Positions 1 through 64,000 of a stretch of DNA of 64,000 bases are shown here, piece by piece (positions within the stretch are counted from its first letter, which is position 1; each line of letters opens with the position of its first letter). The position numbers were made by a program, and so were the translations under genes. The notes below the pieces were generated by a model, which did not search any database, was not told the DNA's origin, and worked only from the letters and a program-made list of their open reading frames with translations. Location: contig NZ_APHJ01000021.1 of NCBI RefSeq assembly GCF_000403785.1, forward strand, positions 248,001 to 312,000, read 5' to 3'. This DNA is from Gillisia sp. CAL575 (GTDB taxonomy: Bacteria > Bacteroidota > Bacteroidia > Flavobacteriales > Flavobacteriaceae).

Positions 1-432
1 TTTCTGCTTCATGTAGCTCATGGTACAGATATTTTTTTAGTGATCGCGGTAAGTGACTTACCAGCAAGCATTAAACATTTTTTACTGTTTACTTTTGGAA
101 CCATTTCACAAGGAGATCTTCATAAAGTTGCAGCAGCATTTACATTTGGTCGTGAAGGATTAATTCCAAATATGTTCACTTCTATAATTAATAATATTCA
201 ACAGCAATTCCCTGAAGAAGATCTTAAACTATTTAAATATTATTTTGACCGACATATAGAGCTAGATGCAGATGAGCATGGTCCAATGGCTTTTAAAATG
301 GTGGAGGAATTATGTGAAAATGACCCAATAAAAATAAACGAGGTAAAAGAGGTTGCTGAAAATGCTCTTAAGAGTAGAATAACTTTATGGGATGGGATTT
401 TAAAGGAAATAGAATCCGAAGTTCTGGCTTAA
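1..432 (+). CDS. DUF3050 family protein, 5' end outside window
   Basis: The reading frame is open from base 1 to the stop at 430-432, so this is the last 143 residues of a longer gene; the GTG at 40 is an internal codon. The segment AAAFTFGREGLIPNMF followed by a helix ending in HIELDADEHGPMA is the signature of DUF3050 proteins, which belong to the heme-oxygenase-like helical superfamily. Two His/Glu/Asp-rich stretches (HIELDADEH) could be metal or cofactor ligands, but no activity is established for the family. The gene stands alone here, transcribed toward the PUL. Family call is fairly sure, function unknown. Confidence 0.75.
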   Translation, partial: FLLHVAHGTDIFLVIAVSDLPASIKHFLLFTFGTISQGDLHKVAAAFTFGREGLIPNMFTSIINNIQQQFPEEDLKLFKYYFDRHIELDADEHGPMAFKMVEELCENDPIKINEVKEVAENALKSRITLWDGILKEIESEVLA

Positions 433-731
433 ACTGAATGATCTTCGCTTTTGTGCCAATAATTACGTAACCAGCTATATTCAGTTTCGTAATCATATTG
501 AGCTTTTTAAAAAAATATTCTTGAATTCCTGGTGATAAAAAGTATCTCAAGTAAGATCCGATTTCACTGAGATCCTTCGACAGGCTCAGGATGACAATGG
601 AACACTCACACCATCAAGAACTAGTTTCAGCTTCCATTAGATGCGACCCTGGAACAAGTTCAGGGTGACGAGATGGTATTATCTTCTACAAAAAAACCTG
701 AATAAGCATGACGTATAATATTTTAAAGATT
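433..731. other. Intergenic region with REP-like repeats
   Basis: No credible gene. The stretch separates two convergent genes (DUF3050 and GH43) and its right half is made of short imperfect inverted repeats, annotated separately. No clear U-tailed terminator was found. Confidence 0.6.
569..672. repeat. REP-like intergenic repeat, copy 1
   Basis: Two inverted-repeat units sit 70 bp apart: ATCCT (572-576) pairs with AGGAT (588-592), and ACCCTG (646-651) pairs with CAGGGT (661-666). Each is followed by TGAC. The same vocabulary (CAGGATGAC, CAGGGTGAC, GAGACCCTG) recurs in other gaps of this window. Such elements are common between genes in Flavobacteriia; their function is unknown. Confidence 0.55.
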
Positions 732-2558
732 CTAATTACCACCTATAACATCACTCTTTTCTGAAATCCCATTTTCATTAAAGGCTTCTACCTGAAAAAA
801 GTATTCTGTAGCTACATTTAAAGCTTTTAGTTCGTAGTTATTTTTATCATAAATCAGCACAGAATTATTAAGCCTGTCTGGTTTAATACCCCAATACAGC
901 ACATAGCCTTGAGTATTGTCTATGCTCTCCCAATTTAAAGTGGCATTTCTTCTATCACTCTCTCTTTTCACTGCAAAGTTTTCTGGCTTAGATGGTTTTT
1001 TACCTGAACCTATTCCAAAAACCCTGAATTCTGAAATTGCTAAATATTTATTGGAACAAAACACATGTTTATATCTAACATACCTTGCTTCTATTTCTTT
1101 CTCAAATTGAATAAAAGCATGAGGTTGATCTCTTTGATTTTTGGAATAATCGGCTGCAATTTTCCAATTTTTCTTATCTGTTGAAGCTTCAATTATAAAC
1201 TGATGTTTCAAATTATCCGGACGGCCAAATACCTCAGCATTTACGTCGTGAAAATTGATTTGAGTGGCTTTTAAAGTCATTTTACTTCCCAGATCTACTG
1301 TGAAATAAATGGAATCATTATTCTGTTCAGAAACCCAAAAAGATCGGATATTTTCATCGGTAAGCTTGGAAATATCATAATTCTCCTCCAGCTTTTCGGG
1401 CGTATATCCTTGTTCAGTCTCTTCGATTGTTTTAGCATGAAGCGTTGCTAAAGGAGCATTAGTTTCAACAGACTTGTTATATGATAATAACATCCATCCT
1501 GTAAAGCGATTTTTGTGATTATCTACTTTTGCATCTGGTAAATAATGCGGGTAATCTCCATAAGCTGTATTTACGTACATCTGCCCATCCTCTTCGAATC
1601 CTGCAGGGTACATGCCAATTCGGCGTTCAAATTTATAGTTTACAGAGATTGGCATCGTTGCATAATGCCAATAATTTCCATTAAAATCTTGAACCGTACT
1701 TCCATGACCGGCGCCGTTTAAAAATCCTCCCGGTTTGTAGGAGATAGGATTGTATTCAGCATAAGTAAACGGTCCCAAAGGACTATCCCCTACATATACC
1801 CCATCTGCATAAACATTCCACTGTGTTCCGGGAGCCGCGTATTGCAAATAATATTTACCGTTATGCTTCGTCATCCAAGGTCCTTCAATAAATGGTTTTA
1901 CATCTGAATCGTGGTTATTTCCAAAACGTTCCCAACCATGTTCATCTGGGTGTAATGTTATTAGATCTACCGGTTCTCCAATTGGCACGTAGTTGTTATT
2001 TGGATCCAATTCCAATCCCTTAATTGGAAATAAGTTGGAAGAACCTTCGTAAACATATACCCGTTTATCATCGTCTACAAAGATCGCAGGATCATGAAGA
2101 GTATGTGGAATTACACTATAGGTGGTTTGCCAATCTCCTAATTTGGGATTGTCGGTTTTAATTAATGCGTTTACGCCGGAAGGATCTCCTATCACCAAGA
2201 TCTCATCTTCTGTCGCCCAAGCTGCAGGAGCATTAGAACCATTAAAATACCAGCTTTGTGGCTCTATGAATTCCCAATTAGACATGTCTTTGGAAAACCA
2301 ATATCCATGAGAACGGGTTACAAACATATAATACCCGTCTTTATAACGAACTACAGAAGGATCTGCCCCGCTCCTGTAACTCACATTTCTGAAGGCGTAA
2401 TGAGACATGTAAGAATAGTCTATATCTATAGGGTTACAATAAGCAGTAAAACCTTGTTTTACTTCAACTTCATCGGATTTCTGTGATGTTGATTTAATTT
2501 CACTATCCCCACATGAAAAAATGAACACAAGTGATATAAGAAGCAGAAATTTTTTCAT
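732..2558 (-). CDS. GH43-like glycosidase with F5/8C and FN3 domains, lipoprotein
   Basis: A 608-residue protein with a lipoprotein signal (lipobox Cys at residue 16, followed by GDSE). Residues about 60-370 form a GH43-type five-bladed propeller: the three acidic catalytic residues of the family are visible as D66 (GADPSVV), D156 (LHDPAIF) and E225 (FIEGPW). Residues about 390-515 look like an F5/8C (discoidin) carbohydrate-binding domain and the last 90 like a fibronectin III domain. GH43 enzymes mostly attack arabinosides, xylosides or galactosides, so its bond in this glucan locus is not predictable. It is the last gene of the PUL, 20 bp after GH97. Family is secure, substrate is not. Confidence 0.8.
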   Translation of the reverse strand: MKKFLLLISLVFIFSCGDSEIKSTSQKSDEVEVKQGFTAYCNPIDIDYSYMSHYAFRNVSYRSGADPSVVRYKDGYYMFVTRSHGYWFSKDMSNWEFIEPQSWYFNGSNAPAAWATEDEILVIGDPSGVNALIKTDNPKLGDWQTTYSVIPHTLHDPAIFVDDDKRVYVYEGSSNLFPIKGLELDPNNNYVPIGEPVDLITLHPDEHGWERFGNNHDSDVKPFIEGPWMTKHNGKYYLQYAAPGTQWNVYADGVYVGDSPLGPFTYAEYNPISYKPGGFLNGAGHGSTVQDFNGNYWHYATMPISVNYKFERRIGMYPAGFEEDGQMYVNTAYGDYPHYLPDAKVDNHKNRFTGWMLLSYNKSVETNAPLATLHAKTIEETEQGYTPEKLEENYDISKLTDENIRSFWVSEQNNDSIYFTVDLGSKMTLKATQINFHDVNAEVFGRPDNLKHQFIIEASTDKKNWKIAADYSKNQRDQPHAFIQFEKEIEARYVRYKHVFCSNKYLAISEFRVFGIGSGKKPSKPENFAVKRESDRRNATLNWESIDNTQGYVLYWGIKPDRLNNSVLIYDKNNYELKALNVATEYFFQVEAFNENGISEKSDVIGGN

Positions 2559-2578
2559 AATTCAGTTTTGCTTTTATT

Positions 2579-4678
2579 TTAATTAATTGGCACTATACTA
2601 ATAGCCGTTCCACCTCCAGCCGCCAAACTGAGTTTTAGTTTTGATTTACTTGTAACTGTTTGCTCTTTTATGGAATAGCTCTTTGGATTAGCTTTCCAAT
2701 CGGCATCTTTTCCATCTTGGTAGATAATAGCTTTGTATTTTTTGTCTGGAGATAAGAAATCAAGTTTTATTTCTGTTTTTCTTGAATTTTCATCGGTGAT
2801 CGCACCTAAGAACCAAGCCTCCGAGTTTTTATCTTTTCTTACAACAGTTAGATAATCCCCTGGTTCGGCTTCAAGATATATGGATTCTTGCCAATCTGCC
2901 GGTACATCTTTTATAAATTGAAAAGCATCCAGATATCTCTCGTAATTCTCTGGTAAATCTGCAGCCATTTGTAAAGGCGAGTACATAGTGACATATAAAG
3001 CCAGTTGTTTAGCTAGAGTGGTATGTACTTGTTCTGTCTTGCTTGGGTCATAAATATTCATCTTTATCTCGAAGATCCCCGGAGTATAATCCATAGCACC
3101 TCCCAGCAATCTTGTAAACGGTAAAATGGTTTCATGCTTTGGATCGTTACCGGAACTCCATGCATTAAATTCATTTCCTCGTGCAGCTTCTGCTGCAATA
3201 TAATTAGGATACGTTCTGCTATATCCTGTGGGGCGAACACTTTCGTGAGAATTCACCATGATCTTATAATCTGCAGCTCGTTCTGCAACAAAATTAAAAT
3301 GATTCACCATTGTTTGCCCGTCATGATATTCACCTCTTGGGATAATCTTACCTACGTAACCTGACTTCACTGCCGGGTAATCATATTTTTTCATTAGATC
3401 GAAAGCTCTATCCAGATGTCTTTCATAATTTGCTACAGAGCCAGAAGTTTCATGATGCATGATCATCTTTACTCCCTTAGATTTAGCATATTCTGAAATT
3501 TCTTTAATATTGAAATCCGGGTAAGGCGTGGTAAAATCAAATACATCTTCTTTCCAATTCCCAAACCAGTCTTCCCAGCCTACATTCCAACCTTCTACCA
3601 ACACCCCGTCAAAACCATGTTTTGCAGCAAAATCTATATATCTTTTAGTATTCTCTGTAGTAGCGCCATGCTTTCCAGAAGGAATAAGTTCTTTAGATGC
3701 TGCATTTTGAGCATTTTGGCTCCCTGCAAAATCCCATGTGGATTTACCAACATGCATTTCCCACCAAATTCCAATATATTTCATTGGCTTAATCCAGGAA
3801 GTATCATCAATTTTATTAGGTTCATTAAGATTCAAGATCATTTTTGAACTTACAATATCACGGGCATCATCACTCACCATAATAGTTCTCCAGGGAGAAA
3901 CGGAAGGCGTTCTTAAATAAGCTTTATCTCCAAGTGCATTTGGAACTAATTGCGATGTAAGTTGAAAATTTTCAATATCTACATTTAAGTGCATCACAGG
4001 ATAATTGACCACCGCAGCTTCAAAAATATTGAGATACAAGCCATCATTAGATTTCATCATCAATGGTGATTGCACCCTATAATTGCTTTCAATACTTTTA
4101 AGAGCGATCCCGTTATTTGAATCCAATTTGGAATTGTCTATTTCAGATAGCTTAGTTTCAGAATACACATATTCCTGACTGTCATAATCTCCTGGAATCC
4201 AAAAAGTTTTATGATCTCCGGTAAGATTGAATTCTGTATTCTCTTCAGAAACAATAAAATATCTAACTGTATCTTCCTCCGGAAATTCATATCTAAACGC
4301 TACGCCTTCATCATATACCTTAAAAACGATATCAAATTTTTTATTGGTTTCCTTTTGAAGCAAATGAAACCTAACCTGATTGTAACGATTTCTGATGGTG
4401 GATTGCTCTCCCAATACAGGATCCCAGGTTTCATCAATATTAGTTTCCTCTTTATTTACAAGGCTGAAACCACTCGTAAGAGAAGTATCTTCTTTTAAAG
4501 AAACACCCAATTTACTAGCTTTAATTACTTCCTTGCCTTTATAATTAACTTTATAAATAGGTTCTCCTTCCGTACTTAGGGAGAATTCTACCTGTATATC
4601 TTTTGAGGGAGATTGGATCTTTTGTGCTGAAAGGGTGAAAAAAGAACACGCCAATAATAAAAAAGATAATTTTTTCAT
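2579..4678 (-). CDS. GH97 glycosidase, SusB-type (inverting alpha-glucosidase class)
   Basis: A 699-residue protein with an N-terminal signal peptide (cleavage likely near LSAQ), an N-terminal beta-sandwich and a catalytic barrel. E410 (MHHETSG), E479 (NSHES) and E503 (GNEFNAW) have the same mutual spacing (69 and 24 residues) as the catalytic glutamates E439, E508 and E532 of SusB from Bacteroides thetaiotaomicron. The place where retaining GH97 alpha-galactosidases carry an Asp nucleophile reads VKSGYVG, without Asp. This supports an inverting alpha-glucosidase in the periplasm. It lies in the PUL between GH3 and GH43 and is unexpected in a purely beta-glucan locus. LLAC in the signal leaves open that it is a lipoprotein. 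Confidence 0.87.
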   Translation of the reverse strand: MKKLSFLLLACSFFTLSAQKIQSPSKDIQVEFSLSTEGEPIYKVNYKGKEVIKASKLGVSLKEDTSLTSGFSLVNKEETNIDETWDPVLGEQSTIRNRYNQVRFHLLQKETNKKFDIVFKVYDEGVAFRYEFPEEDTVRYFIVSEENTEFNLTGDHKTFWIPGDYDSQEYVYSETKLSEIDNSKLDSNNGIALKSIESNYRVQSPLMMKSNDGLYLNIFEAAVVNYPVMHLNVDIENFQLTSQLVPNALGDKAYLRTPSVSPWRTIMVSDDARDIVSSKMILNLNEPNKIDDTSWIKPMKYIGIWWEMHVGKSTWDFAGSQNAQNAASKELIPSGKHGATTENTKRYIDFAAKHGFDGVLVEGWNVGWEDWFGNWKEDVFDFTTPYPDFNIKEISEYAKSKGVKMIMHHETSGSVANYERHLDRAFDLMKKYDYPAVKSGYVGKIIPRGEYHDGQTMVNHFNFVAERAADYKIMVNSHESVRPTGYSRTYPNYIAAEAARGNEFNAWSSGNDPKHETILPFTRLLGGAMDYTPGIFEIKMNIYDPSKTEQVHTTLAKQLALYVTMYSPLQMAADLPENYERYLDAFQFIKDVPADWQESIYLEAEPGDYLTVVRKDKNSEAWFLGAITDENSRKTEIKLDFLSPDKKYKAIIYQDGKDADWKANPKSYSIKEQTVTSKSKLKLSLAAGGGTAISIVPIN

Positions 4679-4700
4679 ATATTTTATTTTATTCGAACCT

Positions 4701-4729
4701 ATTACTTAATAAGTTCAAATTTAGTTTTT
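4701..4729 (-). repeat. Diverged duplicate of the 3' end of the GH3 gene
   Basis: Twenty-nine bases here match 4849-4877, the end of the GH3 gene, with two T/C differences. Read on the minus strand the copy encodes KTKFELIK plus a TAA stop, against KTKFELVK plus TAA in the real gene. The two copies bracket about 120 bp of REP-like sequence. Confidence 0.75.
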
Positions 4730-4730
4730 T

Positions 4731-4848
4731 CATCATGCTGTTCCGATAGCTATCGGAATTGTTTCAGCATCCCAGTACGTCTAGATTAATGAGACCCTGA
4801 ATCAAGCTGGTCAAGTCCTTGCGGGACGTAAAACGGATATACGAGCTA
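4731..4848. repeat. REP-like composite element, copy 2
   Basis: Contains a perfect 18-bp palindrome, TTCCGATAGCTATCGGAA (4741-4758), framed by ATGCTG (4735-4740) and CAGCAT (4765-4770), so a long hairpin can form. Downstream GAGACCCTGAATCAAG resembles the second unit of copy 1. It lies between GH3 and GH97, flanked by the 29-bp repeat described separately. It may influence expression of the downstream GH97-GH43 pair. Confidence 0.6.
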
Positions 4849-4849
4849 A

Positions 4850-7213
4850 TTACTTAACAAGCTCAAATTTAGTTTTTAGTGTTTCATTAGAGTTGGTACC
4901 AACAAATACCTCAAAATCTCCGGACTCTGCAACAAAATCCAAATCATAATTATAGAATTTTAGGTCTTCTACCGTTAATTTGAAAGTCACAATTTTAGTT
5001 TCCCCTTTTTTCAAGAATATCTTTTGAAAACCCTTTAACTGTTTAACAGGTCTGGTTACAGATCCTACGAGATCTCTTATGTACAATTGCACAATTTCTT
5101 TCCCATCGTAATTCCCTGTGTTTTGAACTGTCACAGAAACCTCTAAAGATTCATTTTCCTTTAATTGATCTGAGCTTAATTTCAAATTATCATATTTAAA
5201 GTTGGTATAGCTTAATCCGTAACCGAACGGATACAAGGGTTCATTACGTTCATCTATATAATTTGAACGGAATTTTTCAAACTTCCCTTCTGAGTTGCTA
5301 AGTGGTCTTCCGGTGTTTTTATGACTGTAATAAATTGGAATCTGACCTACACTTCTAGGAAATGTTGCGGTGATTTTTGCTGAAGGGTTTACATCTCCAA
5401 ACAATACATCTGCAATAGCATAACCAGCTTCTGTTCCGGCAAACCAAACATCTAGGATCGCAGGAACCGTTTCATTTTCTTCAGTAAGAACTAAGGGACG
5501 CCCATTAAATAAAACTAAGATCACCGGTTTTCCTGTTTTCAGCAATGCTTGGAGTAGATCTTTTTGAGCCTGAGGAATAGAAATATTTGTTCGGCTACTG
5601 CTTTCCCCACTCAGTTCTGCAGATTCACCAATTGCTGCAATAATAACATTTGCTTTTGAGGCAATAGCTATCGCCTCTTTTAAGAGTTCCTCATCAGATC
5701 TGCCATCTCTTGGGATCTCCTTTCCAAACATAGTACCCCTTTCTTCAAGCCCTTTATCGTATGAGAGATTACTTCCTTTTGCATATAATACAGAACCAGA
5801 ACTGCCAACCACTTCCTTAATCCCTTGAAGCACAGAAATAGATTTATCCTGAGGGGTTGCCACACTCCAGGTTCCTGCCATATTCTCACTGGTATTTGCC
5901 AAGGGACCAATAACTGCAATGATCTCAGATTTTTTAATCGGCAAAAGGTTGTTCTCGTTTTTCAACAAGACCATAGATTGTGAGGCCACTTTTCTAGCGA
6001 AAGCTCTATTTTCTGAAGTAAATATTTCTGATTTTGCCCTATTTACATCAATATACCTATATGGATCTTCAAATAAACCTAACTCATATTTTGACTCTAA
6101 AATCCTTCTTACAGAAGCATCAACTTTCTCTATGGAGACTTTATCCTCATCTAATGATTTCTTTAGAGTTGAAACAAAACCTTCTCCTACCATATCCATA
6201 TCTACACCTGCATTCAATGCTAATGCGGAAACAGCTTGTAGATCTCCCATTCCGTGATCTATCATTTCATTAATTCCTGTATAATCTGTAACTAAAAATC
6301 CTGAAAAACCCCATTGAGATCTTAATACATCTGTAAGCAACCACTTATTCCCTGTAGCAGGAATCCCATCTACTTCATTAAACGAAGCCATAACCGATCC
6401 CACTCCGGCATCTATTGCCGCTTTATATGGTGGGAAATAGTCGTTATACATACGTATTCTACTCATATCCACGGTGTTGTAATCTCTTCCCGCTTCAGAA
6501 GCGCCATACAAGGCAAAATGCTTAACAGTAGAAAGTATAGTGTTATTCTTACTTAGATCATCGCCTTGATAGCCATGAACCATAGCTTTTGCAATTTCAC
6601 CTCCCAAATATGGATCTTCCCCATTCCCTTCAGAAACACGTCCCCATCTTGGATCTCTCGAAATATCTACCATAGGAGAAAATGTCCAATTAATACCATC
6701 GGCGCTTGCTTCTTGTGCTGCAATTCTTGCGGTTTCTTGTATTAAAGGCATGTCCCAACTAGTGGACAATCCTAGAGGAATTGGAAAGGTAGTTTCATAA
6801 CCATGAATTACATCCATTCCAAATAATAAGGGAATTTTAAGTCGACTCTCTTCGACTGCGATCTTTTGAACTTCTTTTATTTTTTCAACAGATTTAATAT
6901 TAAATAAGCCTCCTATTTTCCCCTCTTTTATTTTCGTGGCAACATCAGAACTTTTGGACTGGCCAGTTGTGATATCCCCAGAAGAAGGTAAATTTAGCTG
7001 ACCCAATTTCTCTTCCAATGTCATTAAGGCAATTAGGGAATCGATTTTCTTATCCATTTTGACCTTATCTGCCTTAAAGGCTGAATAATCTATGCTTTGA
7101 CTTTTATTTGAGCTGGCATTATCTTGAGCATTCATAGCAAAAGAGCAACCGCATATTGCTAGTAAAATCAGGTTCTTTTTCAACATCGGAATCTTATTTA
7201 TTGTGTAATTCAT
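4850..7213 (-). CDS. GH3 beta-glucosidase
   Basis: A 787-residue exported enzyme, typical length for BglX-like GH3. After a signal peptide (ending near FAMNAQ) come the (beta/alpha)8 domain, with KHFALYGASEAGRDY and the nucleophile segment GFLVTDYTGI (Asp of TDY), the alpha/beta sandwich domain (about residues 405-640) and a C-terminal FN3-like domain from about 690. GH3 members hydrolyse terminal beta-glucosides; characterised Bacteroides GH3 enzymes include beta-1,2-glucosidases acting on sophoro-oligosaccharides, which fits the neighbouring GH144 genes. A second ATG at 7186 gives a more compact signal peptide and may be the real start. The 3' end has been duplicated downstream. Confidence 0.88.
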   Translation of the reverse strand: MNYTINKIPMLKKNLILLAICGCSFAMNAQDNASSNKSQSIDYSAFKADKVKMDKKIDSLIALMTLEEKLGQLNLPSSGDITTGQSKSSDVATKIKEGKIGGLFNIKSVEKIKEVQKIAVEESRLKIPLLFGMDVIHGYETTFPIPLGLSTSWDMPLIQETARIAAQEASADGINWTFSPMVDISRDPRWGRVSEGNGEDPYLGGEIAKAMVHGYQGDDLSKNNTILSTVKHFALYGASEAGRDYNTVDMSRIRMYNDYFPPYKAAIDAGVGSVMASFNEVDGIPATGNKWLLTDVLRSQWGFSGFLVTDYTGINEMIDHGMGDLQAVSALALNAGVDMDMVGEGFVSTLKKSLDEDKVSIEKVDASVRRILESKYELGLFEDPYRYIDVNRAKSEIFTSENRAFARKVASQSMVLLKNENNLLPIKKSEIIAVIGPLANTSENMAGTWSVATPQDKSISVLQGIKEVVGSSGSVLYAKGSNLSYDKGLEERGTMFGKEIPRDGRSDEELLKEAIAIASKANVIIAAIGESAELSGESSSRTNISIPQAQKDLLQALLKTGKPVILVLFNGRPLVLTEENETVPAILDVWFAGTEAGYAIADVLFGDVNPSAKITATFPRSVGQIPIYYSHKNTGRPLSNSEGKFEKFRSNYIDERNEPLYPFGYGLSYTNFKYDNLKLSSDQLKENESLEVSVTVQNTGNYDGKEIVQLYIRDLVGSVTRPVKQLKGFQKIFLKKGETKIVTFKLTVEDLKFYNYDLDFVAESGDFEVFVGTNSNETLKTKFELVK

Positions 7214-7249
7214 TTATGATTTTCTTTTTAAATAAAAGAGAATGATAGC

Positions 7250-7966
7250 TTATTTGTTTTCAATCTTACTCTGACTCAATAACCAATCATAGAATTCTGG
7301 ATTATTATAAGTCTCTGTCCAGCTATTATGATTTGCATAAGGGTAAAGTGTATATTTCACGTCATTCCCTGCTTCTAAAAGAGTTTTCACCATCTGGTTG
7401 CTATTCTCTGGCAGCACCACATCATCTAAAGCTCCATGAAAAACCCAAATAGGCATATTTTTAATATGAGATATATTTCTATAGATAGGTCTATAAATTG
7501 CACCGCAAACTGGTGCCATAGCAGCAAAAAGTTCCGGATATTCTCCTCCAGTAGCCCACACACCATAACCTCCCATGCTTAATCCTGTGAGGTAAACTCT
7601 GCTTTCATCTATTCGGTTCTCTTTAATCACTTTATTAACCAGTGCTGCAACTTCATGTGGTTGCCAGTAAACTCCTTCAGGACATTGAGGAGCCAGTATA
7701 ACCGCATTAATTTCATTGCCATCTTTAATATATTGCAAGGGTCCATGTGCAGCTACTTTGGAAAGATCAGTCCCACGCTCTCCCGCTCCGTGAAGAAACA
7801 CAATAAGTGCAAAGTCTTCTGTAGAATCTTGATACCCTTTTGGAGTATGTAGCAGATAGTCAAGCTTTACAGGAATTTCTACCTTCTCATCAAAAGAATG
7901 CTCAGAAATCTGAGAAAACGATGAGGCATAAATGAAGATGAAAAGTAAGCCCAAATATTTTTTCAT
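7250..7966 (-). CDS. Secreted alpha/beta-hydrolase, carboxylesterase-like
   Basis: A 238-residue protein with a signal peptide (MKKYLGLLFIFIYASSFSQ). The alpha/beta-hydrolase fold is shown by the oxyanion segment FLHGAGERG, the nucleophile elbow GLSMGG (S130), an acid at D181/D182 (GALDDVV) and H213 (ANHNSW). It resembles PUL esterases of the CE1/phospholipase-carboxylesterase type. It sits between GH144 and GH3, 11 bp from the former, so it should be co-transcribed. A plausible job is to strip acyl groups that would block the glycosidases; that is inference. The substrate cannot be read from the sequence. Confidence 0.75.
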   Translation of the reverse strand: MKKYLGLLFIFIYASSFSQISEHSFDEKVEIPVKLDYLLHTPKGYQDSTEDFALIVFLHGAGERGTDLSKVAAHGPLQYIKDGNEINAVILAPQCPEGVYWQPHEVAALVNKVIKENRIDESRVYLTGLSMGGYGVWATGGEYPELFAAMAPVCGAIYRPIYRNISHIKNMPIWVFHGALDDVVLPENSNQMVKTLLEAGNDVKYTLYPYANHNSWTETYNNPEFYDWLLSQSKIENK

Positions 7967-7976
7967 ATTGATATTC

Positions 7977-9350
7977 TTAATATTGAAATCCTAATTTATC
8001 CAATCCAGTTTTAATTTCTTCAGCTCCCATAAAGAGATCCCAAATCAATCCAGACCTGTAGTTCTCTATCATTACAACCATTGGGCCTTGATCTATAGCT
8101 AAATATTTTGCTGCCACCCAATCTTCTTCCTCAAGGCTAAAAGCATCATAAAATCCCGCTGGACCCCAAGTTAGATCATGAAGATCATTGTAGAAATAAC
8201 TCATAGCTTTTAAAGATTCTTCCGGAGTGTATACAATAGAACTTATTGCGGCAGTAGGAGAGATTACACCTACATCATTCGTAGGGGAATGAGCGGTGTA
8301 ACCAATACTACCATCTTTATTTTTAGTATAACTTGCGGTTAAACCCCAAACATTTTCTCCATATCCCTCATAATTTTTAGGATTAGCAAGACAGTATAAA
8401 TAGTTGATCTTGGAATGATTGACATTTAAATCCCAGTACTCAGCATATTGATCTTTAAGCCCTTTCGGGTTTAATCCTAAATATGAATAATGAGACCAAA
8501 ATAATGGTCCTCCAAATTCTTCTGAACCATTATGCTTTACAATTAGTGGCAGGTCATACTTTTTATTTTCGGTTTTGATATTTCCATTTCTGGCCCATCC
8601 GTTGTGATAGGTTTTTGCCGATATAGAATGCTTAGGGGACGCTGCAGCCAGTATATAAGTTATTAGAGTTTCGTTATATCCTTCTAATGGAAAATTCATT
8701 TCCCAAGCGTATTCTGGAGACCAGTGCCAATGCAAAACATCTTTATTATTGGTGTACCAGTACCAATCTATACCATTCCAAAGCTCATCATATTTAACTG
8801 CCACTGCTCTTTCTTCTTCATTTCCGTTTTTAAGGTATTCTCTTATCACTATAAAACCTTGTGCTAAAAAAGAAGTTTCTACAAGATCACCACCATTGTC
8901 CTTTTTCCCAAATGGTTTCGTTTTTCCAGTTTCACCATTTATCCAATGAGACCAGGCACCATGATATCTGTCGGCTTTTCCAAGAAAATCTGCTATCTTA
9001 TTTAACCGTTGAACCCCTTCTTCTCTAGGAATGAATTCTCTATCAATTCCTACGATTAAGGCCATTAAACCAAAACCAGAACCACCTGTGGTTACAATAT
9101 GTTTGTCATTTTGAGGATAATTATCATCAGGATGATATCTCTCTCTCGCCATTCCAGAATTAGGTTCAGCAAAATCCCAGTAATACTTTATAGTTTGACG
9201 TTGAACACTATCTAATAAAGCTTCTCCTTCTAATCTTTCAGTTTTATTAATATCTACAACTACAGCTTGTGTCTTATTTTCTTCAATTTTATGCTTACAC
9301 GAGACATTTAGAATTAGTGAAATTATTAAAAGGGCTTTGTAAATTTTCAT
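7977..9350 (-). CDS. GH144-type beta-1,2-glucanase (glucoamylase-fold), copy 1
   Basis: A 457-residue lipoprotein of the Glycoamylase (PF10091) domain family, to which GH144 belongs. Family hallmarks are YYWDFAEPNSGMARER, VTTGGSGFGLMALIVG, the ETSFLAQG segment, HWSPEYAWEMNFPLEGYNE, SPTNDVGVISPTAA and the C-terminal AIDQGPMVVMIENYRSGL. GH144 contains endo-beta-1,2-glucanases and exo-acting sophorose-releasing enzymes. The lipobox Cys is followed by KHKIEENK, without an immediate acidic run, so this copy is more likely periplasmic than the second one. The start is the ATG at 9350; the upstream TTG at 9368 is not needed. Endo or exo action cannot be decided. Confidence 0.82.
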   Translation of the reverse strand: MKIYKALLIISLILNVSCKHKIEENKTQAVVVDINKTERLEGEALLDSVQRQTIKYYWDFAEPNSGMARERYHPDDNYPQNDKHIVTTGGSGFGLMALIVGIDREFIPREEGVQRLNKIADFLGKADRYHGAWSHWINGETGKTKPFGKKDNGGDLVETSFLAQGFIVIREYLKNGNEEERAVAVKYDELWNGIDWYWYTNNKDVLHWHWSPEYAWEMNFPLEGYNETLITYILAAASPKHSISAKTYHNGWARNGNIKTENKKYDLPLIVKHNGSEEFGGPLFWSHYSYLGLNPKGLKDQYAEYWDLNVNHSKINYLYCLANPKNYEGYGENVWGLTASYTKNKDGSIGYTAHSPTNDVGVISPTAAISSIVYTPEESLKAMSYFYNDLHDLTWGPAGFYDAFSLEEEDWVAAKYLAIDQGPMVVMIENYRSGLIWDLFMGAEEIKTGLDKLGFQY

Positions 9351-9485
9351 GTATTGAATTTGTTTCAATTAGTTTAAAATATGTTGCCCTCCCATTATGG
9401 AAGTGCAACATATTTTACTAATTCAAAAAAGGATAATAAATTTTAGCTATTCATGGATATGATGATCCATAGAGGATCTATCTAA

Positions 9486-11462
9486 CTACTCCCATTTAAT
9501 ATCATCTATATAATAAATGTCTGCAGCGGTACCATCTGCCTGTCCTCCATTGAAGAAAAACACGATCTTTTTATGATTTTCGGCAGCTTGATCACTAAAA
9601 TCAATAGTATATTCTGTCCATTTATCAACTACATTTATATCTATAAAAACTTCTTTAGGTGTAGAAGATCCGCCCTCAAGCTTAGCTAATAATGGCACAG
9701 CTCTAGTAGATAAAATTTTTATCTTCAACTTGTTTTTAGTGCCAAGGTCTATTACTCCCGCTCTATCAAAGACCAAGGCGTCAAAGGCTTCTAATCCGTT
9801 GTCTGTTACTTTTAATACAGTACTACTGGTATTTGCCCCACTAGCATCTGGATTAGCTACAATTTCTGTAGTTACACAACAGGTGATCTCATAATTTTGC
9901 TGACATTCAAAATCATTTACGATATTCATATTGCTTGCAACCCCATCACAAGGATCAAAAGCTGCAAATTTTAGATCATCTATATAATATTTGTCTGTTG
10001 GTGTTCCATCACTTTGACCACCATTAAAGAATAAAACCAATTTCTTATGATCTGAGCCTGCCTGATCTGTGAAATCTACAGTGTATTCTGCCCATTCTCC
10101 AACTACATCAATATCTACAAAAACCTCTTTCGCTGGGGAAGTACCACCTTCAAGTTTTACTAATAATGGCACAGCTTTTTCTGTAAGAACCTTGATCTTA
10201 AAATAATTTTTAGTTGAAAGATCAAAAGATTGAGAAGATTCAAAGATTAAGGCATCAAAAGCCTCTGTTCCATTATCAATAACTTCTAACACCATATCAC
10301 TTGGATTAGAGCCTCCATCCATTGGGTTTTCTACTATTGAAGCTGTTATGAAACCTGGAATTGTTGTGTTTTGTTGGCAGTTAAAGTCATTTATGATACT
10401 TAGATCTGGAGTTACTCCGTTACAGGCATCAGAAAGTTCTGCAAATTTTAAATCATCAATAAAATAAACCTGAGTACCATCTGTCTCTACTCCTGCATTG
10501 AAGAATAGCACTATTTTGGTATGATTCTCCAAAGCTTGCTCACTAAAATCGTAAGAATACTCTACCCATTCCCCAGTTTTGGTTATTGTAACATCTTTCT
10601 CTATTCCTGCAGAAGTTCCCCCCTCAAGCTTTGCCTTTAAAATTCCCTCGACTGGAGCAAGAACTTTTATCTTAAATACATTATGCGTAGCAAGATCTAT
10701 TGCTTCTCCGTAATCTATAATTACTGCATCCCAAGCACCTTCTTCATCTATGTACTTACCAACAAATTTACTATTGTTAACATCAGATTTTGAAGGGTTA
10801 GCGGTAAGTTCTACTTCTGGAATTTCTTGATTTTTCTGACAATCAAAATCATTTACCACATTCATATCTGCTACTACTCCTGCACAAGGATCTGCTGTTT
10901 GCACCCACTTAAGATCATCTATATAGTAAACGTCTGAACCGTCATTTTCTACTCCTGCATTAAAAAATAAAACCAACTTGCTGTGATCCTGATTAAATTG
11001 ATCACTAAAATCAAATGAATATTCTACCCATCCAGAAGTATTCGTAATATTAGCATCTACTTCTTTACCTGGAGAGGAACCACCTTCAAGCTTTGCTTTC
11101 AATGTTCCAGCCACACTTGTTTTAACTTTAATTTTAAAAGTATTGAAGGTTGAAAGATCTATGGAAGAACCATAATCTATAATTAAAGCATCCCATGGGG
11201 CAGAAGGATCGTTATATTGTCCTACAAAGCGACTAGTATTAACTCCTGCTTCATCTGGATTTAATACTGCTTCAACACCATCTAAAACCACATTTGCCTG
11301 GCATTGGAAATCTGAAATAATATTAGGGTCTGCAACCACATTCGGTTGCTCGCAAGGAATCGATGTTATTGAAGGAAAAAATTGTTCTTCTTCAGTACAA
11401 GAGGAAAAAAACATCAATAAACCTATCGATATATAACTTAGGAATAGTTTAATTGTTTTCAT
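9486..11462 (-). CDS. Surface lipoprotein with four tandem CBM-like repeats
   Basis: A 658-residue lipoprotein: signal peptide, lipobox Cys at 22 followed by TEEEQ, then four repeats of about 150 residues (36-187, 190-341, 345-500, 503-658). Every repeat starts with a Cys pair (C37/C54, C193/C208, C347/C362, C505/C520) that could form a disulfide, continues with FKIKV or similar, KLEGG, EY-x-x-DFS/T and LFFN-x-G, and ends YYIDDLKW-like. Predicted short beta strands suggest jelly-roll, CBM-like modules. Repeats 1-2 and 3-4 form two subtypes. Lying between two GH144 genes and just after SusD, it is the likely surface glycan-binding protein of this PUL. I know of no named family for the repeat. 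Confidence 0.75.
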   Translation of the reverse strand: MKTIKLFLSYISIGLLMFFSSCTEEEQFFPSITSIPCEQPNVVADPNIISDFQCQANVVLDGVEAVLNPDEAGVNTSRFVGQYNDPSAPWDALIIDYGSSIDLSTFNTFKIKVKTSVAGTLKAKLEGGSSPGKEVDANITNTSGWVEYSFDFSDQFNQDHSKLVLFFNAGVENDGSDVYYIDDLKWVQTADPCAGVVADMNVVNDFDCQKNQEIPEVELTANPSKSDVNNSKFVGKYIDEEGAWDAVIIDYGEAIDLATHNVFKIKVLAPVEGILKAKLEGGTSAGIEKDVTITKTGEWVEYSYDFSEQALENHTKIVLFFNAGVETDGTQVYFIDDLKFAELSDACNGVTPDLSIINDFNCQQNTTIPGFITASIVENPMDGGSNPSDMVLEVIDNGTEAFDALIFESSQSFDLSTKNYFKIKVLTEKAVPLLVKLEGGTSPAKEVFVDIDVVGEWAEYTVDFTDQAGSDHKKLVLFFNGGQSDGTPTDKYYIDDLKFAAFDPCDGVASNMNIVNDFECQQNYEITCCVTTEIVANPDASGANTSSTVLKVTDNGLEAFDALVFDRAGVIDLGTKNKLKIKILSTRAVPLLAKLEGGSSTPKEVFIDINVVDKWTEYTIDFSDQAAENHKKIVFFFNGGQADGTAADIYYIDDIKWE

Positions 11463-11545
11463 TATTCAACACGATTTAAGTTAGTTATATTTTTAAAGCT
11501 ATTCATTTTATTGTTCTTCAGGCAGCGCTTATTTAGCCAGAAGAC

Positions 11546-12922
11546 TTATATATTTGGGCTTGTGAAGCCTAATTTTGTTAATCCTTGTTTTACTTCAGGA
11601 CAAGACATAAATAAATCCCATAACAATCCTGTTCTATAATTTTCTATCATAACTATTATTGGTCCTTGATCTATCGCTAAATATTGATTTGAATACCAAT
11701 TGGCGGACTTATTAAAGGCATCATAAAATCCATATTGTCCCCATAATTTTCCATCAAAATTACAGTAGAAATTTCTAAGAGCTTTCAAAGATTCATCTGG
11801 AGTATATGGCATAGAAGACAATGCTGCTGTAGGCGTTATAGTTCCATTATCGTTAGTTGGACTATGTGCAGAATAACCCTCATTATCATCACTAGCAGTC
11901 AAGCCCCAATTTGTAGCACTATATCCCTCAAAACCTTTCGGATTTCTCACACTATACTCCCTATTTATAAGAGTATGATTTTTATTTTGATCCCAGTAAT
12001 TGGCATACTTATCTACTAATCCTTCAGGATTTAATCCTAAAAAGGAATAGTGAGCAAAAAATAAAGGTCCCCCAAAATCTGGTCCTAGTGGAAGTTGCCA
12101 TTTCTGGTAGTATAATCTTCCATTTGAAAAATTATTGCCAGAAGCCCATCCATTATGATAAACATCTGGGTCTATGGAATGAGTTCTGGAAGATGCTGCT
12201 AAAACATAAGTTATAAGAGCTTCATTATACCCTTGAATTTGATGATTAATGGCAAAGTTAAATTCCGGAGACCAATGCCAAGTCAGCGATTTTTTATTAT
12301 TTGTATACCAATCCCATTCTACCTGATCCCAGATCAGATTAATTTTATCTCTTAAATCCTTTTCTTCGGAATTGTCTAAGTCAAAATACTGTCTTGCTGC
12401 TAATAAACCTTGAATCATGAAAGAAGTTTCTACAAGATCTCCCCCATTATCTTCAGTAAAAAAGGGTTTTACTTTTCCTGTATTCCCGTTGTACCAATGA
12501 GGTAAAGCACCATGAAACCTATCTCCATTCAAAATAAAATTGGTAATAGTATTTAATCTTTGTAAAGCTTCCTCACGCGATATATAATTTCGCTCAACAC
12601 CAACAATTATTGCCATCACTCCAAACCCGCTGCCTCCTGTTGTAACTATATTAGGACTTTCGCCCCCATAGGCACTAGGGTCGGATCTTTCTCTAGCCAG
12701 ACCGCTAACGGGATGTGCAAAATCCCAAAAATATTTGAAAGTTTGTTCCTGCACCTTATCCATTAACTCAGCATCTGCTAACTGCGATGGCAAACTTGGA
12801 TTTGGCTCTGTTGGAACTGGTTTATCCACATTATTATCCTCATTACTAGAACAAGAAACAATTCCTGAACTGATAAGTCCTACAAAAAGTAGTGTGAAAA
12901 TAAATCGTGATTGTTTCATCAT
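11546..12922 (-). CDS. GH144-type beta-1,2-glucanase, copy 2, probably surface-exposed
   Basis: A 458-residue paralogue of the other GH144 protein, with the same blocks: YFWDFAHPVSGLARER, VTTGGSGFGVMAIIVG, HWSPEFNFAINHQIQGYNE, SPTNDNGTITPTAA and AIDQGPIIVMIENYRTGL. The signal peptide ends in a lipobox (GIVSC) followed by SSNEDNNVD, an acidic stretch resembling the lipoprotein export signal known from Flavobacteriia, so the enzyme is probably on the outer face of the outer membrane and makes the first cuts in the polymer. It lies directly downstream of SusD. Family assignment is firm; linkage specificity follows from characterised GH144 members only. Confidence 0.83.
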   Translation of the reverse strand: MMKQSRFIFTLLFVGLISSGIVSCSSNEDNNVDKPVPTEPNPSLPSQLADAELMDKVQEQTFKYFWDFAHPVSGLARERSDPSAYGGESPNIVTTGGSGFGVMAIIVGVERNYISREEALQRLNTITNFILNGDRFHGALPHWYNGNTGKVKPFFTEDNGGDLVETSFMIQGLLAARQYFDLDNSEEKDLRDKINLIWDQVEWDWYTNNKKSLTWHWSPEFNFAINHQIQGYNEALITYVLAASSRTHSIDPDVYHNGWASGNNFSNGRLYYQKWQLPLGPDFGGPLFFAHYSFLGLNPEGLVDKYANYWDQNKNHTLINREYSVRNPKGFEGYSATNWGLTASDDNEGYSAHSPTNDNGTITPTAALSSMPYTPDESLKALRNFYCNFDGKLWGQYGFYDAFNKSANWYSNQYLAIDQGPIIVMIENYRTGLLWDLFMSCPEVKQGLTKLGFTSPNI

Positions 12923-12963
12923 TAAATAATTAAGAATATTTAAATGTTTTAATATTATGGTGA

Positions 12964-14409
12964 TTAATAGCCTGGGTTTTGCATCAACTGACCTTTACTA
13001 AGGTCAATTTGAGCCTGTGGAATTGGAAATAACTCATGTTTACCATCCACAAAGTTCTTTCCGTGAGCACGTAAAACTTGTCCTGCTCTTCCTTGACGAA
13101 CTAAGTCAAAATATCTATCATGTTCAAATGCAAGTTCCCATCTGCGCTCTTTCCAAACATCCATAATCGTAACATTGTCCAAGCCTTCAAGTCCTGCTCT
13201 ATTTCTAACTAAATTCAATGGAGTTTTTGCATCTCCACCCACATTAAGAGCAGCTTCCGCATTCATTAAAAGCACCTCAGCATATCTTAAAATCCGAACA
13301 TTTTTATTAGACTCCCAATCCCCACCATTAAAGGTTTCCATAGTTTTACTTACATAAGCTTTTTGATTATATCTGGGATTGGAAACTGTTTCTGCAACTA
13401 GCAATCCATCCCATAAAGTTTCTCCTCTAAAAATGATGGTTGCATCTTTTCTTTTATCTCCATCTTCATAAGAATTAGTAAGATCTTCGGTTGGAGTATT
13501 GAATCCCCAACCCCATCCTCCAGCGCCTCTAGCACCTTGAGTAACAAAATATCCTTGAACTCCTTTATTTGGAGTTTCTCCTCTACCCTGGATTTCAAAG
13601 ATAGACTCTGAATTATTTTCTCCAATTTCTTTCCAGATGTCTTCATATTCTGGGGTTAAACTATAACCTAGACCCATTACCTCATTAGTTAGATCATACA
13701 CTTGTTGCCAATTACCCTGATACATATTCACTTTTGCCAAAGCCGTTAATGCGGCACCTTTAGTTGCTCTACCTAGATCTGCACTAGAATAGGAAGTAGG
13801 CAAACTCGCTACAGCATCGGTTAGATCTGAAGTGATGAAAGCATAGATATCTTCTTTTGAAACTCTGTTATAAGCAGCATTTATATCATCTTCATTTTCA
13901 ATATCTGGTACTTTATTTATTAATGGTACTCCTCCAAACATTCTAACCAATCTAAAATAATATTCCGCTCTTAAAAACTTGCTCTCCCCAATTAATCTAG
14001 TTTTAAGGTCTTCATCTATTTCTAGATCTGGAAGATAATTTAGCGCCTGATTGGCTCTGGCAATACCTTGATAGTTTGCTTCCCAAACCTCATTGAAAGT
14101 TATAGAAGTAGAAGTATGCGTTAAGGCATCCAACTTATCTTTGTCAGCTCCCGTATCACCCGGATCGCTACCTTTATCGGCATCATCTGTTGTTATACTA
14201 CTAACCCCTATCCAGGAAAAAGCACTTTCATTAGAGTCTAATAATTTATTATAAATAGCATTAACCAGCTCTGTTGCTGCGTTAGGGCTAGAAAGGGCTT
14301 GTTCTGGAGTTTCCTTGGAAGGTTGCACATCCAAAAAGTCACTGTCATCACATGCTACAAATGTTAAGAATATAGCACCGGAAATAATTATATTAATAGG
14401 ATTTTTCAT
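12964..14409 (-). CDS. SusD/RagB-family outer-membrane lipoprotein
   Basis: A 481-residue SusD homologue. The signal peptide ends FVAC and is followed by DDSDFLD, an acidic surface-export signature. N-terminal TPR-like helices carry the usual ESKFLRAEYYFRLVRMFGGVPL, and the C-terminal part has NVRILRYAEVLLMNAEAAL and WKERRWELAFEHDRYFDLVRQG. SusD proteins cap the SusC transporter and bind oligosaccharides. The gene ends 41 bp before GH144 copy 2 and follows SusC by 12 bp, so SusC-SusD are clearly one unit. Confidence 0.93.
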   Translation of the reverse strand: MKNPINIIISGAIFLTFVACDDSDFLDVQPSKETPEQALSSPNAATELVNAIYNKLLDSNESAFSWIGVSSITTDDADKGSDPGDTGADKDKLDALTHTSTSITFNEVWEANYQGIARANQALNYLPDLEIDEDLKTRLIGESKFLRAEYYFRLVRMFGGVPLINKVPDIENEDDINAAYNRVSKEDIYAFITSDLTDAVASLPTSYSSADLGRATKGAALTALAKVNMYQGNWQQVYDLTNEVMGLGYSLTPEYEDIWKEIGENNSESIFEIQGRGETPNKGVQGYFVTQGARGAGGWGWGFNTPTEDLTNSYEDGDKRKDATIIFRGETLWDGLLVAETVSNPRYNQKAYVSKTMETFNGGDWESNKNVRILRYAEVLLMNAEAALNVGGDAKTPLNLVRNRAGLEGLDNVTIMDVWKERRWELAFEHDRYFDLVRQGRAGQVLRAHGKNFVDGKHELFPIPQAQIDLSKGQLMQNPGY

Positions 14410-14421
14410 AGCTAGATTTTT

Positions 14422-17394
14422 TTAAAAATTTAAATTCACACCTACGATATAGGATTTTACAGAAGGGTATGCATTCAATTCAATTCCTGAGCTCCCTAAC
14501 GGATCTCCATTCCCTGGTAATTCTGGCGTAAACCCGGTGAACTCCTTGAAAATAAATGGATTCTGTGCCAAGGCATAAACCCTTATCTTTTTGACTCCTG
14601 TAAACACATCTGGTAATGTATATCCAAAAGTTATATTATTAATTCTGAAGAAATCACCGCTTTCCAAAAAGTAAGTAGATGAAAGTGGCACTTCATTAGA
14701 TGGAGCAGGGTTCATATTAGTTCCGTTATCAAAACTAAATATATTGTTGGCTGCACTTGCCTCAATATTTTCTCCTCCAAAACGCTGTGCTTTTTTACCA
14801 TTGTACACCATGCTTCCAGCGTTGCCATAACCTTCAATATTAAAATCCCAGTTCTTATAATCAAAACCTGCACTTATACCATAAAATATGTCTGGCTGAA
14901 TAGAACCAAAAAATTGACGGTCATCGTTATCAATTTCACCATCATTATTTAAATCTCGATAGACAAAATCTCCTCTCTCATCAAAGCCTTCAACTTCCAG
15001 CAGAAAGAAACTTCCCAAAGGCTGACCTTCCCTTAAAAGTTTTGTTACTTGTCCATTATCAATACTACCACCTTGTTGTTCAAAAGCAAAAGGGTTAGTG
15101 ATTTCTTCAAGCTGATTGTCATTAGTCGTGATATTCCCGCTAAAATGATAATTGAAATCTTCGTTTATCTTATCATTCCAATGCAATGCAAACTCCAAAC
15201 CTTTGTTTCTAATCTTACCGGCATGAGTTAAAGTGAGTCCAGAAGCACCAAAAGCATCAGGTAAACTAATTGGCAGGATCGCATTCTTGTTTAGTCTATC
15301 GTAGTAATCAAATTCTCCTGAAAGTCTATTATCAAGAAAGGCAAATTCAACTCCAATATCATATTCTTCTGTAACTTCCCAACCAACATTTTCATCTATA
15401 ATCGCAGTGATCGTTGATCCAGGAACTAATACTTGATCTGGACCAAAAACAGCTCCTAGGTCTGTATTAAAAGTCAAAGCGTTCAAAGGAATATTTTGGT
15501 TCCCCAATTGTCCCCAACTTGCTCTTAATTTAAGAGTATTTAAAAAATTAGAATTACTTAAGAATTCTTCATTAGATACCAACCAACCAATTCCTACAGA
15601 TGGAAAATTACCCCATTTTTCATCTGTATTTGCAAATACACTAGAACCATCACGTCTTATAGTAGCAGTTAAAAGATATTTATTATCAAAATCATAATTA
15701 AGTCGAGCAAAATAAGAACGCAATCTTCTTGTATCTGAAAGTGCATTACTTACAATGTCTGTCCCTTGCTCCCCATTATTGAGTGAGAAAAGGTTTGAAT
15801 TTTCAGGCACGTTATTTCGAGTACCTTCTAAAAAATCATTTTGCTCCTCTTCTGCGGTGGTTCCTAACGTAATTTTAACCCCATGTTTTTCAACAAATGT
15901 TTTATCAAAAGTCAAGAATGCATCGAATACCCAGTGATAGAAATCATCTTTCCTAACCCTAAGTGTATTTCTATTAGGAGAATCAAAGTCTGAAACTTCT
16001 CTGGTAGGATCTGCAGCAAGGAATTGTTCTAAATTCGGAGTAAAAACGTAAGATTTTCCATATCCACTTTCAATTCCAAATCTTGCAGTTCCTGTCAAAT
16101 AATCAGTAAAATCATAGGTGGCAGAAACGTTCCCTTGAAGAATTAGATTCTTCTTTTTTTCGTCATTCAACTCTAGGTCCGCAACCGCATTACCTACATT
16201 ATTAAATCTGCCTCCGGAATTATCAAATGGCACTCCAAATCTTCCATCAAAAGAACCTCCGATATATCTTACAGGCACAATTGGGGATTGTTTATAGGCT
16301 GTTGTAAAAGCCGAAAATGGTTTTGGAACTGAGCGGTTAAGAGATAAGGAAATATTATGGTCAAATTTTAATTTTGAAGTCAAATTATAGCTAGCCTTGC
16401 TTCTTAAGTTAAGTCTGCGGTAATCATTCCCAATTAATACTCCCTCTTCTTCAAAATAGTTAGCACTAAAGTAGGAGGTCATTTTTTCTGTACCTCCACT
16501 AATAGAGACATTATGGTTAGTAACAGTTCCCATTCGGGTAATCTCCTCAAACCAATCTGTATCATATTGTTGTTCTTGATCAAATCTTTGGAATCCAAAT
16601 GCCAAATTAGAAAAATTAACAAAAGAACTGGAATTGGCCATATCAACCTTGCTCAACACATCCTTAACTCCATAATAGGAAGAAACATCTACCTGCATCT
16701 TACCAATTTTCCCTGCTTTTGTGGTTACGATAATAACCCCGTTAGCACCTCTTGTACCATAAATGGCCAATGAGGATGCATCTTTAAGTATATCTATAGT
16801 AGTAATATCTTCACTACTAATATTATCAATTCTATCGGTTATAATTCCATCTACGACATAAATTGGATCACGGCCAGCTTGTACCGTCCCTGTTCCGCGA
16901 ATACGCACTACTGGTGAACTACCTGGTGCTCCGGAGCTAATGATTTGTACTCCAGCAGCTTTACCTTGTAAAGACTGGGTTGGAGTTAAGGCTGGCTGCT
17001 TAATAAGTTCTTCAGCATTTATTCTGGTAATAGAACCCGTTACATCTTGTTTTCTAGTACTTCCGTATCCTACAAGTACAACTTCTCCTAAAGAGGAAGC
17101 ACTTTCTGCCATTAATATGTTAATATTATTACGTGCACCAACACTTTCCTCAATAGTCTCGAATCCTAAAAAACTAAATATTAAGGTATCGTTTTCGTTT
17201 GCACTAATAGAATAGTTACCGTCAAAATCTGTTATAGTACCCTTGGAAGTACCTTTTACTAAAACATTAACTCCTGGAAGAGTTACTCCGTCAGGCTCCG
17301 ATGTTACGGTTCCCGAAATTAATTGGTCCTGAGCCTGTAATTGAAAATAAAACAAATTCAGCAACACAAATAATAAAGTAAATTTTGTTTTCAT
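14422..17394 (-). CDS. SusC/RagA-family TonB-dependent transporter
   Basis: About 990 residues from the chosen ATG at 17394, which gives a clean signal peptide (MKTKFTLLFVLLNLFYFQLQ); an ATG at 17451 would add 19 residues and spoil it. A carboxypeptidase-regulatory-like domain (GTVTSEPDGVTLPGVNVLVKG) precedes the SusC marker EVVLVGYGSTRKQDVTGSI, the plug (RIRGTGTVQAGRDPIYVVDG) and a long beta-barrel ending in VGVNLNF. It imports glycan oligosaccharides across the outer membrane using TonB energy, with SusD as lid. A TAGATTTG box lies about 80 bp upstream. Confidence 0.94.
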   Translation of the reverse strand: MKTKFTLLFVLLNLFYFQLQAQDQLISGTVTSEPDGVTLPGVNVLVKGTSKGTITDFDGNYSISANENDTLIFSFLGFETIEESVGARNNINILMAESASSLGEVVLVGYGSTRKQDVTGSITRINAEELIKQPALTPTQSLQGKAAGVQIISSGAPGSSPVVRIRGTGTVQAGRDPIYVVDGIITDRIDNISSEDITTIDILKDASSLAIYGTRGANGVIIVTTKAGKIGKMQVDVSSYYGVKDVLSKVDMANSSSFVNFSNLAFGFQRFDQEQQYDTDWFEEITRMGTVTNHNVSISGGTEKMTSYFSANYFEEEGVLIGNDYRRLNLRSKASYNLTSKLKFDHNISLSLNRSVPKPFSAFTTAYKQSPIVPVRYIGGSFDGRFGVPFDNSGGRFNNVGNAVADLELNDEKKKNLILQGNVSATYDFTDYLTGTARFGIESGYGKSYVFTPNLEQFLAADPTREVSDFDSPNRNTLRVRKDDFYHWVFDAFLTFDKTFVEKHGVKITLGTTAEEEQNDFLEGTRNNVPENSNLFSLNNGEQGTDIVSNALSDTRRLRSYFARLNYDFDNKYLLTATIRRDGSSVFANTDEKWGNFPSVGIGWLVSNEEFLSNSNFLNTLKLRASWGQLGNQNIPLNALTFNTDLGAVFGPDQVLVPGSTITAIIDENVGWEVTEEYDIGVEFAFLDNRLSGEFDYYDRLNKNAILPISLPDAFGASGLTLTHAGKIRNKGLEFALHWNDKINEDFNYHFSGNITTNDNQLEEITNPFAFEQQGGSIDNGQVTKLLREGQPLGSFFLLEVEGFDERGDFVYRDLNNDGEIDNDDRQFFGSIQPDIFYGISAGFDYKNWDFNIEGYGNAGSMVYNGKKAQRFGGENIEASAANNIFSFDNGTNMNPAPSNEVPLSSTYFLESGDFFRINNITFGYTLPDVFTGVKKIRVYALAQNPFIFKEFTGFTPELPGNGDPLGSSGIELNAYPSVKSYIVGVNLNF

Positions 17395-17472
17395 AAGCAC
17401 AATTATTTTTGAAGAATTAATGTTTTCAGATTTAAATAGATCATGGCACATTAAATTACAATGAGATCATAC

Positions 17473-17480
17473 CAAATCTA
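17473..17480 (-). promoter_or_regulatory. Candidate -7 element upstream of susC-like gene
   Basis: TAGATTTG on the minus strand matches the Bacteroidota -7 consensus TAnnTTTG. It would leave a leader of about 70 nt before the SusC start at 17394. No good TTG is seen at the -33 position, which is common for activator-dependent promoters. Confidence 0.4.
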
Positions 17481-17601
17481 AGACTAGAAACAACAATGTT
17501 AATATTTGCTCAATATAAGTAAACACATCAAGTTTAAAGGTAAACCTAAATACTTGTATTACAGTAAATTATGAATTAAAAATAAAGTAATTAATTTAGG
17601 T

Positions 17602-17667
17602 ATAGGCTACAATGATGTGGAAAAGATGTGGTGTAAGAGGACTTATTACAACGTTTTCGTAGCCTAT
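17602..17667. promoter_or_regulatory. Inverted repeat enclosing an 11-bp direct repeat, between regulator and SusC
   Basis: ATAGGCTAC (17602-17610) and GTAGCCTAT (17659-17667) are perfect inverted repeats around 48 nt. Inside, GATGTGG occurs twice (17614-17620 and 17625-17631), exactly 11 bp apart. The right arm touches the stop codon of the regulator gene. It could be a binding site for that regulator upstream of the SusC promoter, or a weak terminator or attenuator. Confidence 0.35.
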
Positions 17668-20450
17668 TAAAGGACATTATGTAAAAATTTAACCAAATTT
17701 TTGTTTTTCGGAAGATCAAACTTCTTACGCAACCTATATCGATGTAATTCTACACTTCTATAAGTAATTCCAACTAAAGGAGCAATTTCTTTGGAACTAA
17801 GATTCATGGTTAGATAAGCACACATTTTTAAATCTTTTGGGGTAAGATCTGGAAATTTTTTCTGTAAATTTTTAAAGAAATCATCATGAACTTCATTAAA
17901 GTTTCTATCAAAAAGGGCCCAATCATTTTGAGAATTTGATTGTTGCTCTTTAATATTCATCAATTTTGAATAGAGCATCTTATTCTCTTTTTTAATATTT
18001 GACTTTAATATTTCCTTTTCTATTTCATTCAACATATCTTCTTTCTTTGCCATAAGGGCAGCGTAAGAAGCTAATTCTTTGCTTTTTGATTTTAGTTGGG
18101 TTTTTAATTTCTCCTGTTCTAAAAGGGTAATTTTACTGTTATTTTCGAAATTTTGCTTTTGAAAAGTCAGTTTCTGTTTATAGTCTAATTCCTTTTCAAG
18201 TACCTTTTTCTTTCTCTTAAATTTAATTTTGTTATAATAATGAACAAGAAACAGAATTATGATCAAAACCAACATATAGCCAACCCAAGCCCAAATATTA
18301 AAATACCAAGGTTGCAAAACACTAAATGAAAACAGTGATTTTTCTATACTTTCATCTGCGCTATTTTGTCTTACCTTAAATTCATAATCTCCTGGATGTA
18401 GATTCTGATAAACTACATGAGAAGTGATATTTGGTACAGACCACTTTTTATCGTAACCCTCTAACTTATAAGAATAAAGTGGTAAAGACAATGTACCCGG
18501 AGAATGGCTAGAAAATTTAAAGCTAATGGTATTTTTCTTAAATGGAATATTAACTGAACTATCAAGAGAAATAGAATTGCCATTAACTTTAACCGTTTCT
18601 AAAGATAGATTTGCGAATTCAGTTTCTTTTTTAGAATTAATTGGATTGATTTGTAAAAAACCATCATCCAAAAATAAAAAAAGAGAATTATCAATTTTAT
18701 TTGCACTTGGTGAATTCTTAACGATCCGGCTATTAATTAAGTCCTCATTGAAATTATACAAATTATCACCTGTTGTAGATGTAATTCTAAGCGAACTCAA
18801 ATTCTTTATAACTAACAATTCTTTATTGATGGTAGCTATACTTGCAAAGGGATATAACTTTTGTTCTAATATAGCGTCTTTCGCTAAGGCGCCATGAAGT
18901 GGATCATATCTATATATTTCATTGTTTTTTGTCAAGAAAATTTGTGTACCTATAGCAAATATCTCATAAGTAACATTTGGATCATTAAAACTTTTGAGAA
19001 GTTTCAATTCATTAAAGTCATCAGAAATTTTATATTTAAAAATGCCCTTATGTGCTGCATCCACCCACAAATGTTGATCTTGATCAAAATATATGCTTCC
19101 AACCGGAAAGTCTAGATTTTCAAATCTATATGATTCCCAGACTCCATTGACTTTTATATATCTGGTAACTCCAGAATAATTAGGTTGCAGATAATACTCA
19201 GTACCAGAAATATTAACAAAACCCATACCTCCGTTGGTGCTGCTTATTAAATTAAATTCATTGTTTTTTATGCTATAGGTGCCATTGTTATGTCCGCAGA
19301 TAATTTCATCTCCTACTTTGGTAAGATTCCATACATGACCATTTGAGGCTTCTAATAACTCCAATTGGGTTCCTTTTAACTTAAAAACACCATGATTAGA
19401 TCCTATTAAAAGATTTTCATCTTGCTTAACTATACTATATACGGTTCCTAACAATCCTGATTTATCATTATACGCATATACATTTTTAGTTAGAAGCACT
19501 TTAGATAAACCATTATCCAATGCAAGCCACAAGTTATTCTGGTCGTCTAAAAACTGCCTTAAAACGGTATTATTTGCTAAGCCATTCTTTTTGTTATATA
19601 CATGTTTCAGCACCCCCTCAGCATTATAAACCATGAGTCCATTATTAATGGTCCCAACACAAACTAATTCGTTTACTATTTTTAGATTATTTATCTCCGG
19701 ATACGGCACGTCATCAATAGAAGAAAAAAACCATTTTTTTAGAACAGTATCCTTAAAATAATAAAGGCCATTATTTTGGGTAGCAATCAATAATCCGCCT
19801 TTATAATCTACAATACTTTGGATAGTATAATTATCTAGAGGTTCACTCCACTCCAATTTTGTTATACTATCATTCTCTATTTTGTAAATACCATTATTCT
19901 TGGTGCCTACATATAAATTATCATGAATTAAAAAAGTATAAACTGCCGAGATATTACCAAAAGGTAGAATACGAATTCTTTTGGTTTGGGTATTATACCT
20001 ATATATTTTATTGAAAGATTGAAATAAAATTTCTTCACCAAACGGGATTATTTTCCAAATCTCATCATTATTGAAAATTTCCTGATCAATGGAATTACTT
20101 AAGGAAGTGTATTGTAATTCATTCTTATCATTTTTAATCCAGTAGCCGAATTGATGATAAGAACCGGAATATAAAGTATCGTTAATAACATTTACAGATC
20201 TTAAAATCCCTTTAGAAGGCAAACTGTACTTAGTCCAAAAATCTCCATTGAAAGCTAAAAGATTCTTATTGTTTGCAACATATACAGTTCCATCTGGATG
20301 CTGAGTAATATCCCAGTTGGAATTTTCCCCTCTATAATCGGTTTTTAGATAATTTGTAAAGTAAGGAGCTATTTCCTGCCCTTGTAAAGTAAAACATGCA
20401 GTTAGAAGCAAGCTAACTAAAACTACTTTCATTTCCTTTAATACATCCAT
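17667..20450 (-). CDS. Membrane-anchored propeller/Y_Y_Y regulator with LuxR-type HTH
   Basis: About 927 residues from the ATG at 20450 (a second ATG at 20432 gives a tighter signal peptide). The periplasmic part is a two-component-regulator-type beta-propeller (repeats such as GGLLIATQNNGLYYF and NNLWLALDNGLSKV), followed by a Y_Y_Y domain (about 625-710), one transmembrane helix (about 720-740), a long coiled coil and a C-terminal LuxR/GerE-like helix-turn-helix (LTPKDLKMCAYL ... SSKEIAPLVGITYRSVELHR). There is no histidine-kinase or receiver domain, so it should sense a sugar outside and bind DNA inside in one chain, in the manner of SusR. It lies directly upstream of and codirectional with SusC and is the presumed PUL activator. 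Confidence 0.85.
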   Translation of the reverse strand: MDVLKEMKVVLVSLLLTACFTLQGQEIAPYFTNYLKTDYRGENSNWDITQHPDGTVYVANNKNLLAFNGDFWTKYSLPSKGILRSVNVINDTLYSGSYHQFGYWIKNDKNELQYTSLSNSIDQEIFNNDEIWKIIPFGEEILFQSFNKIYRYNTQTKRIRILPFGNISAVYTFLIHDNLYVGTKNNGIYKIENDSITKLEWSEPLDNYTIQSIVDYKGGLLIATQNNGLYYFKDTVLKKWFFSSIDDVPYPEINNLKIVNELVCVGTINNGLMVYNAEGVLKHVYNKKNGLANNTVLRQFLDDQNNLWLALDNGLSKVLLTKNVYAYNDKSGLLGTVYSIVKQDENLLIGSNHGVFKLKGTQLELLEASNGHVWNLTKVGDEIICGHNNGTYSIKNNEFNLISSTNGGMGFVNISGTEYYLQPNYSGVTRYIKVNGVWESYRFENLDFPVGSIYFDQDQHLWVDAAHKGIFKYKISDDFNELKLLKSFNDPNVTYEIFAIGTQIFLTKNNEIYRYDPLHGALAKDAILEQKLYPFASIATINKELLVIKNLSSLRITSTTGDNLYNFNEDLINSRIVKNSPSANKIDNSLFLFLDDGFLQINPINSKKETEFANLSLETVKVNGNSISLDSSVNIPFKKNTISFKFSSHSPGTLSLPLYSYKLEGYDKKWSVPNITSHVVYQNLHPGDYEFKVRQNSADESIEKSLFSFSVLQPWYFNIWAWVGYMLVLIIILFLVHYYNKIKFKRKKKVLEKELDYKQKLTFQKQNFENNSKITLLEQEKLKTQLKSKSKELASYAALMAKKEDMLNEIEKEILKSNIKKENKMLYSKLMNIKEQQSNSQNDWALFDRNFNEVHDDFFKNLQKKFPDLTPKDLKMCAYLTMNLSSKEIAPLVGITYRSVELHRYRLRKKFDLPKNKNLVKFLHNVL

Positions 20451-20507
20451 TAACTGCAAGATATAATAAAAATAGAATTAGTTCTTAAAGTAAAAAAAAT
20501 AAGAAAT

Positions 20508-20843
20508 TTAGGTGGATTGTGGTGCCAATTTAACTTCCAGTCCGTCAAGCTCTGGTGTCATATAGATCTGGCAACCTAACCTACTATTATCTTCAACAAA
20601 AAATGCCTGATCTAACATATCTTCTTCTTCATAGCTTTTCTCTGGAAGTAAATGATCATGACTTAAAACATAACACTGGCAGGATGCACACATGGCCATA
20701 CCACCACAAATACCAATAGTTCCTTCTGGAGCTAGTTCATGCATACGCACGACTTCCATTAGATTCATATTCATATCTGTGGGTGCCTCTACATTATGAG
20801 CTTCACCTTCTCTATCTATTATGGTAATTTTAATGTCTGACAT
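20508..20843 (-). CDS. 2Fe-2S ferredoxin, adrenodoxin-type
   Basis: A 111-residue soluble ferredoxin. The cluster ligands are C46, C52, C55 and C91 in the CGGMAMCASC ... LGCQI arrangement typical of adrenodoxin/Isc ferredoxins; C57 is an extra Cys. It follows the ferredoxin reductase by 20 bp and is the last gene of the Mrp-Nfu-reductase-ferredoxin operon. The pair makes a complete NAD(P)H-to-ferredoxin electron chain, probably serving Fe-S cluster assembly or a monooxygenase-type partner. Confidence 0.9.
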   Translation of the reverse strand: MSDIKITIIDREGEAHNVEAPTDMNMNLMEVVRMHELAPEGTIGICGGMAMCASCQCYVLSHDHLLPEKSYEEEDMLDQAFFVEDNSRLGCQIYMTPELDGLEVKLAPQST

Positions 20844-20863
20844 ATCTAAGAAATATGAAATTC

Positions 20864-21925
20864 TTAATTTATACTTTTAACAACTTCTCGTTTTGCTTCC
20901 TTTTTTGAGCCATCAAATCCGCTTATCCCACTTACAGTAGTATATTTCATTACATACTTCTTGTCTGGATTTATTCTTTGATAAGCACTTTGACACATAA
21001 TAGCAGCTTCATGGAAGCCACATAGTATCAGTTTTAATTTACCAGGATAAGTATTTACATCTCCAATGGCGTATACGCCAGGAATATTTGTTTGATAATC
21101 ATAAGTATTATCAACCTTGATTGCATTTTTTTCAATTTCTAATCCCCAATCTCCAATTGGACCTAATTTTGGAGAAAGACCGAATAAAGGAATAAAATGA
21201 TCCGTCGGTTTTACTTCTTCTTCAGCAGCATTTCCTTTATGTCTAATAACAACAGCTTCCAAATCATTCTTTCCCTGAAGATCTACAACTTCAGCATCTG
21301 TAATTAAATTGATCTTCCCTATTTTAGATAATTCTTCAACCTTTTCTACGGAATCTAAAGCACCTCTAAAATCTCTTCTTCTATGAACTAAAGAAACTTC
21401 TTTAGCGATATTAGAAAGAAAAATTGACCAGTCTAAAGCTGAATCTCCTCCCCCAGCTATTACTACAGATTTGTCTCTATAAACTTCAGGATCTCTAATT
21501 ATATAGGAAACACCCTTGTCTTCAAAATTGGATATTGAAGGAATAGGTGGTTTTCTAGGTTCAAAACTCCCTAATCCGCCTGCAATTACAACAATAGGGG
21601 CATTATGTTTAACACCTCTAGAAGTTGTAACCAAAAATGTTCCATCTTCCAATTTATCCAGAGTTTCTGCTCTATCTCCAAGAGTGAATCCTGGACTAAA
21701 AGGCTTTATTTGCTCTAAGAGATTAGTTACAAGATCTCCTGCCAAAACTTCCGGAAATCCAGGAATATCATAAATTGGTTTCTTTGGATAGATCTCGGCA
21801 CATTGTCCTCCAGGAATTGGCAACGCATCTATTAAATGACATTTAAGTTTAAGCAATCCGGCTTCAAAAACGGTAAACAAACCTGTGGGTCCGGCACCGA
21901 TTATAATAATATCTGTTGTAATCAT
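20864..21925 (-). CDS. Ferredoxin--NAD(P)+ reductase, thioredoxin-reductase-like (YumC type)
   Basis: A 353-residue flavoprotein with an FAD Rossmann motif near the N-terminus (IIGAGPTGLFTVFEAG), an NADPH-binding motif (VIAGGGDSALDWS) and the C-terminal FAD signature (IPGVYAIGDVNTYPGKLKLI). The redox-active CxxC of thioredoxin reductase is absent after GGGDSALDW, which is the feature that separates YumC-type ferredoxin reductases from TrxR. The ferredoxin gene next door is its natural partner. Codirectional with nfu upstream (42 bp gap). Confidence 0.9.
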   Translation of the reverse strand: MITTDIIIIGAGPTGLFTVFEAGLLKLKCHLIDALPIPGGQCAEIYPKKPIYDIPGFPEVLAGDLVTNLLEQIKPFSPGFTLGDRAETLDKLEDGTFLVTTSRGVKHNAPIVVIAGGLGSFEPRKPPIPSISNFEDKGVSYIIRDPEVYRDKSVVIAGGGDSALDWSIFLSNIAKEVSLVHRRRDFRGALDSVEKVEELSKIGKINLITDAEVVDLQGKNDLEAVVIRHKGNAAEEEVKPTDHFIPLFGLSPKLGPIGDWGLEIEKNAIKVDNTYDYQTNIPGVYAIGDVNTYPGKLKLILCGFHEAAIMCQSAYQRINPDKKYVMKYTTVSGISGFDGSKKEAKREVVKSIN

Positions 21926-21967
21926 TCTTTTTAATTTGCAATAAGAGATTAGAGGGCAAAATCCCTC

Positions 21968-22210
21968 TTACCTTTCAATATTTACCACTTTTTCTATTTG
22001 CGGTGCATATTTTTTGATAGTCATTTCTACACCAGATTTCAAAGTCATCTGGTTGACGTGACAACCAACACAAGCCCCTTCCAACTGGACTTTTACAAGG
22101 CGATCATCTTCAATAGATATTAAAGAAATATCTCCACCATCGCTTTGCAAGAAAGGTCTAATTTCTTGCAGGGCTTTTTCAACATTAAATCTAATTTCTT
22201 CGGTTGTCAT
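21968..22210 (-). CDS. NifU C-terminal-domain Fe-S scaffold/carrier (Nfu)
   Basis: An 80-residue protein that is just the Nfu domain: IRPFLQSDGGDISL followed by the cluster-binding CVGC motif (C47, C50). Such proteins hold a 4Fe-4S cluster between two subunits and pass it to apo-proteins. Its ATG directly abuts the stop of mrp (22211), so translation is probably coupled. The link with Mrp, another Fe-S carrier, is expected. Confidence 0.92.
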   Translation of the reverse strand: MTTEEIRFNVEKALQEIRPFLQSDGGDISLISIEDDRLVKVQLEGACVGCHVNQMTLKSGVEMTIKKYAPQIEKVVNIER

Positions 22211-23341
22211 TTATTTTCCTTTTACAGCACTACATCCAGCCATAGTAGTAATCTTAATAGCTTCGGTTGGAGGTAAGCTTGTATTTCTATTTACAGTTTC
22301 CTGAACTACATTTCTGGTTAATTCCTCAAAAGAACTTTCCAAAGCTGTAGCAGTTTGTAAGGCTGCAGGTCTACCTAAATCTCCAGCTTCGCGAATACTT
22401 TGCACCAATGGAATTTCTCCTAAGAACGGAACCCCAAGATCGGTTGCTAGGTTTCTTGCTCCTTCTTTCCCGAAAATATAATATTTGTTATCTGGCAATT
22501 CATCTGGAGTGAAATAAGCCATGTTTTCTATAATTCCTAATACCGGAACATTAATACTTTCTTGCTGAAACATTGCAACTCCTTTTTTAGCATCTGCAAG
22601 AGCCACATTTTGTGGAGTACTTACTATAACTGCTCCTGTAATAGGAAGTGATTGCATAATGGATAAGTGAATATCACCCGTTCCTGGAGGAAGATCTATC
22701 AACATAAAATCTAATTCTCCCCAAGCTGCATCAAATATCATCTGATTTAATGCTTTAGCTGCCATTGGACCTCTCCAAACTACTGCCTGATCTGGTTTTG
22801 TAAAGAACCCAATAGACAACAATTTAACTCCGTAACTCTCTACAGGTTTCATTTTAGACTTTCCGTCTACATTGATAGATAGTGGTCTTTCAGATTCTAC
22901 ATCCAGCATTATAGGCATAGAAGGCCCATAAATATCGGCATCTAGTAAGCCTACTTTAAATCCCATTTTGGCTAAAGAAACCGCTAAGTTAGCAGTCACT
23001 GTAGATTTTCCAACTCCACCTTTCCCAGAGGCAACAGCAATAATATTTTTGATTCCAGGAATTGCCTTACCCTTAATAGTAGGTTTTTCTGGAGCTTCAA
23101 CTTTTATATTAACCTTTACAATGGCTTTATCAAAGATCTTTTCTTGAATAACTTTAATTATATCTGCTTCTGCCCTTTTCTTAATATGCATAGCAGGAGT
23201 GGTCATTACTAAATCTACCACTACCTCATCTCCAAAGGTCATAACATTTTTCACGGCACCGCTTTCTACCATATTACTTCCCTCACCAGAAAGTGATATG
23301 GTTTCTAGAGCAGCTAGTATGTCTTTTCTCTCTAATTTCAT
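22211..23341 (-). CDS. mrp: Mrp/NBP35-family Fe-S carrier ATPase
   Basis: A 376-residue protein with an N-terminal MIP18/DUF59 domain (about 1-85) and a deviant P-loop ATPase domain carrying GKGGVGKST (106-114), LLDADIYGPSMP and DLPPGTGDIHLS. Mrp (ApbC) proteins load or transfer Fe-S clusters. It is the first gene of a four-gene operon with Nfu, ferredoxin reductase and ferredoxin, and has its own TATATTTG box 49 bp upstream. The usual CxxC near the C-terminus of ApbC is not obvious; the protein ends with GCSAVKGK. Confidence 0.92.
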   Translation of the reverse strand: MKLERKDILAALETISLSGEGSNMVESGAVKNVMTFGDEVVVDLVMTTPAMHIKKRAEADIIKVIQEKIFDKAIVKVNIKVEAPEKPTIKGKAIPGIKNIIAVASGKGGVGKSTVTANLAVSLAKMGFKVGLLDADIYGPSMPIMLDVESERPLSINVDGKSKMKPVESYGVKLLSIGFFTKPDQAVVWRGPMAAKALNQMIFDAAWGELDFMLIDLPPGTGDIHLSIMQSLPITGAVIVSTPQNVALADAKKGVAMFQQESINVPVLGIIENMAYFTPDELPDNKYYIFGKEGARNLATDLGVPFLGEIPLVQSIREAGDLGRPAALQTATALESSFEELTRNVVQETVNRNTSLPPTEAIKITTMAGCSAVKGK

Positions 23342-23389
23342 CTGAATTTATTTCATTTTCAACCTCTTATATAGATTGATTCTAAAATG

Positions 23390-23397
23390 CAAATATA
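23390..23397 (-). promoter_or_regulatory. Candidate -7 element for mrp operon
   Basis: TATATTTG on the minus strand, a full match to TAnnTTTG, leaving a leader of about 43 nt before the mrp start at 23341. Confidence 0.5.
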
Positions 23398-23483
23398 AAG
23401 GCTTTCCCCTAGAAAACGAAGTATTCCGCTATAATTGATTGATTGTTAAATAAGCGAAAATTATAGAAGCCATTTTCGGCATT

Positions 23484-23825
23484 TTATAGTGGTCTGTCAA
23501 GCTCATTATTTGGATCCCAAAACACTTTCTCAAAATTTTGAATTTGGTTTGCTTTAATTTCCACACCCTCATCTTCTAGCAATTGTTGCATGGCATTGCT
23601 ACCTCCAAAATGATGTTTACCAGTGAGTAATCCTAATCTGTTCACCACTCTTTGAGCCGGTACTTCTTCTAAATCATGAGCTTTGTTCATAGCCCAACCG
23701 ACCATCCTTGCGCTTTTAGCAGCTCCCAAATATCTTGCTATAGCACCATAGGAGGTAACTCTCCCCAAAGGAATATGTTTTACTACTTCATAAACTCGTT
23801 CAAAAAAGTTAGGTTCTTCGGCCAT
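23484..23825 (-). CDS. Alkyltransferase-like (ATL) DNA-binding protein, MGMT family without active Cys
   Basis: A 113-residue MGMT DNA-binding domain. The PCHRV active site of O6-alkylguanine transferases reads PAQRV here (residues 56-60), so the alkyl-accepting Cys is Ala. The rest of the motif (GRVTSYGAIARYLG, ARMVGWAMNK, VVNRLGLLTGKHHFGG) is intact. ATL proteins do not repair; they bind alkylated guanine, flip it and recruit nucleotide excision repair. The gene starts 1 bp before the stop of the LysE-type gene and is the last of a three-gene string. Confidence 0.88.
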   Translation of the reverse strand: MAEEPNFFERVYEVVKHIPLGRVTSYGAIARYLGAAKSARMVGWAMNKAHDLEEVPAQRVVNRLGLLTGKHHFGGSNAMQQLLEDEGVEIKANQIQNFEKVFWDPNNELDRPL

Positions 23826-23826
23826 G

Positions 23827-24450
23827 TTAATAATAGAAAATCCTTACCAAGGTAATTATTACCAGGACAAGCATTAAAGCCGCCATAAAATAATTAGAAT
23901 ACTTAGTAAAAATGGTTGTTTTATCTTCAATTTTCCAAAAGGAAAAAACATAGAAATAAAGTGTTGTAAAAGTTCCTAAGGATGCGGCAAGAATAAAAAC
24001 CAAAATAATTGACCAATGATATTCTACATCTCCACCAATATTAAGCGCTGCAGCAATAGCCACAAAAAAAGGAATTGGAAATACATTTAGAACCGACACT
24101 AACATGCCTTTAAAAATACTATTTGAATTCGCTTTTTTAGAATGTGTTTTCATGTGAGAATCACTTCTTGCTTTCATATAAAAATAGATCATTAGGAATA
24201 TGAAAATAACTAACCCAGTTCTAAGAAGGATGTTGCGAATAAAAGGATTATCAAAAATATACTTGGTTAAAAGAATTGCAACCAAGGCCTGAAATAACAC
24301 AATTATAGAAGCACCAATTGCTACATAAATTCCATTCTTCCTACCATACTCTAAGCAAGTTTTGGCAACTGTCATGTTTACTAATCCCGGGGGCACTACT
24401 CCTAAAAGAGCTGCAAAATATGTGATTAGGAAAATTTTTGTTTCCTCCAA
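23827..24450 (-). CDS. LysE/RhtB-family exporter
   Basis: A 207-residue inner-membrane protein with about six hydrophobic helices and the family opening ITYFAALLGVVPPGLVNMTV. LysE-type proteins export amino acids or related small molecules; the substrate cannot be told. It lies between trmB (4 bp) and the ATL gene (1 bp), so the three are probably co-transcribed, though no functional link is evident. Confidence 0.8.
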   Translation of the reverse strand: MEETKIFLITYFAALLGVVPPGLVNMTVAKTCLEYGRKNGIYVAIGASIIVLFQALVAILLTKYIFDNPFIRNILLRTGLVIFIFLMIYFYMKARSDSHMKTHSKKANSNSIFKGMLVSVLNVFPIPFFVAIAAALNIGGDVEYHWSIILVFILAASLGTFTTLYFYVFSFWKIEDKTTIFTKYSNYFMAALMLVLVIITLVRIFYY

Positions 24451-24454
24451 ATTT

Positions 24455-25129
24455 CTATTTTATCTTAAATTGAATATAGGTAATTGGCTTTCCTTGCTCA
24501 AGGTACTGTTTTTCATAGAAAGTTTGTATCCCAACCACTTCTTTCGGAGAGTACACGTTTTTATAAACATCATGGTTGGCGTGCAAGATTTCATGGCCCT
24601 CACCATGTAATAAACCTAATGTGTAACCATGCATGAATTCACTATCGGTCTTTAAGTTTACTAAACCTTCTGGCTTTAAGATATCCTTATATTTTTTAAG
24701 GAATTCTGAATTTGTTAATCGATGCTTGGTACGCTTGTATTTTATTTGAGGATCTGGAAAGGTAATCCAGATTTCATCTACCTCATTTTCAGCAAAAATA
24801 AGATCTATCAATTCAATTTGGGTTCTCATGAAACCCACATTATGCATTTCATCTTCTAATGCAGTTTTTGCGCCTCGCCAAAAACGTGCTCCCTTGATAT
24901 CTATCCCAATAAAATTCTTATTTGGATTTGCTTTAGCCATGGCAACACTATATTCCCCTTTTCCACATCCTAATTCCAAAACAATGGGATTGCTGTTTTT
25001 AAAGAATTGTTCGTTCCATTTCCCTTTCAAGGCATATTGAACATCTACAATTTCTTCCCGAGAGGGCTGAACAACATTATTAAAACTTTCATTTTCCCTA
25101 AATCTCTTGAGTTTGTTCTTGCTGCCCAC
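24455..25129 (-). CDS. trmB: tRNA (guanine-N7-)-methyltransferase
   Basis: A 224-residue SAM-dependent methyltransferase making m7G46 in tRNA. Visible motifs are VLELGCGKGEYSVAMA (SAM site), FIGIDIKGARFWRG, WITFPDPQIKYKRTKHRLT and the C-terminal PITYIQFKI. The start is GTG at 25129; the sequence from there (MGSKNKLKRF) is the usual flavobacterial N-terminus and no ATG is available. A TAATTTTG box lies 20 bp upstream. Confidence 0.93.
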   Translation of the reverse strand: MGSKNKLKRFRENESFNNVVQPSREEIVDVQYALKGKWNEQFFKNSNPIVLELGCGKGEYSVAMAKANPNKNFIGIDIKGARFWRGAKTALEDEMHNVGFMRTQIELIDLIFAENEVDEIWITFPDPQIKYKRTKHRLTNSEFLKKYKDILKPEGLVNLKTDSEFMHGYTLGLLHGEGHEILHANHDVYKNVYSPKEVVGIQTFYEKQYLEQGKPITYIQFKIK

Positions 25130-25148
25130 GTGTTGTTAAATATTTTGG

Positions 25149-25156
25149 CAAAATTA
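25149..25156 (-). promoter_or_regulatory. Candidate -7 element for trmB
   Basis: TAATTTTG on the minus strand fits TAnnTTTG and stands 20 bp before the GTG start, the spacing seen at several other genes of this window. No TTG at -33 is evident. Confidence 0.4.
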
Positions 25157-25453
25157 ACTAAAATAGCTCAGAAAGTCATTATTTGTATTCAAGGCATTTT
25201 CTGAATTTTAAGATCCCTCCATATGATGACAATACGCTGGGATTAATCTTAGCATAGAATGATTTAATACCAAGGAGGCTTCTACAAGCTCAGCCTGACG
25301 GTTGCTTTAAGTTGTAATTCTGAAAGTAGCGGAACAGATTGAAGAATCTCAATGAAGTAGGATAACATTTCAAAAGTGAATTCTCATTATAAAAAAGTAT
25401 TACGCAAGTATTATAATAAGGATAATTATTTATTGAAACCAGAACTGATATAC

Positions 25454-25472
25454 AATGAATTTACAATTCATT
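25454..25472. repeat. Inverted repeat upstream of glycosyltransferase
   Basis: AATGAATT-TAC-AATTCATT: perfect 8-bp arms with a 3-nt spacer, 27 bp before the ATG at 25499. The geometry suits a dimeric repressor or simply reflects AT-rich sequence. Confidence 0.35.
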
Positions 25473-25498
25473 ATTTGTTAGGTTAGTTATATTTGCTG

Positions 25499-26557
25499 AT
25501 GCCGAAAAAAAGGATTTTAGTTGCTCCCTTAAATTGGGGTTTAGGACATGCTACTCGTTGCATCCCGATAATCAACGAACTAATTCGGCAAAATTTTGAA
25601 CCGATAATTGCTTCAGATGGAGCTGCTCTTCAATTACTTCAGAAGGAATTTCCAGATTTAGAATATCATATTTTACCAGAATATAATATCAGTTATTCAA
25701 AAAAGAAGGCTTTCTTTAAATGGAAGCTTCTCCTCCAAACTCCAAAAATTATATCGGTAATTAGAAAGGAAAAAGAAATAACTCGAAAACTTGTTCAATC
25801 TCAAAATATCTCCGGAATAATATCTGACAATAGATGGGGTGTAAGACACAAAAAAATTCCATCTGTTTTTATTACTCATCAGTTGAAAGTACTCTCTGGA
25901 TCTTCAACCATAATAAGTAGTAAAATTCAGCAAATGTTAATCTCTAAATTCACAGAATGCTGGGTGCCAGATTTTGAAGAAGCTCCTAATCTGAGTGGGA
26001 AAATGGGGCATTTAGATAAAACACTTTTTCCAGTAAAATATATTGGGCCATTAAGCAGATTTTCGAAACTACTTTTTCCTATTAAATATAAATATGCCAT
26101 CGTACTATCAGGGCCCGAACCTCAGCGAGAAATCTTAGAAAAGTTACTTCTAAAGGAATTCGAAAATCATACTTCTCCTATTTTATTTATTCGAGGGGTT
26201 TTGGAAAAGGAATCAACATCTGAAACAATTGGTAATTTAAGGATCTACAATTATCTGCTCGGGAAAGAATTGGAAAAAGCATTAAATTGTAGCGAAGCTA
26301 TAATTTGCAGATCTGGATATACAAGTATCATGGATCTTGCTAAAATGGAGAAAAAAGCCTTTTTAATTCCCACTCCAGGACAACCAGAACAAGAATACTT
26401 GGCAAATAGACTATCTGCAGCTTCTTTAGTTGGAAGTTGTGCTCAAAATAAATTCTCTCTTAAAAAATTAGAAAATCTAGAACTAACTAAAGGCTTAAGA
26501 TTTAATTTTATTACTACCAGTTTTTATTCTGTTTTTAGTCTTTTCCAAGGTAAATGA
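25499..26557 (+). CDS. MurG-like glycosyltransferase, GT28 fold
   Basis: A 352-residue GT-B glycosyltransferase. The N-terminus MPKKRILVAPLNWGLGHATR is the glycine-rich acceptor-side loop, and the C-terminal half has LSGPEPQRE, a LLGKELEKALNCSEAIICRSGYTSIMD segment and PTPGQPEQEYLANRL, the usual GT28 nucleotide-sugar region. It resembles MurG but is a separate Bacteroidota family; donor and acceptor are unknown. The start is ATG 25499, not the TTG at 25493. Its last 63 bp overlap the end of the convergent histidine-kinase gene. Confidence 0.78.
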   Translation: MPKKRILVAPLNWGLGHATRCIPIINELIRQNFEPIIASDGAALQLLQKEFPDLEYHILPEYNISYSKKKAFFKWKLLLQTPKIISVIRKEKEITRKLVQSQNISGIISDNRWGVRHKKIPSVFITHQLKVLSGSSTIISSKIQQMLISKFTECWVPDFEEAPNLSGKMGHLDKTLFPVKYIGPLSRFSKLLFPIKYKYAIVLSGPEPQREILEKLLLKEFENHTSPILFIRGVLEKESTSETIGNLRIYNYLLGKELEKALNCSEAIICRSGYTSIMDLAKMEKKAFLIPTPGQPEQEYLANRLSAASLVGSCAQNKFSLKKLENLELTKGLRFNFITTSFYSVFSLFQGK

Positions 26558-27574
26558 AAATTCGCTACCTACACCAAAAACACTTTCTACATAGATCTTC
26601 TCATTATGTGCTTCCAGAATATGCTTAACAATAGATAGCCCCAGTCCTGAACCGCCTTCTTTTCGTGATCCACTTTTATCTACTCTAAAAAAACGTTCGA
26701 ATAACCTTGGGATATTAGCTTTCTCTATTCCTTCACCATTATCTGAAACTCTAATAATCACCTTATTCTTAATTAAGTTTTCAATACTAACTTCTGTAGT
26801 TCCTCCCCTTTTGCCATATTTAATAGAATTTACAATCAAATTGGAGATCACTTGTTGCAGTCTATCCATATCTGCATTTACCATAATTGGTTCTTTATAC
26901 GAAAGATCGAAAACAAGGGAAATATTCTTTTTGGCCGCTTTCATCTCTAAAAGATCAAAAACATTCTGAATTAATTCTACAATATTAAAATTCTCTTTAT
27001 TTAAATGAAGATCTCCAGTTTCCAGCTTCGTTATCATATCCAGATCATTCACAATATAAACCAGCCGCTCTACTCCTTTACTAGCCCTTTGCAAGTATTT
27101 TTTACGCACCGCTTTGTCTTTCATAGCACCGTCCAACAAAGTGAGTATATAACCTTGAACCGTGAAAAGCGGAGTTTTAAGCTCATGAGAAACATTTCCC
27201 ATAAACTCTTTTCTATAGGTCTCTCTAACCTGTAAAGTTTCAATTTCTAGCTTTTTACCTGCTGCAAATCGCTCTACCTCCTTGGTTAGTGTTGCCATAT
27301 CTGTAGTGATTTGGCTAGGATTCAAAGTGCTAGCATCCAAGAGCGCTACATTATCGTAAATATTTTTTATTCGTTTATAAATAAAATGCTCTACTCTATA
27401 CTGTATTATAATAAAAGAAATTGAAAAGCATACCAAAGCAAAACCAAATGTTGGCCAAACAAGAAATCCTGTAGTAAGCAAGCTAAAAATGCTCACAACG
27501 AAGGTGAGAACTACAGATATATACAAAGAGGTCTTAAAAGAAAATTTATATGAGCGCTTAAAACTTTTAGCCAT
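26495..27574 (-). CDS. Sensor histidine kinase, PhoR-like
   Basis: A 359-residue kinase with two N-terminal membrane helices (about 14-36 and 40-58) and almost no periplasmic loop, a short linker, the dimerisation/phosphoacceptor helix FMGNVSHELKTPL (H130) and a full ATPase domain (NLIVNSIKYG, SDNGEGI, GGSGLGLSIVK). The minimal extracytoplasmic part resembles PhoR, which reads the state of a transporter rather than a ligand. Its ATG overlaps the response-regulator stop as TAATG, so the two are coupled. The 3' end overlaps the convergent glycosyltransferase. Confidence 0.9.
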   Translation of the reverse strand: MAKSFKRSYKFSFKTSLYISVVLTFVVSIFSLLTTGFLVWPTFGFALVCFSISFIIIQYRVEHFIYKRIKNIYDNVALLDASTLNPSQITTDMATLTKEVERFAAGKKLEIETLQVRETYRKEFMGNVSHELKTPLFTVQGYILTLLDGAMKDKAVRKKYLQRASKGVERLVYIVNDLDMITKLETGDLHLNKENFNIVELIQNVFDLLEMKAAKKNISLVFDLSYKEPIMVNADMDRLQQVISNLIVNSIKYGKRGGTTEVSIENLIKNKVIIRVSDNGEGIEKANIPRLFERFFRVDKSGSRKEGGSGLGLSIVKHILEAHNEKIYVESVFGVGSEFSFTLEKTKNRIKTGSNKIKS

Positions 27575-28257
27575 TAAACTACAAACTTATAACCTACACC
27601 TTTAACAGTCTTAAAACTATCATCACCTATTTTTTCACGAAGTTTCCTAATATGAACATCTATTGTTCTACCACCTACAACAACCTCATTACCCCAAACA
27701 TTATCTAAGATCTCTTCTCTTTTAAAAACTTTCCCTGGTTTAGAGGCTAATAATGAAAGTAGCTCAAATTCCTTCCTCGGCAAAATAATTTCTACTTCGT
27801 TATTAACGATCTTATACTCATCTCTATTAATAACCAAATTTCCAATTTTCACAATGTTGGACGAAGGCTCATTTTCTTTGAACCTTCTAAGCAAGGCATT
27901 CACCTTACTCACTAATACTTTTGGTTTTATAGGTTTTGTAATATAATCGTCTGCACCTGCATCAAAACCTGCCATTTGAGAATAGTCTTCTCCTCTAGCG
28001 GTTAAAAATGTGATCATAGTTTCGGATAATTCTGGTATTTTTCGAATTTGCTCACAAGCTTCAATCCCATCCATTTCTGGCATCATTACATCTAAAATAA
28101 TGAGTTGCGGCTTTTTTTTCTTGGCTATTTTCACTGCTTCTATACCATTATCGGCAGTAATAACATTGTACCCTTCCGCAGAAAGATTGTAACCAACGAT
28201 CTCCAATATATCTGGCTCGTCATCTACCAATAAAATTGTTATGTTTTTTTTCTTCAT
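27574..28257 (-). CDS. OmpR/PhoB-family response regulator
   Basis: A 227-residue regulator: receiver domain with the acidic pocket D12/D13, phosphoacceptor D56 (LIILDVMMP) and Lys of ITKPIKP, then an OmpR-type winged helix (LPRKEFELLSLLASKPGKVF, GGRTIDVHIRKLREKIG, TVKGVGYKF). It is the upstream partner of the kinase gene and divergent from the TonB-receptor gene; an 11-bp-spaced direct repeat stands in front of each transcription unit, which suits a tandem-binding OmpR/PhoB protein and suggests autoregulation. Assignment to PhoB proper is an inference. Confidence 0.9.
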   Translation of the reverse strand: MKKKNITILLVDDEPDILEIVGYNLSAEGYNVITADNGIEAVKIAKKKKPQLIILDVMMPEMDGIEACEQIRKIPELSETMITFLTARGEDYSQMAGFDAGADDYITKPIKPKVLVSKVNALLRRFKENEPSSNIVKIGNLVINRDEYKIVNNEVEIILPRKEFELLSLLASKPGKVFKREEILDNVWGNEVVVGGRTIDVHIRKLREKIGDDSFKTVKGVGYKFVV

Positions 28258-28334
28258 GAGAATTGAACTTATTCATTCAAATTATATAGGTAAAGATAAA
28301 ATTAATCTTCCATAGTTTCGTCTCAATCCCTATT

Positions 28335-28352
28335 GGTAACACTTAGGTAACA
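28335..28352. promoter_or_regulatory. Direct-repeat box 1 (PHO-box-like), near response regulator
   Basis: GGTAACA-CTTA-GGTAACA: two identical heptamers with a 4-bp spacer, hence an 11-bp period, the layout of PhoB boxes. It lies about 80 bp upstream of the response-regulator start. Confidence 0.6.
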
Positions 28353-28488
28353 ATGCGAATAAACCTATAAATCATCCTTACTTCAACAGCACCAACACTT
28401 ATAGCCATAAAGTCTTAAAATTCGAGGTTTATTATATGGTTTCCACGAAACAATAAGATAACATTCCAACTGGCCTCATTAACCCAAT

Positions 28489-28506
28489 GGTAAAGTTTAG
28501 GTAAGC
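28489..28506. promoter_or_regulatory. Direct-repeat box 2 (PHO-box-like), near TonB receptor
   Basis: GGTAAAG-TTTA-GGTAAGC: the same 7+4+7 layout as box 1, sharing GGTAA-x-x-y-TTAGGTAA, placed 52 bp upstream of the receptor start. Both boxes have the same orientation. Confidence 0.6.
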
Positions 28507-28557
28507 TTGTTCTTCTAAGCTCTCTGTTAATTTGTGGTGTCGATATAAACTAACAAA

Positions 28558-31341
28558 ATGAAAAATTTTTTATTATTATTTACTTTTTTTATCTGTCTCT
28601 TTTCCCATGCACAAGACGCCACAAAAGGCGCAATCGCAGGAAAATTAATGGATAAAGAAATTAGCGGGGAAACGCTCCCATTTGCTAACGTTATTATTAA
28701 AGGATCCAATCTTGGAACTACTACAAATATAGATGGCCTGTATTCTATTGAAAATTTAAATCCTGGGAACTATACGGTTGTTTTCAGTTTTGTGGGATAC
28801 GAAATTTTAGAAGTGCCAAATGTTACTGTAGTTGCTGGTAAAGTAACCGAAATAAATACTGCTCTAGGCTCTAGTGCGGCATCCTTAGATGAAGTTATTA
28901 TTAAAACCGTATCCAGAAGAGACTCACAAGTAGCCTTATTACTAGAGCAAAAAAAAGCAATAGAGATCAAAGAAAGCATCGGCGCCCAGGAATTAGCCAA
29001 GATGGGCGTTTCTGATGCTGCTACCGCAACAACAAAAATTTCTGGAGTAACTAGTAGTGAAGCCTCAGGAGATATTTTTGTTCGTGGACTGGGCGATAGA
29101 TATTTGAACACTACCATGAATGGATTACCAATTCCATCAGATGATGTGGAACGTAAGAATATTGCGTTGGAAATGTTTTCTACCAATATATTACAAAGCC
29201 TAAGTATAAGTAAAACATACGCTGCACAAAATTCAGCAGATCAAGCTTCTGGTACGGTAGATATTAGTACTAGAGAGCTATTAGGGACTCAGGAGTTAAG
29301 CGCAGCATTGAAAGTTGGTATAAATACCAATGCTATTGGAAATGGAAATGCCAATAATTTCAAGATCTCTCCAAATTACGACAATGTTAATTTTGGTTTT
29401 TACTCTCGTGATCTTGGAAGTAGAGATGCGCTAACTCAGCAATCTTGGAATACTCAAACTGTAGACCTTCCGATAAATTATAAATACTCTATTACCGCTG
29501 GCAAAAAATTTGGAGATCTAAAAGTGCTTTTCACCGGATCACAAGATATTTCTTTTGAACATAGGCAAGGCGTGTTTAGAGAATACCGAGCCAACTTTAT
29601 AAACGATTCTATTACAGATGCGGAAACTTTTGCAAAAACCGTGAATACCACTGGATTGCTAAACGTTTCATATAAAATAAATGATAACAACGAAGTGAAA
29701 GTTACCAGTTTATTCATTAATAAGCTTACAGATGAGGTTTTTGAAGGTGGAAGAAATGGCGAGGCAAGTATTTTTGAGGAAACCGAACCCGTAGAAAATC
29801 TTTCACAATTTATAAGAGATCAGAACACCAAACAAACTAGACTTTGGGTGAATCAATTCTCAGGAGAACACCAATGGAATCCTAACAACAATTTAAACTG
29901 GGCAATTGGATACAACAAAGTTGATGCAGACGAACCTAATAGAATTAGAAACGAGGTAAACTTCGATAATAATATCGTTCAGTTAGGAAGAACCGGAGGT
30001 TTTCAACAAAGAAAATCTGCACAGATCATTAATGACGAAGAGTTTAACGCACTAATAAAAAATAGCTTAAGTCTTATTAATGAAGATACTAGAAATCTAA
30101 GCCTAAGTTTTGGAGGAAATTACCGTAATAAAGAAAGGGATTTTGGATCTCAATTCTTAGGACTAGAGGAAGCAACATTAAATATGTTAAATCCAACTTC
30201 TATTGATAACCTTTCTAAAGTATTCACCTCAGAAAACCTTCAGAATGGCTCCTTATTATTAAACAGACTAGACCCAGATAGATACTTAGCTACTTTAGAA
30301 TCTACATCAGGATTTCTAACTACCAATTATGGAGTTAATAATATTAATATAAATATAGGAGTAAGATATCAAAAAGATGATTTAAATGTAAAATATGATG
30401 TTGGTAACATCCCTGGAAGACGTGGAGAATCTAATAAATCTTATAATAATTTTTATCCAAGTATCAATCTAAAATATGCTGCCAACGAACGAAACAACTT
30501 TAGAGTTGCAGCAAGTAAAACGATCACTTTACCAGAATTTAAAGAGATCGCTCCATTTGAATATGTTTCTCCAACAGGACAAGTAACGAGAGGTAATCCA
30601 GATCTTGATGCCTCCACCAACTATAACTTTGATTTAAAATGGGAATTCTTCCCTAGCTCAGACCAGTTAATATCATTAACAGGATTCTATAAAAATATAG
30701 AAGACCCAATTAGCAAAGTACAGGATAGAGGATCAGCAGGGATTTTCTCTTTCTTTAATTCAGCAGATAAAGCAGAAATTTTTGGATTAGAGGTAGAAAC
30801 TAAATTAAGCTTACTAAAAGCCATAGAGGAATCTCAATATAATCTAGATCTAAACTTGAATGCTTCAAGAATGTGGCACTCTCAAGATTTAAAAGAACTC
30901 AAAGATGCACAAGGGAATTTTATTAGAACTTTTAGATACAATGGCCTTACCAAAACAGATCTTCAAGGAGCATCAGATTGGATCTTTAACGGTTCATTGA
31001 ATTTCTCTACAAATACTCCAAATAAATTTCTTGCAAGCGTAATTGCTAATTATGCTTCAGATAAAATATATGCTTTAGGAGCACCAGAGATTCAAACGCA
31101 AAGTGATCTGTTTTATAATGATGCTATTATAGAAAAGGGCTTTGTAACCTTAGACGCGCTTATAAGTAAGGAGATTGGAGAGCATTTCAATTTAAATGTT
31201 ACAGCTAAAAACATATTAAATCCAGAAATCAAAAGAACTCAAAACATTAAACCAAGTACTACCGGAATTGAAACTACAGAGACGGTAAGATCTTACACTC
31301 GAGGCTCAACAATTAGCCTAGGAGTTGGATATAAATTTTAA
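28558..31341 (+). CDS. TonB-dependent receptor with carboxypeptidase-like N-domain
   Basis: A 927-residue outer-membrane transporter: signal peptide (ending SHAQ), a CarboxypepD_reg-like domain (GETLPFANVIIKGSNLGTTTNIDGLYSI), plug (SGDIFVRGLGDRYLNTTMNGLPIPSDD) and a large barrel ending SLGVGYKF. It lacks the SusC marker and has no SusD next door, so a non-glycan substrate is plausible. The neighbouring lipoprotein gene starts 37 bp downstream, and the divergent PhoB/PhoR-like system with a repeat box in front suggests phosphate-type control. Substrate unknown. Confidence 0.88.
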   Translation: MKNFLLLFTFFICLFSHAQDATKGAIAGKLMDKEISGETLPFANVIIKGSNLGTTTNIDGLYSIENLNPGNYTVVFSFVGYEILEVPNVTVVAGKVTEINTALGSSAASLDEVIIKTVSRRDSQVALLLEQKKAIEIKESIGAQELAKMGVSDAATATTKISGVTSSEASGDIFVRGLGDRYLNTTMNGLPIPSDDVERKNIALEMFSTNILQSLSISKTYAAQNSADQASGTVDISTRELLGTQELSAALKVGINTNAIGNGNANNFKISPNYDNVNFGFYSRDLGSRDALTQQSWNTQTVDLPINYKYSITAGKKFGDLKVLFTGSQDISFEHRQGVFREYRANFINDSITDAETFAKTVNTTGLLNVSYKINDNNEVKVTSLFINKLTDEVFEGGRNGEASIFEETEPVENLSQFIRDQNTKQTRLWVNQFSGEHQWNPNNNLNWAIGYNKVDADEPNRIRNEVNFDNNIVQLGRTGGFQQRKSAQIINDEEFNALIKNSLSLINEDTRNLSLSFGGNYRNKERDFGSQFLGLEEATLNMLNPTSIDNLSKVFTSENLQNGSLLLNRLDPDRYLATLESTSGFLTTNYGVNNININIGVRYQKDDLNVKYDVGNIPGRRGESNKSYNNFYPSINLKYAANERNNFRVAASKTITLPEFKEIAPFEYVSPTGQVTRGNPDLDASTNYNFDLKWEFFPSSDQLISLTGFYKNIEDPISKVQDRGSAGIFSFFNSADKAEIFGLEVETKLSLLKAIEESQYNLDLNLNASRMWHSQDLKELKDAQGNFIRTFRYNGLTKTDLQGASDWIFNGSLNFSTNTPNKFLASVIANYASDKIYALGAPEIQTQSDLFYNDAIIEKGFVTLDALISKEIGEHFNLNVTAKNILNPEIKRTQNIKPSTTGIETTETVRSYTRGSTISLGVGYKF

Positions 31342-31378
31342 AATAAACCAAACAATTAATCAAATTAAACTTTTGAAA

Positions 31379-33334
31379 ATGAAAAAATCAATTAAAAGTA
31401 TTGCACTTATTACAACTATGCTTTCAGCTCTTTTCTTAGGAAGCTGTAGTAATGACGACAATTTCTTCGATGAAGGAAATCAAGGAGGAATTCCTGTAAC
31501 GCCAATAGACAATAATCTTAATGGGAGCATCACGGCAAACCTTACGTTAGATCCTAATATTTCCTATAAACTAACGGGTTCACTAAGCGTAGAATCTGGA
31601 GTAAAATTAACTATTCCTGCAGGAACAAATATTACAGCGAACGTTGGACAAGAAGTATATATAGTAGTTAAAAAGGGCGCACAAATAGATGTTCAAGGAA
31701 CTCAAAATAACCCAGTTAGAATGTCTTCTGCAACTGGAAGCCCAGGAGATTGGGGTGGTCTTGTTCTTTTAGGAGAGGCAACAACTACTGAAGGGATAGA
31801 TGCAACTGCAGAAGTTGGTGGATTTATTTACGGTGGAACCAATGATTCTGACGATTCTGGATCTATTAGATACCTAATCATTGAAGGAGCTGGAGCACAA
31901 ATAAATGCCGATTCACAATACAATGGATTAACGCTATACGCAATTGGATCTGGGACAACCATAGAAAATGTGGCTTTATTAAATGGAGCAGATGATGGGG
32001 TAGAATTTTTTGGAGGAACTGTTTCTGTTAAAAATCTTTATTTAGAAAATAACGAAGATGATGCCGTAGATTGGACAGAGGGTTGGAATGGAACAGTAAC
32101 TAATACATATGTATTGCATACCATTGAAGGCTTTTCTACTGCTATTGAAGCAGATGGTTTAAACAACAATCCTAAGATCGTTAATTTTACTGCTGTTTCT
32201 TCTAAGGGAGGCACTGCATTACAATTCAAGAAAGAATCTGGAGCAACAATTTCTGGATTAGCCTTGATAGGTTATGACACTTCTATAGACATGAGAGATA
32301 ATGGTGCAATAGCAAATATTCTTATTGAAGATGCAGTAGCAGATCCAGGAAAGTCTTATACAGAGGTGGCTACAGTAGATATCGCTCTTTTTAACTGGAT
32401 TAATAACAGAGGTTCTATTGAAGCTACAGTACTTCAAGGGGTTGTTGAGGGAGAACTAACTTTAAATTCATCTGTAGCTTATGAGCTTACTTCTTCTTTA
32501 ATTGTTAAAGATGGAGGAAAATTGGTTATTCCTGCAGGTACAAAAATAACAGCTAGAGACGGTGGAACAGATGTTTATATAGCTATTCTGCAAGGAGGAA
32601 AAATAGATATCCAAGGAACACCAGAAAACCCTGTAGTTATCTCTTCTAAAAACGCAATGCCTGGGGATTGGGGCGGACTTACAATTGTAGGAAAAGCAAC
32701 AACTACTGAAGGTGTAAATGCAACTGCTGAAGTTGGAGGGTTTATTTATGGAGGATCTGATGATACAGATAATTCTGGAAGCATAAAAAATCTTGCAATT
32801 CTTGGAACTGGAGCACAAATAAATGCAGATTCCCAATATAACGGCGTATCCTTATATGCTGTTGGTTCTGGGACAGTTTTAGAAAATATCGCCGTAATAA
32901 ATGGATCTGATGATGGAATTGAGTTTTTTGGAGGCACAGTTTCTGCAACTAATCTTTATTTTGAAAACAATGAAGATGATGCAGTAGACTGGACAGAGGG
33001 TTGGAATGGAACGGTAACTAATACCTATATTTCTCATACTAAAGAAGGATTCTCTACCGCATTAGAAGCAGATGGATTAAATAAGAATCCAAAACTGATT
33101 AATTTTACTGCGATCTCCACAACTGGGGGTACAGCTCTACAGTTTAAAAAAGAATCTGGGGCAACTATCAACAACATTTATATAGAAGGTTACCAAACCA
33201 ATTTAGACATGAAAGATAATGGCCCAGTAGCAAATGTAAAGGTGGATGGAGCAAATGCCAGTTTAACAGGGACTTATAATGCAGGAACTAAAGTAGATGT
33301 TTCCAATTGGTCTTGGAGAAACGCAAGATTATAA
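31379..33334 (+). CDS. Internally duplicated right-handed beta-helix lipoprotein
   Basis: A 651-residue lipoprotein from the ATG at 31379 (a TTG frame start at 31325 lies inside the receptor gene and is rejected). The lipobox (FLGSC) is followed by SNDDNFFDE, a surface-export type acidic signal. The mature part is two copies of one module with a period of 306 residues (918 bp): GDWGGL, GGFIYGG, INADSQYNG, DGVEFFGGTVS, NNEDDAVDWTEGWNGTVTNTY, ALQFKKESGATI. Regular turns and Asp-rich loops suggest a parallel beta-helix that may bind calcium. It is co-transcribed with the TonB receptor and probably works with it as an accessory surface protein. Confidence 0.8.
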   Translation: MKKSIKSIALITTMLSALFLGSCSNDDNFFDEGNQGGIPVTPIDNNLNGSITANLTLDPNISYKLTGSLSVESGVKLTIPAGTNITANVGQEVYIVVKKGAQIDVQGTQNNPVRMSSATGSPGDWGGLVLLGEATTTEGIDATAEVGGFIYGGTNDSDDSGSIRYLIIEGAGAQINADSQYNGLTLYAIGSGTTIENVALLNGADDGVEFFGGTVSVKNLYLENNEDDAVDWTEGWNGTVTNTYVLHTIEGFSTAIEADGLNNNPKIVNFTAVSSKGGTALQFKKESGATISGLALIGYDTSIDMRDNGAIANILIEDAVADPGKSYTEVATVDIALFNWINNRGSIEATVLQGVVEGELTLNSSVAYELTSSLIVKDGGKLVIPAGTKITARDGGTDVYIAILQGGKIDIQGTPENPVVISSKNAMPGDWGGLTIVGKATTTEGVNATAEVGGFIYGGSDDTDNSGSIKNLAILGTGAQINADSQYNGVSLYAVGSGTVLENIAVINGSDDGIEFFGGTVSATNLYFENNEDDAVDWTEGWNGTVTNTYISHTKEGFSTALEADGLNKNPKLINFTAISTTGGTALQFKKESGATINNIYIEGYQTNLDMKDNGPVANVKVDGANASLTGTYNAGTKVDVSNWSWRNARL

Positions 33335-33390
33335 AAATAAATTTCAATTTGGTATACCCTTATTAGTTGAGGTTATCATTTGAGCCAAAA

Positions 33391-33428
33391 AATAGATGAG
33401 GTGTAACTACCTCATCTATTTTATTTTA
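33391..33428 (+). terminator. Intrinsic terminator after receptor/lipoprotein operon
   Basis: A perfect 12-bp stem (33391-33402 with 33409-33420), 6-nt loop, then TTATTTTA. Confidence 0.85.
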
Positions 33429-33527
33429 GGAGTAATTTAAGAATTGTTAATTATATCTTTAGGCATGTATTAATGGTATCATTTTTGAATAATTTATTGT
33501 AGATTTACAATTACCAACGTAAAAAAT

Positions 33528-33866
33528 ATGAAAAAATTCTACATCTTAAGTTTAATATTGGTTAGTTTTCTGCTGTTCGCCCCTCGGTCTATAGCACAGA
33601 ACACAGTACAGCCTGTCTTTACAGCAGAAAAGCCTATTGAAGGCCTTTCAATTTATCCTAATCCTGTGGTTGGCAGCAAGGTGTATATAACTTCCAATAA
33701 AAATCATACTAAAGAAGTAGAAATTTATAATGTACTTGGTAAAAAAATTCTGAATGCCCGAATGACAGGAAAAGAATTAGATGTTTCAGAATTAACTCCT
33801 GGAATATATATATTGAGAATTAAAGAAGGAGTCACTCAGGCTACTAGAAAATTGGTGGTCAGGTAA
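33528..33866 (+). CDS. Small secreted protein consisting mainly of a T9SS type A sorting domain
   Basis: A 112-residue protein: signal peptide (ending SIAQ), about 20 linker residues, then a complete type A sorting domain (LSIYPNPVVGSKVYI ... EIYNVLGKKILNARM ... LDVSELTPGIYILRI ... RKLVVR). Such domains normally sit at the end of large cargo proteins and direct them through type IX secretion; here no cargo domain is present. A terminator lies on either side, so it is its own transcription unit. It may be a free-standing surface peptide, a remnant of a larger gene or a decoy/regulator; the last two are speculation. Confidence 0.82.
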   Translation: MKKFYILSLILVSFLLFAPRSIAQNTVQPVFTAEKPIEGLSIYPNPVVGSKVYITSNKNHTKEVEIYNVLGKKILNARMTGKELDVSELTPGIYILRIKEGVTQATRKLVVR

Positions 33867-33985
33867 TTTTAGAATCACAAAATTTAAAAGTCTGGAATAA
33901 TACAAATAATTGAGTAATTGCAAAAAATTTCCGAAATTCCATACGATGACATAAGTAATATAAGCCTCAATGAGGATTAAAATAA

Positions 33986-34016
33986 AAAGCTTCTATTCTT
34001 AGAAGCTTTATTTATT
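33986..34016 (+). terminator. Intrinsic terminator
   Basis: AAAGCTTCTA (33986-33995) pairs perfectly with TAGAAGCTTT (34000-34009) over a 4-nt loop, followed by ATTTATTT. It ends the small T9SS-domain gene. Confidence 0.8.
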
Positions 34017-34051
34017 TCTACCTTTACTTTCATTTTCTTCAAAACACATAA

Positions 34052-35029
34052 ATGAATCCAGAAAAGATCTTTTCTATTTCTTCTGATCAAGATTTCAATG
34101 AAGTTGCACTAGAAATTTTTCAATTTCAGTATGCAAACAACTCGGTTTATAGAAAGTTTTCAGATTTACTAAAAATAGATCCCCAGCAGATAAATAAAAT
34201 AGAAAATATTCCCTTTTTACCAATAGATCTTTTTAAAAATCATACTATTTTATCTTCCGAACAAAAAATTCAGAAGACCTTTACAAGCAGCGGAACTACT
34301 GGAACTAAAACCAGCAAACATCATGTTACAGATCTCTCCATTTATGAGCAGAGTTTTAATCTATGTTTCAAAAAATTTTATGGAGATATTCAAGATTATG
34401 CTGTTTTAGCACTTTTGCCATCTTATCTGGAACGGGATGGTTCTTCATTAATTTATATGGCGCAGCATTTAATTGAAAAAAGCGTTCATCCAGATAGCGG
34501 ATTTTATCTTGATAATTTAACTGAATTAAAAGAAAAATTAATCTCACTGGATAGCAATGGTCAAAAAGTATTACTTATTGGAGTTTCCTTTGCATTATTA
34601 GATCTTGTAGAAGACTTTCAGTTTAAACTAAAGAATACCATAGTTATGGAAACCGGCGGCATGAAAGGCAGGCGTAAAGAGATGATTCGGGAAGAGCTGC
34701 ATAGTATCCTTAAAAATGGGTTTGGAATAGCTAGCATTCATAGCGAATACGGAATGACCGAATTATTATCTCAGGCATATTCTCTAGGTAATGGAGTATT
34801 TGATTGCCCTCCGTGGATGAAGATTTTAATTAGGGATCCAGAAGATGCACAATCCTATCTTCTAAATAATAGCACTGGCGGAATTAATGTGATAGATCTT
34901 GCTAATATTAATTCTTGTTCTTTCATTGCAACTCAAGATCTAGGAAAAAAGAGCGAAAATAACGCTATTGAAATTATGGGTAGATTTGATAATAGTGATA
35001 TCCGCGGCTGCAATTTATTGGTGTTATAA
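34052..35029 (+). CDS. LuxE-like acyl-protein synthetase/acyltransferase
   Basis: A 325-residue member of the LuxE/PaaK adenylate-forming-like family. FTSSGTTGTKTSKHHV is the phosphate-binding loop, with YGMTELLSQAYS and a C-terminal GRFDNSDIRGCNLL also typical. LuxE activates fatty acids in bioluminescence, but no luxA/B/C/D is present, so the protein more likely activates a carboxylic acid for surface or secondary metabolism. Monocistronic between two terminators. Confidence 0.75.
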   Translation: MNPEKIFSISSDQDFNEVALEIFQFQYANNSVYRKFSDLLKIDPQQINKIENIPFLPIDLFKNHTILSSEQKIQKTFTSSGTTGTKTSKHHVTDLSIYEQSFNLCFKKFYGDIQDYAVLALLPSYLERDGSSLIYMAQHLIEKSVHPDSGFYLDNLTELKEKLISLDSNGQKVLLIGVSFALLDLVEDFQFKLKNTIVMETGGMKGRRKEMIREELHSILKNGFGIASIHSEYGMTELLSQAYSLGNGVFDCPPWMKILIRDPEDAQSYLLNNSTGGINVIDLANINSCSFIATQDLGKKSENNAIEIMGRFDNSDIRGCNLLVL

Positions 35030-35197
35030 ACCAAGCTCTAAAATTTCCCTCTAGCTAAAAATAAATAGAAGAAATTCAACAAAAAGTGTAATGGAAACAT
35101 CTTTTTTCGAACTAATACCTGTAAACATAATTTTTGGTTAGGTTTTTGTTTACAATAAACTATATGAGTTTTTTCATATTAGATTGGTTAGTTAGTT

Positions 35198-35236
35198 GCA
35201 AAGCCCTTAGACATTAATCTGTTTAAGGGCTTTTGC
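35198..35236. terminator. Terminator between convergent LuxE-like gene and tyrS
   Basis: GCCCTTA (35203-35209) pairs with TAAGGGC (35224-35230), extended by GCAAA/TTTTGC on the outside. U-rich or A-rich tails on the two sides let it serve both strands. Confidence 0.75.
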
Positions 35237-35237
35237 A

Positions 35238-36527
35238 TTATACCACTCTCAAAATATAAGTATTTCGCTTTCCTTTATTTATAATAACATATTTGTTGTT
35301 TATAAGATCCGATTCAGAAATTAGATAATCTTCTCCTACTTTTTCTTTATTTACAGAGATCGAGTTTTCTTTTAAAGCTCTTCTTGCCTCTCCATTAGAA
35401 TTTAAAAATCCTGTTTTAGCAGCTAAAGCAGCGATCATATCTAAACCAGCATCCACGTCTGCACGTTCAATTTCAGCCTGAGGAACTCCTTCAAAAATAT
35501 CCAAAAAGGTAGCTTCATTTAGACTTCTAAAATCACTTGCTGTACTTTTACCGAAGAGCATGTTGGAAGCTTTCACAGCATTTTTGAAATCCTCTTTCCC
35601 ATGAACGGATATAGTAACCTCTTCTGCTAAACGTTTTTGGAGTGATCTTAAATGTGGTTCTTTAGTATGTGTAGCAACTAGTTCTTCAATTGTCTCCTTA
35701 TTTAAAAAGGTGAAGATCTTAATATATTTCTCGGCATCCTCATCACTTGTATTCAACCAGTATTGGTAAAACTTATAAGGTGAGGTGCGATTAGCATCCA
35801 ACCAAATATTCCCTCCTTCAGTCTTTCCAAATTTGGTTCCATCTGCTTTTGTGATTAACGGGCAAGTAAGTGCAAACCCTTTTCCATCACCTATCCTTCT
35901 TATCATTTCGGTTCCCGTGGTGATATTTCCCCATTGATCGCTTCCACCCATTTGAAGCGTACAGTCATGTTCCCTAAATAAATGGAGGAAATCATAGCCT
36001 TGTACCAATTGATAAGTGAATTCTGTAAAGGACATTCCCACAGAAGATTCTGAGGACAGTCTTTTCTTTACAGAATCTTTAGACATCATATAATTCACTG
36101 TGATGTGTTTCCCTACATCTCTAATGAAGTCCAAGAAAGAAAAATCTTTCATCCAATCATAATTGTTTACCAAAATAGCTGCATTATCACTATCTGAATC
36201 AAAATCGAGAAAACGTGACAACTGTTCTTTAATAGCATTTTGATTATGTCTTAGGGTTGGTTCGTCTAAAAGGTTACGCTCTGCAGATTTTCCTGACGGA
36301 TCACCAATCATACCTGTAGCTCCTCCAATCAGTGCAAATGGCTTATGCCCGCTTAACTGAAAATGCTTCAACATCATTACCCCTACCAAATGCCCAATAT
36401 GAAGCGAATCGGCTGTAGGGTCTATCCCAACATATGCAGCACGCATTTCTTCTAATAAGTGCTCTTCGGTTCCAGGCATCACATCGTGTAGCATGCCCCT
36501 CCAAGTAATTTCCTCAACAAAATTCAT
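35238..36527 (-). CDS. tyrS: Tyrosyl-tRNA synthetase
   Basis: A 429-residue class I synthetase of bacterial TyrRS length. The HIGH motif is at residues 43-46 (SLHIGHLVG), the tyrosine site includes the [10 protein letters not shown] segment, and the KMSKS loop reads KFGKT. An S4-like RNA-binding domain forms the last 70 residues ([13 protein letters not shown]). Monocistronic, ending at a shared terminator. Confidence 0.97.
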
Positions 36528-36685
36528 AGGTGTCTTATTTTCAATATTAAAGCTTCAAATCAATTTGTTTTCTTCCTATTCTGAATTCATCAGGTTATTA
36601 ATGAACCATAATATCTCATAGAAAACAGAGGTAAAGATACCAATAACTGCCATTTTTCCTAAACTGAAATAGCTATATTTACCTT

Positions 36686-37717
36686 ATGATATTAGTTACA
36701 GGAGGCACAGGACTAGTGGGCTCACATTTACTTTTAGATTTAGTTAGATCTGGAGAAAAAGTTAGAGCGATCTATAGATCAGAAGGCAAACTTTCTGAGG
36801 TGAAAAGGGTGTTTTCATATTATGATTCAGCAAAAGATGCCTGTATATTATTTAATTCTATAGATTGGGTTCAAGCAGATATCTTAGACATCCCTTCTCT
36901 TAATAAAGCGTTTAAAAATATAGATCACGTATATCACTGTGCTGCAATAGTATCTTTTGATGCAAAAAACGCAAAATCTCTTAGGACTACAAATATTGAA
37001 GGAACTGCTAATATTGTAAACTTCTGTATTGCTTTCAACGTTAAAAAACTTTGCCATGTTAGTTCCATCGCTACTATGGATCTCACTTTGGGAGATGAAT
37101 ACATTTCAGAAAATTTTACATGGCATCCGGAAAAAGCACATAACGATTATGCCATATCCAAACATGGAGCTGAGATAGAGGTGTGGAGAGGTACTCAGGA
37201 AGGTCTTTCGGCAGTAATTGTAAATCCGGGAGTAATTATTGGCCCTGGATTTTGGAATTCTGGCAGCGGACAATTATTTAAAAAAACAAATGAAGGTTTA
37301 AAATATCATTTTCCTAAGACAACAGGTTTTGTTGGAGTGCAAGATGTATCTAAGGCATCAATCCTTCTCATGAATTCTTCTATAGAGAATGAACAATTTA
37401 TAGTCGTTTCAGAAAATTTGAGCTTTAAAACTATACTGGAGTGGGTGGCAACAAGCCTTCAGAAAAAACCACCTCAAACGGCATTAAAACCCTGGATGGT
37501 CTTTATTGGCTGGATCTTTCAAAGTATTGCTAATATATTATGGGGGGCAAAAAAGCAACTATCAAATTCTGATTATAAATCCCTTTTTGAACATTCTTAT
37601 TATAGTAATGAAAAAATTAAAGAGAGTATAGGCTTTGCTTTTACTCCTGTAAAAAGTGTGATACTGGAAACAGGGAAATTGTATAGAAAAGAAAATGATA
37701 ATATTCCGTCATCTTGA
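36686..37717 (+). CDS. NAD(P)-dependent epimerase/reductase, extended SDR
   Basis: A 343-residue extended short-chain dehydrogenase. The cofactor loop is ILVTGGTGLVGSHL at the N-terminus; the catalytic Tyr and Lys are in NDYAISKHGAE, with Ser of HVSSIAT upstream. The best family match by eye is the 3-beta-hydroxysteroid dehydrogenase/dihydroflavonol reductase group, commonly found in Bacteroidota. Substrate unknown. It stands alone between tyrS and the DUF4296 gene. Confidence 0.82.
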   Translation: MILVTGGTGLVGSHLLLDLVRSGEKVRAIYRSEGKLSEVKRVFSYYDSAKDACILFNSIDWVQADILDIPSLNKAFKNIDHVYHCAAIVSFDAKNAKSLRTTNIEGTANIVNFCIAFNVKKLCHVSSIATMDLTLGDEYISENFTWHPEKAHNDYAISKHGAEIEVWRGTQEGLSAVIVNPGVIIGPGFWNSGSGQLFKKTNEGLKYHFPKTTGFVGVQDVSKASILLMNSSIENEQFIVVSENLSFKTILEWVATSLQKKPPQTALKPWMVFIGWIFQSIANILWGAKKQLSNSDYKSLFEHSYYSNEKIKESIGFAFTPVKSVILETGKLYRKENDNIPSS

Positions 37718-37854
37718 ATTTACACGCCAGTAACATATGCCTAGGCACCAGATGCTTTAATAACTTGGGATTCGGAAATTACTGAAGTATTAAGATAGCA
37801 TGACATCTGTATTATTAAGGTCAATAGTATCTAGGGATTCAGAAGAAAGAAAAA

Positions 37855-38334
37855 TTAATTATAGATACTATTGCTGGGTGCTTGCGTACCAAGGCTATCA
37901 ATTAATGTGGTGTCTGGAATCTTCAGAGTATCTATATCTAGAGTATCTTTAATTTCTATTGCTCGCAAAGAATCTTCAATTCGTAGCTCTTCATCACGAA
38001 TTACTTCCATCTTCGCCTTCATCACCTCTAGATTTTGCTTTACTTTTTGGTAGATACCATCAAATTTATCATACTTTTTCGCATAATAAGTCGTGCTTTC
38101 TGCTAGTTGTAAACTATCTATCTCATATTTAGAGTAGAGATACGTGTCTGGCTGAAGTCCTGTTTCTTCAAGAATCCGTTTGTTTTTATTCTTTGCAGAG
38201 TTTAATAAGGATAATTCTGTAAGAACGTCTACCATCTTGTCCTCAGATATTAAATTATCAGGTTTCTTGACTTCCTCTATATTTTGACAAGAACCCAAGA
38301 AACAAGCAATTATAAATATCTTTAAAAATCTCAT
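37855..38334 (-). CDS. DUF4296 lipoprotein
   Basis: A 159-residue lipoprotein (lipobox FLGSC) of the DUF4296 type, with ISEDKMVDVLTELSLLNSAKNK and YYAKKYDKFDGIYQKVKQNLE. The C-terminal third is a low-complexity run of Asp, Leu, Ile, Ser and Thr. No function is established. It follows the dihydroorotase by 7 bp and so is the last gene of a GT2-dihydroorotase-DUF4296 operon. Confidence 0.8.
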   Translation of the reverse strand: MRFLKIFIIACFLGSCQNIEEVKKPDNLISEDKMVDVLTELSLLNSAKNKNKRILEETGLQPDTYLYSKYEIDSLQLAESTTYYAKKYDKFDGIYQKVKQNLEVMKAKMEVIRDEELRIEDSLRAIEIKDTLDIDTLKIPDTTLIDSLGTQAPSNSIYN

Positions 38335-38341
38335 ATGGTTG

Positions 38342-39685
38342 TTATCTATCGAATGTTAACTGCTCTGCCACCTGAGTAAAAGGCATAAATTTGAAGTTCT
38401 TATAAACCAATTGGCCATTCACAAAAGTATGCGTAACTCTAGATTTAAAAGTAACCCCATCAAACGGAGACCAACCACATTTATAGACCGTGTTACTTGG
38501 CTGCACAGCCCATGGTGCATTGAGATCTATTAAAACAAGATCTGCTTTATAACCTTCTCTAATGAATCCTCTTTTTTCAATTTGAAAAAGAATTGCAGGG
38601 TTATGACACATCTTTTCTACAATCTGCTCTAGACTAATCTTTTCTTGGTGATGCATTTGCAACATTGCAGGAAGCGCGTGCTGTACTAAAGGCCCTCCAC
38701 TCGGAGCTTTGGTATACACATTTTTCTTTTCCTCTTTTGTATGAGGGGCATGATCTGTTGCAATTACATCTATTCGTCCACTCAACAATCCTTTTAATAG
38801 AGCGTCTTGATCTTTCTTAGTTTTAATTGAAGGATTCCACTTTATAAAAGTTCCTTTCTTTTGATAATCTGAATCGTTGAACCACAGGTGATGTACACAA
38901 ACCTCAGCAGTAATCTTCTTATCTTTTAAAGGCAATTTATTGTCGAATAATTTTATTTCCTTTTCCGTAGATATATGGAAAACATGCAATCTGGCACCTG
39001 TCTTTTTTGCTAAAGCAACTGCTTTGGAAGAGGAGATATAACAAGCCTCTTCACTTCTTATTTTAGAATGCAATTCAATAGGAATATCATCCCCATATCG
39101 CTCAATACATTCGGCCAAGTTCTTCTGAATAGTAGCTTCATCTTCACAATGAACTGCAATCATTAAAGGAGATTTCAAAAAGATCTGTTCTAAAACTTTT
39201 GCGTCATCTACCAACATATTCCCAGTAGAGGAGCCTAAGAATAATTTTAGGGCAGCAGTAGTTTTAGGATCTACCTTTAGAATTTCGTCTAGATTATCAT
39301 TAGTACCACCAAACATAAAAGAGTAGTTGGCATAAGAGGAATTCTTAGCCAAATCGAACTTCTCCTGCAACTTTTCTATAGTGGTAGTCTGCGGATTGGT
39401 ATTGGGCATTTCTATAAAAGAAGTTATCCCTCCAGCAACAGCAGCACGAGACCCAGTTTCTATAGTTTCTTTGTGAGTTAAACCCGGTTCTCTAAAATGC
39501 ACCTGATCGTCTATAATTCCAGGAATAAGATAATTCCCTTCTGCATCGATCATCGTTAGGTCTGGAGATTTGGCACTTATACTATCGGCTATTTCAACAA
39601 TAATCCCATTTTCGATAAATACATCTCCCTCCATAATTGTCCCTTCATTGACAATTCGTGCGTTTTTAATTAAAACCTTCTTCAT
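38342..39685 (-). CDS. pyrC: Dihydroorotase, class I-like
   Basis: A 447-residue amidohydrolase for the third step of pyrimidine synthesis. Visible motifs are GIIDDQVHFREPGLTHKET, the carboxy-Lys region ALKLFLGSSTGNML, HCEDE, HVFHIST and the catalytic TDHAPHTKEEK. In the usual DxHxH metal motif the first His is replaced by Gln (DDQVHF), which I believe is typical of the Bacteroidota enzymes. The ATG overlaps the stop of the GT2 gene (TAATG). Confidence 0.87.
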   Translation of the reverse strand: MKKVLIKNARIVNEGTIMEGDVFIENGIIVEIADSISAKSPDLTMIDAEGNYLIPGIIDDQVHFREPGLTHKETIETGSRAAVAGGITSFIEMPNTNPQTTTIEKLQEKFDLAKNSSYANYSFMFGGTNDNLDEILKVDPKTTAALKLFLGSSTGNMLVDDAKVLEQIFLKSPLMIAVHCEDEATIQKNLAECIERYGDDIPIELHSKIRSEEACYISSSKAVALAKKTGARLHVFHISTEKEIKLFDNKLPLKDKKITAEVCVHHLWFNDSDYQKKGTFIKWNPSIKTKKDQDALLKGLLSGRIDVIATDHAPHTKEEKKNVYTKAPSGGPLVQHALPAMLQMHHQEKISLEQIVEKMCHNPAILFQIEKRGFIREGYKADLVLIDLNAPWAVQPSNTVYKCGWSPFDGVTFKSRVTHTFVNGQLVYKNFKFMPFTQVAEQLTFDR

Positions 39686-40416
39686 TATTTTGACGTCTTA
39701 TTAAAAAGACTTTTTAATTTCATATTAATTACTCCAAAAACAGCTTCAGAAATAATCCCACCACTCATTTTAGAATTTCCTTTTGTTCTGTCGGTAAAAA
39801 TCACCGGAATTTCTTTAATCTCAAACTTTTGTAAATATGCTTTAAATTTCATTTCTATCTGAAATGCATATCCAACAAATTGTATTTTATTTAGGTCTAT
39901 GCTTTCTAACACCGTCCTTTTATAGCAAACAAATCCAGCAGTTGTATCATGAATATTCATTCCTGTAACAAACCGCACATATTTTGAAGCCAGCCACGAA
40001 AGCAATACTCTACTCATTGGCCAGTTAATCACATTAACTCCTGTAACATATCTTGAGCCGATAGCAAGATCGGCTCCATTTTTCTCGCAAGTATTATATA
40101 AGCGAATTAGATCGTTAGGATTATGCGAAAAATCGGCATCCATTTCAAAAACATATTCATACTTATGAGCTAATGCCCATCTAAAACCGTGAATATAGGC
40201 TGTCCCAAGTCCTAGTTTACCTTGTCTTTCCTCGATAAATAGAGAACCAAAATATTCTGTCTGCAGCTCCTTTACCTTATCAGCAGTACGGTCTGGAGAA
40301 TTATCATCTACCACCAAAATATGAAACTTACGCTGCAAGGAAAATATGTTCCTAATCAAGCGTTCAATATTTTCAATTTCGTTAAATGTGGGTATAATAA
40401 TTATCCCATTAGACAT
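39685..40416 (-). CDS. Polyprenol-phosphate mannose synthase-like GT2
   Basis: A 243-residue family 2 glycosyltransferase from the ATG at 40416 (a TTG at 40434 lies inside the promoter box and is rejected). GIIIIPTFNEIENI, LVVDDNSPDRTADKV, FEMDADFSHNP and SRYVTGVNVINWPMSR are the dolichol/polyprenol-P-mannose synthase signatures; the metal-binding DAD is intact. Without C-terminal membrane helices, it should act at the cytoplasmic face of the membrane and feed periplasmic glycosylation. First gene of the operon with dihydroorotase. Confidence 0.88.
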   Translation of the reverse strand: MSNGIIIIPTFNEIENIERLIRNIFSLQRKFHILVVDDNSPDRTADKVKELQTEYFGSLFIEERQGKLGLGTAYIHGFRWALAHKYEYVFEMDADFSHNPNDLIRLYNTCEKNGADLAIGSRYVTGVNVINWPMSRVLLSWLASKYVRFVTGMNIHDTTAGFVCYKRTVLESIDLNKIQFVGYAFQIEMKFKAYLQKFEIKEIPVIFTDRTKGNSKMSGGIISEAVFGVINMKLKSLFNKTSK

Positions 40417-40431
40417 GCCAGAAATTTTGGG

Positions 40432-40459
40432 CAAATGTAACCATTTTTGTCCTTTTCAA
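40432..40459 (-). promoter_or_regulatory. Promoter of the GT2-dihydroorotase operon
   Basis: On the minus strand TTG (40457-40459), 17 bp spacer, TACATTTG (40432-40439): a full flavobacterial -33/-7 match, 15 bp before the ATG at 40416. It rules out the upstream TTG as start codon. Confidence 0.65.
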
Positions 40460-40495
40460 GTCTAATTTTACTTTCATCTTTAACGCTATTAATTA

Positions 40496-40503
40496 TACAT
40501 TTG
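40496..40503 (+). promoter_or_regulatory. Candidate -7 element for DUF4271-hemD
   Basis: TACATTTG, a full TAnnTTTG match, 13 bp before the TTG start at 40517. Confidence 0.5.
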
Positions 40504-40516
40504 TAAAAATTTATAA

Positions 40517-41176
40517 TTGGAAGCAATAGAACGATATATAACCTCAAACGACCTACTTACCATTATTATTCTATTGGTATTACTAATATTGAGTCTAGCT
40601 AAGACATTATTTCAAAATAGGTTCGAGGATTTTATATCTCTTGCTGCTTCATCTAAATTTTTAGTGATAAAATCTAAAGAGCATAAACTGCTATTTGGCT
40701 TTAATGTATTAATGCTCATTGTGCACATCTTAAGTGTTTCATTATTCGTGTTTTTAACATATAGGCTACTAACATCTGAAACTCTAGTAGATTCTGGAAA
40801 TTTATTATTGAGAATAATCACTGCGTACGGTTTTATAGTCCTTTTAAAGATTACCGTAGAAAAAATTATTGCTAACGTTTTTGACATAGATGAAATTATG
40901 GATGCTTATATTTTTCAAAAGCAAACCTACCTTAATTTTATCTCTCTGATTATCTTTGGGTTATCATTGTTTCTTGTATATAGCGATATTCCTAGTTTAC
41001 CTCTTTTTTATATGATTATTGCGGTCATTATTATCGCTCTTTCCTACACTCTGTATGCGATTGTTAAAAAAAACCTCAGACTAATATCTCGTTTTTGGTT
41101 CTATTTTATTTTGTACCTTTGCGCTCTCGAAATCGCCCCCTATGTTGTTTTGTATAAGTTAATTACTAAGTACTAA
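40517..41176 (+). CDS. DUF4271 membrane protein (TTG start)
   Basis: A 219-residue protein with about five to six membrane helices, matching DUF4271 (MEAIERYITSNDLLTII, LAKTLFQNRFEDF). No ATG is available near the N-terminus and the family N-terminus begins exactly at the TTG, so this looks like a true TTG start. It lies 22 bp before hemD; the pairing is, as far as I know, recurrent in Flavobacteriia. Function unknown. Confidence 0.8.
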   Translation: MEAIERYITSNDLLTIIILLVLLILSLAKTLFQNRFEDFISLAASSKFLVIKSKEHKLLFGFNVLMLIVHILSVSLFVFLTYRLLTSETLVDSGNLLLRIITAYGFIVLLKITVEKIIANVFDIDEIMDAYIFQKQTYLNFISLIIFGLSLFLVYSDIPSLPLFYMIIAVIIIALSYTLYAIVKKNLRLISRFWFYFILYLCALEIAPYVVLYKLITKY

Positions 41177-41198
41177 AAATTCAAAAATTTATAACTAT

Positions 41199-41945
41199 AT
41201 GAAAGTGAAAACAATTTTAATATCTCAACCAGAGCCTAAAATAGAAAATTCACCCTATTTTGAGTTGGAAGAAAAACAACGAGTAAAAATTGATTTCATA
41301 CCTTTTATTCATGTTGAAGGGGTACACTCCAAAGATATAAGGCAACAAAAAATAGATCTCACCAATTATACCGCCATTATTCTAACAAGTAGAAATGCAG
41401 TTGATCACTTTTTTAGAATAGCCGATGAAATGAGATTTAAAGTGCCAGATACTCTTAAATATTTTTGTTTAAGTGAAGCTGTTGCATTTTATTTACAGAA
41501 GTATGTAGTCTATAGAAAGAGAAAGATATATGTTGGGAAACGAACATTCTCTGAATTGTCTCCATATATTAAAAAATATAAAAACGAGAAATTCCTTTTA
41601 CCAGCGTCGGATATGCTAAAACCAGACGTGCCTAAAATACTTAACAAATTAGGTGTTGAATGGAAAGAAGCTATCTTTTATAAAACAGTGGTTAGTGATC
41701 TTTCTCATTTAAGAAATGTTACTTATGATATCCTAGTGTTCTTTAGCCCAAGCGGAATTAAATCTCTGTTTGAGAACTTCCCAGATTTTGAACAAAAAGA
41801 AACTAAAATAGCTGTTTTTGGAAATACTACGATCAAAGCCGCCAAAGAACATGGACTGGTTTGCAATATAAAAGCACCAACTCCTGAAACTCCATCTATG
41901 ACAATGGCGCTTCAGAAATACATAAAAGAAGCTAATAAGAAATAA
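41199..41945 (+). CDS. hemD: Uroporphyrinogen-III synthase
   Basis: A 248-residue two-domain HemD, which closes and inverts hydroxymethylbilane to uroporphyrinogen III. Sequence conservation in this family is low; the supporting pieces are YTAIILTSRNAVDHFF, the YFCLSEAVAFYLQ helix, YDILVFFSPSGIKSLFE and VFGNTTIKAAKEHG. It follows the DUF4271 gene and ends at a strong terminator. Confidence 0.87.
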   Translation: MKVKTILISQPEPKIENSPYFELEEKQRVKIDFIPFIHVEGVHSKDIRQQKIDLTNYTAIILTSRNAVDHFFRIADEMRFKVPDTLKYFCLSEAVAFYLQKYVVYRKRKIYVGKRTFSELSPYIKKYKNEKFLLPASDMLKPDVPKILNKLGVEWKEAIFYKTVVSDLSHLRNVTYDILVFFSPSGIKSLFENFPDFEQKETKIAVFGNTTIKAAKEHGLVCNIKAPTPETPSMTMALQKYIKEANKK

Positions 41946-41966
41946 TTATTTTTTATTTCAATAAAT

Positions 41967-42000
41967 AAAAGCCCGATAAATATATATTTATCGGGCTTTT
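41967..42000. terminator. Bidirectional terminator, perfect 34-bp palindrome
   Basis: The 34 bases equal their own reverse complement; the core is AAAAGCCCGATAAATA and its mirror. With T-runs on both sides it can stop hemD on the plus strand and transcription from pckA on the minus strand. Confidence 0.85.
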
Positions 42001-42045
42001 ACTATTTAAATATTTAATTTACTATAAATACTTTTATATAAAGGC

Positions 42046-42088
42046 TAAAAACAAAAAAACCTGATAAACTCTAAGAATTAATCAGGTT
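42046..42088 (-). terminator. Terminator of pckA
   Basis: On the minus strand AACCTGAT (42081-42088) pairs with ATCAGGTT (42058-42065) and is followed by a T-rich tail. It lies 20 bp after the pckA stop. Confidence 0.75.
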
Positions 42089-42108
42089 AAGTATGCTTTT
42101 ATTTCAAA

Positions 42109-43707
42109 CTACACTATAGGACCTCCAGAAAGGATCTCCTTATTAGAATTATCTTCATATTTCTTGAAGTTCTTTTTAAATGAATTAGCAAGTTCCATTG
42201 CCTTCTCATCGTAAGAGTTCTTGTCGCTCCACGTTTGCCTTGGATTCAAGATTTCACTAGGAACATTCTCACATTCTAATGGCATATTAAGACCGAATAT
42301 AGGATGCTTCGTAAATTCCACTTCTTCTAATTTCCCTTCCAAAGCAGATTCTATCATGGCTCTGGTATATTTCAACTTCATTCTATTTCCTATACCGTAT
42401 GCTCCACCAGTCCAACCAGTGTTTACAAGCCATACATTTACATTTGCATCTTTCATTTTCTTGCTTAACATCTCAGCATACTCTGCAGGATGTAAGGGCA
42501 TAAAAGGTGCTCCAAAACATGCAGAGAAGTTTGGTTGTGGCTCATCCACTCCAGCTTCTGTTCCCGCAACTTTTGCTGTATATCCACTCATAAAGTGATA
42601 TGCCGCTTGAGCAGGAGTTAGTTTACTAATTGGAGGCAATACACCAAAAGCATCTGCAGTTAAAAAGAATATGTTTTTAGGGTTTTCTCCAATAGAAGGC
42701 GTTGCAATATTATTAATATGGTCTAAAGGATAACTAACACGAGTATTAGGGGTAATAGAAGTATTTTCAAAATCTACGCTTCCATCTTCTTTTAATATCA
42801 CATTTTCCAAGATCGCTCCCGGCTTAATTGCATTAAAAATATCTGGCTCATTTTCTTCTGAAAGGTTGATTACTTTCGCGTAACATCCTCCTTCAAAATT
42901 GAAAATTGTATTTTCTTTTGTCCATCCATGTTCATCGTCCCCAATTAACTTACGTTTTGGATCTGCAGATAAAGTTGTTTTTCCCGTCCCCGAAAGTCCG
43001 AAGAAAATAGCAGTGTCTCCATCTTTTCCTATGTTCGCAGAACAGTGCATAGGAAGTGCATTTTTATGCACAGGAAGTATGAAATTTAATGCTGAAAAAA
43101 TTCCTTTTTTAATCTCTCCTGTATATCCACTACCTCCTATTAAAGCAATTTTCTTAGAGAAATTTAAAATAGAAAAGTTTGCTTGACGAGTTCCATCTAC
43201 AGCAGGATCTGCCTGGAAACCAGGTGCATTAACTACGATCCAATCTTCTTTAAAGTTTTCAAGTTCAGATTCTTCTGGTCTTAAAAACATATTGTAAGCA
43301 AATAAATTAGACCATGGGTATTCGTTGATCACACGTATGTTTAGACGATAATTATCGTCTGCACAGGCATAAGAATCACGAACGTAAATTTCTTTTTCAG
43401 AAAGGTAGTCTACTACCTTGTCATAAAGCTTATCAAATTTATCAGAATCAAAAGGAATATTGATATCTCCCCACCAAACTTTATCTTTGGTTTCCTCATC
43501 TCTTACCAAAAAACGATCTTTTGGAGATCTCCCAGTAAATTCACCCGTATTAACGGCTAAAGCGCCTGTCGCTGACTCAACACCTTGGTTATTATCCAAA
43601 GTTATCTGGTGTAATTCTTCTGGAGATAGTTGATAGTGAGCAGTAGCGTTATTAATTCCGTATTTTTCTAACGATAACGATTTCGTAATTTGCTTATTTG
43701 CCAACAT
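42109..43707 (-). CDS. pckA: Phosphoenolpyruvate carboxykinase (ATP)
   Basis: A 532-residue cytoplasmic enzyme converting oxaloacetate and ATP to phosphoenolpyruvate, the entry to gluconeogenesis. The kinase-1a P-loop GLSGTGKTTLSAD, kinase-2 region GDDEHGW, substrate loops GRSPKDRF and NTGWTGGAYG(I) and SRVSYPLDHINNI-like segment are intact; length is normal. Own promoter (TACTTTTG at 43740) and terminator. Confidence 0.97.
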   Translation of the reverse strand: MLANKQITKSLSLEKYGINNATAHYQLSPEELHQITLDNNQGVESATGALAVNTGEFTGRSPKDRFLVRDEETKDKVWWGDINIPFDSDKFDKLYDKVVDYLSEKEIYVRDSYACADDNYRLNIRVINEYPWSNLFAYNMFLRPEESELENFKEDWIVVNAPGFQADPAVDGTRQANFSILNFSKKIALIGGSGYTGEIKKGIFSALNFILPVHKNALPMHCSANIGKDGDTAIFFGLSGTGKTTLSADPKRKLIGDDEHGWTKENTIFNFEGGCYAKVINLSEENEPDIFNAIKPGAILENVILKEDGSVDFENTSITPNTRVSYPLDHINNIATPSIGENPKNIFFLTADAFGVLPPISKLTPAQAAYHFMSGYTAKVAGTEAGVDEPQPNFSACFGAPFMPLHPAEYAEMLSKKMKDANVNVWLVNTGWTGGAYGIGNRMKLKYTRAMIESALEGKLEEVEFTKHPIFGLNMPLECENVPSEILNPRQTWSDKNSYDEKAMELANSFKKNFKKYEDNSNKEILSGGPIV

Positions 43708-43739
43708 AAAAGTTTAAGTTGTGTGTTTGTTTAGGCATA

Positions 43740-43747
43740 CAAAAGTA
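43740..43747 (-). promoter_or_regulatory. Candidate -7 element for pckA
   Basis: TACTTTTG on the minus strand, a TAnnTTTG match 33 bp before the ATG. No TTG at -33 is evident. Confidence 0.45.
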
Positions 43748-43785
43748 AATAAACTTAAGTTCATACTTAATAAAAACGTTCTAAT

Positions 43786-44175
43786 TTATTTCTTTTTTAA
43801 CTTTATAAAATGAACTAATAGCCAAGCCCAGCCTATAATTAATAAACTGCCGCCCAAAGGTGTAGCCAGCGCAATTACTTTAAAATCAATGCTTGTTAAA
43901 TCGTTTGTGGCCAATAAATAAATGGATCCGCTAAACAAAATTACCCCAAAAATCAGCAAATAAAAGATCCCTTTAGAAAGTTGATGTCCTGTTGTTATTA
44001 TTACTCCAAGGATCAATAATAATATAGAATGATAGATTTGATATTTAATTCCAGTTTCTAAAGAAATAAAGGAGTCTGGAGATAATATAGGTTTTAAACC
44101 ATGCGTCCCAAAGGCGCCAATTACAATTCCTAAAAGCCCGAATATAAACCCTGCGATATAATATTTTCTCTCCAT
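43786..44175 (-). CDS. DUF423 small membrane protein (YgdD-like)
   Basis: A 129-residue protein of four hydrophobic helices with the family pattern GIVIGAFGTHGLKPIL near the N-terminus, GIKYQIYHSILLLILG, FSGSIYLLA and TPLGGSLLIIGWAWLL. Inner membrane; function unknown. Divergent from the saccharopine dehydrogenase-like gene. Confidence 0.88.
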   Translation of the reverse strand: MERKYYIAGFIFGLLGIVIGAFGTHGLKPILSPDSFISLETGIKYQIYHSILLLILGVIITTGHQLSKGIFYLLIFGVILFSGSIYLLATNDLTSIDFKVIALATPLGGSLLIIGWAWLLVHFIKLKKK

Positions 44176-44250
44176 CCTATAATTTTATTAGTCTAAACAA
44201 TTAAGTACATTCGTCCTTTAACATTACAAAACTAATTAAGAAAATTTAAT

Positions 44251-45624
44251 ATGCGACAAATATTAATAATTGGTGCCGGCAAGTCTACTTCGGTATTGAT
44301 CTCCTACTTACTTAAAAAATCTGAATCTGAAAATTTATATCTAACCATCGGGGATTTAGATATAGAAAACGCGAAAAAACTTAGCCAAAACCATGAAAGA
44401 TGCAAGGCCATTGTATTAGATGTTTTTAATAAAGATAGTAGGGAATCTGCAATTAAAGATGCCGATATCGTTATTTCTATGTTGCCAGCAAGATTTCATA
44501 TAGAAGCAGCAAAGGATTGTATTAAATATAAAAAATCACTTGTAACGGCTTCATATGTGAGCAAGGAGATGAAAGCCTTAGATCAAGAAGTCAAAGAAAA
44601 CGGATTGGTCTTTATGAATGAGATTGGTGTAGATCCAGGAATAGACCATATGAGTGCTATGAAAATAATAGATAGTATTCGAGATAAAGGCGGGAAAATG
44701 ATCCTTTTTGAATCTTTTACCGGCGGACTTGTAGCTCCAGAAAGCGATACAAATCTTTGGAACTATAAATTTACTTGGAATCCTAGAAATGTTGTAGTGG
44801 CAGGTCAAGGTGGCGTAGCTGAATTTATTCAGGAAGGAAAATATAAGTACATCCCTTATCACCGCTTATTCCGAAGAACAGAGTTCTTAGAAGTAGAAGG
44901 TCATGGAAAATTTGAAGGTTATGCCAATAGAAATTCCCTAGACTACCGAAGCATTTATGGTTTGGAAGACATACTTACTCTTTATAGAGGAACCATAAGA
45001 CGAGTTGGATTTAGTAAAGCTTGGAATATGTTTGTTCAGCTAGGTTTAACAGATGACACCTATACTATGCAGGATACTATGGACATGAGTTATAGGGATT
45101 TCATCAACTCCTTTTTACCTTATTCTCCAACAAATACCGTAGAGTTAAAACTTAGACATAATCTCAAAATAGATCAGGATGATATTATGTGGGATAAGCT
45201 GGAAGAATTAGATCTTTTCAACAAAGACAAAAAAATAGGATTAGAAAATGCCACTCCTGCACAAGCACTTCAGAAAATATTATCAGATAAATGGACACTT
45301 GCAGAAGATGATAAAGATATGATCGTGATGTATCATAAATTTGGATATGAGCTTAATGGTGAGAAAAAACAAATAGACTCTACTATGGTTTTAATAGGGG
45401 AAGATCAAACCCGAACTGCCATGGCTAAAACAGTAGGCTTGCCAGTTGCTATAGCAACTTTAGCTATTTTGAATAAAAAAATAACCACTCCCGGTGTTCA
45501 AATTCCAATCACTAGAGAAGTTTACACTCCAATATTGGAGGAGTTAGAATCTTATGGAATCGTATTTAAGGAGAAAGAAATCCCATATTTAGGTTATAAT
45601 CCATCTGGAGGAGTTGGGAATTGA
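44251..45624 (+). CDS. Saccharopine dehydrogenase-family protein
   Basis: A 457-residue NAD(P)-dependent enzyme with the Rossmann start ILIIGAGKSTSVLISYLL, DADIVISMLPARFH and the substrate region NEIGVDPGIDHMSAMKIID, which is typical of saccharopine reductase/dehydrogenase (glutamate-forming). These enzymes connect lysine with saccharopine. Next to an Lrp-type regulator 48 bp downstream, a role in lysine catabolism under Lrp control is plausible. Confidence 0.85.
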   Translation: MRQILIIGAGKSTSVLISYLLKKSESENLYLTIGDLDIENAKKLSQNHERCKAIVLDVFNKDSRESAIKDADIVISMLPARFHIEAAKDCIKYKKSLVTASYVSKEMKALDQEVKENGLVFMNEIGVDPGIDHMSAMKIIDSIRDKGGKMILFESFTGGLVAPESDTNLWNYKFTWNPRNVVVAGQGGVAEFIQEGKYKYIPYHRLFRRTEFLEVEGHGKFEGYANRNSLDYRSIYGLEDILTLYRGTIRRVGFSKAWNMFVQLGLTDDTYTMQDTMDMSYRDFINSFLPYSPTNTVELKLRHNLKIDQDDIMWDKLEELDLFNKDKKIGLENATPAQALQKILSDKWTLAEDDKDMIVMYHKFGYELNGEKKQIDSTMVLIGEDQTRTAMAKTVGLPVAIATLAILNKKITTPGVQIPITREVYTPILEELESYGIVFKEKEIPYLGYNPSGGVGN

Positions 45625-45672
45625 TTAAAATAACAGTAATTTTTAAGCCCCCAAACTTAATAACCTGACCAA

Positions 45673-46143
45673 ATGAAATATGTAGATGACCAAGTAACTA
45701 TTGATGGTATTGATAAAACCATCCTTAATTATCTTATGGAAGATGCGCGAAAACCAATTCTTGAAATTGCCAGAAGTATTGGCATAAGTGGTGCTGCAAT
45801 CCATCAAAGACTAAGAAAACTAGAAAAATCCGGCTTAATTGAAGGCTCAAAATTAATGATCAATCCAAGAGTTTTAGGCTATAAAACTTTAGCCTTTGTG
45901 GGTGTTTATTTGGATAAGGCTGTGAGCAATCCTCAAGCTGTAAAAAGATTAAGTGAAATCCCTGAAGTACTGGAATGTCACTATACAACAGGAAACTGGT
46001 CTATATTTTTAAAGATCCTATGTAGGGATAATGAGCATCTTATGAATGTTCTAAATAAGAATATTCAAGCCATAGATGGCGTGTCCAGAACAGAAACCTT
46101 TATCTCTTTAGATCAGCAATTAAAAAGGCAGATCAAAGTGTAG
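45673..46143 (+). CDS. Lrp/AsnC-family transcriptional regulator
   Basis: A 156-residue regulator with an N-terminal HTH (ILNYLMEDARKPILEIARSIGISGAAIHQRLRKLEKSGLI) and the C-terminal ligand-binding RAM domain (VGVYLDKA ... ECHYTTGNWSIFLKILC). Lrp-type proteins form multimers and respond to amino acids. Located just after the saccharopine dehydrogenase-like gene and before a terminator, it probably controls that gene. Confidence 0.93.
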   Translation: MKYVDDQVTIDGIDKTILNYLMEDARKPILEIARSIGISGAAIHQRLRKLEKSGLIEGSKLMINPRVLGYKTLAFVGVYLDKAVSNPQAVKRLSEIPEVLECHYTTGNWSIFLKILCRDNEHLMNVLNKNIQAIDGVSRTETFISLDQQLKRQIKV

Positions 46144-46167
46144 TTACTCATTTTAGGTTTTATTAAG

Positions 46168-46204
46168 AAAAAGAGGCATTGTGATTTACCATGCCTCTTT
46201 TTAA
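46168..46204 (+). terminator. Terminator after lrp-like gene
   Basis: AAAAAGAGGCAT (46168-46179) pairs with ATGCCTCTTTTT (46191-46202): 12-bp stem, 11-nt loop, T-tail within the stem and after. Confidence 0.82.
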
Positions 46205-46610
46205 TTAGAAATTAAACAATAATAGATTCTAAAATAAATTACCATTGTCGAATTCCTGAAATACATCAATTTCCTATGCTATATTTTTTATCAAGAATTT
46301 TAAGATGACTAAGAACAAAAAGAATCATTGGCCACGAATGCACGAATTATTGGTTTGAAAAATCCTGAAAATTATTCGTGAATTCGTGGCAATATTCAGA
46401 GAATCAATAAAACGGCGAATAATACTTTCAAGCTGAACTGGTTTCAACATCTTAAAACATGGAAATAAAATTTCTTTAACGGAATTTCAAACACTCCATT
46501 TCCTGCGCTTGTTAAAATTTTTATCACGGGTCTCAGGATGACGAAAAACCTGAATGTTGCTAGTTAAAAGTATAACTGGCGCAAAAGCGGAAAATCAGAA
46601 TTTAAGAACC
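46205..46610. other. Intergenic region with palindromic repeats
   Basis: About 400 bp between convergent genes without a credible gene. It contains a long interrupted palindrome (46331-46390) and, near 46528-46540, a worn REP-like piece (GGTCTCAGGATGACG). Confidence 0.6.
46331..46390. repeat. Interrupted palindromic repeat
   Basis: GCCACGAATGCACGAAT (46331-46347) is the inverse complement of ATTCGTGAATTCGTGGC (46374-46390) at 16 of 17 positions, with 26 nt between. Sequences of this kind (ATTCGTGNATTCGTGGC) recur between genes in many Bacteroidota genomes. Confidence 0.65.
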
Positions 46611-47297
46611 TTAATCCCTACCTAAGTAAATACTTACAAAGTAAAGCAAGGTTGCTAAAGAACCTATTGCAGCAACAACATACGTTCTAGCTGCCCATTT
46701 TAAAGAATCTTCTGCAGCATCATGTTCTGCTGCCGTTAACATATTTTCGGTTTCTAACCATACTAATGCTCTCTTACTTGCATCGTATTCTACTGGTAAG
46801 GTTACAAAACTGAATAAAGTTCCTAGTCCAAAAAGTACAATTCCAATTAATAATACAGTACTTCCTAAAGCTGTAGTCGCCATTAAAAGCAAACCACCCA
46901 TGATCACCCATGTAGAAAGTTTAGAGGCTACACTAACTATTGGTACAAGTTGACTACGCATTCCTAACCAACTATATGCCTGCGCGTGTTGTACCGCATG
47001 TCCACATTCGTGAGCTGCGACAGCTGCAGCCGCAGCATTCCGTTGAGAATAAACACCTTCACTTAAATTAACGGTCTTTTTTTGTGGATTATAATGATCT
47101 GATAACATTCCAGGAGTTGAAATTACTTTCACATCAGTTATCCCATTATCAGAAAGCATTTTCTCAGCGATCTCTTTACCGCTCATTCCATTTTGAAGAT
47201 GAACTTTAGAGTATTTTTTAAATTTACTTTTTAATTTATTACTTACATACCAGCTCACAGCAAATATGAGTCCCGCAATTATATAATATCCTATCAT
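46611..47297 (-). CDS. Membrane zinc metallopeptidase, YugP family
   Basis: A 228-residue membrane protein: one N-terminal helix, the zinc motif HECGH at 96-100 (HExxH form) in AAVAAHECGHAVQHAQ, two central helices and a C-terminal one. The family (Zn_peptidase_2) is widespread; substrates are unknown. Monocistronic, divergent from pyrH. Confidence 0.9.
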   Translation of the reverse strand: MIGYYIIAGLIFAVSWYVSNKLKSKFKKYSKVHLQNGMSGKEIAEKMLSDNGITDVKVISTPGMLSDHYNPQKKTVNLSEGVYSQRNAAAAAVAAHECGHAVQHAQAYSWLGMRSQLVPIVSVASKLSTWVIMGGLLLMATTALGSTVLLIGIVLFGLGTLFSFVTLPVEYDASKRALVWLETENMLTAAEHDAAEDSLKWAARTYVVAAIGSLATLLYFVSIYLGRD

Positions 47298-47325
47298 TTC
47301 TTTATAATTAGTTGTTTTTACATTT

Positions 47326-47333
47326 CAAATATA
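47326..47333 (-). promoter_or_regulatory. Candidate -7 element for the zinc peptidase gene
   Basis: TATATTTG on the minus strand, 28 bp before the ATG at 47297. Confidence 0.45.
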
Positions 47334-47474
47334 ACAAAAACCCAGCCATTTTAATAGGTGTCAGTTTTATCAAAAAGTAAGCTCTAGGTCTATGCACAAT
47401 GAGCTTCAGTAAATACAAATACTTAAAATTATGCTAAAAACTAAAGCTTCATTATAATCGGACGTAAGAGATTC

Positions 47475-47503
47475 TTTCCAATTTAAGATATTGTCTATAT
47501 TTG
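47475..47503 (+). promoter_or_regulatory. Promoter of pyrH
   Basis: TTTC (47475-47478), 17 bp spacer, TATATTTG (47496-47503). It ends 23 bp before the ATG at 47527 and overlaps the codons that an upstream TTG start would use, which excludes that start. Confidence 0.6.
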
Positions 47504-47526
47504 CATCATTCATCTATAAACAGGAT

Positions 47527-48234
47527 ATGCACTACAAAAGAATTCTTCTTAAATTATCAGGCGAAGCATTAATGGGAAACAGACAGTATGGGATAGATCC
47601 TGATCGTTTGGCCGAATATGCTCAGGAAATAAAATCTGTGATAGACAAAGGAGTAGAAATTGCAATAGTTATAGGAGGTGGAAACATTTTTAGAGGTGTT
47701 GCAGGTGCAAGTAAAGGAATGGATCGAGTACAAGGAGACCACATGGGAATGCTTGCTACTGTTATTAATGGTTTAGCATTACAAGGGTCTTTGGAAGATG
47801 CAGGAATACAAACAAGACTACAATCTGCTATTCAAATTAACGAGGTTGCCGAACCTTTTATAAGAAGAAGAGCAATTCGTCACCTTGAAAAAGGACGTGT
47901 TGTAATATTTGGTGGAGGTACAGGAAATCCATATTTTACTACAGATTCTGCTGCTGTTCTTAGAGCAATCGAGATTCATGCAGATGTTATTTTAAAAGGA
48001 ACTAGAGTAGATGGCATTTATACTGCAGACCCTGAAAAGGATAAAGCGGCTACAAAATTCGATTTTATCACTTTCGATGATGTCATTAGCAAAGGTTTAA
48101 AAGTAATGGATACTACAGCATTCACACTAAGCCAAGAAAATGAATTACCAATAATTGTTTTCGATATGAATACTAAAGGAAACCTTTTAAAAGTGGTTAC
48201 TGGCGAAACAATTGGAACCAAAGTGAATTTATAA
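47527..48234 (+). CDS. pyrH: UMP kinase
   Basis: A 235-residue amino-acid-kinase-fold enzyme making UDP from [62 protein letters not shown] and the C-terminal GTKVNL tail are the PyrH signatures. The start ATG at 47527 is preceded by CAGGAT and a good promoter. Followed by frr, the common pyrH-frr order. Confidence 0.96.
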
Positions 48235-48383
48235 GTAAACTAAAAAATATAAACTTTTTTAAGTGAAGTATTATTCCCAGAATTAGAAGATTAGATTTTG
48301 AAACTAATTTTATAAATCTAGTACTCCGGAAAGCTTTCGGGATGAAAAACAAACACTTATTGAAGTATTAAAGTTTAAATAAC

Positions 48384-48938
48384 ATGAACGAAGATTTAAA
48401 ATTTATTTTAGAAAGTACAGAAGAGAATATGCATAATGCTATAAAGCATTTAGAAAAACAATTTCTTAATATTCGTGCAGGGAAAGCAACTCCAGCTATG
48501 CTTGGAAGTGTAATGGTTGATTATTATGGGAGCATGACTCCTTTGGCACAAGTTGCAAACATCAACACGCCAGATGCGAGAACTCTTACTATCCAGCCAT
48601 ACGAGAAAAGTTCAATCACTGCCATTGAAAAAGGTATTATGTTCGCAAATCTTGGTTTTAACCCTATGAATAATGGGGAAAGTGTTATAATTAGTGTTCC
48701 GCCATTAACTGAAGAAAGACGTAAAGAATTAGTAAAGCAAGCAAAAGCGGAAGCGGAAGAAGCTAAGATCGGGATTAGAAACGACAGAAAAGTTGCTAAT
48801 AACGACATCAAGAAATTAGAGATCTCTGAAGATGAAACTAAGATTGCTGAAGAAAATATTCAGACTTTAACAGACACACATATTAAAAAGGTTGATGCTG
48901 GTTTAGAAGTTAAGGAAAAAGAAATCATGACTATCTAA
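48384..48938 (+). CDS. frr: Ribosome recycling factor
   Basis: A 184-residue RRF, which splits post-termination ribosomes with EF-G. HLEKQFLNIRAGKATPAMLGSVMVDYYG, PLAQVANI, the PPLTEERRKELVKQAK and RNDRKVANNDIKKL segments are all present and the length is normal. It follows pyrH by 149 bp; the gap contains a small palindrome at 48326-48341 (CCGGAAAGCTTTCGGG). Ends at a strong terminator. Confidence 0.97.
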   Translation: MNEDLKFILESTEENMHNAIKHLEKQFLNIRAGKATPAMLGSVMVDYYGSMTPLAQVANINTPDARTLTIQPYEKSSITAIEKGIMFANLGFNPMNNGESVIISVPPLTEERRKELVKQAKAEAEEAKIGIRNDRKVANNDIKKLEISEDETKIAEENIQTLTDTHIKKVDAGLEVKEKEIMTI

Positions 48939-48963
48939 ACCTAAGATCCTCTTAAAATATATT

Positions 48964-49031
48964 AAAATCGGCTTTAGAATATTATATTTGGTTCAACCTA
49001 AGTAATATAATATTTTAAAGCCGATTTTTTT
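48964..49031 (+). terminator. Terminator after frr
   Basis: AAAATCGGCTTTA (48964-48976) pairs with AAAGCCGATTTT (49017-49028), with a further AATATTATA/TATAATATT pair inside, then T-run. Its loop contains TATATTTG (48983-48990), which may serve as promoter for the next gene. Confidence 0.82.
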
Positions 49032-49062
49032 TATTCAACAATTATGAGGAATTAATAAGTAT

Positions 49063-51531
49063 ATGCGAACACTAATTACCCTAGCTTTATTTATTCTTTC
49101 CTGCTCTAGCCTTGTGGGGCAAAACACTATAAAGGGTCAAGTAATAAATTCTAAAAATGGGGATCCACTAGCCTATGCTACTATAAAGATTTCAGAAAAT
49201 AGTCAAACTCTCACGAATATAGATGGAAGTTTTAGTCTAACAGCAAATGCTCAAGACACTATTTTGACAGTTTCTTATATTGGATTTTCTAGTAAAAAGA
49301 TTAAAGATCTTGAACCTTCCGTCTTCTACATAATAAAATTACAGCCTTCTGCAGAAGATCTTTCGGCCGTGATGATATATTCTAAAGAAAACCCTGCAGA
49401 TAAAATCATTCGAAGAGCGATAAAAAGAAAAGAGGAAAATGACCCTGAAAAGGCTCTTAATAGCTTTCAATATAAAAGCTATAATAAATTCATTATAGAT
49501 AATGAAACCTCAGGCATCAGTACCCAAACTGATACTTCTAATATAGAAATTAGGACGATTATCAATAAAGGTCGAGCCTATCTTTCAGAAAAAATTGCAA
49601 CTCATTTATTTATCAAACCCAATAAGAGAAAGGAATTAGTAGAAGGTACTAAAACTGCAGGTTTCAATAAACCAGTGTACGATGTATTAGCTTTAAAAGC
49701 AGAACCTCTCTCTCTTTACAAAAGTAACTATCAATTATTTGATACAGATTACGCCGGGCCTCTTGCAAATGCAGCCTTTAGTAATTATACTTATAAAATA
49801 TTAGACACTATTAGCATAGAAGGCAGATCTTCTTATATGATCTATTTTAAGCCAAAAAGGGAAAAGAAAGTTGCGGGATTAGAAGGTGTTTTATACCTAG
49901 ACACCACTAGCTATGCAATACAAAAAGCAACTGCACAATTACTTGGGGCTGTAGATTTAGTAGTAAATCACAACTATAACTATTACAGTGCTCAAGATCT
50001 GTGGTTTCCAAGCAACCAAACAATCATATTAAAACCTGGGTCTGGCGGAAAAGACATTTCAGTTTTCGGTGGAAGTATTTCTTTAGGAACAGTGCAGCGT
50101 AAAAAGTCTGTTTTAAATACTGTAATAGGATCTGGGGAAATTGAATCGGGTTTGTTTTTGGAATCTACCACAGTTAATTATGATCTCAAGTTCAATAATG
50201 AGGTGTTAATGCCAAAATATGCCGCCACTATAAATGTATTACAAGATGCAAATGAAAGGTCGGTTAATTATTGGGAAGCCAATCGGCAAATTCCATTTAG
50301 TTTAGAAGATGAACTTACTTCTCAAAAAGTAGACAGTATAATAAGAACTCGCAATATAGAGCGAAAGATCAGGGTAAAAAAAGCTATTTCTAACGGTAAA
50401 TTACCTGCAGGAATCTGGGATTTTGATCTAAGTAAATTTTTTAAGTTCAACAATTACGAGGGAATTCGCTTAGGAGCAGGAGGAACTACCAACGCCGGTT
50501 TTTCTGAAAAAATTAGACTTCATGGATATTTAGTTTATGGCTTTAAAGATTCCAAATTCAAATATGGGCTTGGTGCCGGAACATTATTAAGAAAACGCAC
50601 AGATACATGGTTAGATATAAAGTATAGCGATGATATTCGCGAGGTTGGAAGTTTTAAATATTTAAAAGGCATCAATGATTTTTCAATATTAGAACCGCGC
50701 TTTGTAAATATCAGTTTTTATTATAAATATCAAGCATTACAGGCAGGATTAACCCATAGATTCACTCCTAAATTGGAGACAGAATGGGTAATAAATAGAA
50801 GTGATATCTCACAAATAGGGAATTATGCTTTTGTAAATAACAATAAACTTTATACAGACTACACGATATCAGAAGCCACAATAGGTTTTCTATATCGCCC
50901 TTTTAGTACATTTCTAAATACACCAGAAAGCAACCAAATAATCAACAAAGGATATCCGCAATTCACCGGACAAGTTTCAAAAAGTTTTTCTAATATTTTA
51001 GGAGGAGATTTTGATTTTACTAAAGTCGGCTTAAAAGTAGAATATCAGGTAAATAGACTGGATCTTTCTAACACTCAATTTACATTAGATGGAAATTATG
51101 CTTTTGGAGATATCCCGCTAACACATGCATTTCATGCCTTCCCCAACAATCCCAATAAAGCAGAGATACTAAATAGATTCTCCATAGCAGGAAAGATTAG
51201 TTTTGAAACAATGTATTTCAATGAGTTTTATAGTGATCGCCAAGCTGCGTTGCACATTAGGCATCAGTTTCGACCAATAAGAATTACCGATACTTACAAA
51301 CCCGAACTGGCGCTACTTAATAGATTTATAATTGGAAGTTTTAAGAATATAGAAGCGCACCAAAATATCGAATTCAATTCCCTTAAACACGGTTATTCTG
51401 AGGCCGGTTTAGAACTCAACAAATTGCTTGGAGGCTTTGGGCTTAGTTTTGCCTATAGGTATGGCGCTTATCACTTACCAACCTTCAAAGAAAATTTCGC
51501 CTTTAAGTTTACCTTGAATCTAAAAATTTAG
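49063..51531 (+). CDS. DUF5686 outer-membrane protein with carboxypeptidase-like N-domain
   Basis: An 822-residue protein: signal peptide (ending LVGQ), CarboxypepD_reg-like domain (GDPLAYATIKISENSQTLTNIDGSF), then a DUF5686 region opening with VMIYSKENPADKIIRRAIKRKEEND and a C-terminal part rich in alternating strands ending FKFTLNLKI, probably a beta-barrel. Such proteins are common in Bacteroidota and uncharacterised. No TonB plug is visible, so it is not a standard receptor. Confidence 0.83.
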   Translation: MRTLITLALFILSCSSLVGQNTIKGQVINSKNGDPLAYATIKISENSQTLTNIDGSFSLTANAQDTILTVSYIGFSSKKIKDLEPSVFYIIKLQPSAEDLSAVMIYSKENPADKIIRRAIKRKEENDPEKALNSFQYKSYNKFIIDNETSGISTQTDTSNIEIRTIINKGRAYLSEKIATHLFIKPNKRKELVEGTKTAGFNKPVYDVLALKAEPLSLYKSNYQLFDTDYAGPLANAAFSNYTYKILDTISIEGRSSYMIYFKPKREKKVAGLEGVLYLDTTSYAIQKATAQLLGAVDLVVNHNYNYYSAQDLWFPSNQTIILKPGSGGKDISVFGGSISLGTVQRKKSVLNTVIGSGEIESGLFLESTTVNYDLKFNNEVLMPKYAATINVLQDANERSVNYWEANRQIPFSLEDELTSQKVDSIIRTRNIERKIRVKKAISNGKLPAGIWDFDLSKFFKFNNYEGIRLGAGGTTNAGFSEKIRLHGYLVYGFKDSKFKYGLGAGTLLRKRTDTWLDIKYSDDIREVGSFKYLKGINDFSILEPRFVNISFYYKYQALQAGLTHRFTPKLETEWVINRSDISQIGNYAFVNNNKLYTDYTISEATIGFLYRPFSTFLNTPESNQIINKGYPQFTGQVSKSFSNILGGDFDFTKVGLKVEYQVNRLDLSNTQFTLDGNYAFGDIPLTHAFHAFPNNPNKAEILNRFSIAGKISFETMYFNEFYSDRQAALHIRHQFRPIRITDTYKPELALLNRFIIGSFKNIEAHQNIEFNSLKHGYSEAGLELNKLLGGFGLSFAYRYGAYHLPTFKENFAFKFTLNLKI

Positions 51532-51720
51532 AAAGTAGGTCATTTCCTAAAACCAAATTAAGTGTCTCAGGATAAACCAATTCGAAGGTTGAGGTTTGAC
51601 ATGTAGGCAATTTTATGATAATTATTAGGAAGGAAAATACTTTTAAAATTTCGAGACTGCACGATAGTTACCAGTAAGAGAATTAAACCCTCAATGAGAG
51701 ATTAATACCAAGGCTTTTCT

Positions 51721-51728
51721 TAACTTTG
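51721..51728 (+). promoter_or_regulatory. Candidate -7 element for the RND/MMPL gene
   Basis: TAACTTTG, a TAnnTTTG match 20 bp before the ATG at 51749, which also has ACAGGC just upstream. Confidence 0.5.
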
Positions 51729-51748
51729 CCCGCGCACAAAAAACAGGC

Positions 51749-54163
51749 ATGTCAAAAATTTTTAGTTTTGGATTTTGGAATTCCATCGCTCGGGTAATTC
51801 TTAGGAATAGACTCGTTATCATTGCGATTATTATTGGTATAACCATATTTCTTGCGTCACAATGGCAAAATATGCGGTTTTCTTATACCGAAGCAAATCT
51901 TTTGCCAGACGATCATGAGATCAATATTACCTACAATAACTTTCTAGACAAATTTGGAGAAGAAGGGAACATCATAGTTCTTGCAATAAACGATTCCACT
52001 CTTTTTACTCCTGAAAAATTTGCCGCTTGGAATAAACTTTCAGAAAAATTACAAACTTATCCAGAGATAGAAAATGTAATTTCTCTTGGTAACTTAAAGA
52101 AACTAAAAAAATTCGATAATCCTAAGAGGTTTGAGATGGTTCCTTTACTCAAAAAAGGAAAATTAGATAGTACTCAGGTTGCTGGCTATAAAGATGAGAT
52201 TTTTAATAAATTGCCTTTCTACGATAATCTGGTTTTTAGTAATAACACCAATACTGTACAAACAGCGCTATATATTAAGGAAGAAATAGTCAATTCCAAA
52301 GAACGAAAAATCTTTGTTATAGACGAGCTAGGTCCGCTTATAAAGCAATTCGAGATAGATAATGACATCAATGTTTATGTGTCTGGAATGCCATACATAA
52401 GAACATTGAACTCACAAAATATTATAGATGAGATAGGCTTATTTATTGGGGGTGCTTTACTTGTAACTTCTTTGATCTTCTTCTTTTTCTTCAGATCTGT
52501 TAGAGCAACACTAATCTCTATGGTTACGGTACTTATTGGTGTTATGTGGGCCTTCGGAGTAATTGGACTATTACACTATGAGATCACAGTACTTACAGCA
52601 CTAATTCCTCCTCTTATCATTGTAATTGGGGTCCCCAATTGTATATTTCTAATTAATAAGTATCAGCAGGAGATCAAGAATCATGGGAATAAAGCGAAAT
52701 CTTTGCAACGTGTTATCACTAAGGTTGGGAATGCTACCTTACTTACCAACCTGACAACTGCCTCTGGTTTTGCAACCTTTATCCTTACCGACAGTAAGCT
52801 ATTAAAGGAATTTGGTATTGTTGCGTCCATTAATATTATTGCCATTTTTATACTAAGTCTGGTGATCATCCCTATTATTTATAGCTATATGTCTTTACCA
52901 AAAGACAAGCACTTAAAGCATCTTAACAAAAAATGGATCGGCGGATTTGTAGATTGGGTGGAGCGTATGGTGCGTGACCATAGAATTGCTATCTATATTT
53001 CTTCTATCTCATTGTTGGTTTTAAGTATTATAGGAATTTACACCATTAAAACTTCAGGAAGTTTGTTGGAAGATATGCCGCAGGATGCAGCTTTTTTCAA
53101 GGATATTGAGTTTTTTGAAGAGGAATTTAATGGAGTAATGCCTTTGGAAATTTTAATAGACACTAAAAAGCCTAAAGGAGCATTAAAACTTTCCACCTTA
53201 AAGAAAATGGAAAGCTTGGAGAATACTATAGAGGAGGTTCCAGAATTATCTTCTCCCCTATCTTTGGTTAGACTTGCTAAATATTCTAAGCAGGCTTATT
53301 ACAATGGGAATCCTAAGTATTATCAATTACCAACTTCTCAGGAACAAAACTTCATTGCGCCTTATTTAAAAGGAATATCTTCTGAAGGTAATTTGCTAAA
53401 CTCATATGTAGACACCACAGGACGATATGCCAGAATGACTACATTTATGAAGGATATTGGTACCGAAGAAATGGAGCGAATTGAAACTGGCTTATGGCCA
53501 CAAATCAATAAAATATTCCCTCCAGATAGGTTTGAGGTTTCCCTTACCGGGAAAGCACTTATTTTCCAAAAAGGAACCACCTACTTGGTAAAAAATCTAA
53601 TTATATCACTTTCCCTTGCTATACTGTTGATAGCATTGTTAATGGCGTGGATGTTTAGATCTTTTAGAATGATCCTTATCTCCCTAATTCCAAACTTATT
53701 ACCATTAATTGTAACTGCAGGAATGATGGGCTTTATAGGAGTTCCTATTAAACCATCAACGATCTTAGTTTTCAGTATCGCTTTTGGAATCTCAGTGGAC
53801 GATACCATACATTTTCTGGCGAAATACCGGCAGGAGTTAAAAGCAAATAACTGGAAGATCAAAAGATCTGTGTATGCCGCATTAAGAGAAACAACTGTAA
53901 GCATGTTCTATACCTCTATAGTCTTGTTCTTCGGGTTTTCAGTATTTATGATAAGTAGTTTTGGAGGTACCGTAGCATTGGGAGGATTGGTTTCAGCAAC
54001 ACTACTATTTGCCATGTTATCTAACTTATTACTGCTACCATCGCTTTTGCTTTCTTTAGAAAAAAGTATTGCCAATAAAGAGACCTTAAAAAAACCTTCC
54101 ATGCAGATTATCATAAATGAAGATGATGATGTGCTTTTGGACGAAGAAAACGAATTAAAATAA
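51749..54163 (+). CDS. RND-superfamily (MMPL/HAE3) exporter
   Basis: An 804-residue inner-membrane protein with the RND layout: helix 1 near residue 15-40, a periplasmic domain (about 45-225), five helices, a cytoplasmic turn, a second periplasmic domain (about 435-615) and five more helices. The C-terminal half keeps the acidic TM4 motif FGISVDDTIHFLAKY, while the N-terminal half has GVPNCIFLINKY, without acids. HAE3/MMPL proteins move lipids, hopanoids or hydrophobic molecules. It carries its own promoter box and is followed by asnS. Confidence 0.87.
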   Translation: MSKIFSFGFWNSIARVILRNRLVIIAIIIGITIFLASQWQNMRFSYTEANLLPDDHEINITYNNFLDKFGEEGNIIVLAINDSTLFTPEKFAAWNKLSEKLQTYPEIENVISLGNLKKLKKFDNPKRFEMVPLLKKGKLDSTQVAGYKDEIFNKLPFYDNLVFSNNTNTVQTALYIKEEIVNSKERKIFVIDELGPLIKQFEIDNDINVYVSGMPYIRTLNSQNIIDEIGLFIGGALLVTSLIFFFFFRSVRATLISMVTVLIGVMWAFGVIGLLHYEITVLTALIPPLIIVIGVPNCIFLINKYQQEIKNHGNKAKSLQRVITKVGNATLLTNLTTASGFATFILTDSKLLKEFGIVASINIIAIFILSLVIIPIIYSYMSLPKDKHLKHLNKKWIGGFVDWVERMVRDHRIAIYISSISLLVLSIIGIYTIKTSGSLLEDMPQDAAFFKDIEFFEEEFNGVMPLEILIDTKKPKGALKLSTLKKMESLENTIEEVPELSSPLSLVRLAKYSKQAYYNGNPKYYQLPTSQEQNFIAPYLKGISSEGNLLNSYVDTTGRYARMTTFMKDIGTEEMERIETGLWPQINKIFPPDRFEVSLTGKALIFQKGTTYLVKNLIISLSLAILLIALLMAWMFRSFRMILISLIPNLLPLIVTAGMMGFIGVPIKPSTILVFSIAFGISVDDTIHFLAKYRQELKANNWKIKRSVYAALRETTVSMFYTSIVLFFGFSVFMISSFGGTVALGGLVSATLLFAMLSNLLLLPSLLLSLEKSIANKETLKKPSMQIIINEDDDVLLDEENELK

Positions 54164-54173
54164 AATGGGGTTC

Positions 54174-54204
54174 TTGTTAAGCTAGCAAGGAAAAATTATC
54201 TTTG
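54174..54204 (+). promoter_or_regulatory. Promoter of asnS
   Basis: TTG (54174-54176), 20 bp spacer, TATCTTTG (54197-54204), 24 bp before the ATG at 54229. A TTG start at 54202 would lie within the -7 box, so it is rejected. Confidence 0.62.
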
Positions 54205-54228
54205 AATCCCTATAAAAATATAAGTAAA

Positions 54229-55671
54229 ATGATAAAAGCTAAAATTGCTGATTTATTAAACAGCGATCAATTCTTACAGGAAGTTGAAGTCAAAGGATGG
54301 GTACGATCTTTTAGAAGTAATAGATTTATAGCCATTAACGATGGTTCTACCATTAATAACATTCAATGTGTTATAGATTTTGAAAACACTCCTGAAGATG
54401 TTCTTAAACGAATTACCGTGGGAGCTGCTTTAATGATTAAAGGGACTTTAAAAGAAAGTTTGGGGAGCCAGCAAAGTGTTGAAGTGGAGGTAACTTCAAT
54501 TGAGATTCTTGGGGACGCTAATCCTGAAGAGGTGAAATTAACCATCTTATCTCCTAAAAAGCATAGTTTAGAAAAGTTAAGAGAGCAAGCACATTTAAGG
54601 ATTCGCACCAATACATTTGGAGCTGTGATGCGTGTTCGGAGCAAACTATCTTTTGCGGTGCATAGTTATTTTCAGCAGAATAATTTCCATTACGTGAACA
54701 CTCCAATAATAACTGGTAGTGATGCCGAAGGTGCAGGAGAAATGTTCAAAGTAACAGGAATGGATTTGAACAATCCTGAAAGAGACGAAAAAGGAAATAT
54801 AAATTATAAAGAAGATTTCTTCGGAAAAGAAACAAATCTTACGGTTTCTGGGCAATTAGAAGCAGAAACTTATGCAATGGGTCTTGGGCAAGTGTATACA
54901 TTTGGTCCAACTTTTAGAGCTGAAAATTCTAACACTTCTAGGCACCTTGCAGAATTTTGGATGATAGAGCCAGAAGTTGCTTTTTGTGATTTGGACGGAA
55001 ACATGGATCTTGCTGAAGATTTTATAAAATATGTGGTTTCTTACGTTTTGGAGAATTGTAAAGATGATCTTGAATTTCTTGAAAACAGACTGAAGGATGA
55101 TGAGAAAACAAAACCAGCTGCAGAGCGAAGTGAATTAGATCTATTAGAGAAATTAAAATTCGTAACAGAAAATAATTTCAAAAGAGTAAGTTATACTGAA
55201 GCTATAGATATTCTAAAAAATTCTAAGCCAAACAAAAAGAAAAAATTCCAATATCCCATTGAAGAATGGGGAGCAGATCTACAAAGTGAGCATGAACGCT
55301 TCTTAGTTGAAAAACACTTCAAATGCCCAGTGATCCTTTTTGATTATCCTGCAAATATTAAGGCTTTTTACATGCGTCTTAATGAAGATGGCAAAACTGT
55401 TAGAGCCATGGATATCTTGTTTCCAGGAATTGGAGAAATTGTTGGAGGCTCTCAAAGAGAAGAACGTTTGGATGTTCTTAAGGAGAAAATGAAAGCTCTA
55501 GATATAGACGAGAAAGAACTTTGGTGGTATTTAGATACCCGAAAATTCGGAACTTGTGTACACAGTGGATTCGGACTAGGTTTCGAAAGATTAGTTTTAT
55601 TTGTAACAGGGATGACCAATATTAGAGATGTAATTCCTTTCCCTAGAACACCTCAAAACGCAGAATTTTAA
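54229..55671 (+). CDS. asnS: Asparaginyl-tRNA synthetase
   Basis: A 480-residue class IIb synthetase: N-terminal OB fold for the anticodon (VKGWVRSFRSNRFIAINDGST) and the catalytic domain with motif 2 (FGPTFRAENSNTSRHLAEFWMIEPE) and motif 3 (GFGLGFERLVLFVTGMTNIRDVIPFPRTP). Own promoter. The pseudouridine synthase starts 10 bp after its stop and is probably co-transcribed. Confidence 0.97.
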   Translation: MIKAKIADLLNSDQFLQEVEVKGWVRSFRSNRFIAINDGSTINNIQCVIDFENTPEDVLKRITVGAALMIKGTLKESLGSQQSVEVEVTSIEILGDANPEEVKLTILSPKKHSLEKLREQAHLRIRTNTFGAVMRVRSKLSFAVHSYFQQNNFHYVNTPIITGSDAEGAGEMFKVTGMDLNNPERDEKGNINYKEDFFGKETNLTVSGQLEAETYAMGLGQVYTFGPTFRAENSNTSRHLAEFWMIEPEVAFCDLDGNMDLAEDFIKYVVSYVLENCKDDLEFLENRLKDDEKTKPAAERSELDLLEKLKFVTENNFKRVSYTEAIDILKNSKPNKKKKFQYPIEEWGADLQSEHERFLVEKHFKCPVILFDYPANIKAFYMRLNEDGKTVRAMDILFPGIGEIVGGSQREERLDVLKEKMKALDIDEKELWWYLDTRKFGTCVHSGFGLGFERLVLFVTGMTNIRDVIPFPRTPQNAEF

Positions 55672-55681
55672 ATTCCACTAA

Positions 55682-56536
55682 TTGAAAATAATCGAATCGC
55701 ATATTGTTCCTGCAGTCGCTACAAAAATACGATTGCAGGAATACGCGGTTGGAATTTTTAGAATGCTTCCTTCCAAAAGCGGACTTAAAAAAGCCATTAA
55801 GAAAGAAGAAATCCTTTTAAACGGTAAAGTAGCAAAAACTTCAGATTGGATTGAGCAACACCAGAAAATAGATTTTATTCAGAAGGAAGAAAAACAACTC
55901 AAAGTCTTCCAGCTTAAACTGGAGGTGGTTTTTGAAGATGATCATTTAGCAATTATCAACAAACCATCTGGCTACCCAACCAGTGGCAACTATTTTAAAA
56001 CCATAGAGCATGCGCTTCCTTACAATTTAAAAGCCTCTGCTCTACCCGACGCCTTAATTTATCCTCTTCCTGTTCATAGACTAGATAACCCAACAAGTGG
56101 TTTGTTGATTGTGGCAAAAACAAAGTCGGCGCAAATTAAACTGCATCAAGATTTCGAGGAGAAGAAGATTCAAAAAACATATTTAGCTTTGGTGAGGGGT
56201 GAAACACCAATGCAAGCTGCTGTAAAGACTAATATTGAAGGAAAAGAAGCTTTTACTAATTATAAAACTTTGAAATCCTTTCAGTATCAGGATGCCACTT
56301 ATTCATTATTAGAAGTTGCTCCAAAAACAGGTAGAACCCATCAGATAAGAATTCATCTTTCCACTGCTGGCTTTCCGATTGTAGGTGATAAATTATATGG
56401 TTCTAGCGAGGTTCCCTTCAGAAAAAAAGGACTATATCTTGCGGCTATAAAATTAGAGTTTTTACATCCTATAGATAAAACCCTACTTAAAATAGAAACA
56501 GAATTCCCTTCAAAATTCAGCAAGGCAATAAGTTAG
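55682..56536 (+). CDS. RluA-family pseudouridine synthase (TTG start)
   Basis: A 284-residue enzyme: N-terminal S4-like domain (KSGLKKAIKKEEILLNGKVA) and catalytic domain with VHRLDNPTSGLLIVAKT, whose HRLD Asp is the catalytic residue, plus the PKTGRTHQIRIHLS loop. It isomerises uridines in rRNA or tRNA; the exact site is not readable. The start is TTG at 55682: the next Met would cut into the S4 domain. The HRLDNPTSG form differs slightly from the usual HRLDKDTSG. Confidence 0.88.
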   Translation: MKIIESHIVPAVATKIRLQEYAVGIFRMLPSKSGLKKAIKKEEILLNGKVAKTSDWIEQHQKIDFIQKEEKQLKVFQLKLEVVFEDDHLAIINKPSGYPTSGNYFKTIEHALPYNLKASALPDALIYPLPVHRLDNPTSGLLIVAKTKSAQIKLHQDFEEKKIQKTYLALVRGETPMQAAVKTNIEGKEAFTNYKTLKSFQYQDATYSLLEVAPKTGRTHQIRIHLSTAGFPIVGDKLYGSSEVPFRKKGLYLAAIKLEFLHPIDKTLLKIETEFPSKFSKAIS

Positions 56537-56612
56537 CCTCTTCACATCTATTCTTAACAAAATTTTACGAAAGCAATTTGGATGCCAAAGCTACAATAGC
56601 ATGCTTTTTGCT

Positions 56613-56620
56613 TATTTTTG
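56613..56620 (+). promoter_or_regulatory. Candidate -7 element for rpoN
   Basis: TATTTTTG, matching TAnnTTTG, 22 bp before the ATG at 56643. Confidence 0.45.
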
Positions 56621-56642
56621 TGTAAAGCGCAATTTACTACCT

Positions 56643-58100
56643 ATGCTAAAGCAGCAATTAAATTTTAAATTATCCCAAAAGCTCTCCCCTCAGCAAATAC
56701 AGTTGATGAAGCTTATTCAGTTGCCTACGCAAGCTTTTGAGCAGCGTATCAAGGAGGAATTAGAGGAAAATCCTGCGCTGGAAGATGGGAAAGAAGACCT
56801 TGATGCGGAATTCGATGATGAGTTTTCTAACGACGAATATGATAATGATGATAACGACAGTATTGATGCAGATATCAATGTGGACGATTATCTAAGTGAT
56901 GATGAAGTACCAAATTATAGACTTCAGGCAAACAATTATAGTGCAGATGATGAAGAAAAAAATGTTCCATATGCCTCTGGGACTTCCTTCGCACAACATT
57001 TAAAAACACAGTTAAGTACTTTCAGACTCACGGAACTTGAGCAAGAGATTTCAGATTTTCTAGTAGGGAGTGTAGATGAAAGTGGATATATAAGAAGAAC
57101 TCTACAGGATATAGTAGATGATCTTGCCTTCACCCAAAACGTATATACCGATGAAGCTTCGGTGGAAAAGGTTTTGAAAAAAGTACAGGAATTAGATCCT
57201 GCTGGTGTAGGAGCTCGTTCTCTACAGGAGTGCTTATTAATACAATTGAAACGCAAGGAAGTAACTAAAGAAGTTTCGTTAGCTACAGATCTCCTTGATA
57301 AATCTTTTGACCACTTCAGCAAAAAGCACTATACCAAACTACTTGCCAAGCATGATATTACTGAGGATGAACTGAGAGATGCCATTGATGTAATAGAGCA
57401 TTTGAATCCAAAACCGGGTGGAGCTTTTTCAGGAAACTTAAGAATGGTGGAGCATGTTATTCCAGATTTCGCTATTAAAATTATTGATGGGGAATTGGAA
57501 CTGACTCTGAATGGTAGGAATGCTCCAGAAATGCATATTTCTAATGATTATAGCAACATGCTTAAAGGCTATAAGGAATCTAAGGAGAAAACAAAGTCGC
57601 AAAAAGATGCGGTAATGTTTATTAAGCAAAAGCTGGATTCTGCCAAGTGGTTTATAGACGCAATTAAGCAGCGTCAACAAACTCTAATGGTTACCATGAG
57701 TTCTATAATGAATTATCAAAAAGAATTCTTCCTTAGCGGCGATGAGCGTAATTTACGGCCAATGATCTTAAAGGATATTGCAGATGAGATAGGAATGGAT
57801 GTTTCTACCGTATCTCGTGTTGCAAATAGTAAATATGTGGACACTCCTTATGGAACAAAGCTTATTAAAGAATTTTTTTCGGAATCTATGACGAATGATC
57901 AAGGGGAAGAAGTTTCTACTAGAGAGATCAAAAAGATTTTAGAAATATCTATTGATGAAGAAGACAAGCGAAAGCCACTTACAGATGATAAACTAGCAAA
58001 ATTATTGCTAGAAAAAGGATATCCAATAGCTAGAAGAACGGTTGCAAAATATAGAGAACAACTGGATATTCCAGTAGCTCGAATGAGAAAAGAGATTTAA
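56643..58100 (+). CDS. rpoN: RNA polymerase sigma-54 factor
   Basis: A 485-residue sigma-54 from the ATG at 56643. The activator-interacting region I is clear (MLKQQLNFKLSQKLSPQQ, LMKLIQLPT), followed by a very acidic linker (about 50-100), the core-binding region and the DNA-binding region with the HTH (IADEIGMDVSTVSRVANSKYV) and the RpoN box ARRTVAKYREQ. An upstream TTG at 56601 lies before the promoter box and is rejected. Its stop overlaps the next ATG (TAATG). Confidence 0.96.
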   Translation: MLKQQLNFKLSQKLSPQQIQLMKLIQLPTQAFEQRIKEELEENPALEDGKEDLDAEFDDEFSNDEYDNDDNDSIDADINVDDYLSDDEVPNYRLQANNYSADDEEKNVPYASGTSFAQHLKTQLSTFRLTELEQEISDFLVGSVDESGYIRRTLQDIVDDLAFTQNVYTDEASVEKVLKKVQELDPAGVGARSLQECLLIQLKRKEVTKEVSLATDLLDKSFDHFSKKHYTKLLAKHDITEDELRDAIDVIEHLNPKPGGAFSGNLRMVEHVIPDFAIKIIDGELELTLNGRNAPEMHISNDYSNMLKGYKESKEKTKSQKDAVMFIKQKLDSAKWFIDAIKQRQQTLMVTMSSIMNYQKEFFLSGDERNLRPMILKDIADEIGMDVSTVSRVANSKYVDTPYGTKLIKEFFSESMTNDQGEEVSTREIKKILEISIDEEDKRKPLTDDKLAKLLLEKGYPIARRTVAKYREQLDIPVARMRKEI

Positions 58101-58705
58101 TGAAGTTCTTGATTAAGAGTGCTTCTTATATTTTTCATCCTTTATGGATGCCTTTTGCCGGGAGTTTATTTTATTTTCTAGTTACTCCAAGATTTTTTCC
58201 GTTGCCATTGATTCAGGCCAAATTACTGGCTATTGCAATTACTACCTTATTTATTCCAGTAGTCTTTTATTTTCTTCTGAAAAATTTAGGCAAGGCAGAA
58301 TCTGTGTTTCTAAAAGACGTTAACCAACGTCGTTGGCCGTTATTTTTCTACAGTTTACTTATAGGCCTAAACCTTTATCAGATTTTAAATATCTATAATT
58401 ACCCTGCATTGTATTACTTCTTTGTAGGAATCTTATTTTCAATCTTAACCGCGTTCATATTAGCTTGGCTTAAATTAAAAATAAGTTTACATATGCTGGG
58501 CCTTTCAGGAATTTTAATGTTTGTTTTAGCATTAAGTATCTACTACAGACTCAATCTAATTTATAGCATAGCCTTTTTAATAGCAGCATTAGGACTAACC
58601 GCAACTTCAAGACTACTTTATAAAGCTCACACCTGGTTAGAATTATTTCTTGGCTTCTTTGTTGGATTTTTACCGCAATTAATAGTTCTTAATTACTGGT
58701 TATAG
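58100..58705 (+). CDS. PAP2-like membrane protein with degenerate motifs
   Basis: A 201-residue protein of about six membrane helices. A weak PAP2 phosphatase pattern is visible: KDVNQRRWP (72-80) near the first motif, LHMLGLSG (130-137) at the second, and SRLLYKAHTWLE (170-181), which keeps Ser-Arg, the His and an acidic residue (Glu for Asp) of the third. It may be a divergent lipid phosphatase or an inactive relative. Translationally coupled to rpoN through TAATG; convergent with, and overlapping by 6 bp, the next gene. Confidence 0.68.
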   Translation: MKFLIKSASYIFHPLWMPFAGSLFYFLVTPRFFPLPLIQAKLLAIAITTLFIPVVFYFLLKNLGKAESVFLKDVNQRRWPLFFYSLLIGLNLYQILNIYNYPALYYFFVGILFSILTAFILAWLKLKISLHMLGLSGILMFVLALSIYYRLNLIYSIAFLIAALGLTATSRLLYKAHTWLELFLGFFVGFLPQLIVLNYWL

Positions 58706-59410
58706 AATATAGAACATCAAACCTAGTTTAATTGTAGTGATTCCAACTGGTGTATTGTTTAGCTGAGCATCCTTAAAGAAGGGATTTAAGCTATAATAAA
58801 CGTGAAAATTAAAGGTATTATATCCAAATGTGAAAGTAGTTCCTAAACGTAACCTATCCAGCTCTGGAACGTCGGTTTGAATAACTTGATTATCTCCTTG
58901 CCGAAAATTAGATTTAAAGTGATAAACATATCCCAGTCTCAATCCAGTATAAACTCTCCAAAACTTATAAGAATCTGGAGAAGAACTACGCCATCTAAAT
59001 TCTAAGGGCATTTCCACTAGTTGGGTAGAAAATCTATTGGTATCATAATCTACCTCTGGATCGCTTAAATTTCTGAAAATGGTATTATTATTATCATCTT
59101 CCCCAATAAACATTTCTTGTCCATAGGAATTTAAAGACCAACCTAAGCCAGCCCCTAAAGCGATATTACGACGTTTATTAATTGGAAAGTCTCTAATAAA
59201 ACCTAAATGAACTCCGCCTGAAAAACCAGATTGGGCAACAGACTCTGGGAGATCTCCCAAAAGATGAAAAGTAAGACCAACATAAAATTGATCTTCTCTG
59301 TAAAGACTATCAATGGGTTTTAATATAGAATCTGTAGCAACAGCTTGAGAAAATGAAGGCAATAATGCGAAAAGGCCAAATACAAAAAATAAGAGTTTTT
59401 TCATTTTCAA
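58700..59410 (-). CDS. Outer-membrane beta-barrel protein
   Basis: A 236-residue protein with a signal peptide (ending SFSQA) and alternating strands such as YVGLTFHLL, GGVHLGFIRDF, MPLEFRWR, YTGLRLGYVYHF and FNFHVYYSL, ending in KLGLMFYIL. It fits the small barrel group of the PorT/OMP_b-brl type. I do not see the specific marks of the secretion protein PorT itself. A terminator separates it from the exb operon upstream. Confidence 0.72.
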   Translation of the reverse strand: MKMKKLLFFVFGLFALLPSFSQAVATDSILKPIDSLYREDQFYVGLTFHLLGDLPESVAQSGFSGGVHLGFIRDFPINKRRNIALGAGLGWSLNSYGQEMFIGEDDNNNTIFRNLSDPEVDYDTNRFSTQLVEMPLEFRWRSSSPDSYKFWRVYTGLRLGYVYHFKSNFRQGDNQVIQTDVPELDRLRLGTTFTFGYNTFNFHVYYSLNPFFKDAQLNNTPVGITTIKLGLMFYIL

Positions 59411-59451
59411 AAGCTTAGGTCGCGTAAATATTCAGAAAGTTAAATATAAAA

Positions 59452-59488
59452 AAAACATCCCATCCGGTAGATCCAGATGGGATGTTTT
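59452..59488 (-). terminator. Terminator of the exbB-exbD operon
   Basis: A perfect 13-bp stem (AAAACATCCCATC, 59452-59464, with 59476-59488), 11-nt loop; on the minus strand it is followed by a run of T. Confidence 0.87.
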
Positions 59489-59510
59489 ATAAACAGTAAT
59501 GTAACAGTTT

Positions 59511-59990
59511 TTAATTATTCTTAGCTACCTCTCCAATTCGGGTTGTGTAGTTAATCTTAAGTGCTTCTGCTTTTCTTAATTCTTGTTTAATATCAGATAC
59601 CAATCCCATGTTAGTTTCAACATCTACTTTTAAAGCAGTTGTTAAGTAAGGGATTAACTCTTCACGTTTGGTCTCTCTTTCAGCATAAATAAATTTTTGG
59701 ATATCTTTTACATCTGCAAATTTATCATTTAACTGAATTCGAGCTTCACTACCAAATTTCTGTGTATATCTAGAACTTGGTTTTCCTGCATAAATATACA
59801 TTACCAATTCTTTTCTATCCAACTTCTCTACCTGGTCTGCAAAGGGTAACTTATTATCAATCATCAACGTATTTTGACGCATTACCGTAGCCACCATAAA
59901 AAAGAAAAGTAACATAAAAACGATATCTGGCAATGAAGCCGTATTTACCGCTGGTAATTCACCACTCTTTTTCTTTTTAAATTTAGACAT
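59511..59990 (-). CDS. ExbD/TolR-family protein 2
   Basis: A 159-residue protein with one N-terminal membrane helix holding the proton-path Asp (SLPDIVFMLLFFFMVATVM) and a periplasmic domain. ExbD-type subunits sit within the ExbB pentamer and use proton flow to energise TonB or Tol. It follows the first ExbD by 29 bp; two different ExbD subunits behind one ExbB suggest a mixed stator. Confidence 0.9.
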   Translation of the reverse strand: MSKFKKKKSGELPAVNTASLPDIVFMLLFFFMVATVMRQNTLMIDNKLPFADQVEKLDRKELVMYIYAGKPSSRYTQKFGSEARIQLNDKFADVKDIQKFIYAERETKREELIPYLTTALKVDVETNMGLVSDIKQELRKAEALKINYTTRIGEVAKNN

Positions 59991-60019
59991 AACTAGATTG
60001 AATTAAATATTATACTAAT

Positions 60020-60631
60020 CTAAGAGCCTTTTGGCTCTGCTTCAGATAACAACTGAGGAAACATTTCCTTAACTTGATCTATCTGCTCTCCCATCTTATC
60101 CTTGTTACCTTTGTAATTAGGATCGTTGTATTTAGCTTCCATTTCAGTATAATCCATACCGAACAAACGATTTGCTTCTCTGTTTCTTAACTCATTATAA
60201 GCAGCAACCAATTCATTCTGAACAGAAATATAAGTTCTATATTCTGTCTGACGGTCATTTACCAATGAGATAATAGCTTTCTTCGGATTATCTGATGCTT
60301 GCGGATCTCTAGCTCCTTTACAGTAACTACATCCATCTTCACCAACTCCTCCTCCATTATCCAGAAAGTCCATAGCAGCTTTACGTAATTCGCCAAGTTG
60401 CATTACCTGATCTTCAACTAATAAATCGTTATTTCTGTTAACGATTACAGTAAAGATATTTTTCTGTTTAATTACTGGTGGAACAACGTCCTCATCTTGA
60501 ATAGGGGGCAACTTACGGCTGATTCCCCTATCGGTCTCAATTGTTGTAGTAACCAGGAAGAAAATTAATAGCAAAAATGCTATATCGGCCATAGAGCCGG
60601 CATTCACTTCTGGTGCTGATCTTTTAGCCAT
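60020..60631 (-). CDS. ExbD/TolR-family protein 1 with Cys-containing insertion
   Basis: A 203-residue ExbD homologue: membrane helix with the key Asp (SMADIAFLLLIFFLVTTT), then a periplasmic domain longer than usual. Residues about 92-113 form a Gly-rich insertion with a CxxC pair (GEDGCSYCKGARD), and the C-terminal 60 residues are an extra acidic/basic helix region. The CxxC could be a periplasmic disulfide or a metal site. Starts 3 bp after the stop of the small membrane gene. Confidence 0.88.
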   Translation of the reverse strand: MAKRSAPEVNAGSMADIAFLLLIFFLVTTTIETDRGISRKLPPIQDEDVVPPVIKQKNIFTVIVNRNNDLLVEDQVMQLGELRKAAMDFLDNGGGVGEDGCSYCKGARDPQASDNPKKAIISLVNDRQTEYRTYISVQNELVAAYNELRNREANRLFGMDYTEMEAKYNDPNYKGNKDKMGEQIDQVKEMFPQLLSEAEPKGS

Positions 60632-60634
60632 AAT

Positions 60635-61072
60635 TTATTTTATTAATTTTCTTATTCCAGAAAGTACCATTGCTCCAACAGCAATTGCTGCTAGAATATA
60701 AAATACTACCAATCCGGCACCAACCCAATGGTCTCCACTTGCAGATAGTGTATCACCATCCTTAAGTTGAACTTCTGTTCCATCAGTTAAGACGTAAGCT
60801 ATAACTACTACAAGTACAAATGCTCCTACTGAAATTAATGTGTTCTTCACGTTTCCGGAGAACAAACCTTTAATTACAAAGAAACCAACTATCAATATAC
60901 AGATAGCCAATACAATATAGCCAACCCACATCATAGGTTCTAGTAAACTATTTTGATCTGCCGCTGAGGCGGAAATAGCATCATCACCAGCTATAATAAT
61001 TCTACCCAAAAGGATAAGACCTATTACACCAATAACAAGTGCTAAATATTTTAAAACTTTGTGTATGGTCAT
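60635..61072 (-). CDS. Small four-helix membrane protein between ExbB and ExbD
   Basis: A 145-residue protein with four predicted membrane helices (about 8-28, 47-68, 77-95 and 115-140) and a short loop GTEVQLKDGDTLSASGDHW between helices 3 and 4. I recognise no domain. Its position inside the ExbB-ExbD operon, 13 bp after ExbB and 3 bp before ExbD, implies a part in that complex. Confidence 0.78.
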   Translation of the reverse strand: MTIHKVLKYLALVIGVIGLILLGRIIIAGDDAISASAADQNSLLEPMMWVGYIVLAICILIVGFFVIKGLFSGNVKNTLISVGAFVLVVVIAYVLTDGTEVQLKDGDTLSASGDHWVGAGLVVFYILAAIAVGAMVLSGIRKLIK

Positions 61073-61085
61073 GATTTATTATTTC

Positions 61086-61880
61086 TTAGATTCTTTTTTT
61101 GTTTTTGTAATCAACTAACATGTCGATCAATAAGATAGAAGCATCTTCCATATCATTTACAATACTATCAATCTTAGCGATAATGTAATTATAAAAAATT
61201 TGAAGAATAATAGCTACGATCAAACCAAATACAGTTGTAAGAAGTGCTACTTTAATACCACCTGCTACCAATGAAGGTTGCATATCTCCTGCTGCTTCAA
61301 TTTTATCAAAAGCTTGGATCATCCCAATTACTGTTCCCATGAAACCTAACATCGGAGCCAAAGCAATAAATAAGGATACCCAAGAAACATTCTTCTCAAG
61401 TTGTCCCATTTGCACACCACCGTAAGCAACAACAGCTTTCTCAGCCGCTTCAATACTTTCGTCTGCACGATCAAGCCCTTGGTAATAGATAGAGGCAACT
61501 GGTCCGCTTGTATTTCTACAAACTTCTTTAGCAGCTTCTACTCCACCGTTATTCAATGCATCTTCAACATCCTGAGCTAATTTCTTAGTGTTTGTTGTAG
61601 ATAAGTTTAAAAAGATAATTCTCTCGATGGCAATGGCCAAACCAAGAATTAAACATAGAAGTACGATACCCATAAATCCGGCACCACCTTCTATAAAACG
61701 CTTTTTAAGTTCTTGGTGAAAACCTAAATCTTCCTCTTCTGTGTCGAGGCTTGCTTCGTCATCCTGAACAATCGTCTGGATATTATCAGGTAAGATGTTT
61801 ACATTAATTGTCGCATTAGCTTGTGCGGCTCCAAATAACATAATCGAAGCGATTACCAAAGTTGAAAATAATCTTTTCAT
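61086..61880 (-). CDS. MotA/TolQ/ExbB-family proton channel
   Basis: A 264-residue ExbB-type protein. A signal-peptide-like first segment (ending ANA) and an acidic periplasmic stretch precede the three channel helices; GFMGIVLLCLILGLAIAIERII, WVSLFIALAPMLGFMGTVIGMIQAFD and VALLTTVFGLIVAIILQIFYNYI are the family blocks. It probably forms the pentameric stator for the two ExbD proteins encoded downstream, energising TonB-dependent receptors such as those in this window or a lineage-specific motor. Confidence 0.92.
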   Translation of the reverse strand: MKRLFSTLVIASIMLFGAAQANATINVNILPDNIQTIVQDDEASLDTEEEDLGFHQELKKRFIEGGAGFMGIVLLCLILGLAIAIERIIFLNLSTTNTKKLAQDVEDALNNGGVEAAKEVCRNTSGPVASIYYQGLDRADESIEAAEKAVVAYGGVQMGQLEKNVSWVSLFIALAPMLGFMGTVIGMIQAFDKIEAAGDMQPSLVAGGIKVALLTTVFGLIVAIILQIFYNYIIAKIDSIVNDMEDASILLIDMLVDYKNKKRI

Positions 61881-61951
61881 TACTGTTTGTCTTAAATTAA
61901 TTAGTTAAAGGGTTAAAGATATAAAAATAAACTTTTAATAAAAATAAATTG

Positions 61952-62039
61952 CAGAGAGGAAGGGATTCGAACCCTCGATACGCTTTTGGCGTATACACGC
62001 TTTCCAGGCGTGCGCCTTCGACCACTCGGCCACCTCTCT
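61952..62039 (-). tRNA. tRNA-Ser (GGA)
   Basis: An 88-nt cloverleaf on the minus strand with a 7-bp acceptor stem (AGAGAGG/CCTCTCT), D-arm GCCGAGTGGTCGAAGGC, anticodon stem CACGC/GCGTG around loop CTGGAAA (anticodon GGA, reading UCC/UCU), a long type II variable arm and TTCGAAT T-loop. CCA is not encoded (GCA follows). Confidence 0.95.
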
Positions 62040-62112
62040 AATTAGCTTATTTTAATTAGTGAGCCAAATAACAAAAAAAAATTATTACCATCAAAATAAG
62101 TATCGTTAATAT

Positions 62113-63141
62113 TTATAACATTTCCCCACGTAGGGAAGTCTCATAAATGGTTTTGAATACTTTAGGTGATAATTCTTTTCCTAAAAGGTACATTAATTTC
62201 GCTATTGCTGCTTCTGTAGTAATGTCTTTCCCAGACACCACTCCTATTTTCTTTAATTGTGTACTTGTCTCGTAATTACCCATTGCCACACTACCTGCGA
62301 CACATTGAGTAACATTTATGACCACTAGACCTTTAGAAATATGCTTTTTTAGCAAATTAATAAACCATGCATCTGTAGGTGCATTTCCGCTACCAAATGT
62401 CTCTAATATGACACCTCGTAGATTTTTCTTAGACAAAATATGCGCTACAGTACTTTCAGTTATCCCCGGAAACATCTTCAAAATAAGCACATCTGAGCTA
62501 AAATCTTTGTGCAGTTTTAACTTTTTTCTCCTATTTGTAGACCAAAGAGCCGAATAATTGACTGATAAATATACTCCAGACTCTGCTAAAGGCGGATAAT
62601 TTGAAGATGAAAATGCTTGAAAATGTTCTGCATTGATTTTTGTAGTCCTGTTAGCTCTGTATAATTTATATTCAAAATAAAGACAAACTTCAGAAATTAC
62701 CGGTCGCCCTTGCTTCTGTAAGCCAGCAATTTGGATACTAGTAATTAAATTTTCTTTGGCATCGGTTCTTAAATCACCAATAGGTAATTGAGAACCCGTA
62801 AAAATTACTGGTTTTGTAAGATTTTCGAACATAAAGCTTAAAGCAGAAGCAGTATAAGACATCGTATCGCTTCCATGTAGAACAACAAAGCCATCATACT
62901 CTTCATATCTTTCTTCAATAATCTCAGCAATCTGAACCCAATTCACAGGATTCATATTCGAAGAATCTATAGGCTCCTTAAAACTTATAGTATCTATAGA
63001 ATGTTCCAGAAGTTTTAGTTCAGGAATATTTTGAAGTAATTCACTAAAGTTAAAAGCTTTTAAAGCTCCTGTTTCAAAATCTTTGATCATACCGATGGTT
63101 CCGCCGGTATAAACCAATAAAATATTAGATTTTACTTTCAT
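62113..63141 (-). CDS. ansA: Type I L-asparaginase
   Basis: A 342-residue cytoplasmic asparaginase. The first catalytic Thr is in LLVYTGGTIGM and the second in VVLHGSDTMSYTASALSF, with the Lys region further on; there is no signal peptide, as expected for type I. It converts asparagine to aspartate and ammonia. Its first 17 bp overlap the end of the acyltransferase gene upstream, so the two are co-transcribed. Confidence 0.93.
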   Translation of the reverse strand: MKVKSNILLVYTGGTIGMIKDFETGALKAFNFSELLQNIPELKLLEHSIDTISFKEPIDSSNMNPVNWVQIAEIIEERYEEYDGFVVLHGSDTMSYTASALSFMFENLTKPVIFTGSQLPIGDLRTDAKENLITSIQIAGLQKQGRPVISEVCLYFEYKLYRANRTTKINAEHFQAFSSSNYPPLAESGVYLSVNYSALWSTNRRKKLKLHKDFSSDVLILKMFPGITESTVAHILSKKNLRGVILETFGSGNAPTDAWFINLLKKHISKGLVVINVTQCVAGSVAMGNYETSTQLKKIGVVSGKDITTEAAIAKLMYLLGKELSPKVFKTIYETSLRGEML

Positions 63142-64000
63142 TTAGGGCTTCATTGTTTATCACAGGATTAGCATACATTAATAAATAGCTATTAACTTCC
63201 AATGCATTTTTAACATCTACCCTTCGAGTTAATCTTCTTTCAAACTGTCTTTTTTCCTTATCTGTATATCTGCTAGCATGTGCTTCAGAATTAGTTAAAA
63301 GATCACAGGCTACATAATTTGCAGGCCAAAGTTTGTAATTTTTATATATTTTAGAATCAATTGCACCAGCAATAGCTTGCAGTTGATCGTTAACAGAATG
63401 TTCTGTTTTCTCTAATTCATTAAACCAATTTCCATCTAATATTTCTCCCGCAGTGATATGGATTCTTCCTTTATTACCTAATGCTCCTTTTAATATAGAA
63501 TTGAAATCTTCATGCTCAGATTTTTTATAAACCTCTTCATTTCTCTTAGCCATTAACTCTGGCATTTTAAGAACATCTGTAGGGTCAAACTCATAAGAAA
63601 TAGAGACTGGGACAATTTTAATTTTTGAAAAATATTGAGAAATACTCATATCGCCCTTAGCCATTGCCAGCATTTTAAGCACCCCTTGTTGAGTAACATC
63701 ATTGCCGTCTTTGGTACGACCTTCCCGTTGAGCCATCCAAACAGATCTATTCTCATCTACTAATAAATGTCGAATATATTGTGAAAGGTTCATTGAACTG
63801 CGCAGCATCTCTCTAGGAGTAAGTCCACGCTGAACAAGAAAATTCCTGTTTAGTCTTGATAATAATAATAAAAACGGTTTTTGTACCAGATTATCTCCAA
63901 TTGCGGAAGCAGTCATTACTAGATCCTGCTCATATAAAGCGCAATTAATAAGACTAGTATCTAATATGATATCTCTATGATTAGAAATAAACATATAGGA
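63125..64000 (-). CDS. PlsC-type 1-acyl-glycerol acyltransferase, 5' end outside window
   Basis: The frame is open to the end of the window, so only the last 291 residues are seen; the ATG at 63994 is internal. YMFISNHRDIILD is the catalytic NHxxxxD block, and FLVQRGLTPREM, SVWMAQREGRTKDG and the PVSISYEFDP segment are the following blocks of the PlsC acyltransferase fold. It probably acylates lysophosphatidate or a related glycerolipid at the inner membrane. Overlaps ansA by 17 bp. Confidence 0.85.
   Translation of the reverse strand, partial: SYMFISNHRDIILDTSLINCALYEQDLVMTASAIGDNLVQKPFLLLLSRLNRNFLVQRGLTPREMLRSSMNLSQYIRHLLVDENRSVWMAQREGRTKDGNDVTQQGVLKMLAMAKGDMSISQYFSKIKIVPVSISYEFDPTDVLKMPELMAKRNEEVYKKSEHEDFNSILKGALGNKGRIHITAGEILDGNWFNELEKTEHSVNDQLQAIAGAIDSKIYKNYKLWPANYVACDLLTNSEAHASRYTDKEKRQFERRLTRRVDVKNALEVNSYLLMYANPVINNEALNESKI

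Follow-up and report, generated by a model that had tools for sequence, protein, structure and literature searches.

A flavobacterial polysaccharide utilization locus, probably for β-1,2-glucan, with a removable GH97–GH43 pair

Why does a locus probably equipped for β-1,2-glucan, a polymer whose natural sources are poorly known despite the commonness of GH144 genes, also carry a predicted α-glucosidase? The question arises from a 64,000-nucleotide stretch of the genome of Gillisia sp. CAL575 (hereafter the window), for which an initial annotation proposed that a GH97 enzyme would remove the α-linked glucose of a cyclic glucan once GH144 and GH3 enzymes had opened and trimmed the ring. The answer we prefer, with a probability of about 0.73, is that the genes would form a flavobacterial polysaccharide utilization locus (PUL) for β-1,2-glucan, extended by a removable pair of GH97 and GH43 genes.

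Layout and gene content of the locus

Ten codirectional genes on the minus strand (732-20459) make up a single locus, as delimited from the ORF list and Pfam domains, in a host genome of 3.64 Mb that is 99.5% complete (Table 1). SusC adjoins SusD, the glycosidase genes run in the same direction and a regulator accompanies them, as is characteristic of Bacteroidota PULs; the intergenic gaps from SusC to GH43 are all small, the largest (171 bases) lying between GH3 and GH97. ORFs and Pfam domains bear out the initial annotation's codirectional set of two GH144 genes, a GH3 gene and SusCD, to which the GH43, the esterase, the four-repeat binding lipoprotein and the regulator are now added. The Y_Y_Y/LuxR protein is likely the regulator of the PUL, and the lipoprotein with four CBM_4_9-like repeats is likely a surface glycan-binding protein. 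Neither a sulfatase nor a GH2 gene was found in the locus by ORF list and Pfam, and a promoter and terminator scan gave matches no commoner than in shuffled sequence.

Table 1. Features of the locus, in order of transcription (20459 to 732)
Feature	Coordinates	Strand	Evidence
Regulator, Reg_prop/Y_Y_Y with LuxR-type HTH	17667..20459	-	PF07495, PF07494; PF00196 under cut-off
SusC/RagA TonB-dependent transporter	14422..17451	-	TIGR04056, 784 bits, above cut-off
SusD-like lipoprotein	12964..14409	-	PF07980, PF14322; lipobox VAC-DDSD by eye
GH144-B, lipoprotein by eye	11546..12922	-	PF10091, 265 bits
Lipoprotein, four CBM_4_9-like repeats of 154-158 aa	9486..11462	-	PF02018; lipobox SSC-TEEE by eye
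GH144-A	7977..9368	-	PF10091, 265 bits
α/β-hydrolase, predicted secreted serine carboxylesterase	7250..7966	-	Pfam; S130-D181-H213
GH3 β-glucosidase, BglX group	4850..7213	-	NF011678, 940 bits, above cut-off
GH3-GH97 spacer, palindromic element	4679..4849	.	sequence comparison
GH97, N, catalytic and C domains	2579..4678	-	PF14508/PF10566/PF14509; PF10566 366 bits
GH43 with F5/8C and fn3, lipoprotein by eye	732..2558	-	Pfam

Among the accessory enzymes, the esterase keeps its triad unchanged in 24/24 aligned proteins, and its structure model (pLDDT 89; top Foldseek esterase match 3doh) has a carboxylesterase fold of the ordinary kind. The GH3 protein matches PDB 3u48 (1170 bits) and 5xxl (1093 bits), the latter of which we take to be BT_3567, an enzyme acting on β-1,2-glucan. 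GH43 residues D66, D156 and E225, presumably catalytic going by general knowledge of the family, are unchanged in 31/31 aligned proteins; the best fold match of its structure model (pLDDT 81) is BT_3662 at 19% identity, which does not reveal its specificity.

The spacer between GH3 and GH97 contains a perfect palindrome, TTCCGATAGCTATCGGAA, which occurs at four places in the genome, together with an imperfect direct repeat of the end of the GH3 gene. It is shorter in G. mitskevichiae, and looks like a small repeat insertion. Elsewhere in the window, the ORF list places a lipoprotein with two similar halves (31325-33334) beside a TonB-receptor-like gene (28558-31341).

Catalytic residues and placement of the GH144 and GH97 proteins

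Both GH144 proteins belong to the family by homology to the endo-β-1,2-glucanase CpSGL over the catalytic barrel and by PF10091 scores above the cut-off. In a PDB search, CpSGL is nearest by score to GH144-A (5gzk/5gzh, 596/595 bits), for which a TTG start is listed and an ATG a few codons further in is likelier, while GH144-B lies nearest to the uncharacterised 4gl3 (538 bits), with CpSGL at 534 bits. The CpSGL residues known to matter (D135, D139, E142, E211, F268, Y330 and D400; PMC12102758) are kept 7/7 in each protein, with D135/D139/E142/E211 corresponding to D157/D161/E164/E233 in GH144-A and D158/D162/E165/E234 in GH144-B. In a tree of 142 rows, drawn without BDI_3064 and XcSGL, GH144-A falls in a 57-row branch (99% support) made up mostly of second genes of their loci, with CpSGL outside; GH144-B shares a 42-row branch with 4gl3 (100% support), and GH144-A and CpSGL come together only in branches of more than 75 rows. 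Since both proteins stand outside the grouping of CpSGL, we infer β-1,2-glucanase activity from family, score and residues, and GH144-B is likely a surface β-1,2-glucanase. The β-1,2-glucan PUL proposed by the initial annotation is well supported by homology, through the CpSGL score and published GH144, GH3 and SusCD sets, and gains no support from phylogenetic placement, the check that had been suggested for it, as neither protein falls with the characterised enzyme.

The solved GH97 nearest to the GH97 protein is 8wg0 (858 bits), which we take to be FjGH97A, with SusB at 842 bits; its residues E169, E362, E410, E479, E497 and E503 align with SusB E194, E391, E439, E508, E526 and E532. Inverting GH97 enzymes carry Glu at SusB positions 439, 508 and 532, retaining ones an Asp nucleophile (PMC12102758). 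The three catalytic glutamates named in the initial annotation (E410, E479 and E503) were exactly placed, and domains, SusB match and catalytic residues all back its assignment to the SusB type, supporting a predicted inverting α-glucosidase that, from a type I signal peptide recognised by eye, is likely periplasmic. We also considered a retaining α-galactosidase and rejected it: NF053844 scores 304 of 800 bits, far under its cut-off, and the inverting Glu set is kept.

FjGH97A prefers α-1,6 linkages and SusB α-1,4, and α-1,6 linkages are preferred or strongly cut by both FjGH97A and PspAG97A (PMC10316084). In our tree the GH97 group of the window is separate from both FjGH97A and SusB. Positions conserved in the group are shared only with FjGH97A in 26 cases, only with SusB in 17 and with neither in 73; as eight of the 26 precede the start of the SusB fragment, the comparable count is 18 versus 17, and the distinctive residues favour neither enzyme.

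These comparisons bear on the first explanation for the α-glucosidase, in which GH97 would serve the single α-1,6 bond of α-1,6-cyclised β-1,2-glucans: GH144 would open the ring, GH3 would trim from the non-reducing end and GH97 would remove the α-1,6-glucose so exposed. Such glucans of 13, 16 or 18 glucose units with one α-1,6 bond exist in Ralstonia, Xanthomonas and Cereibacter, and are often succinylated or acetylated, groups that would employ the esterase too (PMC11842490). The α-1,6 activity already described within family GH97 (PMC10316084) favours this explanation, whereas the even split of distinctive positions speaks against it, and it leaves the GH43 gene unaccounted for. It is logically sound, and we regard it as possible but unproven, one of three live explanations and rather unlikely to be the right one.

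Distribution of the GH144 core and of the GH97–GH43 pair

GH144 scores above the cut-off in 52/199 genomes of the family, 13/16 of the genus and 105/296 of the phylum. We compared 80 GH144 loci, of which the family and genus searches supplied 62 and the other 18 were picked from the phylum search, with the window excluded and genes counted by blastp against the window proteins; the counts are lower bounds, because the stretches were at most 20 kb long and some were ended by contig ends. GH3 is present in at least 70 loci, SusD in at least 64, SusC in at least 62 and two or more GH144 genes in at least 56, followed by the esterase (at least 53), GH43 (at least 39), the four-repeat binding protein (at least 12) and GH97 (at least 10, two of which, L121 and L145, carry a distant GH97). 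The core of SusCD, GH144 and GH3, mostly accompanied by the esterase, represents a β-1,2-glucan PUL type that is already known and widespread: GH144 PULs are abundant in Bacteroidetes, the marine ones carrying a sulfatase (PMC6499787), and in Maribacter a GH3, two GH144, SusCD and sulfatase genes lie together (PMC8072126).

Individual loci vary around this core. In two mosaic Gillisia PULs (L114 and L172), SusC and GH144-B (and SusD in L114) are 30-58% identical to the window, against 75-92% for GH144-A, esterase, GH3 and GH97, which looks like an exchange of the import half. A sulfatase-type gene lies between esterase and GH3 in Gillisia marina (L169) and in L114, with none there in the window or in G. 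mitskevichiae (L170). In L166, a third and longer GH144 gene (13861-16047; 729 aa) stands between the usual two. The distant GH97 near the GH144 locus L121 (G019:C1:539666-541252) looks decayed because it contains two internal stop codons.

The window's combination of GH144 and GH97 recurs in other genomes, so that a locus unique to this genome was rejected. The closest GH97 from a named genome is that of Gillisia mitskevichiae (95% identity); those of G. marina and G. lutea come next. The best 80 relatives from named genomes comprise 33 with GH144 in the same stretch, 30 without it, and 17 on short stretches (under 12 kb) that likewise show no GH144. The 33 GH144-linked copies directly follow GH3 in 32 cases and directly precede GH43 in 29, counting as neighbours only ORFs of at least 150 aa. 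When 69 GH144 genomes were searched with the window GH97, ten had a copy at 76% identity or above, nine of them inside the GH144 locus, and the remaining copies among the matches listed (E up to 1e-100) were at most 60% identical.

The pair is also missing from close relatives of the window locus. In two Gillisia loci, L171 and L176, the PUL from GH3 upwards matches the window (83% and 77% DNA identity) and the same flanking gene is present (265 and 259 aa), with the GH97 and GH43 genes absent. The L171 spacer (9037-9329, 293 bases) retains 156 bases of GH97-like DNA (71% identity, E 3e-13 in a small search), and L171 branches among GH97-bearing loci in the GH3 and GH144-A trees, the remnant and the tree position together indicating that the pair was lost in L171; GH97-like DNA was not found in the 80-base spacer of L176. 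The GH97–GH43 pair is thus an optional, recurrent extension of a known kind of PUL. The statement that the trimmed glucan would need exactly such an enzyme was too strong, because 70/80 GH144 loci show no GH97 and L171 and L176 lack the GH97–GH43 pair only. Dispensability of this sort is also what α-1,6-cyclised glucans would lead one to expect, as with one such bond per ring a GH97 would be useful yet dispensable; against them, the GH97 group lives outside GH144 loci too.

It is those other copies that suggest a second explanation, namely that GH97 would be a general α-glucosidase feeding glucose to the cell, sharing the operon for regulation and acting on α-glucans other than the β-1,2-glucan. 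For the 30 copies without nearby GH144, the gene before is AlaDH_PNT-like in 23 cases and the gene after is an MFS permease in 22. Of the 46 genomes whose GH97 copies are not near GH144, 38 have no GH144 domain; the completeness of these genomes is not stated, many being MAGs, and among the 12 that are isolates by our own count, 10 are likewise without the domain. GH144-linked and other copies intermix in Flavobacterium, no position cleanly separates the two sorts, and only five positions distinguish the window branch from 46 other copies at a level of 85% or more. A separate clade of GH144-linked GH97 copies with residues of its own was rejected, the GH144 label requiring 19 changes on the GH97 tree (at least 15 of them forced by supported branches, or 14 without short stretches and references) with no clean residue difference. 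Conversely, the five distinguishing positions also speak for a dedicated role, the window branch itself (19 rows, 99% support, with five genomes entered twice and hence 14 loci) is GH144-linked in 13/14 loci, the fourteenth (L036) standing behind GH3 at a contig end, and L171 lost GH97 together with GH43. Some of the copies without nearby GH144 may moreover be cut or eroded PULs, because GH3 precedes them (3/30, plus 3/17 on short stretches). We regard a general α-glucosidase as a genuine possibility, albeit one with clearly less than an even chance.

Proposed function, modularity and comparison with known systems

With localisations judged from signal peptides by eye, we infer the following order of action for the preferred reading, a β-1,2-glucan PUL with a removable pair. 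Surface GH144-B, SusD, the four-repeat lipoprotein and perhaps GH43 would bind and cut the glucan, and SusC would import the pieces. The esterase would remove acyl groups, periplasmic GH144-A and GH3 would convert the chains to glucose, and GH97 would take α-linked glucose off oligosaccharide ends where GH3 halts. Because some closely related loci have the GH97–GH43 pair and others lack it, the role of α-linked glucose in β-1,2-glucans can be tested directly.

In a third explanation, GH43, GH97 and GH144 would act jointly on a true substrate other than β-1,2-glucan, either a heteropolysaccharide or a different 1,2-linked glycan. Such a substrate is suggested by the frequency of GH43 (39/80), of a sulfatase cluster (32/80) and of a GH2 cluster (11/80) in GH144 loci, by the sulfated marine relative that Lapebie et al. 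infer (PMC6499787), and by a GH144 PUL of B. xylanisolvens, in which a GH35 is a β-1,2-galactosidase and which shows that a neighbour in a GH144 locus can have another substrate (PMC11739564). In the window locus, however, sulfatase and GH2 are absent, the best score of GH144-A is to CpSGL and the GH3 protein reaches 1093 bits with 5xxl, and we consider this explanation improbable.

The accessory genes of the 80 loci may also be viewed together. Extra codirectional clusters comprise sulfatase (32 loci), LamG-type lipoprotein (32), Exo_endo_phos (15) and BD-FAE esterase (15), and more rarely GH2 (11), Metallophos (6) and glycerophosphodiesterase (4), each family being named from one representative and the counts carrying no control for chance frequency. 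The glycerophosphodiesterase lies between GH3 and GH43 in four Flavobacterium-type loci (L147, L177, L178 and L179), the slot occupied by GH97 elsewhere. Periplasmic glucans bear succinyl, acetyl, phosphoglycerol and phosphoethanolamine groups (PMC11842490), and the match between these decorations and the extra phosphoesterase and esterase clusters suggests that GH144 loci of Flavobacteriaceae could be modular and serve to scavenge the periplasmic (osmoregulated) glucans that other bacteria make, with a fixed GH144–GH3 core and genes swapped according to the features of each glucan. Succinyl and acetyl groups would then fall to esterases, and phosphoglycerol and phosphoethanolamine to phosphoesterases, glycerophosphodiesterase among them; GH97 (with GH43) would deal with α-linked glucose, the α-1,6 ring closure included. 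Sulfate and any GH2 substrate do not belong to the decorations named there (PMC11842490), and our literature search returned no paper joining periplasmic glucans with polysaccharide utilization loci. We offer this modular scheme as speculation that is unlikely on present evidence; if true, locus content could be used to predict which species recycles which bacterial glucans.

Our literature search, with most subscription journals and PULDB outside its scope, returned no description of a GH144 locus with GH97, and the known systems each resemble the window locus in part. The Bacteroidetes GH144/GH3 PULs (PMC6499787), including that of Maribacter dokdonensis 62-1 (PMC8072126), have the same set of GH144, GH3 and SusCD; the marine ones carry a sulfatase that the window lacks, whereas the GH97–GH43 pair and the four-repeat binding protein of the window are not mentioned for such PULs in the accessible parts of these sources. 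FjDexUL of Flavobacterium johnsoniae, with FjGH97A (PMC10316084), likewise places a SusB-type periplasmic GH97 in a SusCD locus, but its backbone enzymes (GH66, GH31 and GH65) are for dextran, in contrast to the GH144 and GH3 of the window, whose GH97 belongs to a separate group in our tree. SusB of B. thetaiotaomicron, likewise of the inverting GH97 type, shares its catalytic glutamates with the window GH97; its context is α-1,4 starch, and in the tree it has a branch of its own. Finally, the GH144–GH35 PUL of B. xylanisolvens, like the window, has a further glycosidase beside the GH144 of a SusCD locus, a GH35 β-1,2-galactosidase there as opposed to the GH97 and GH43 found here (PMC11739564).
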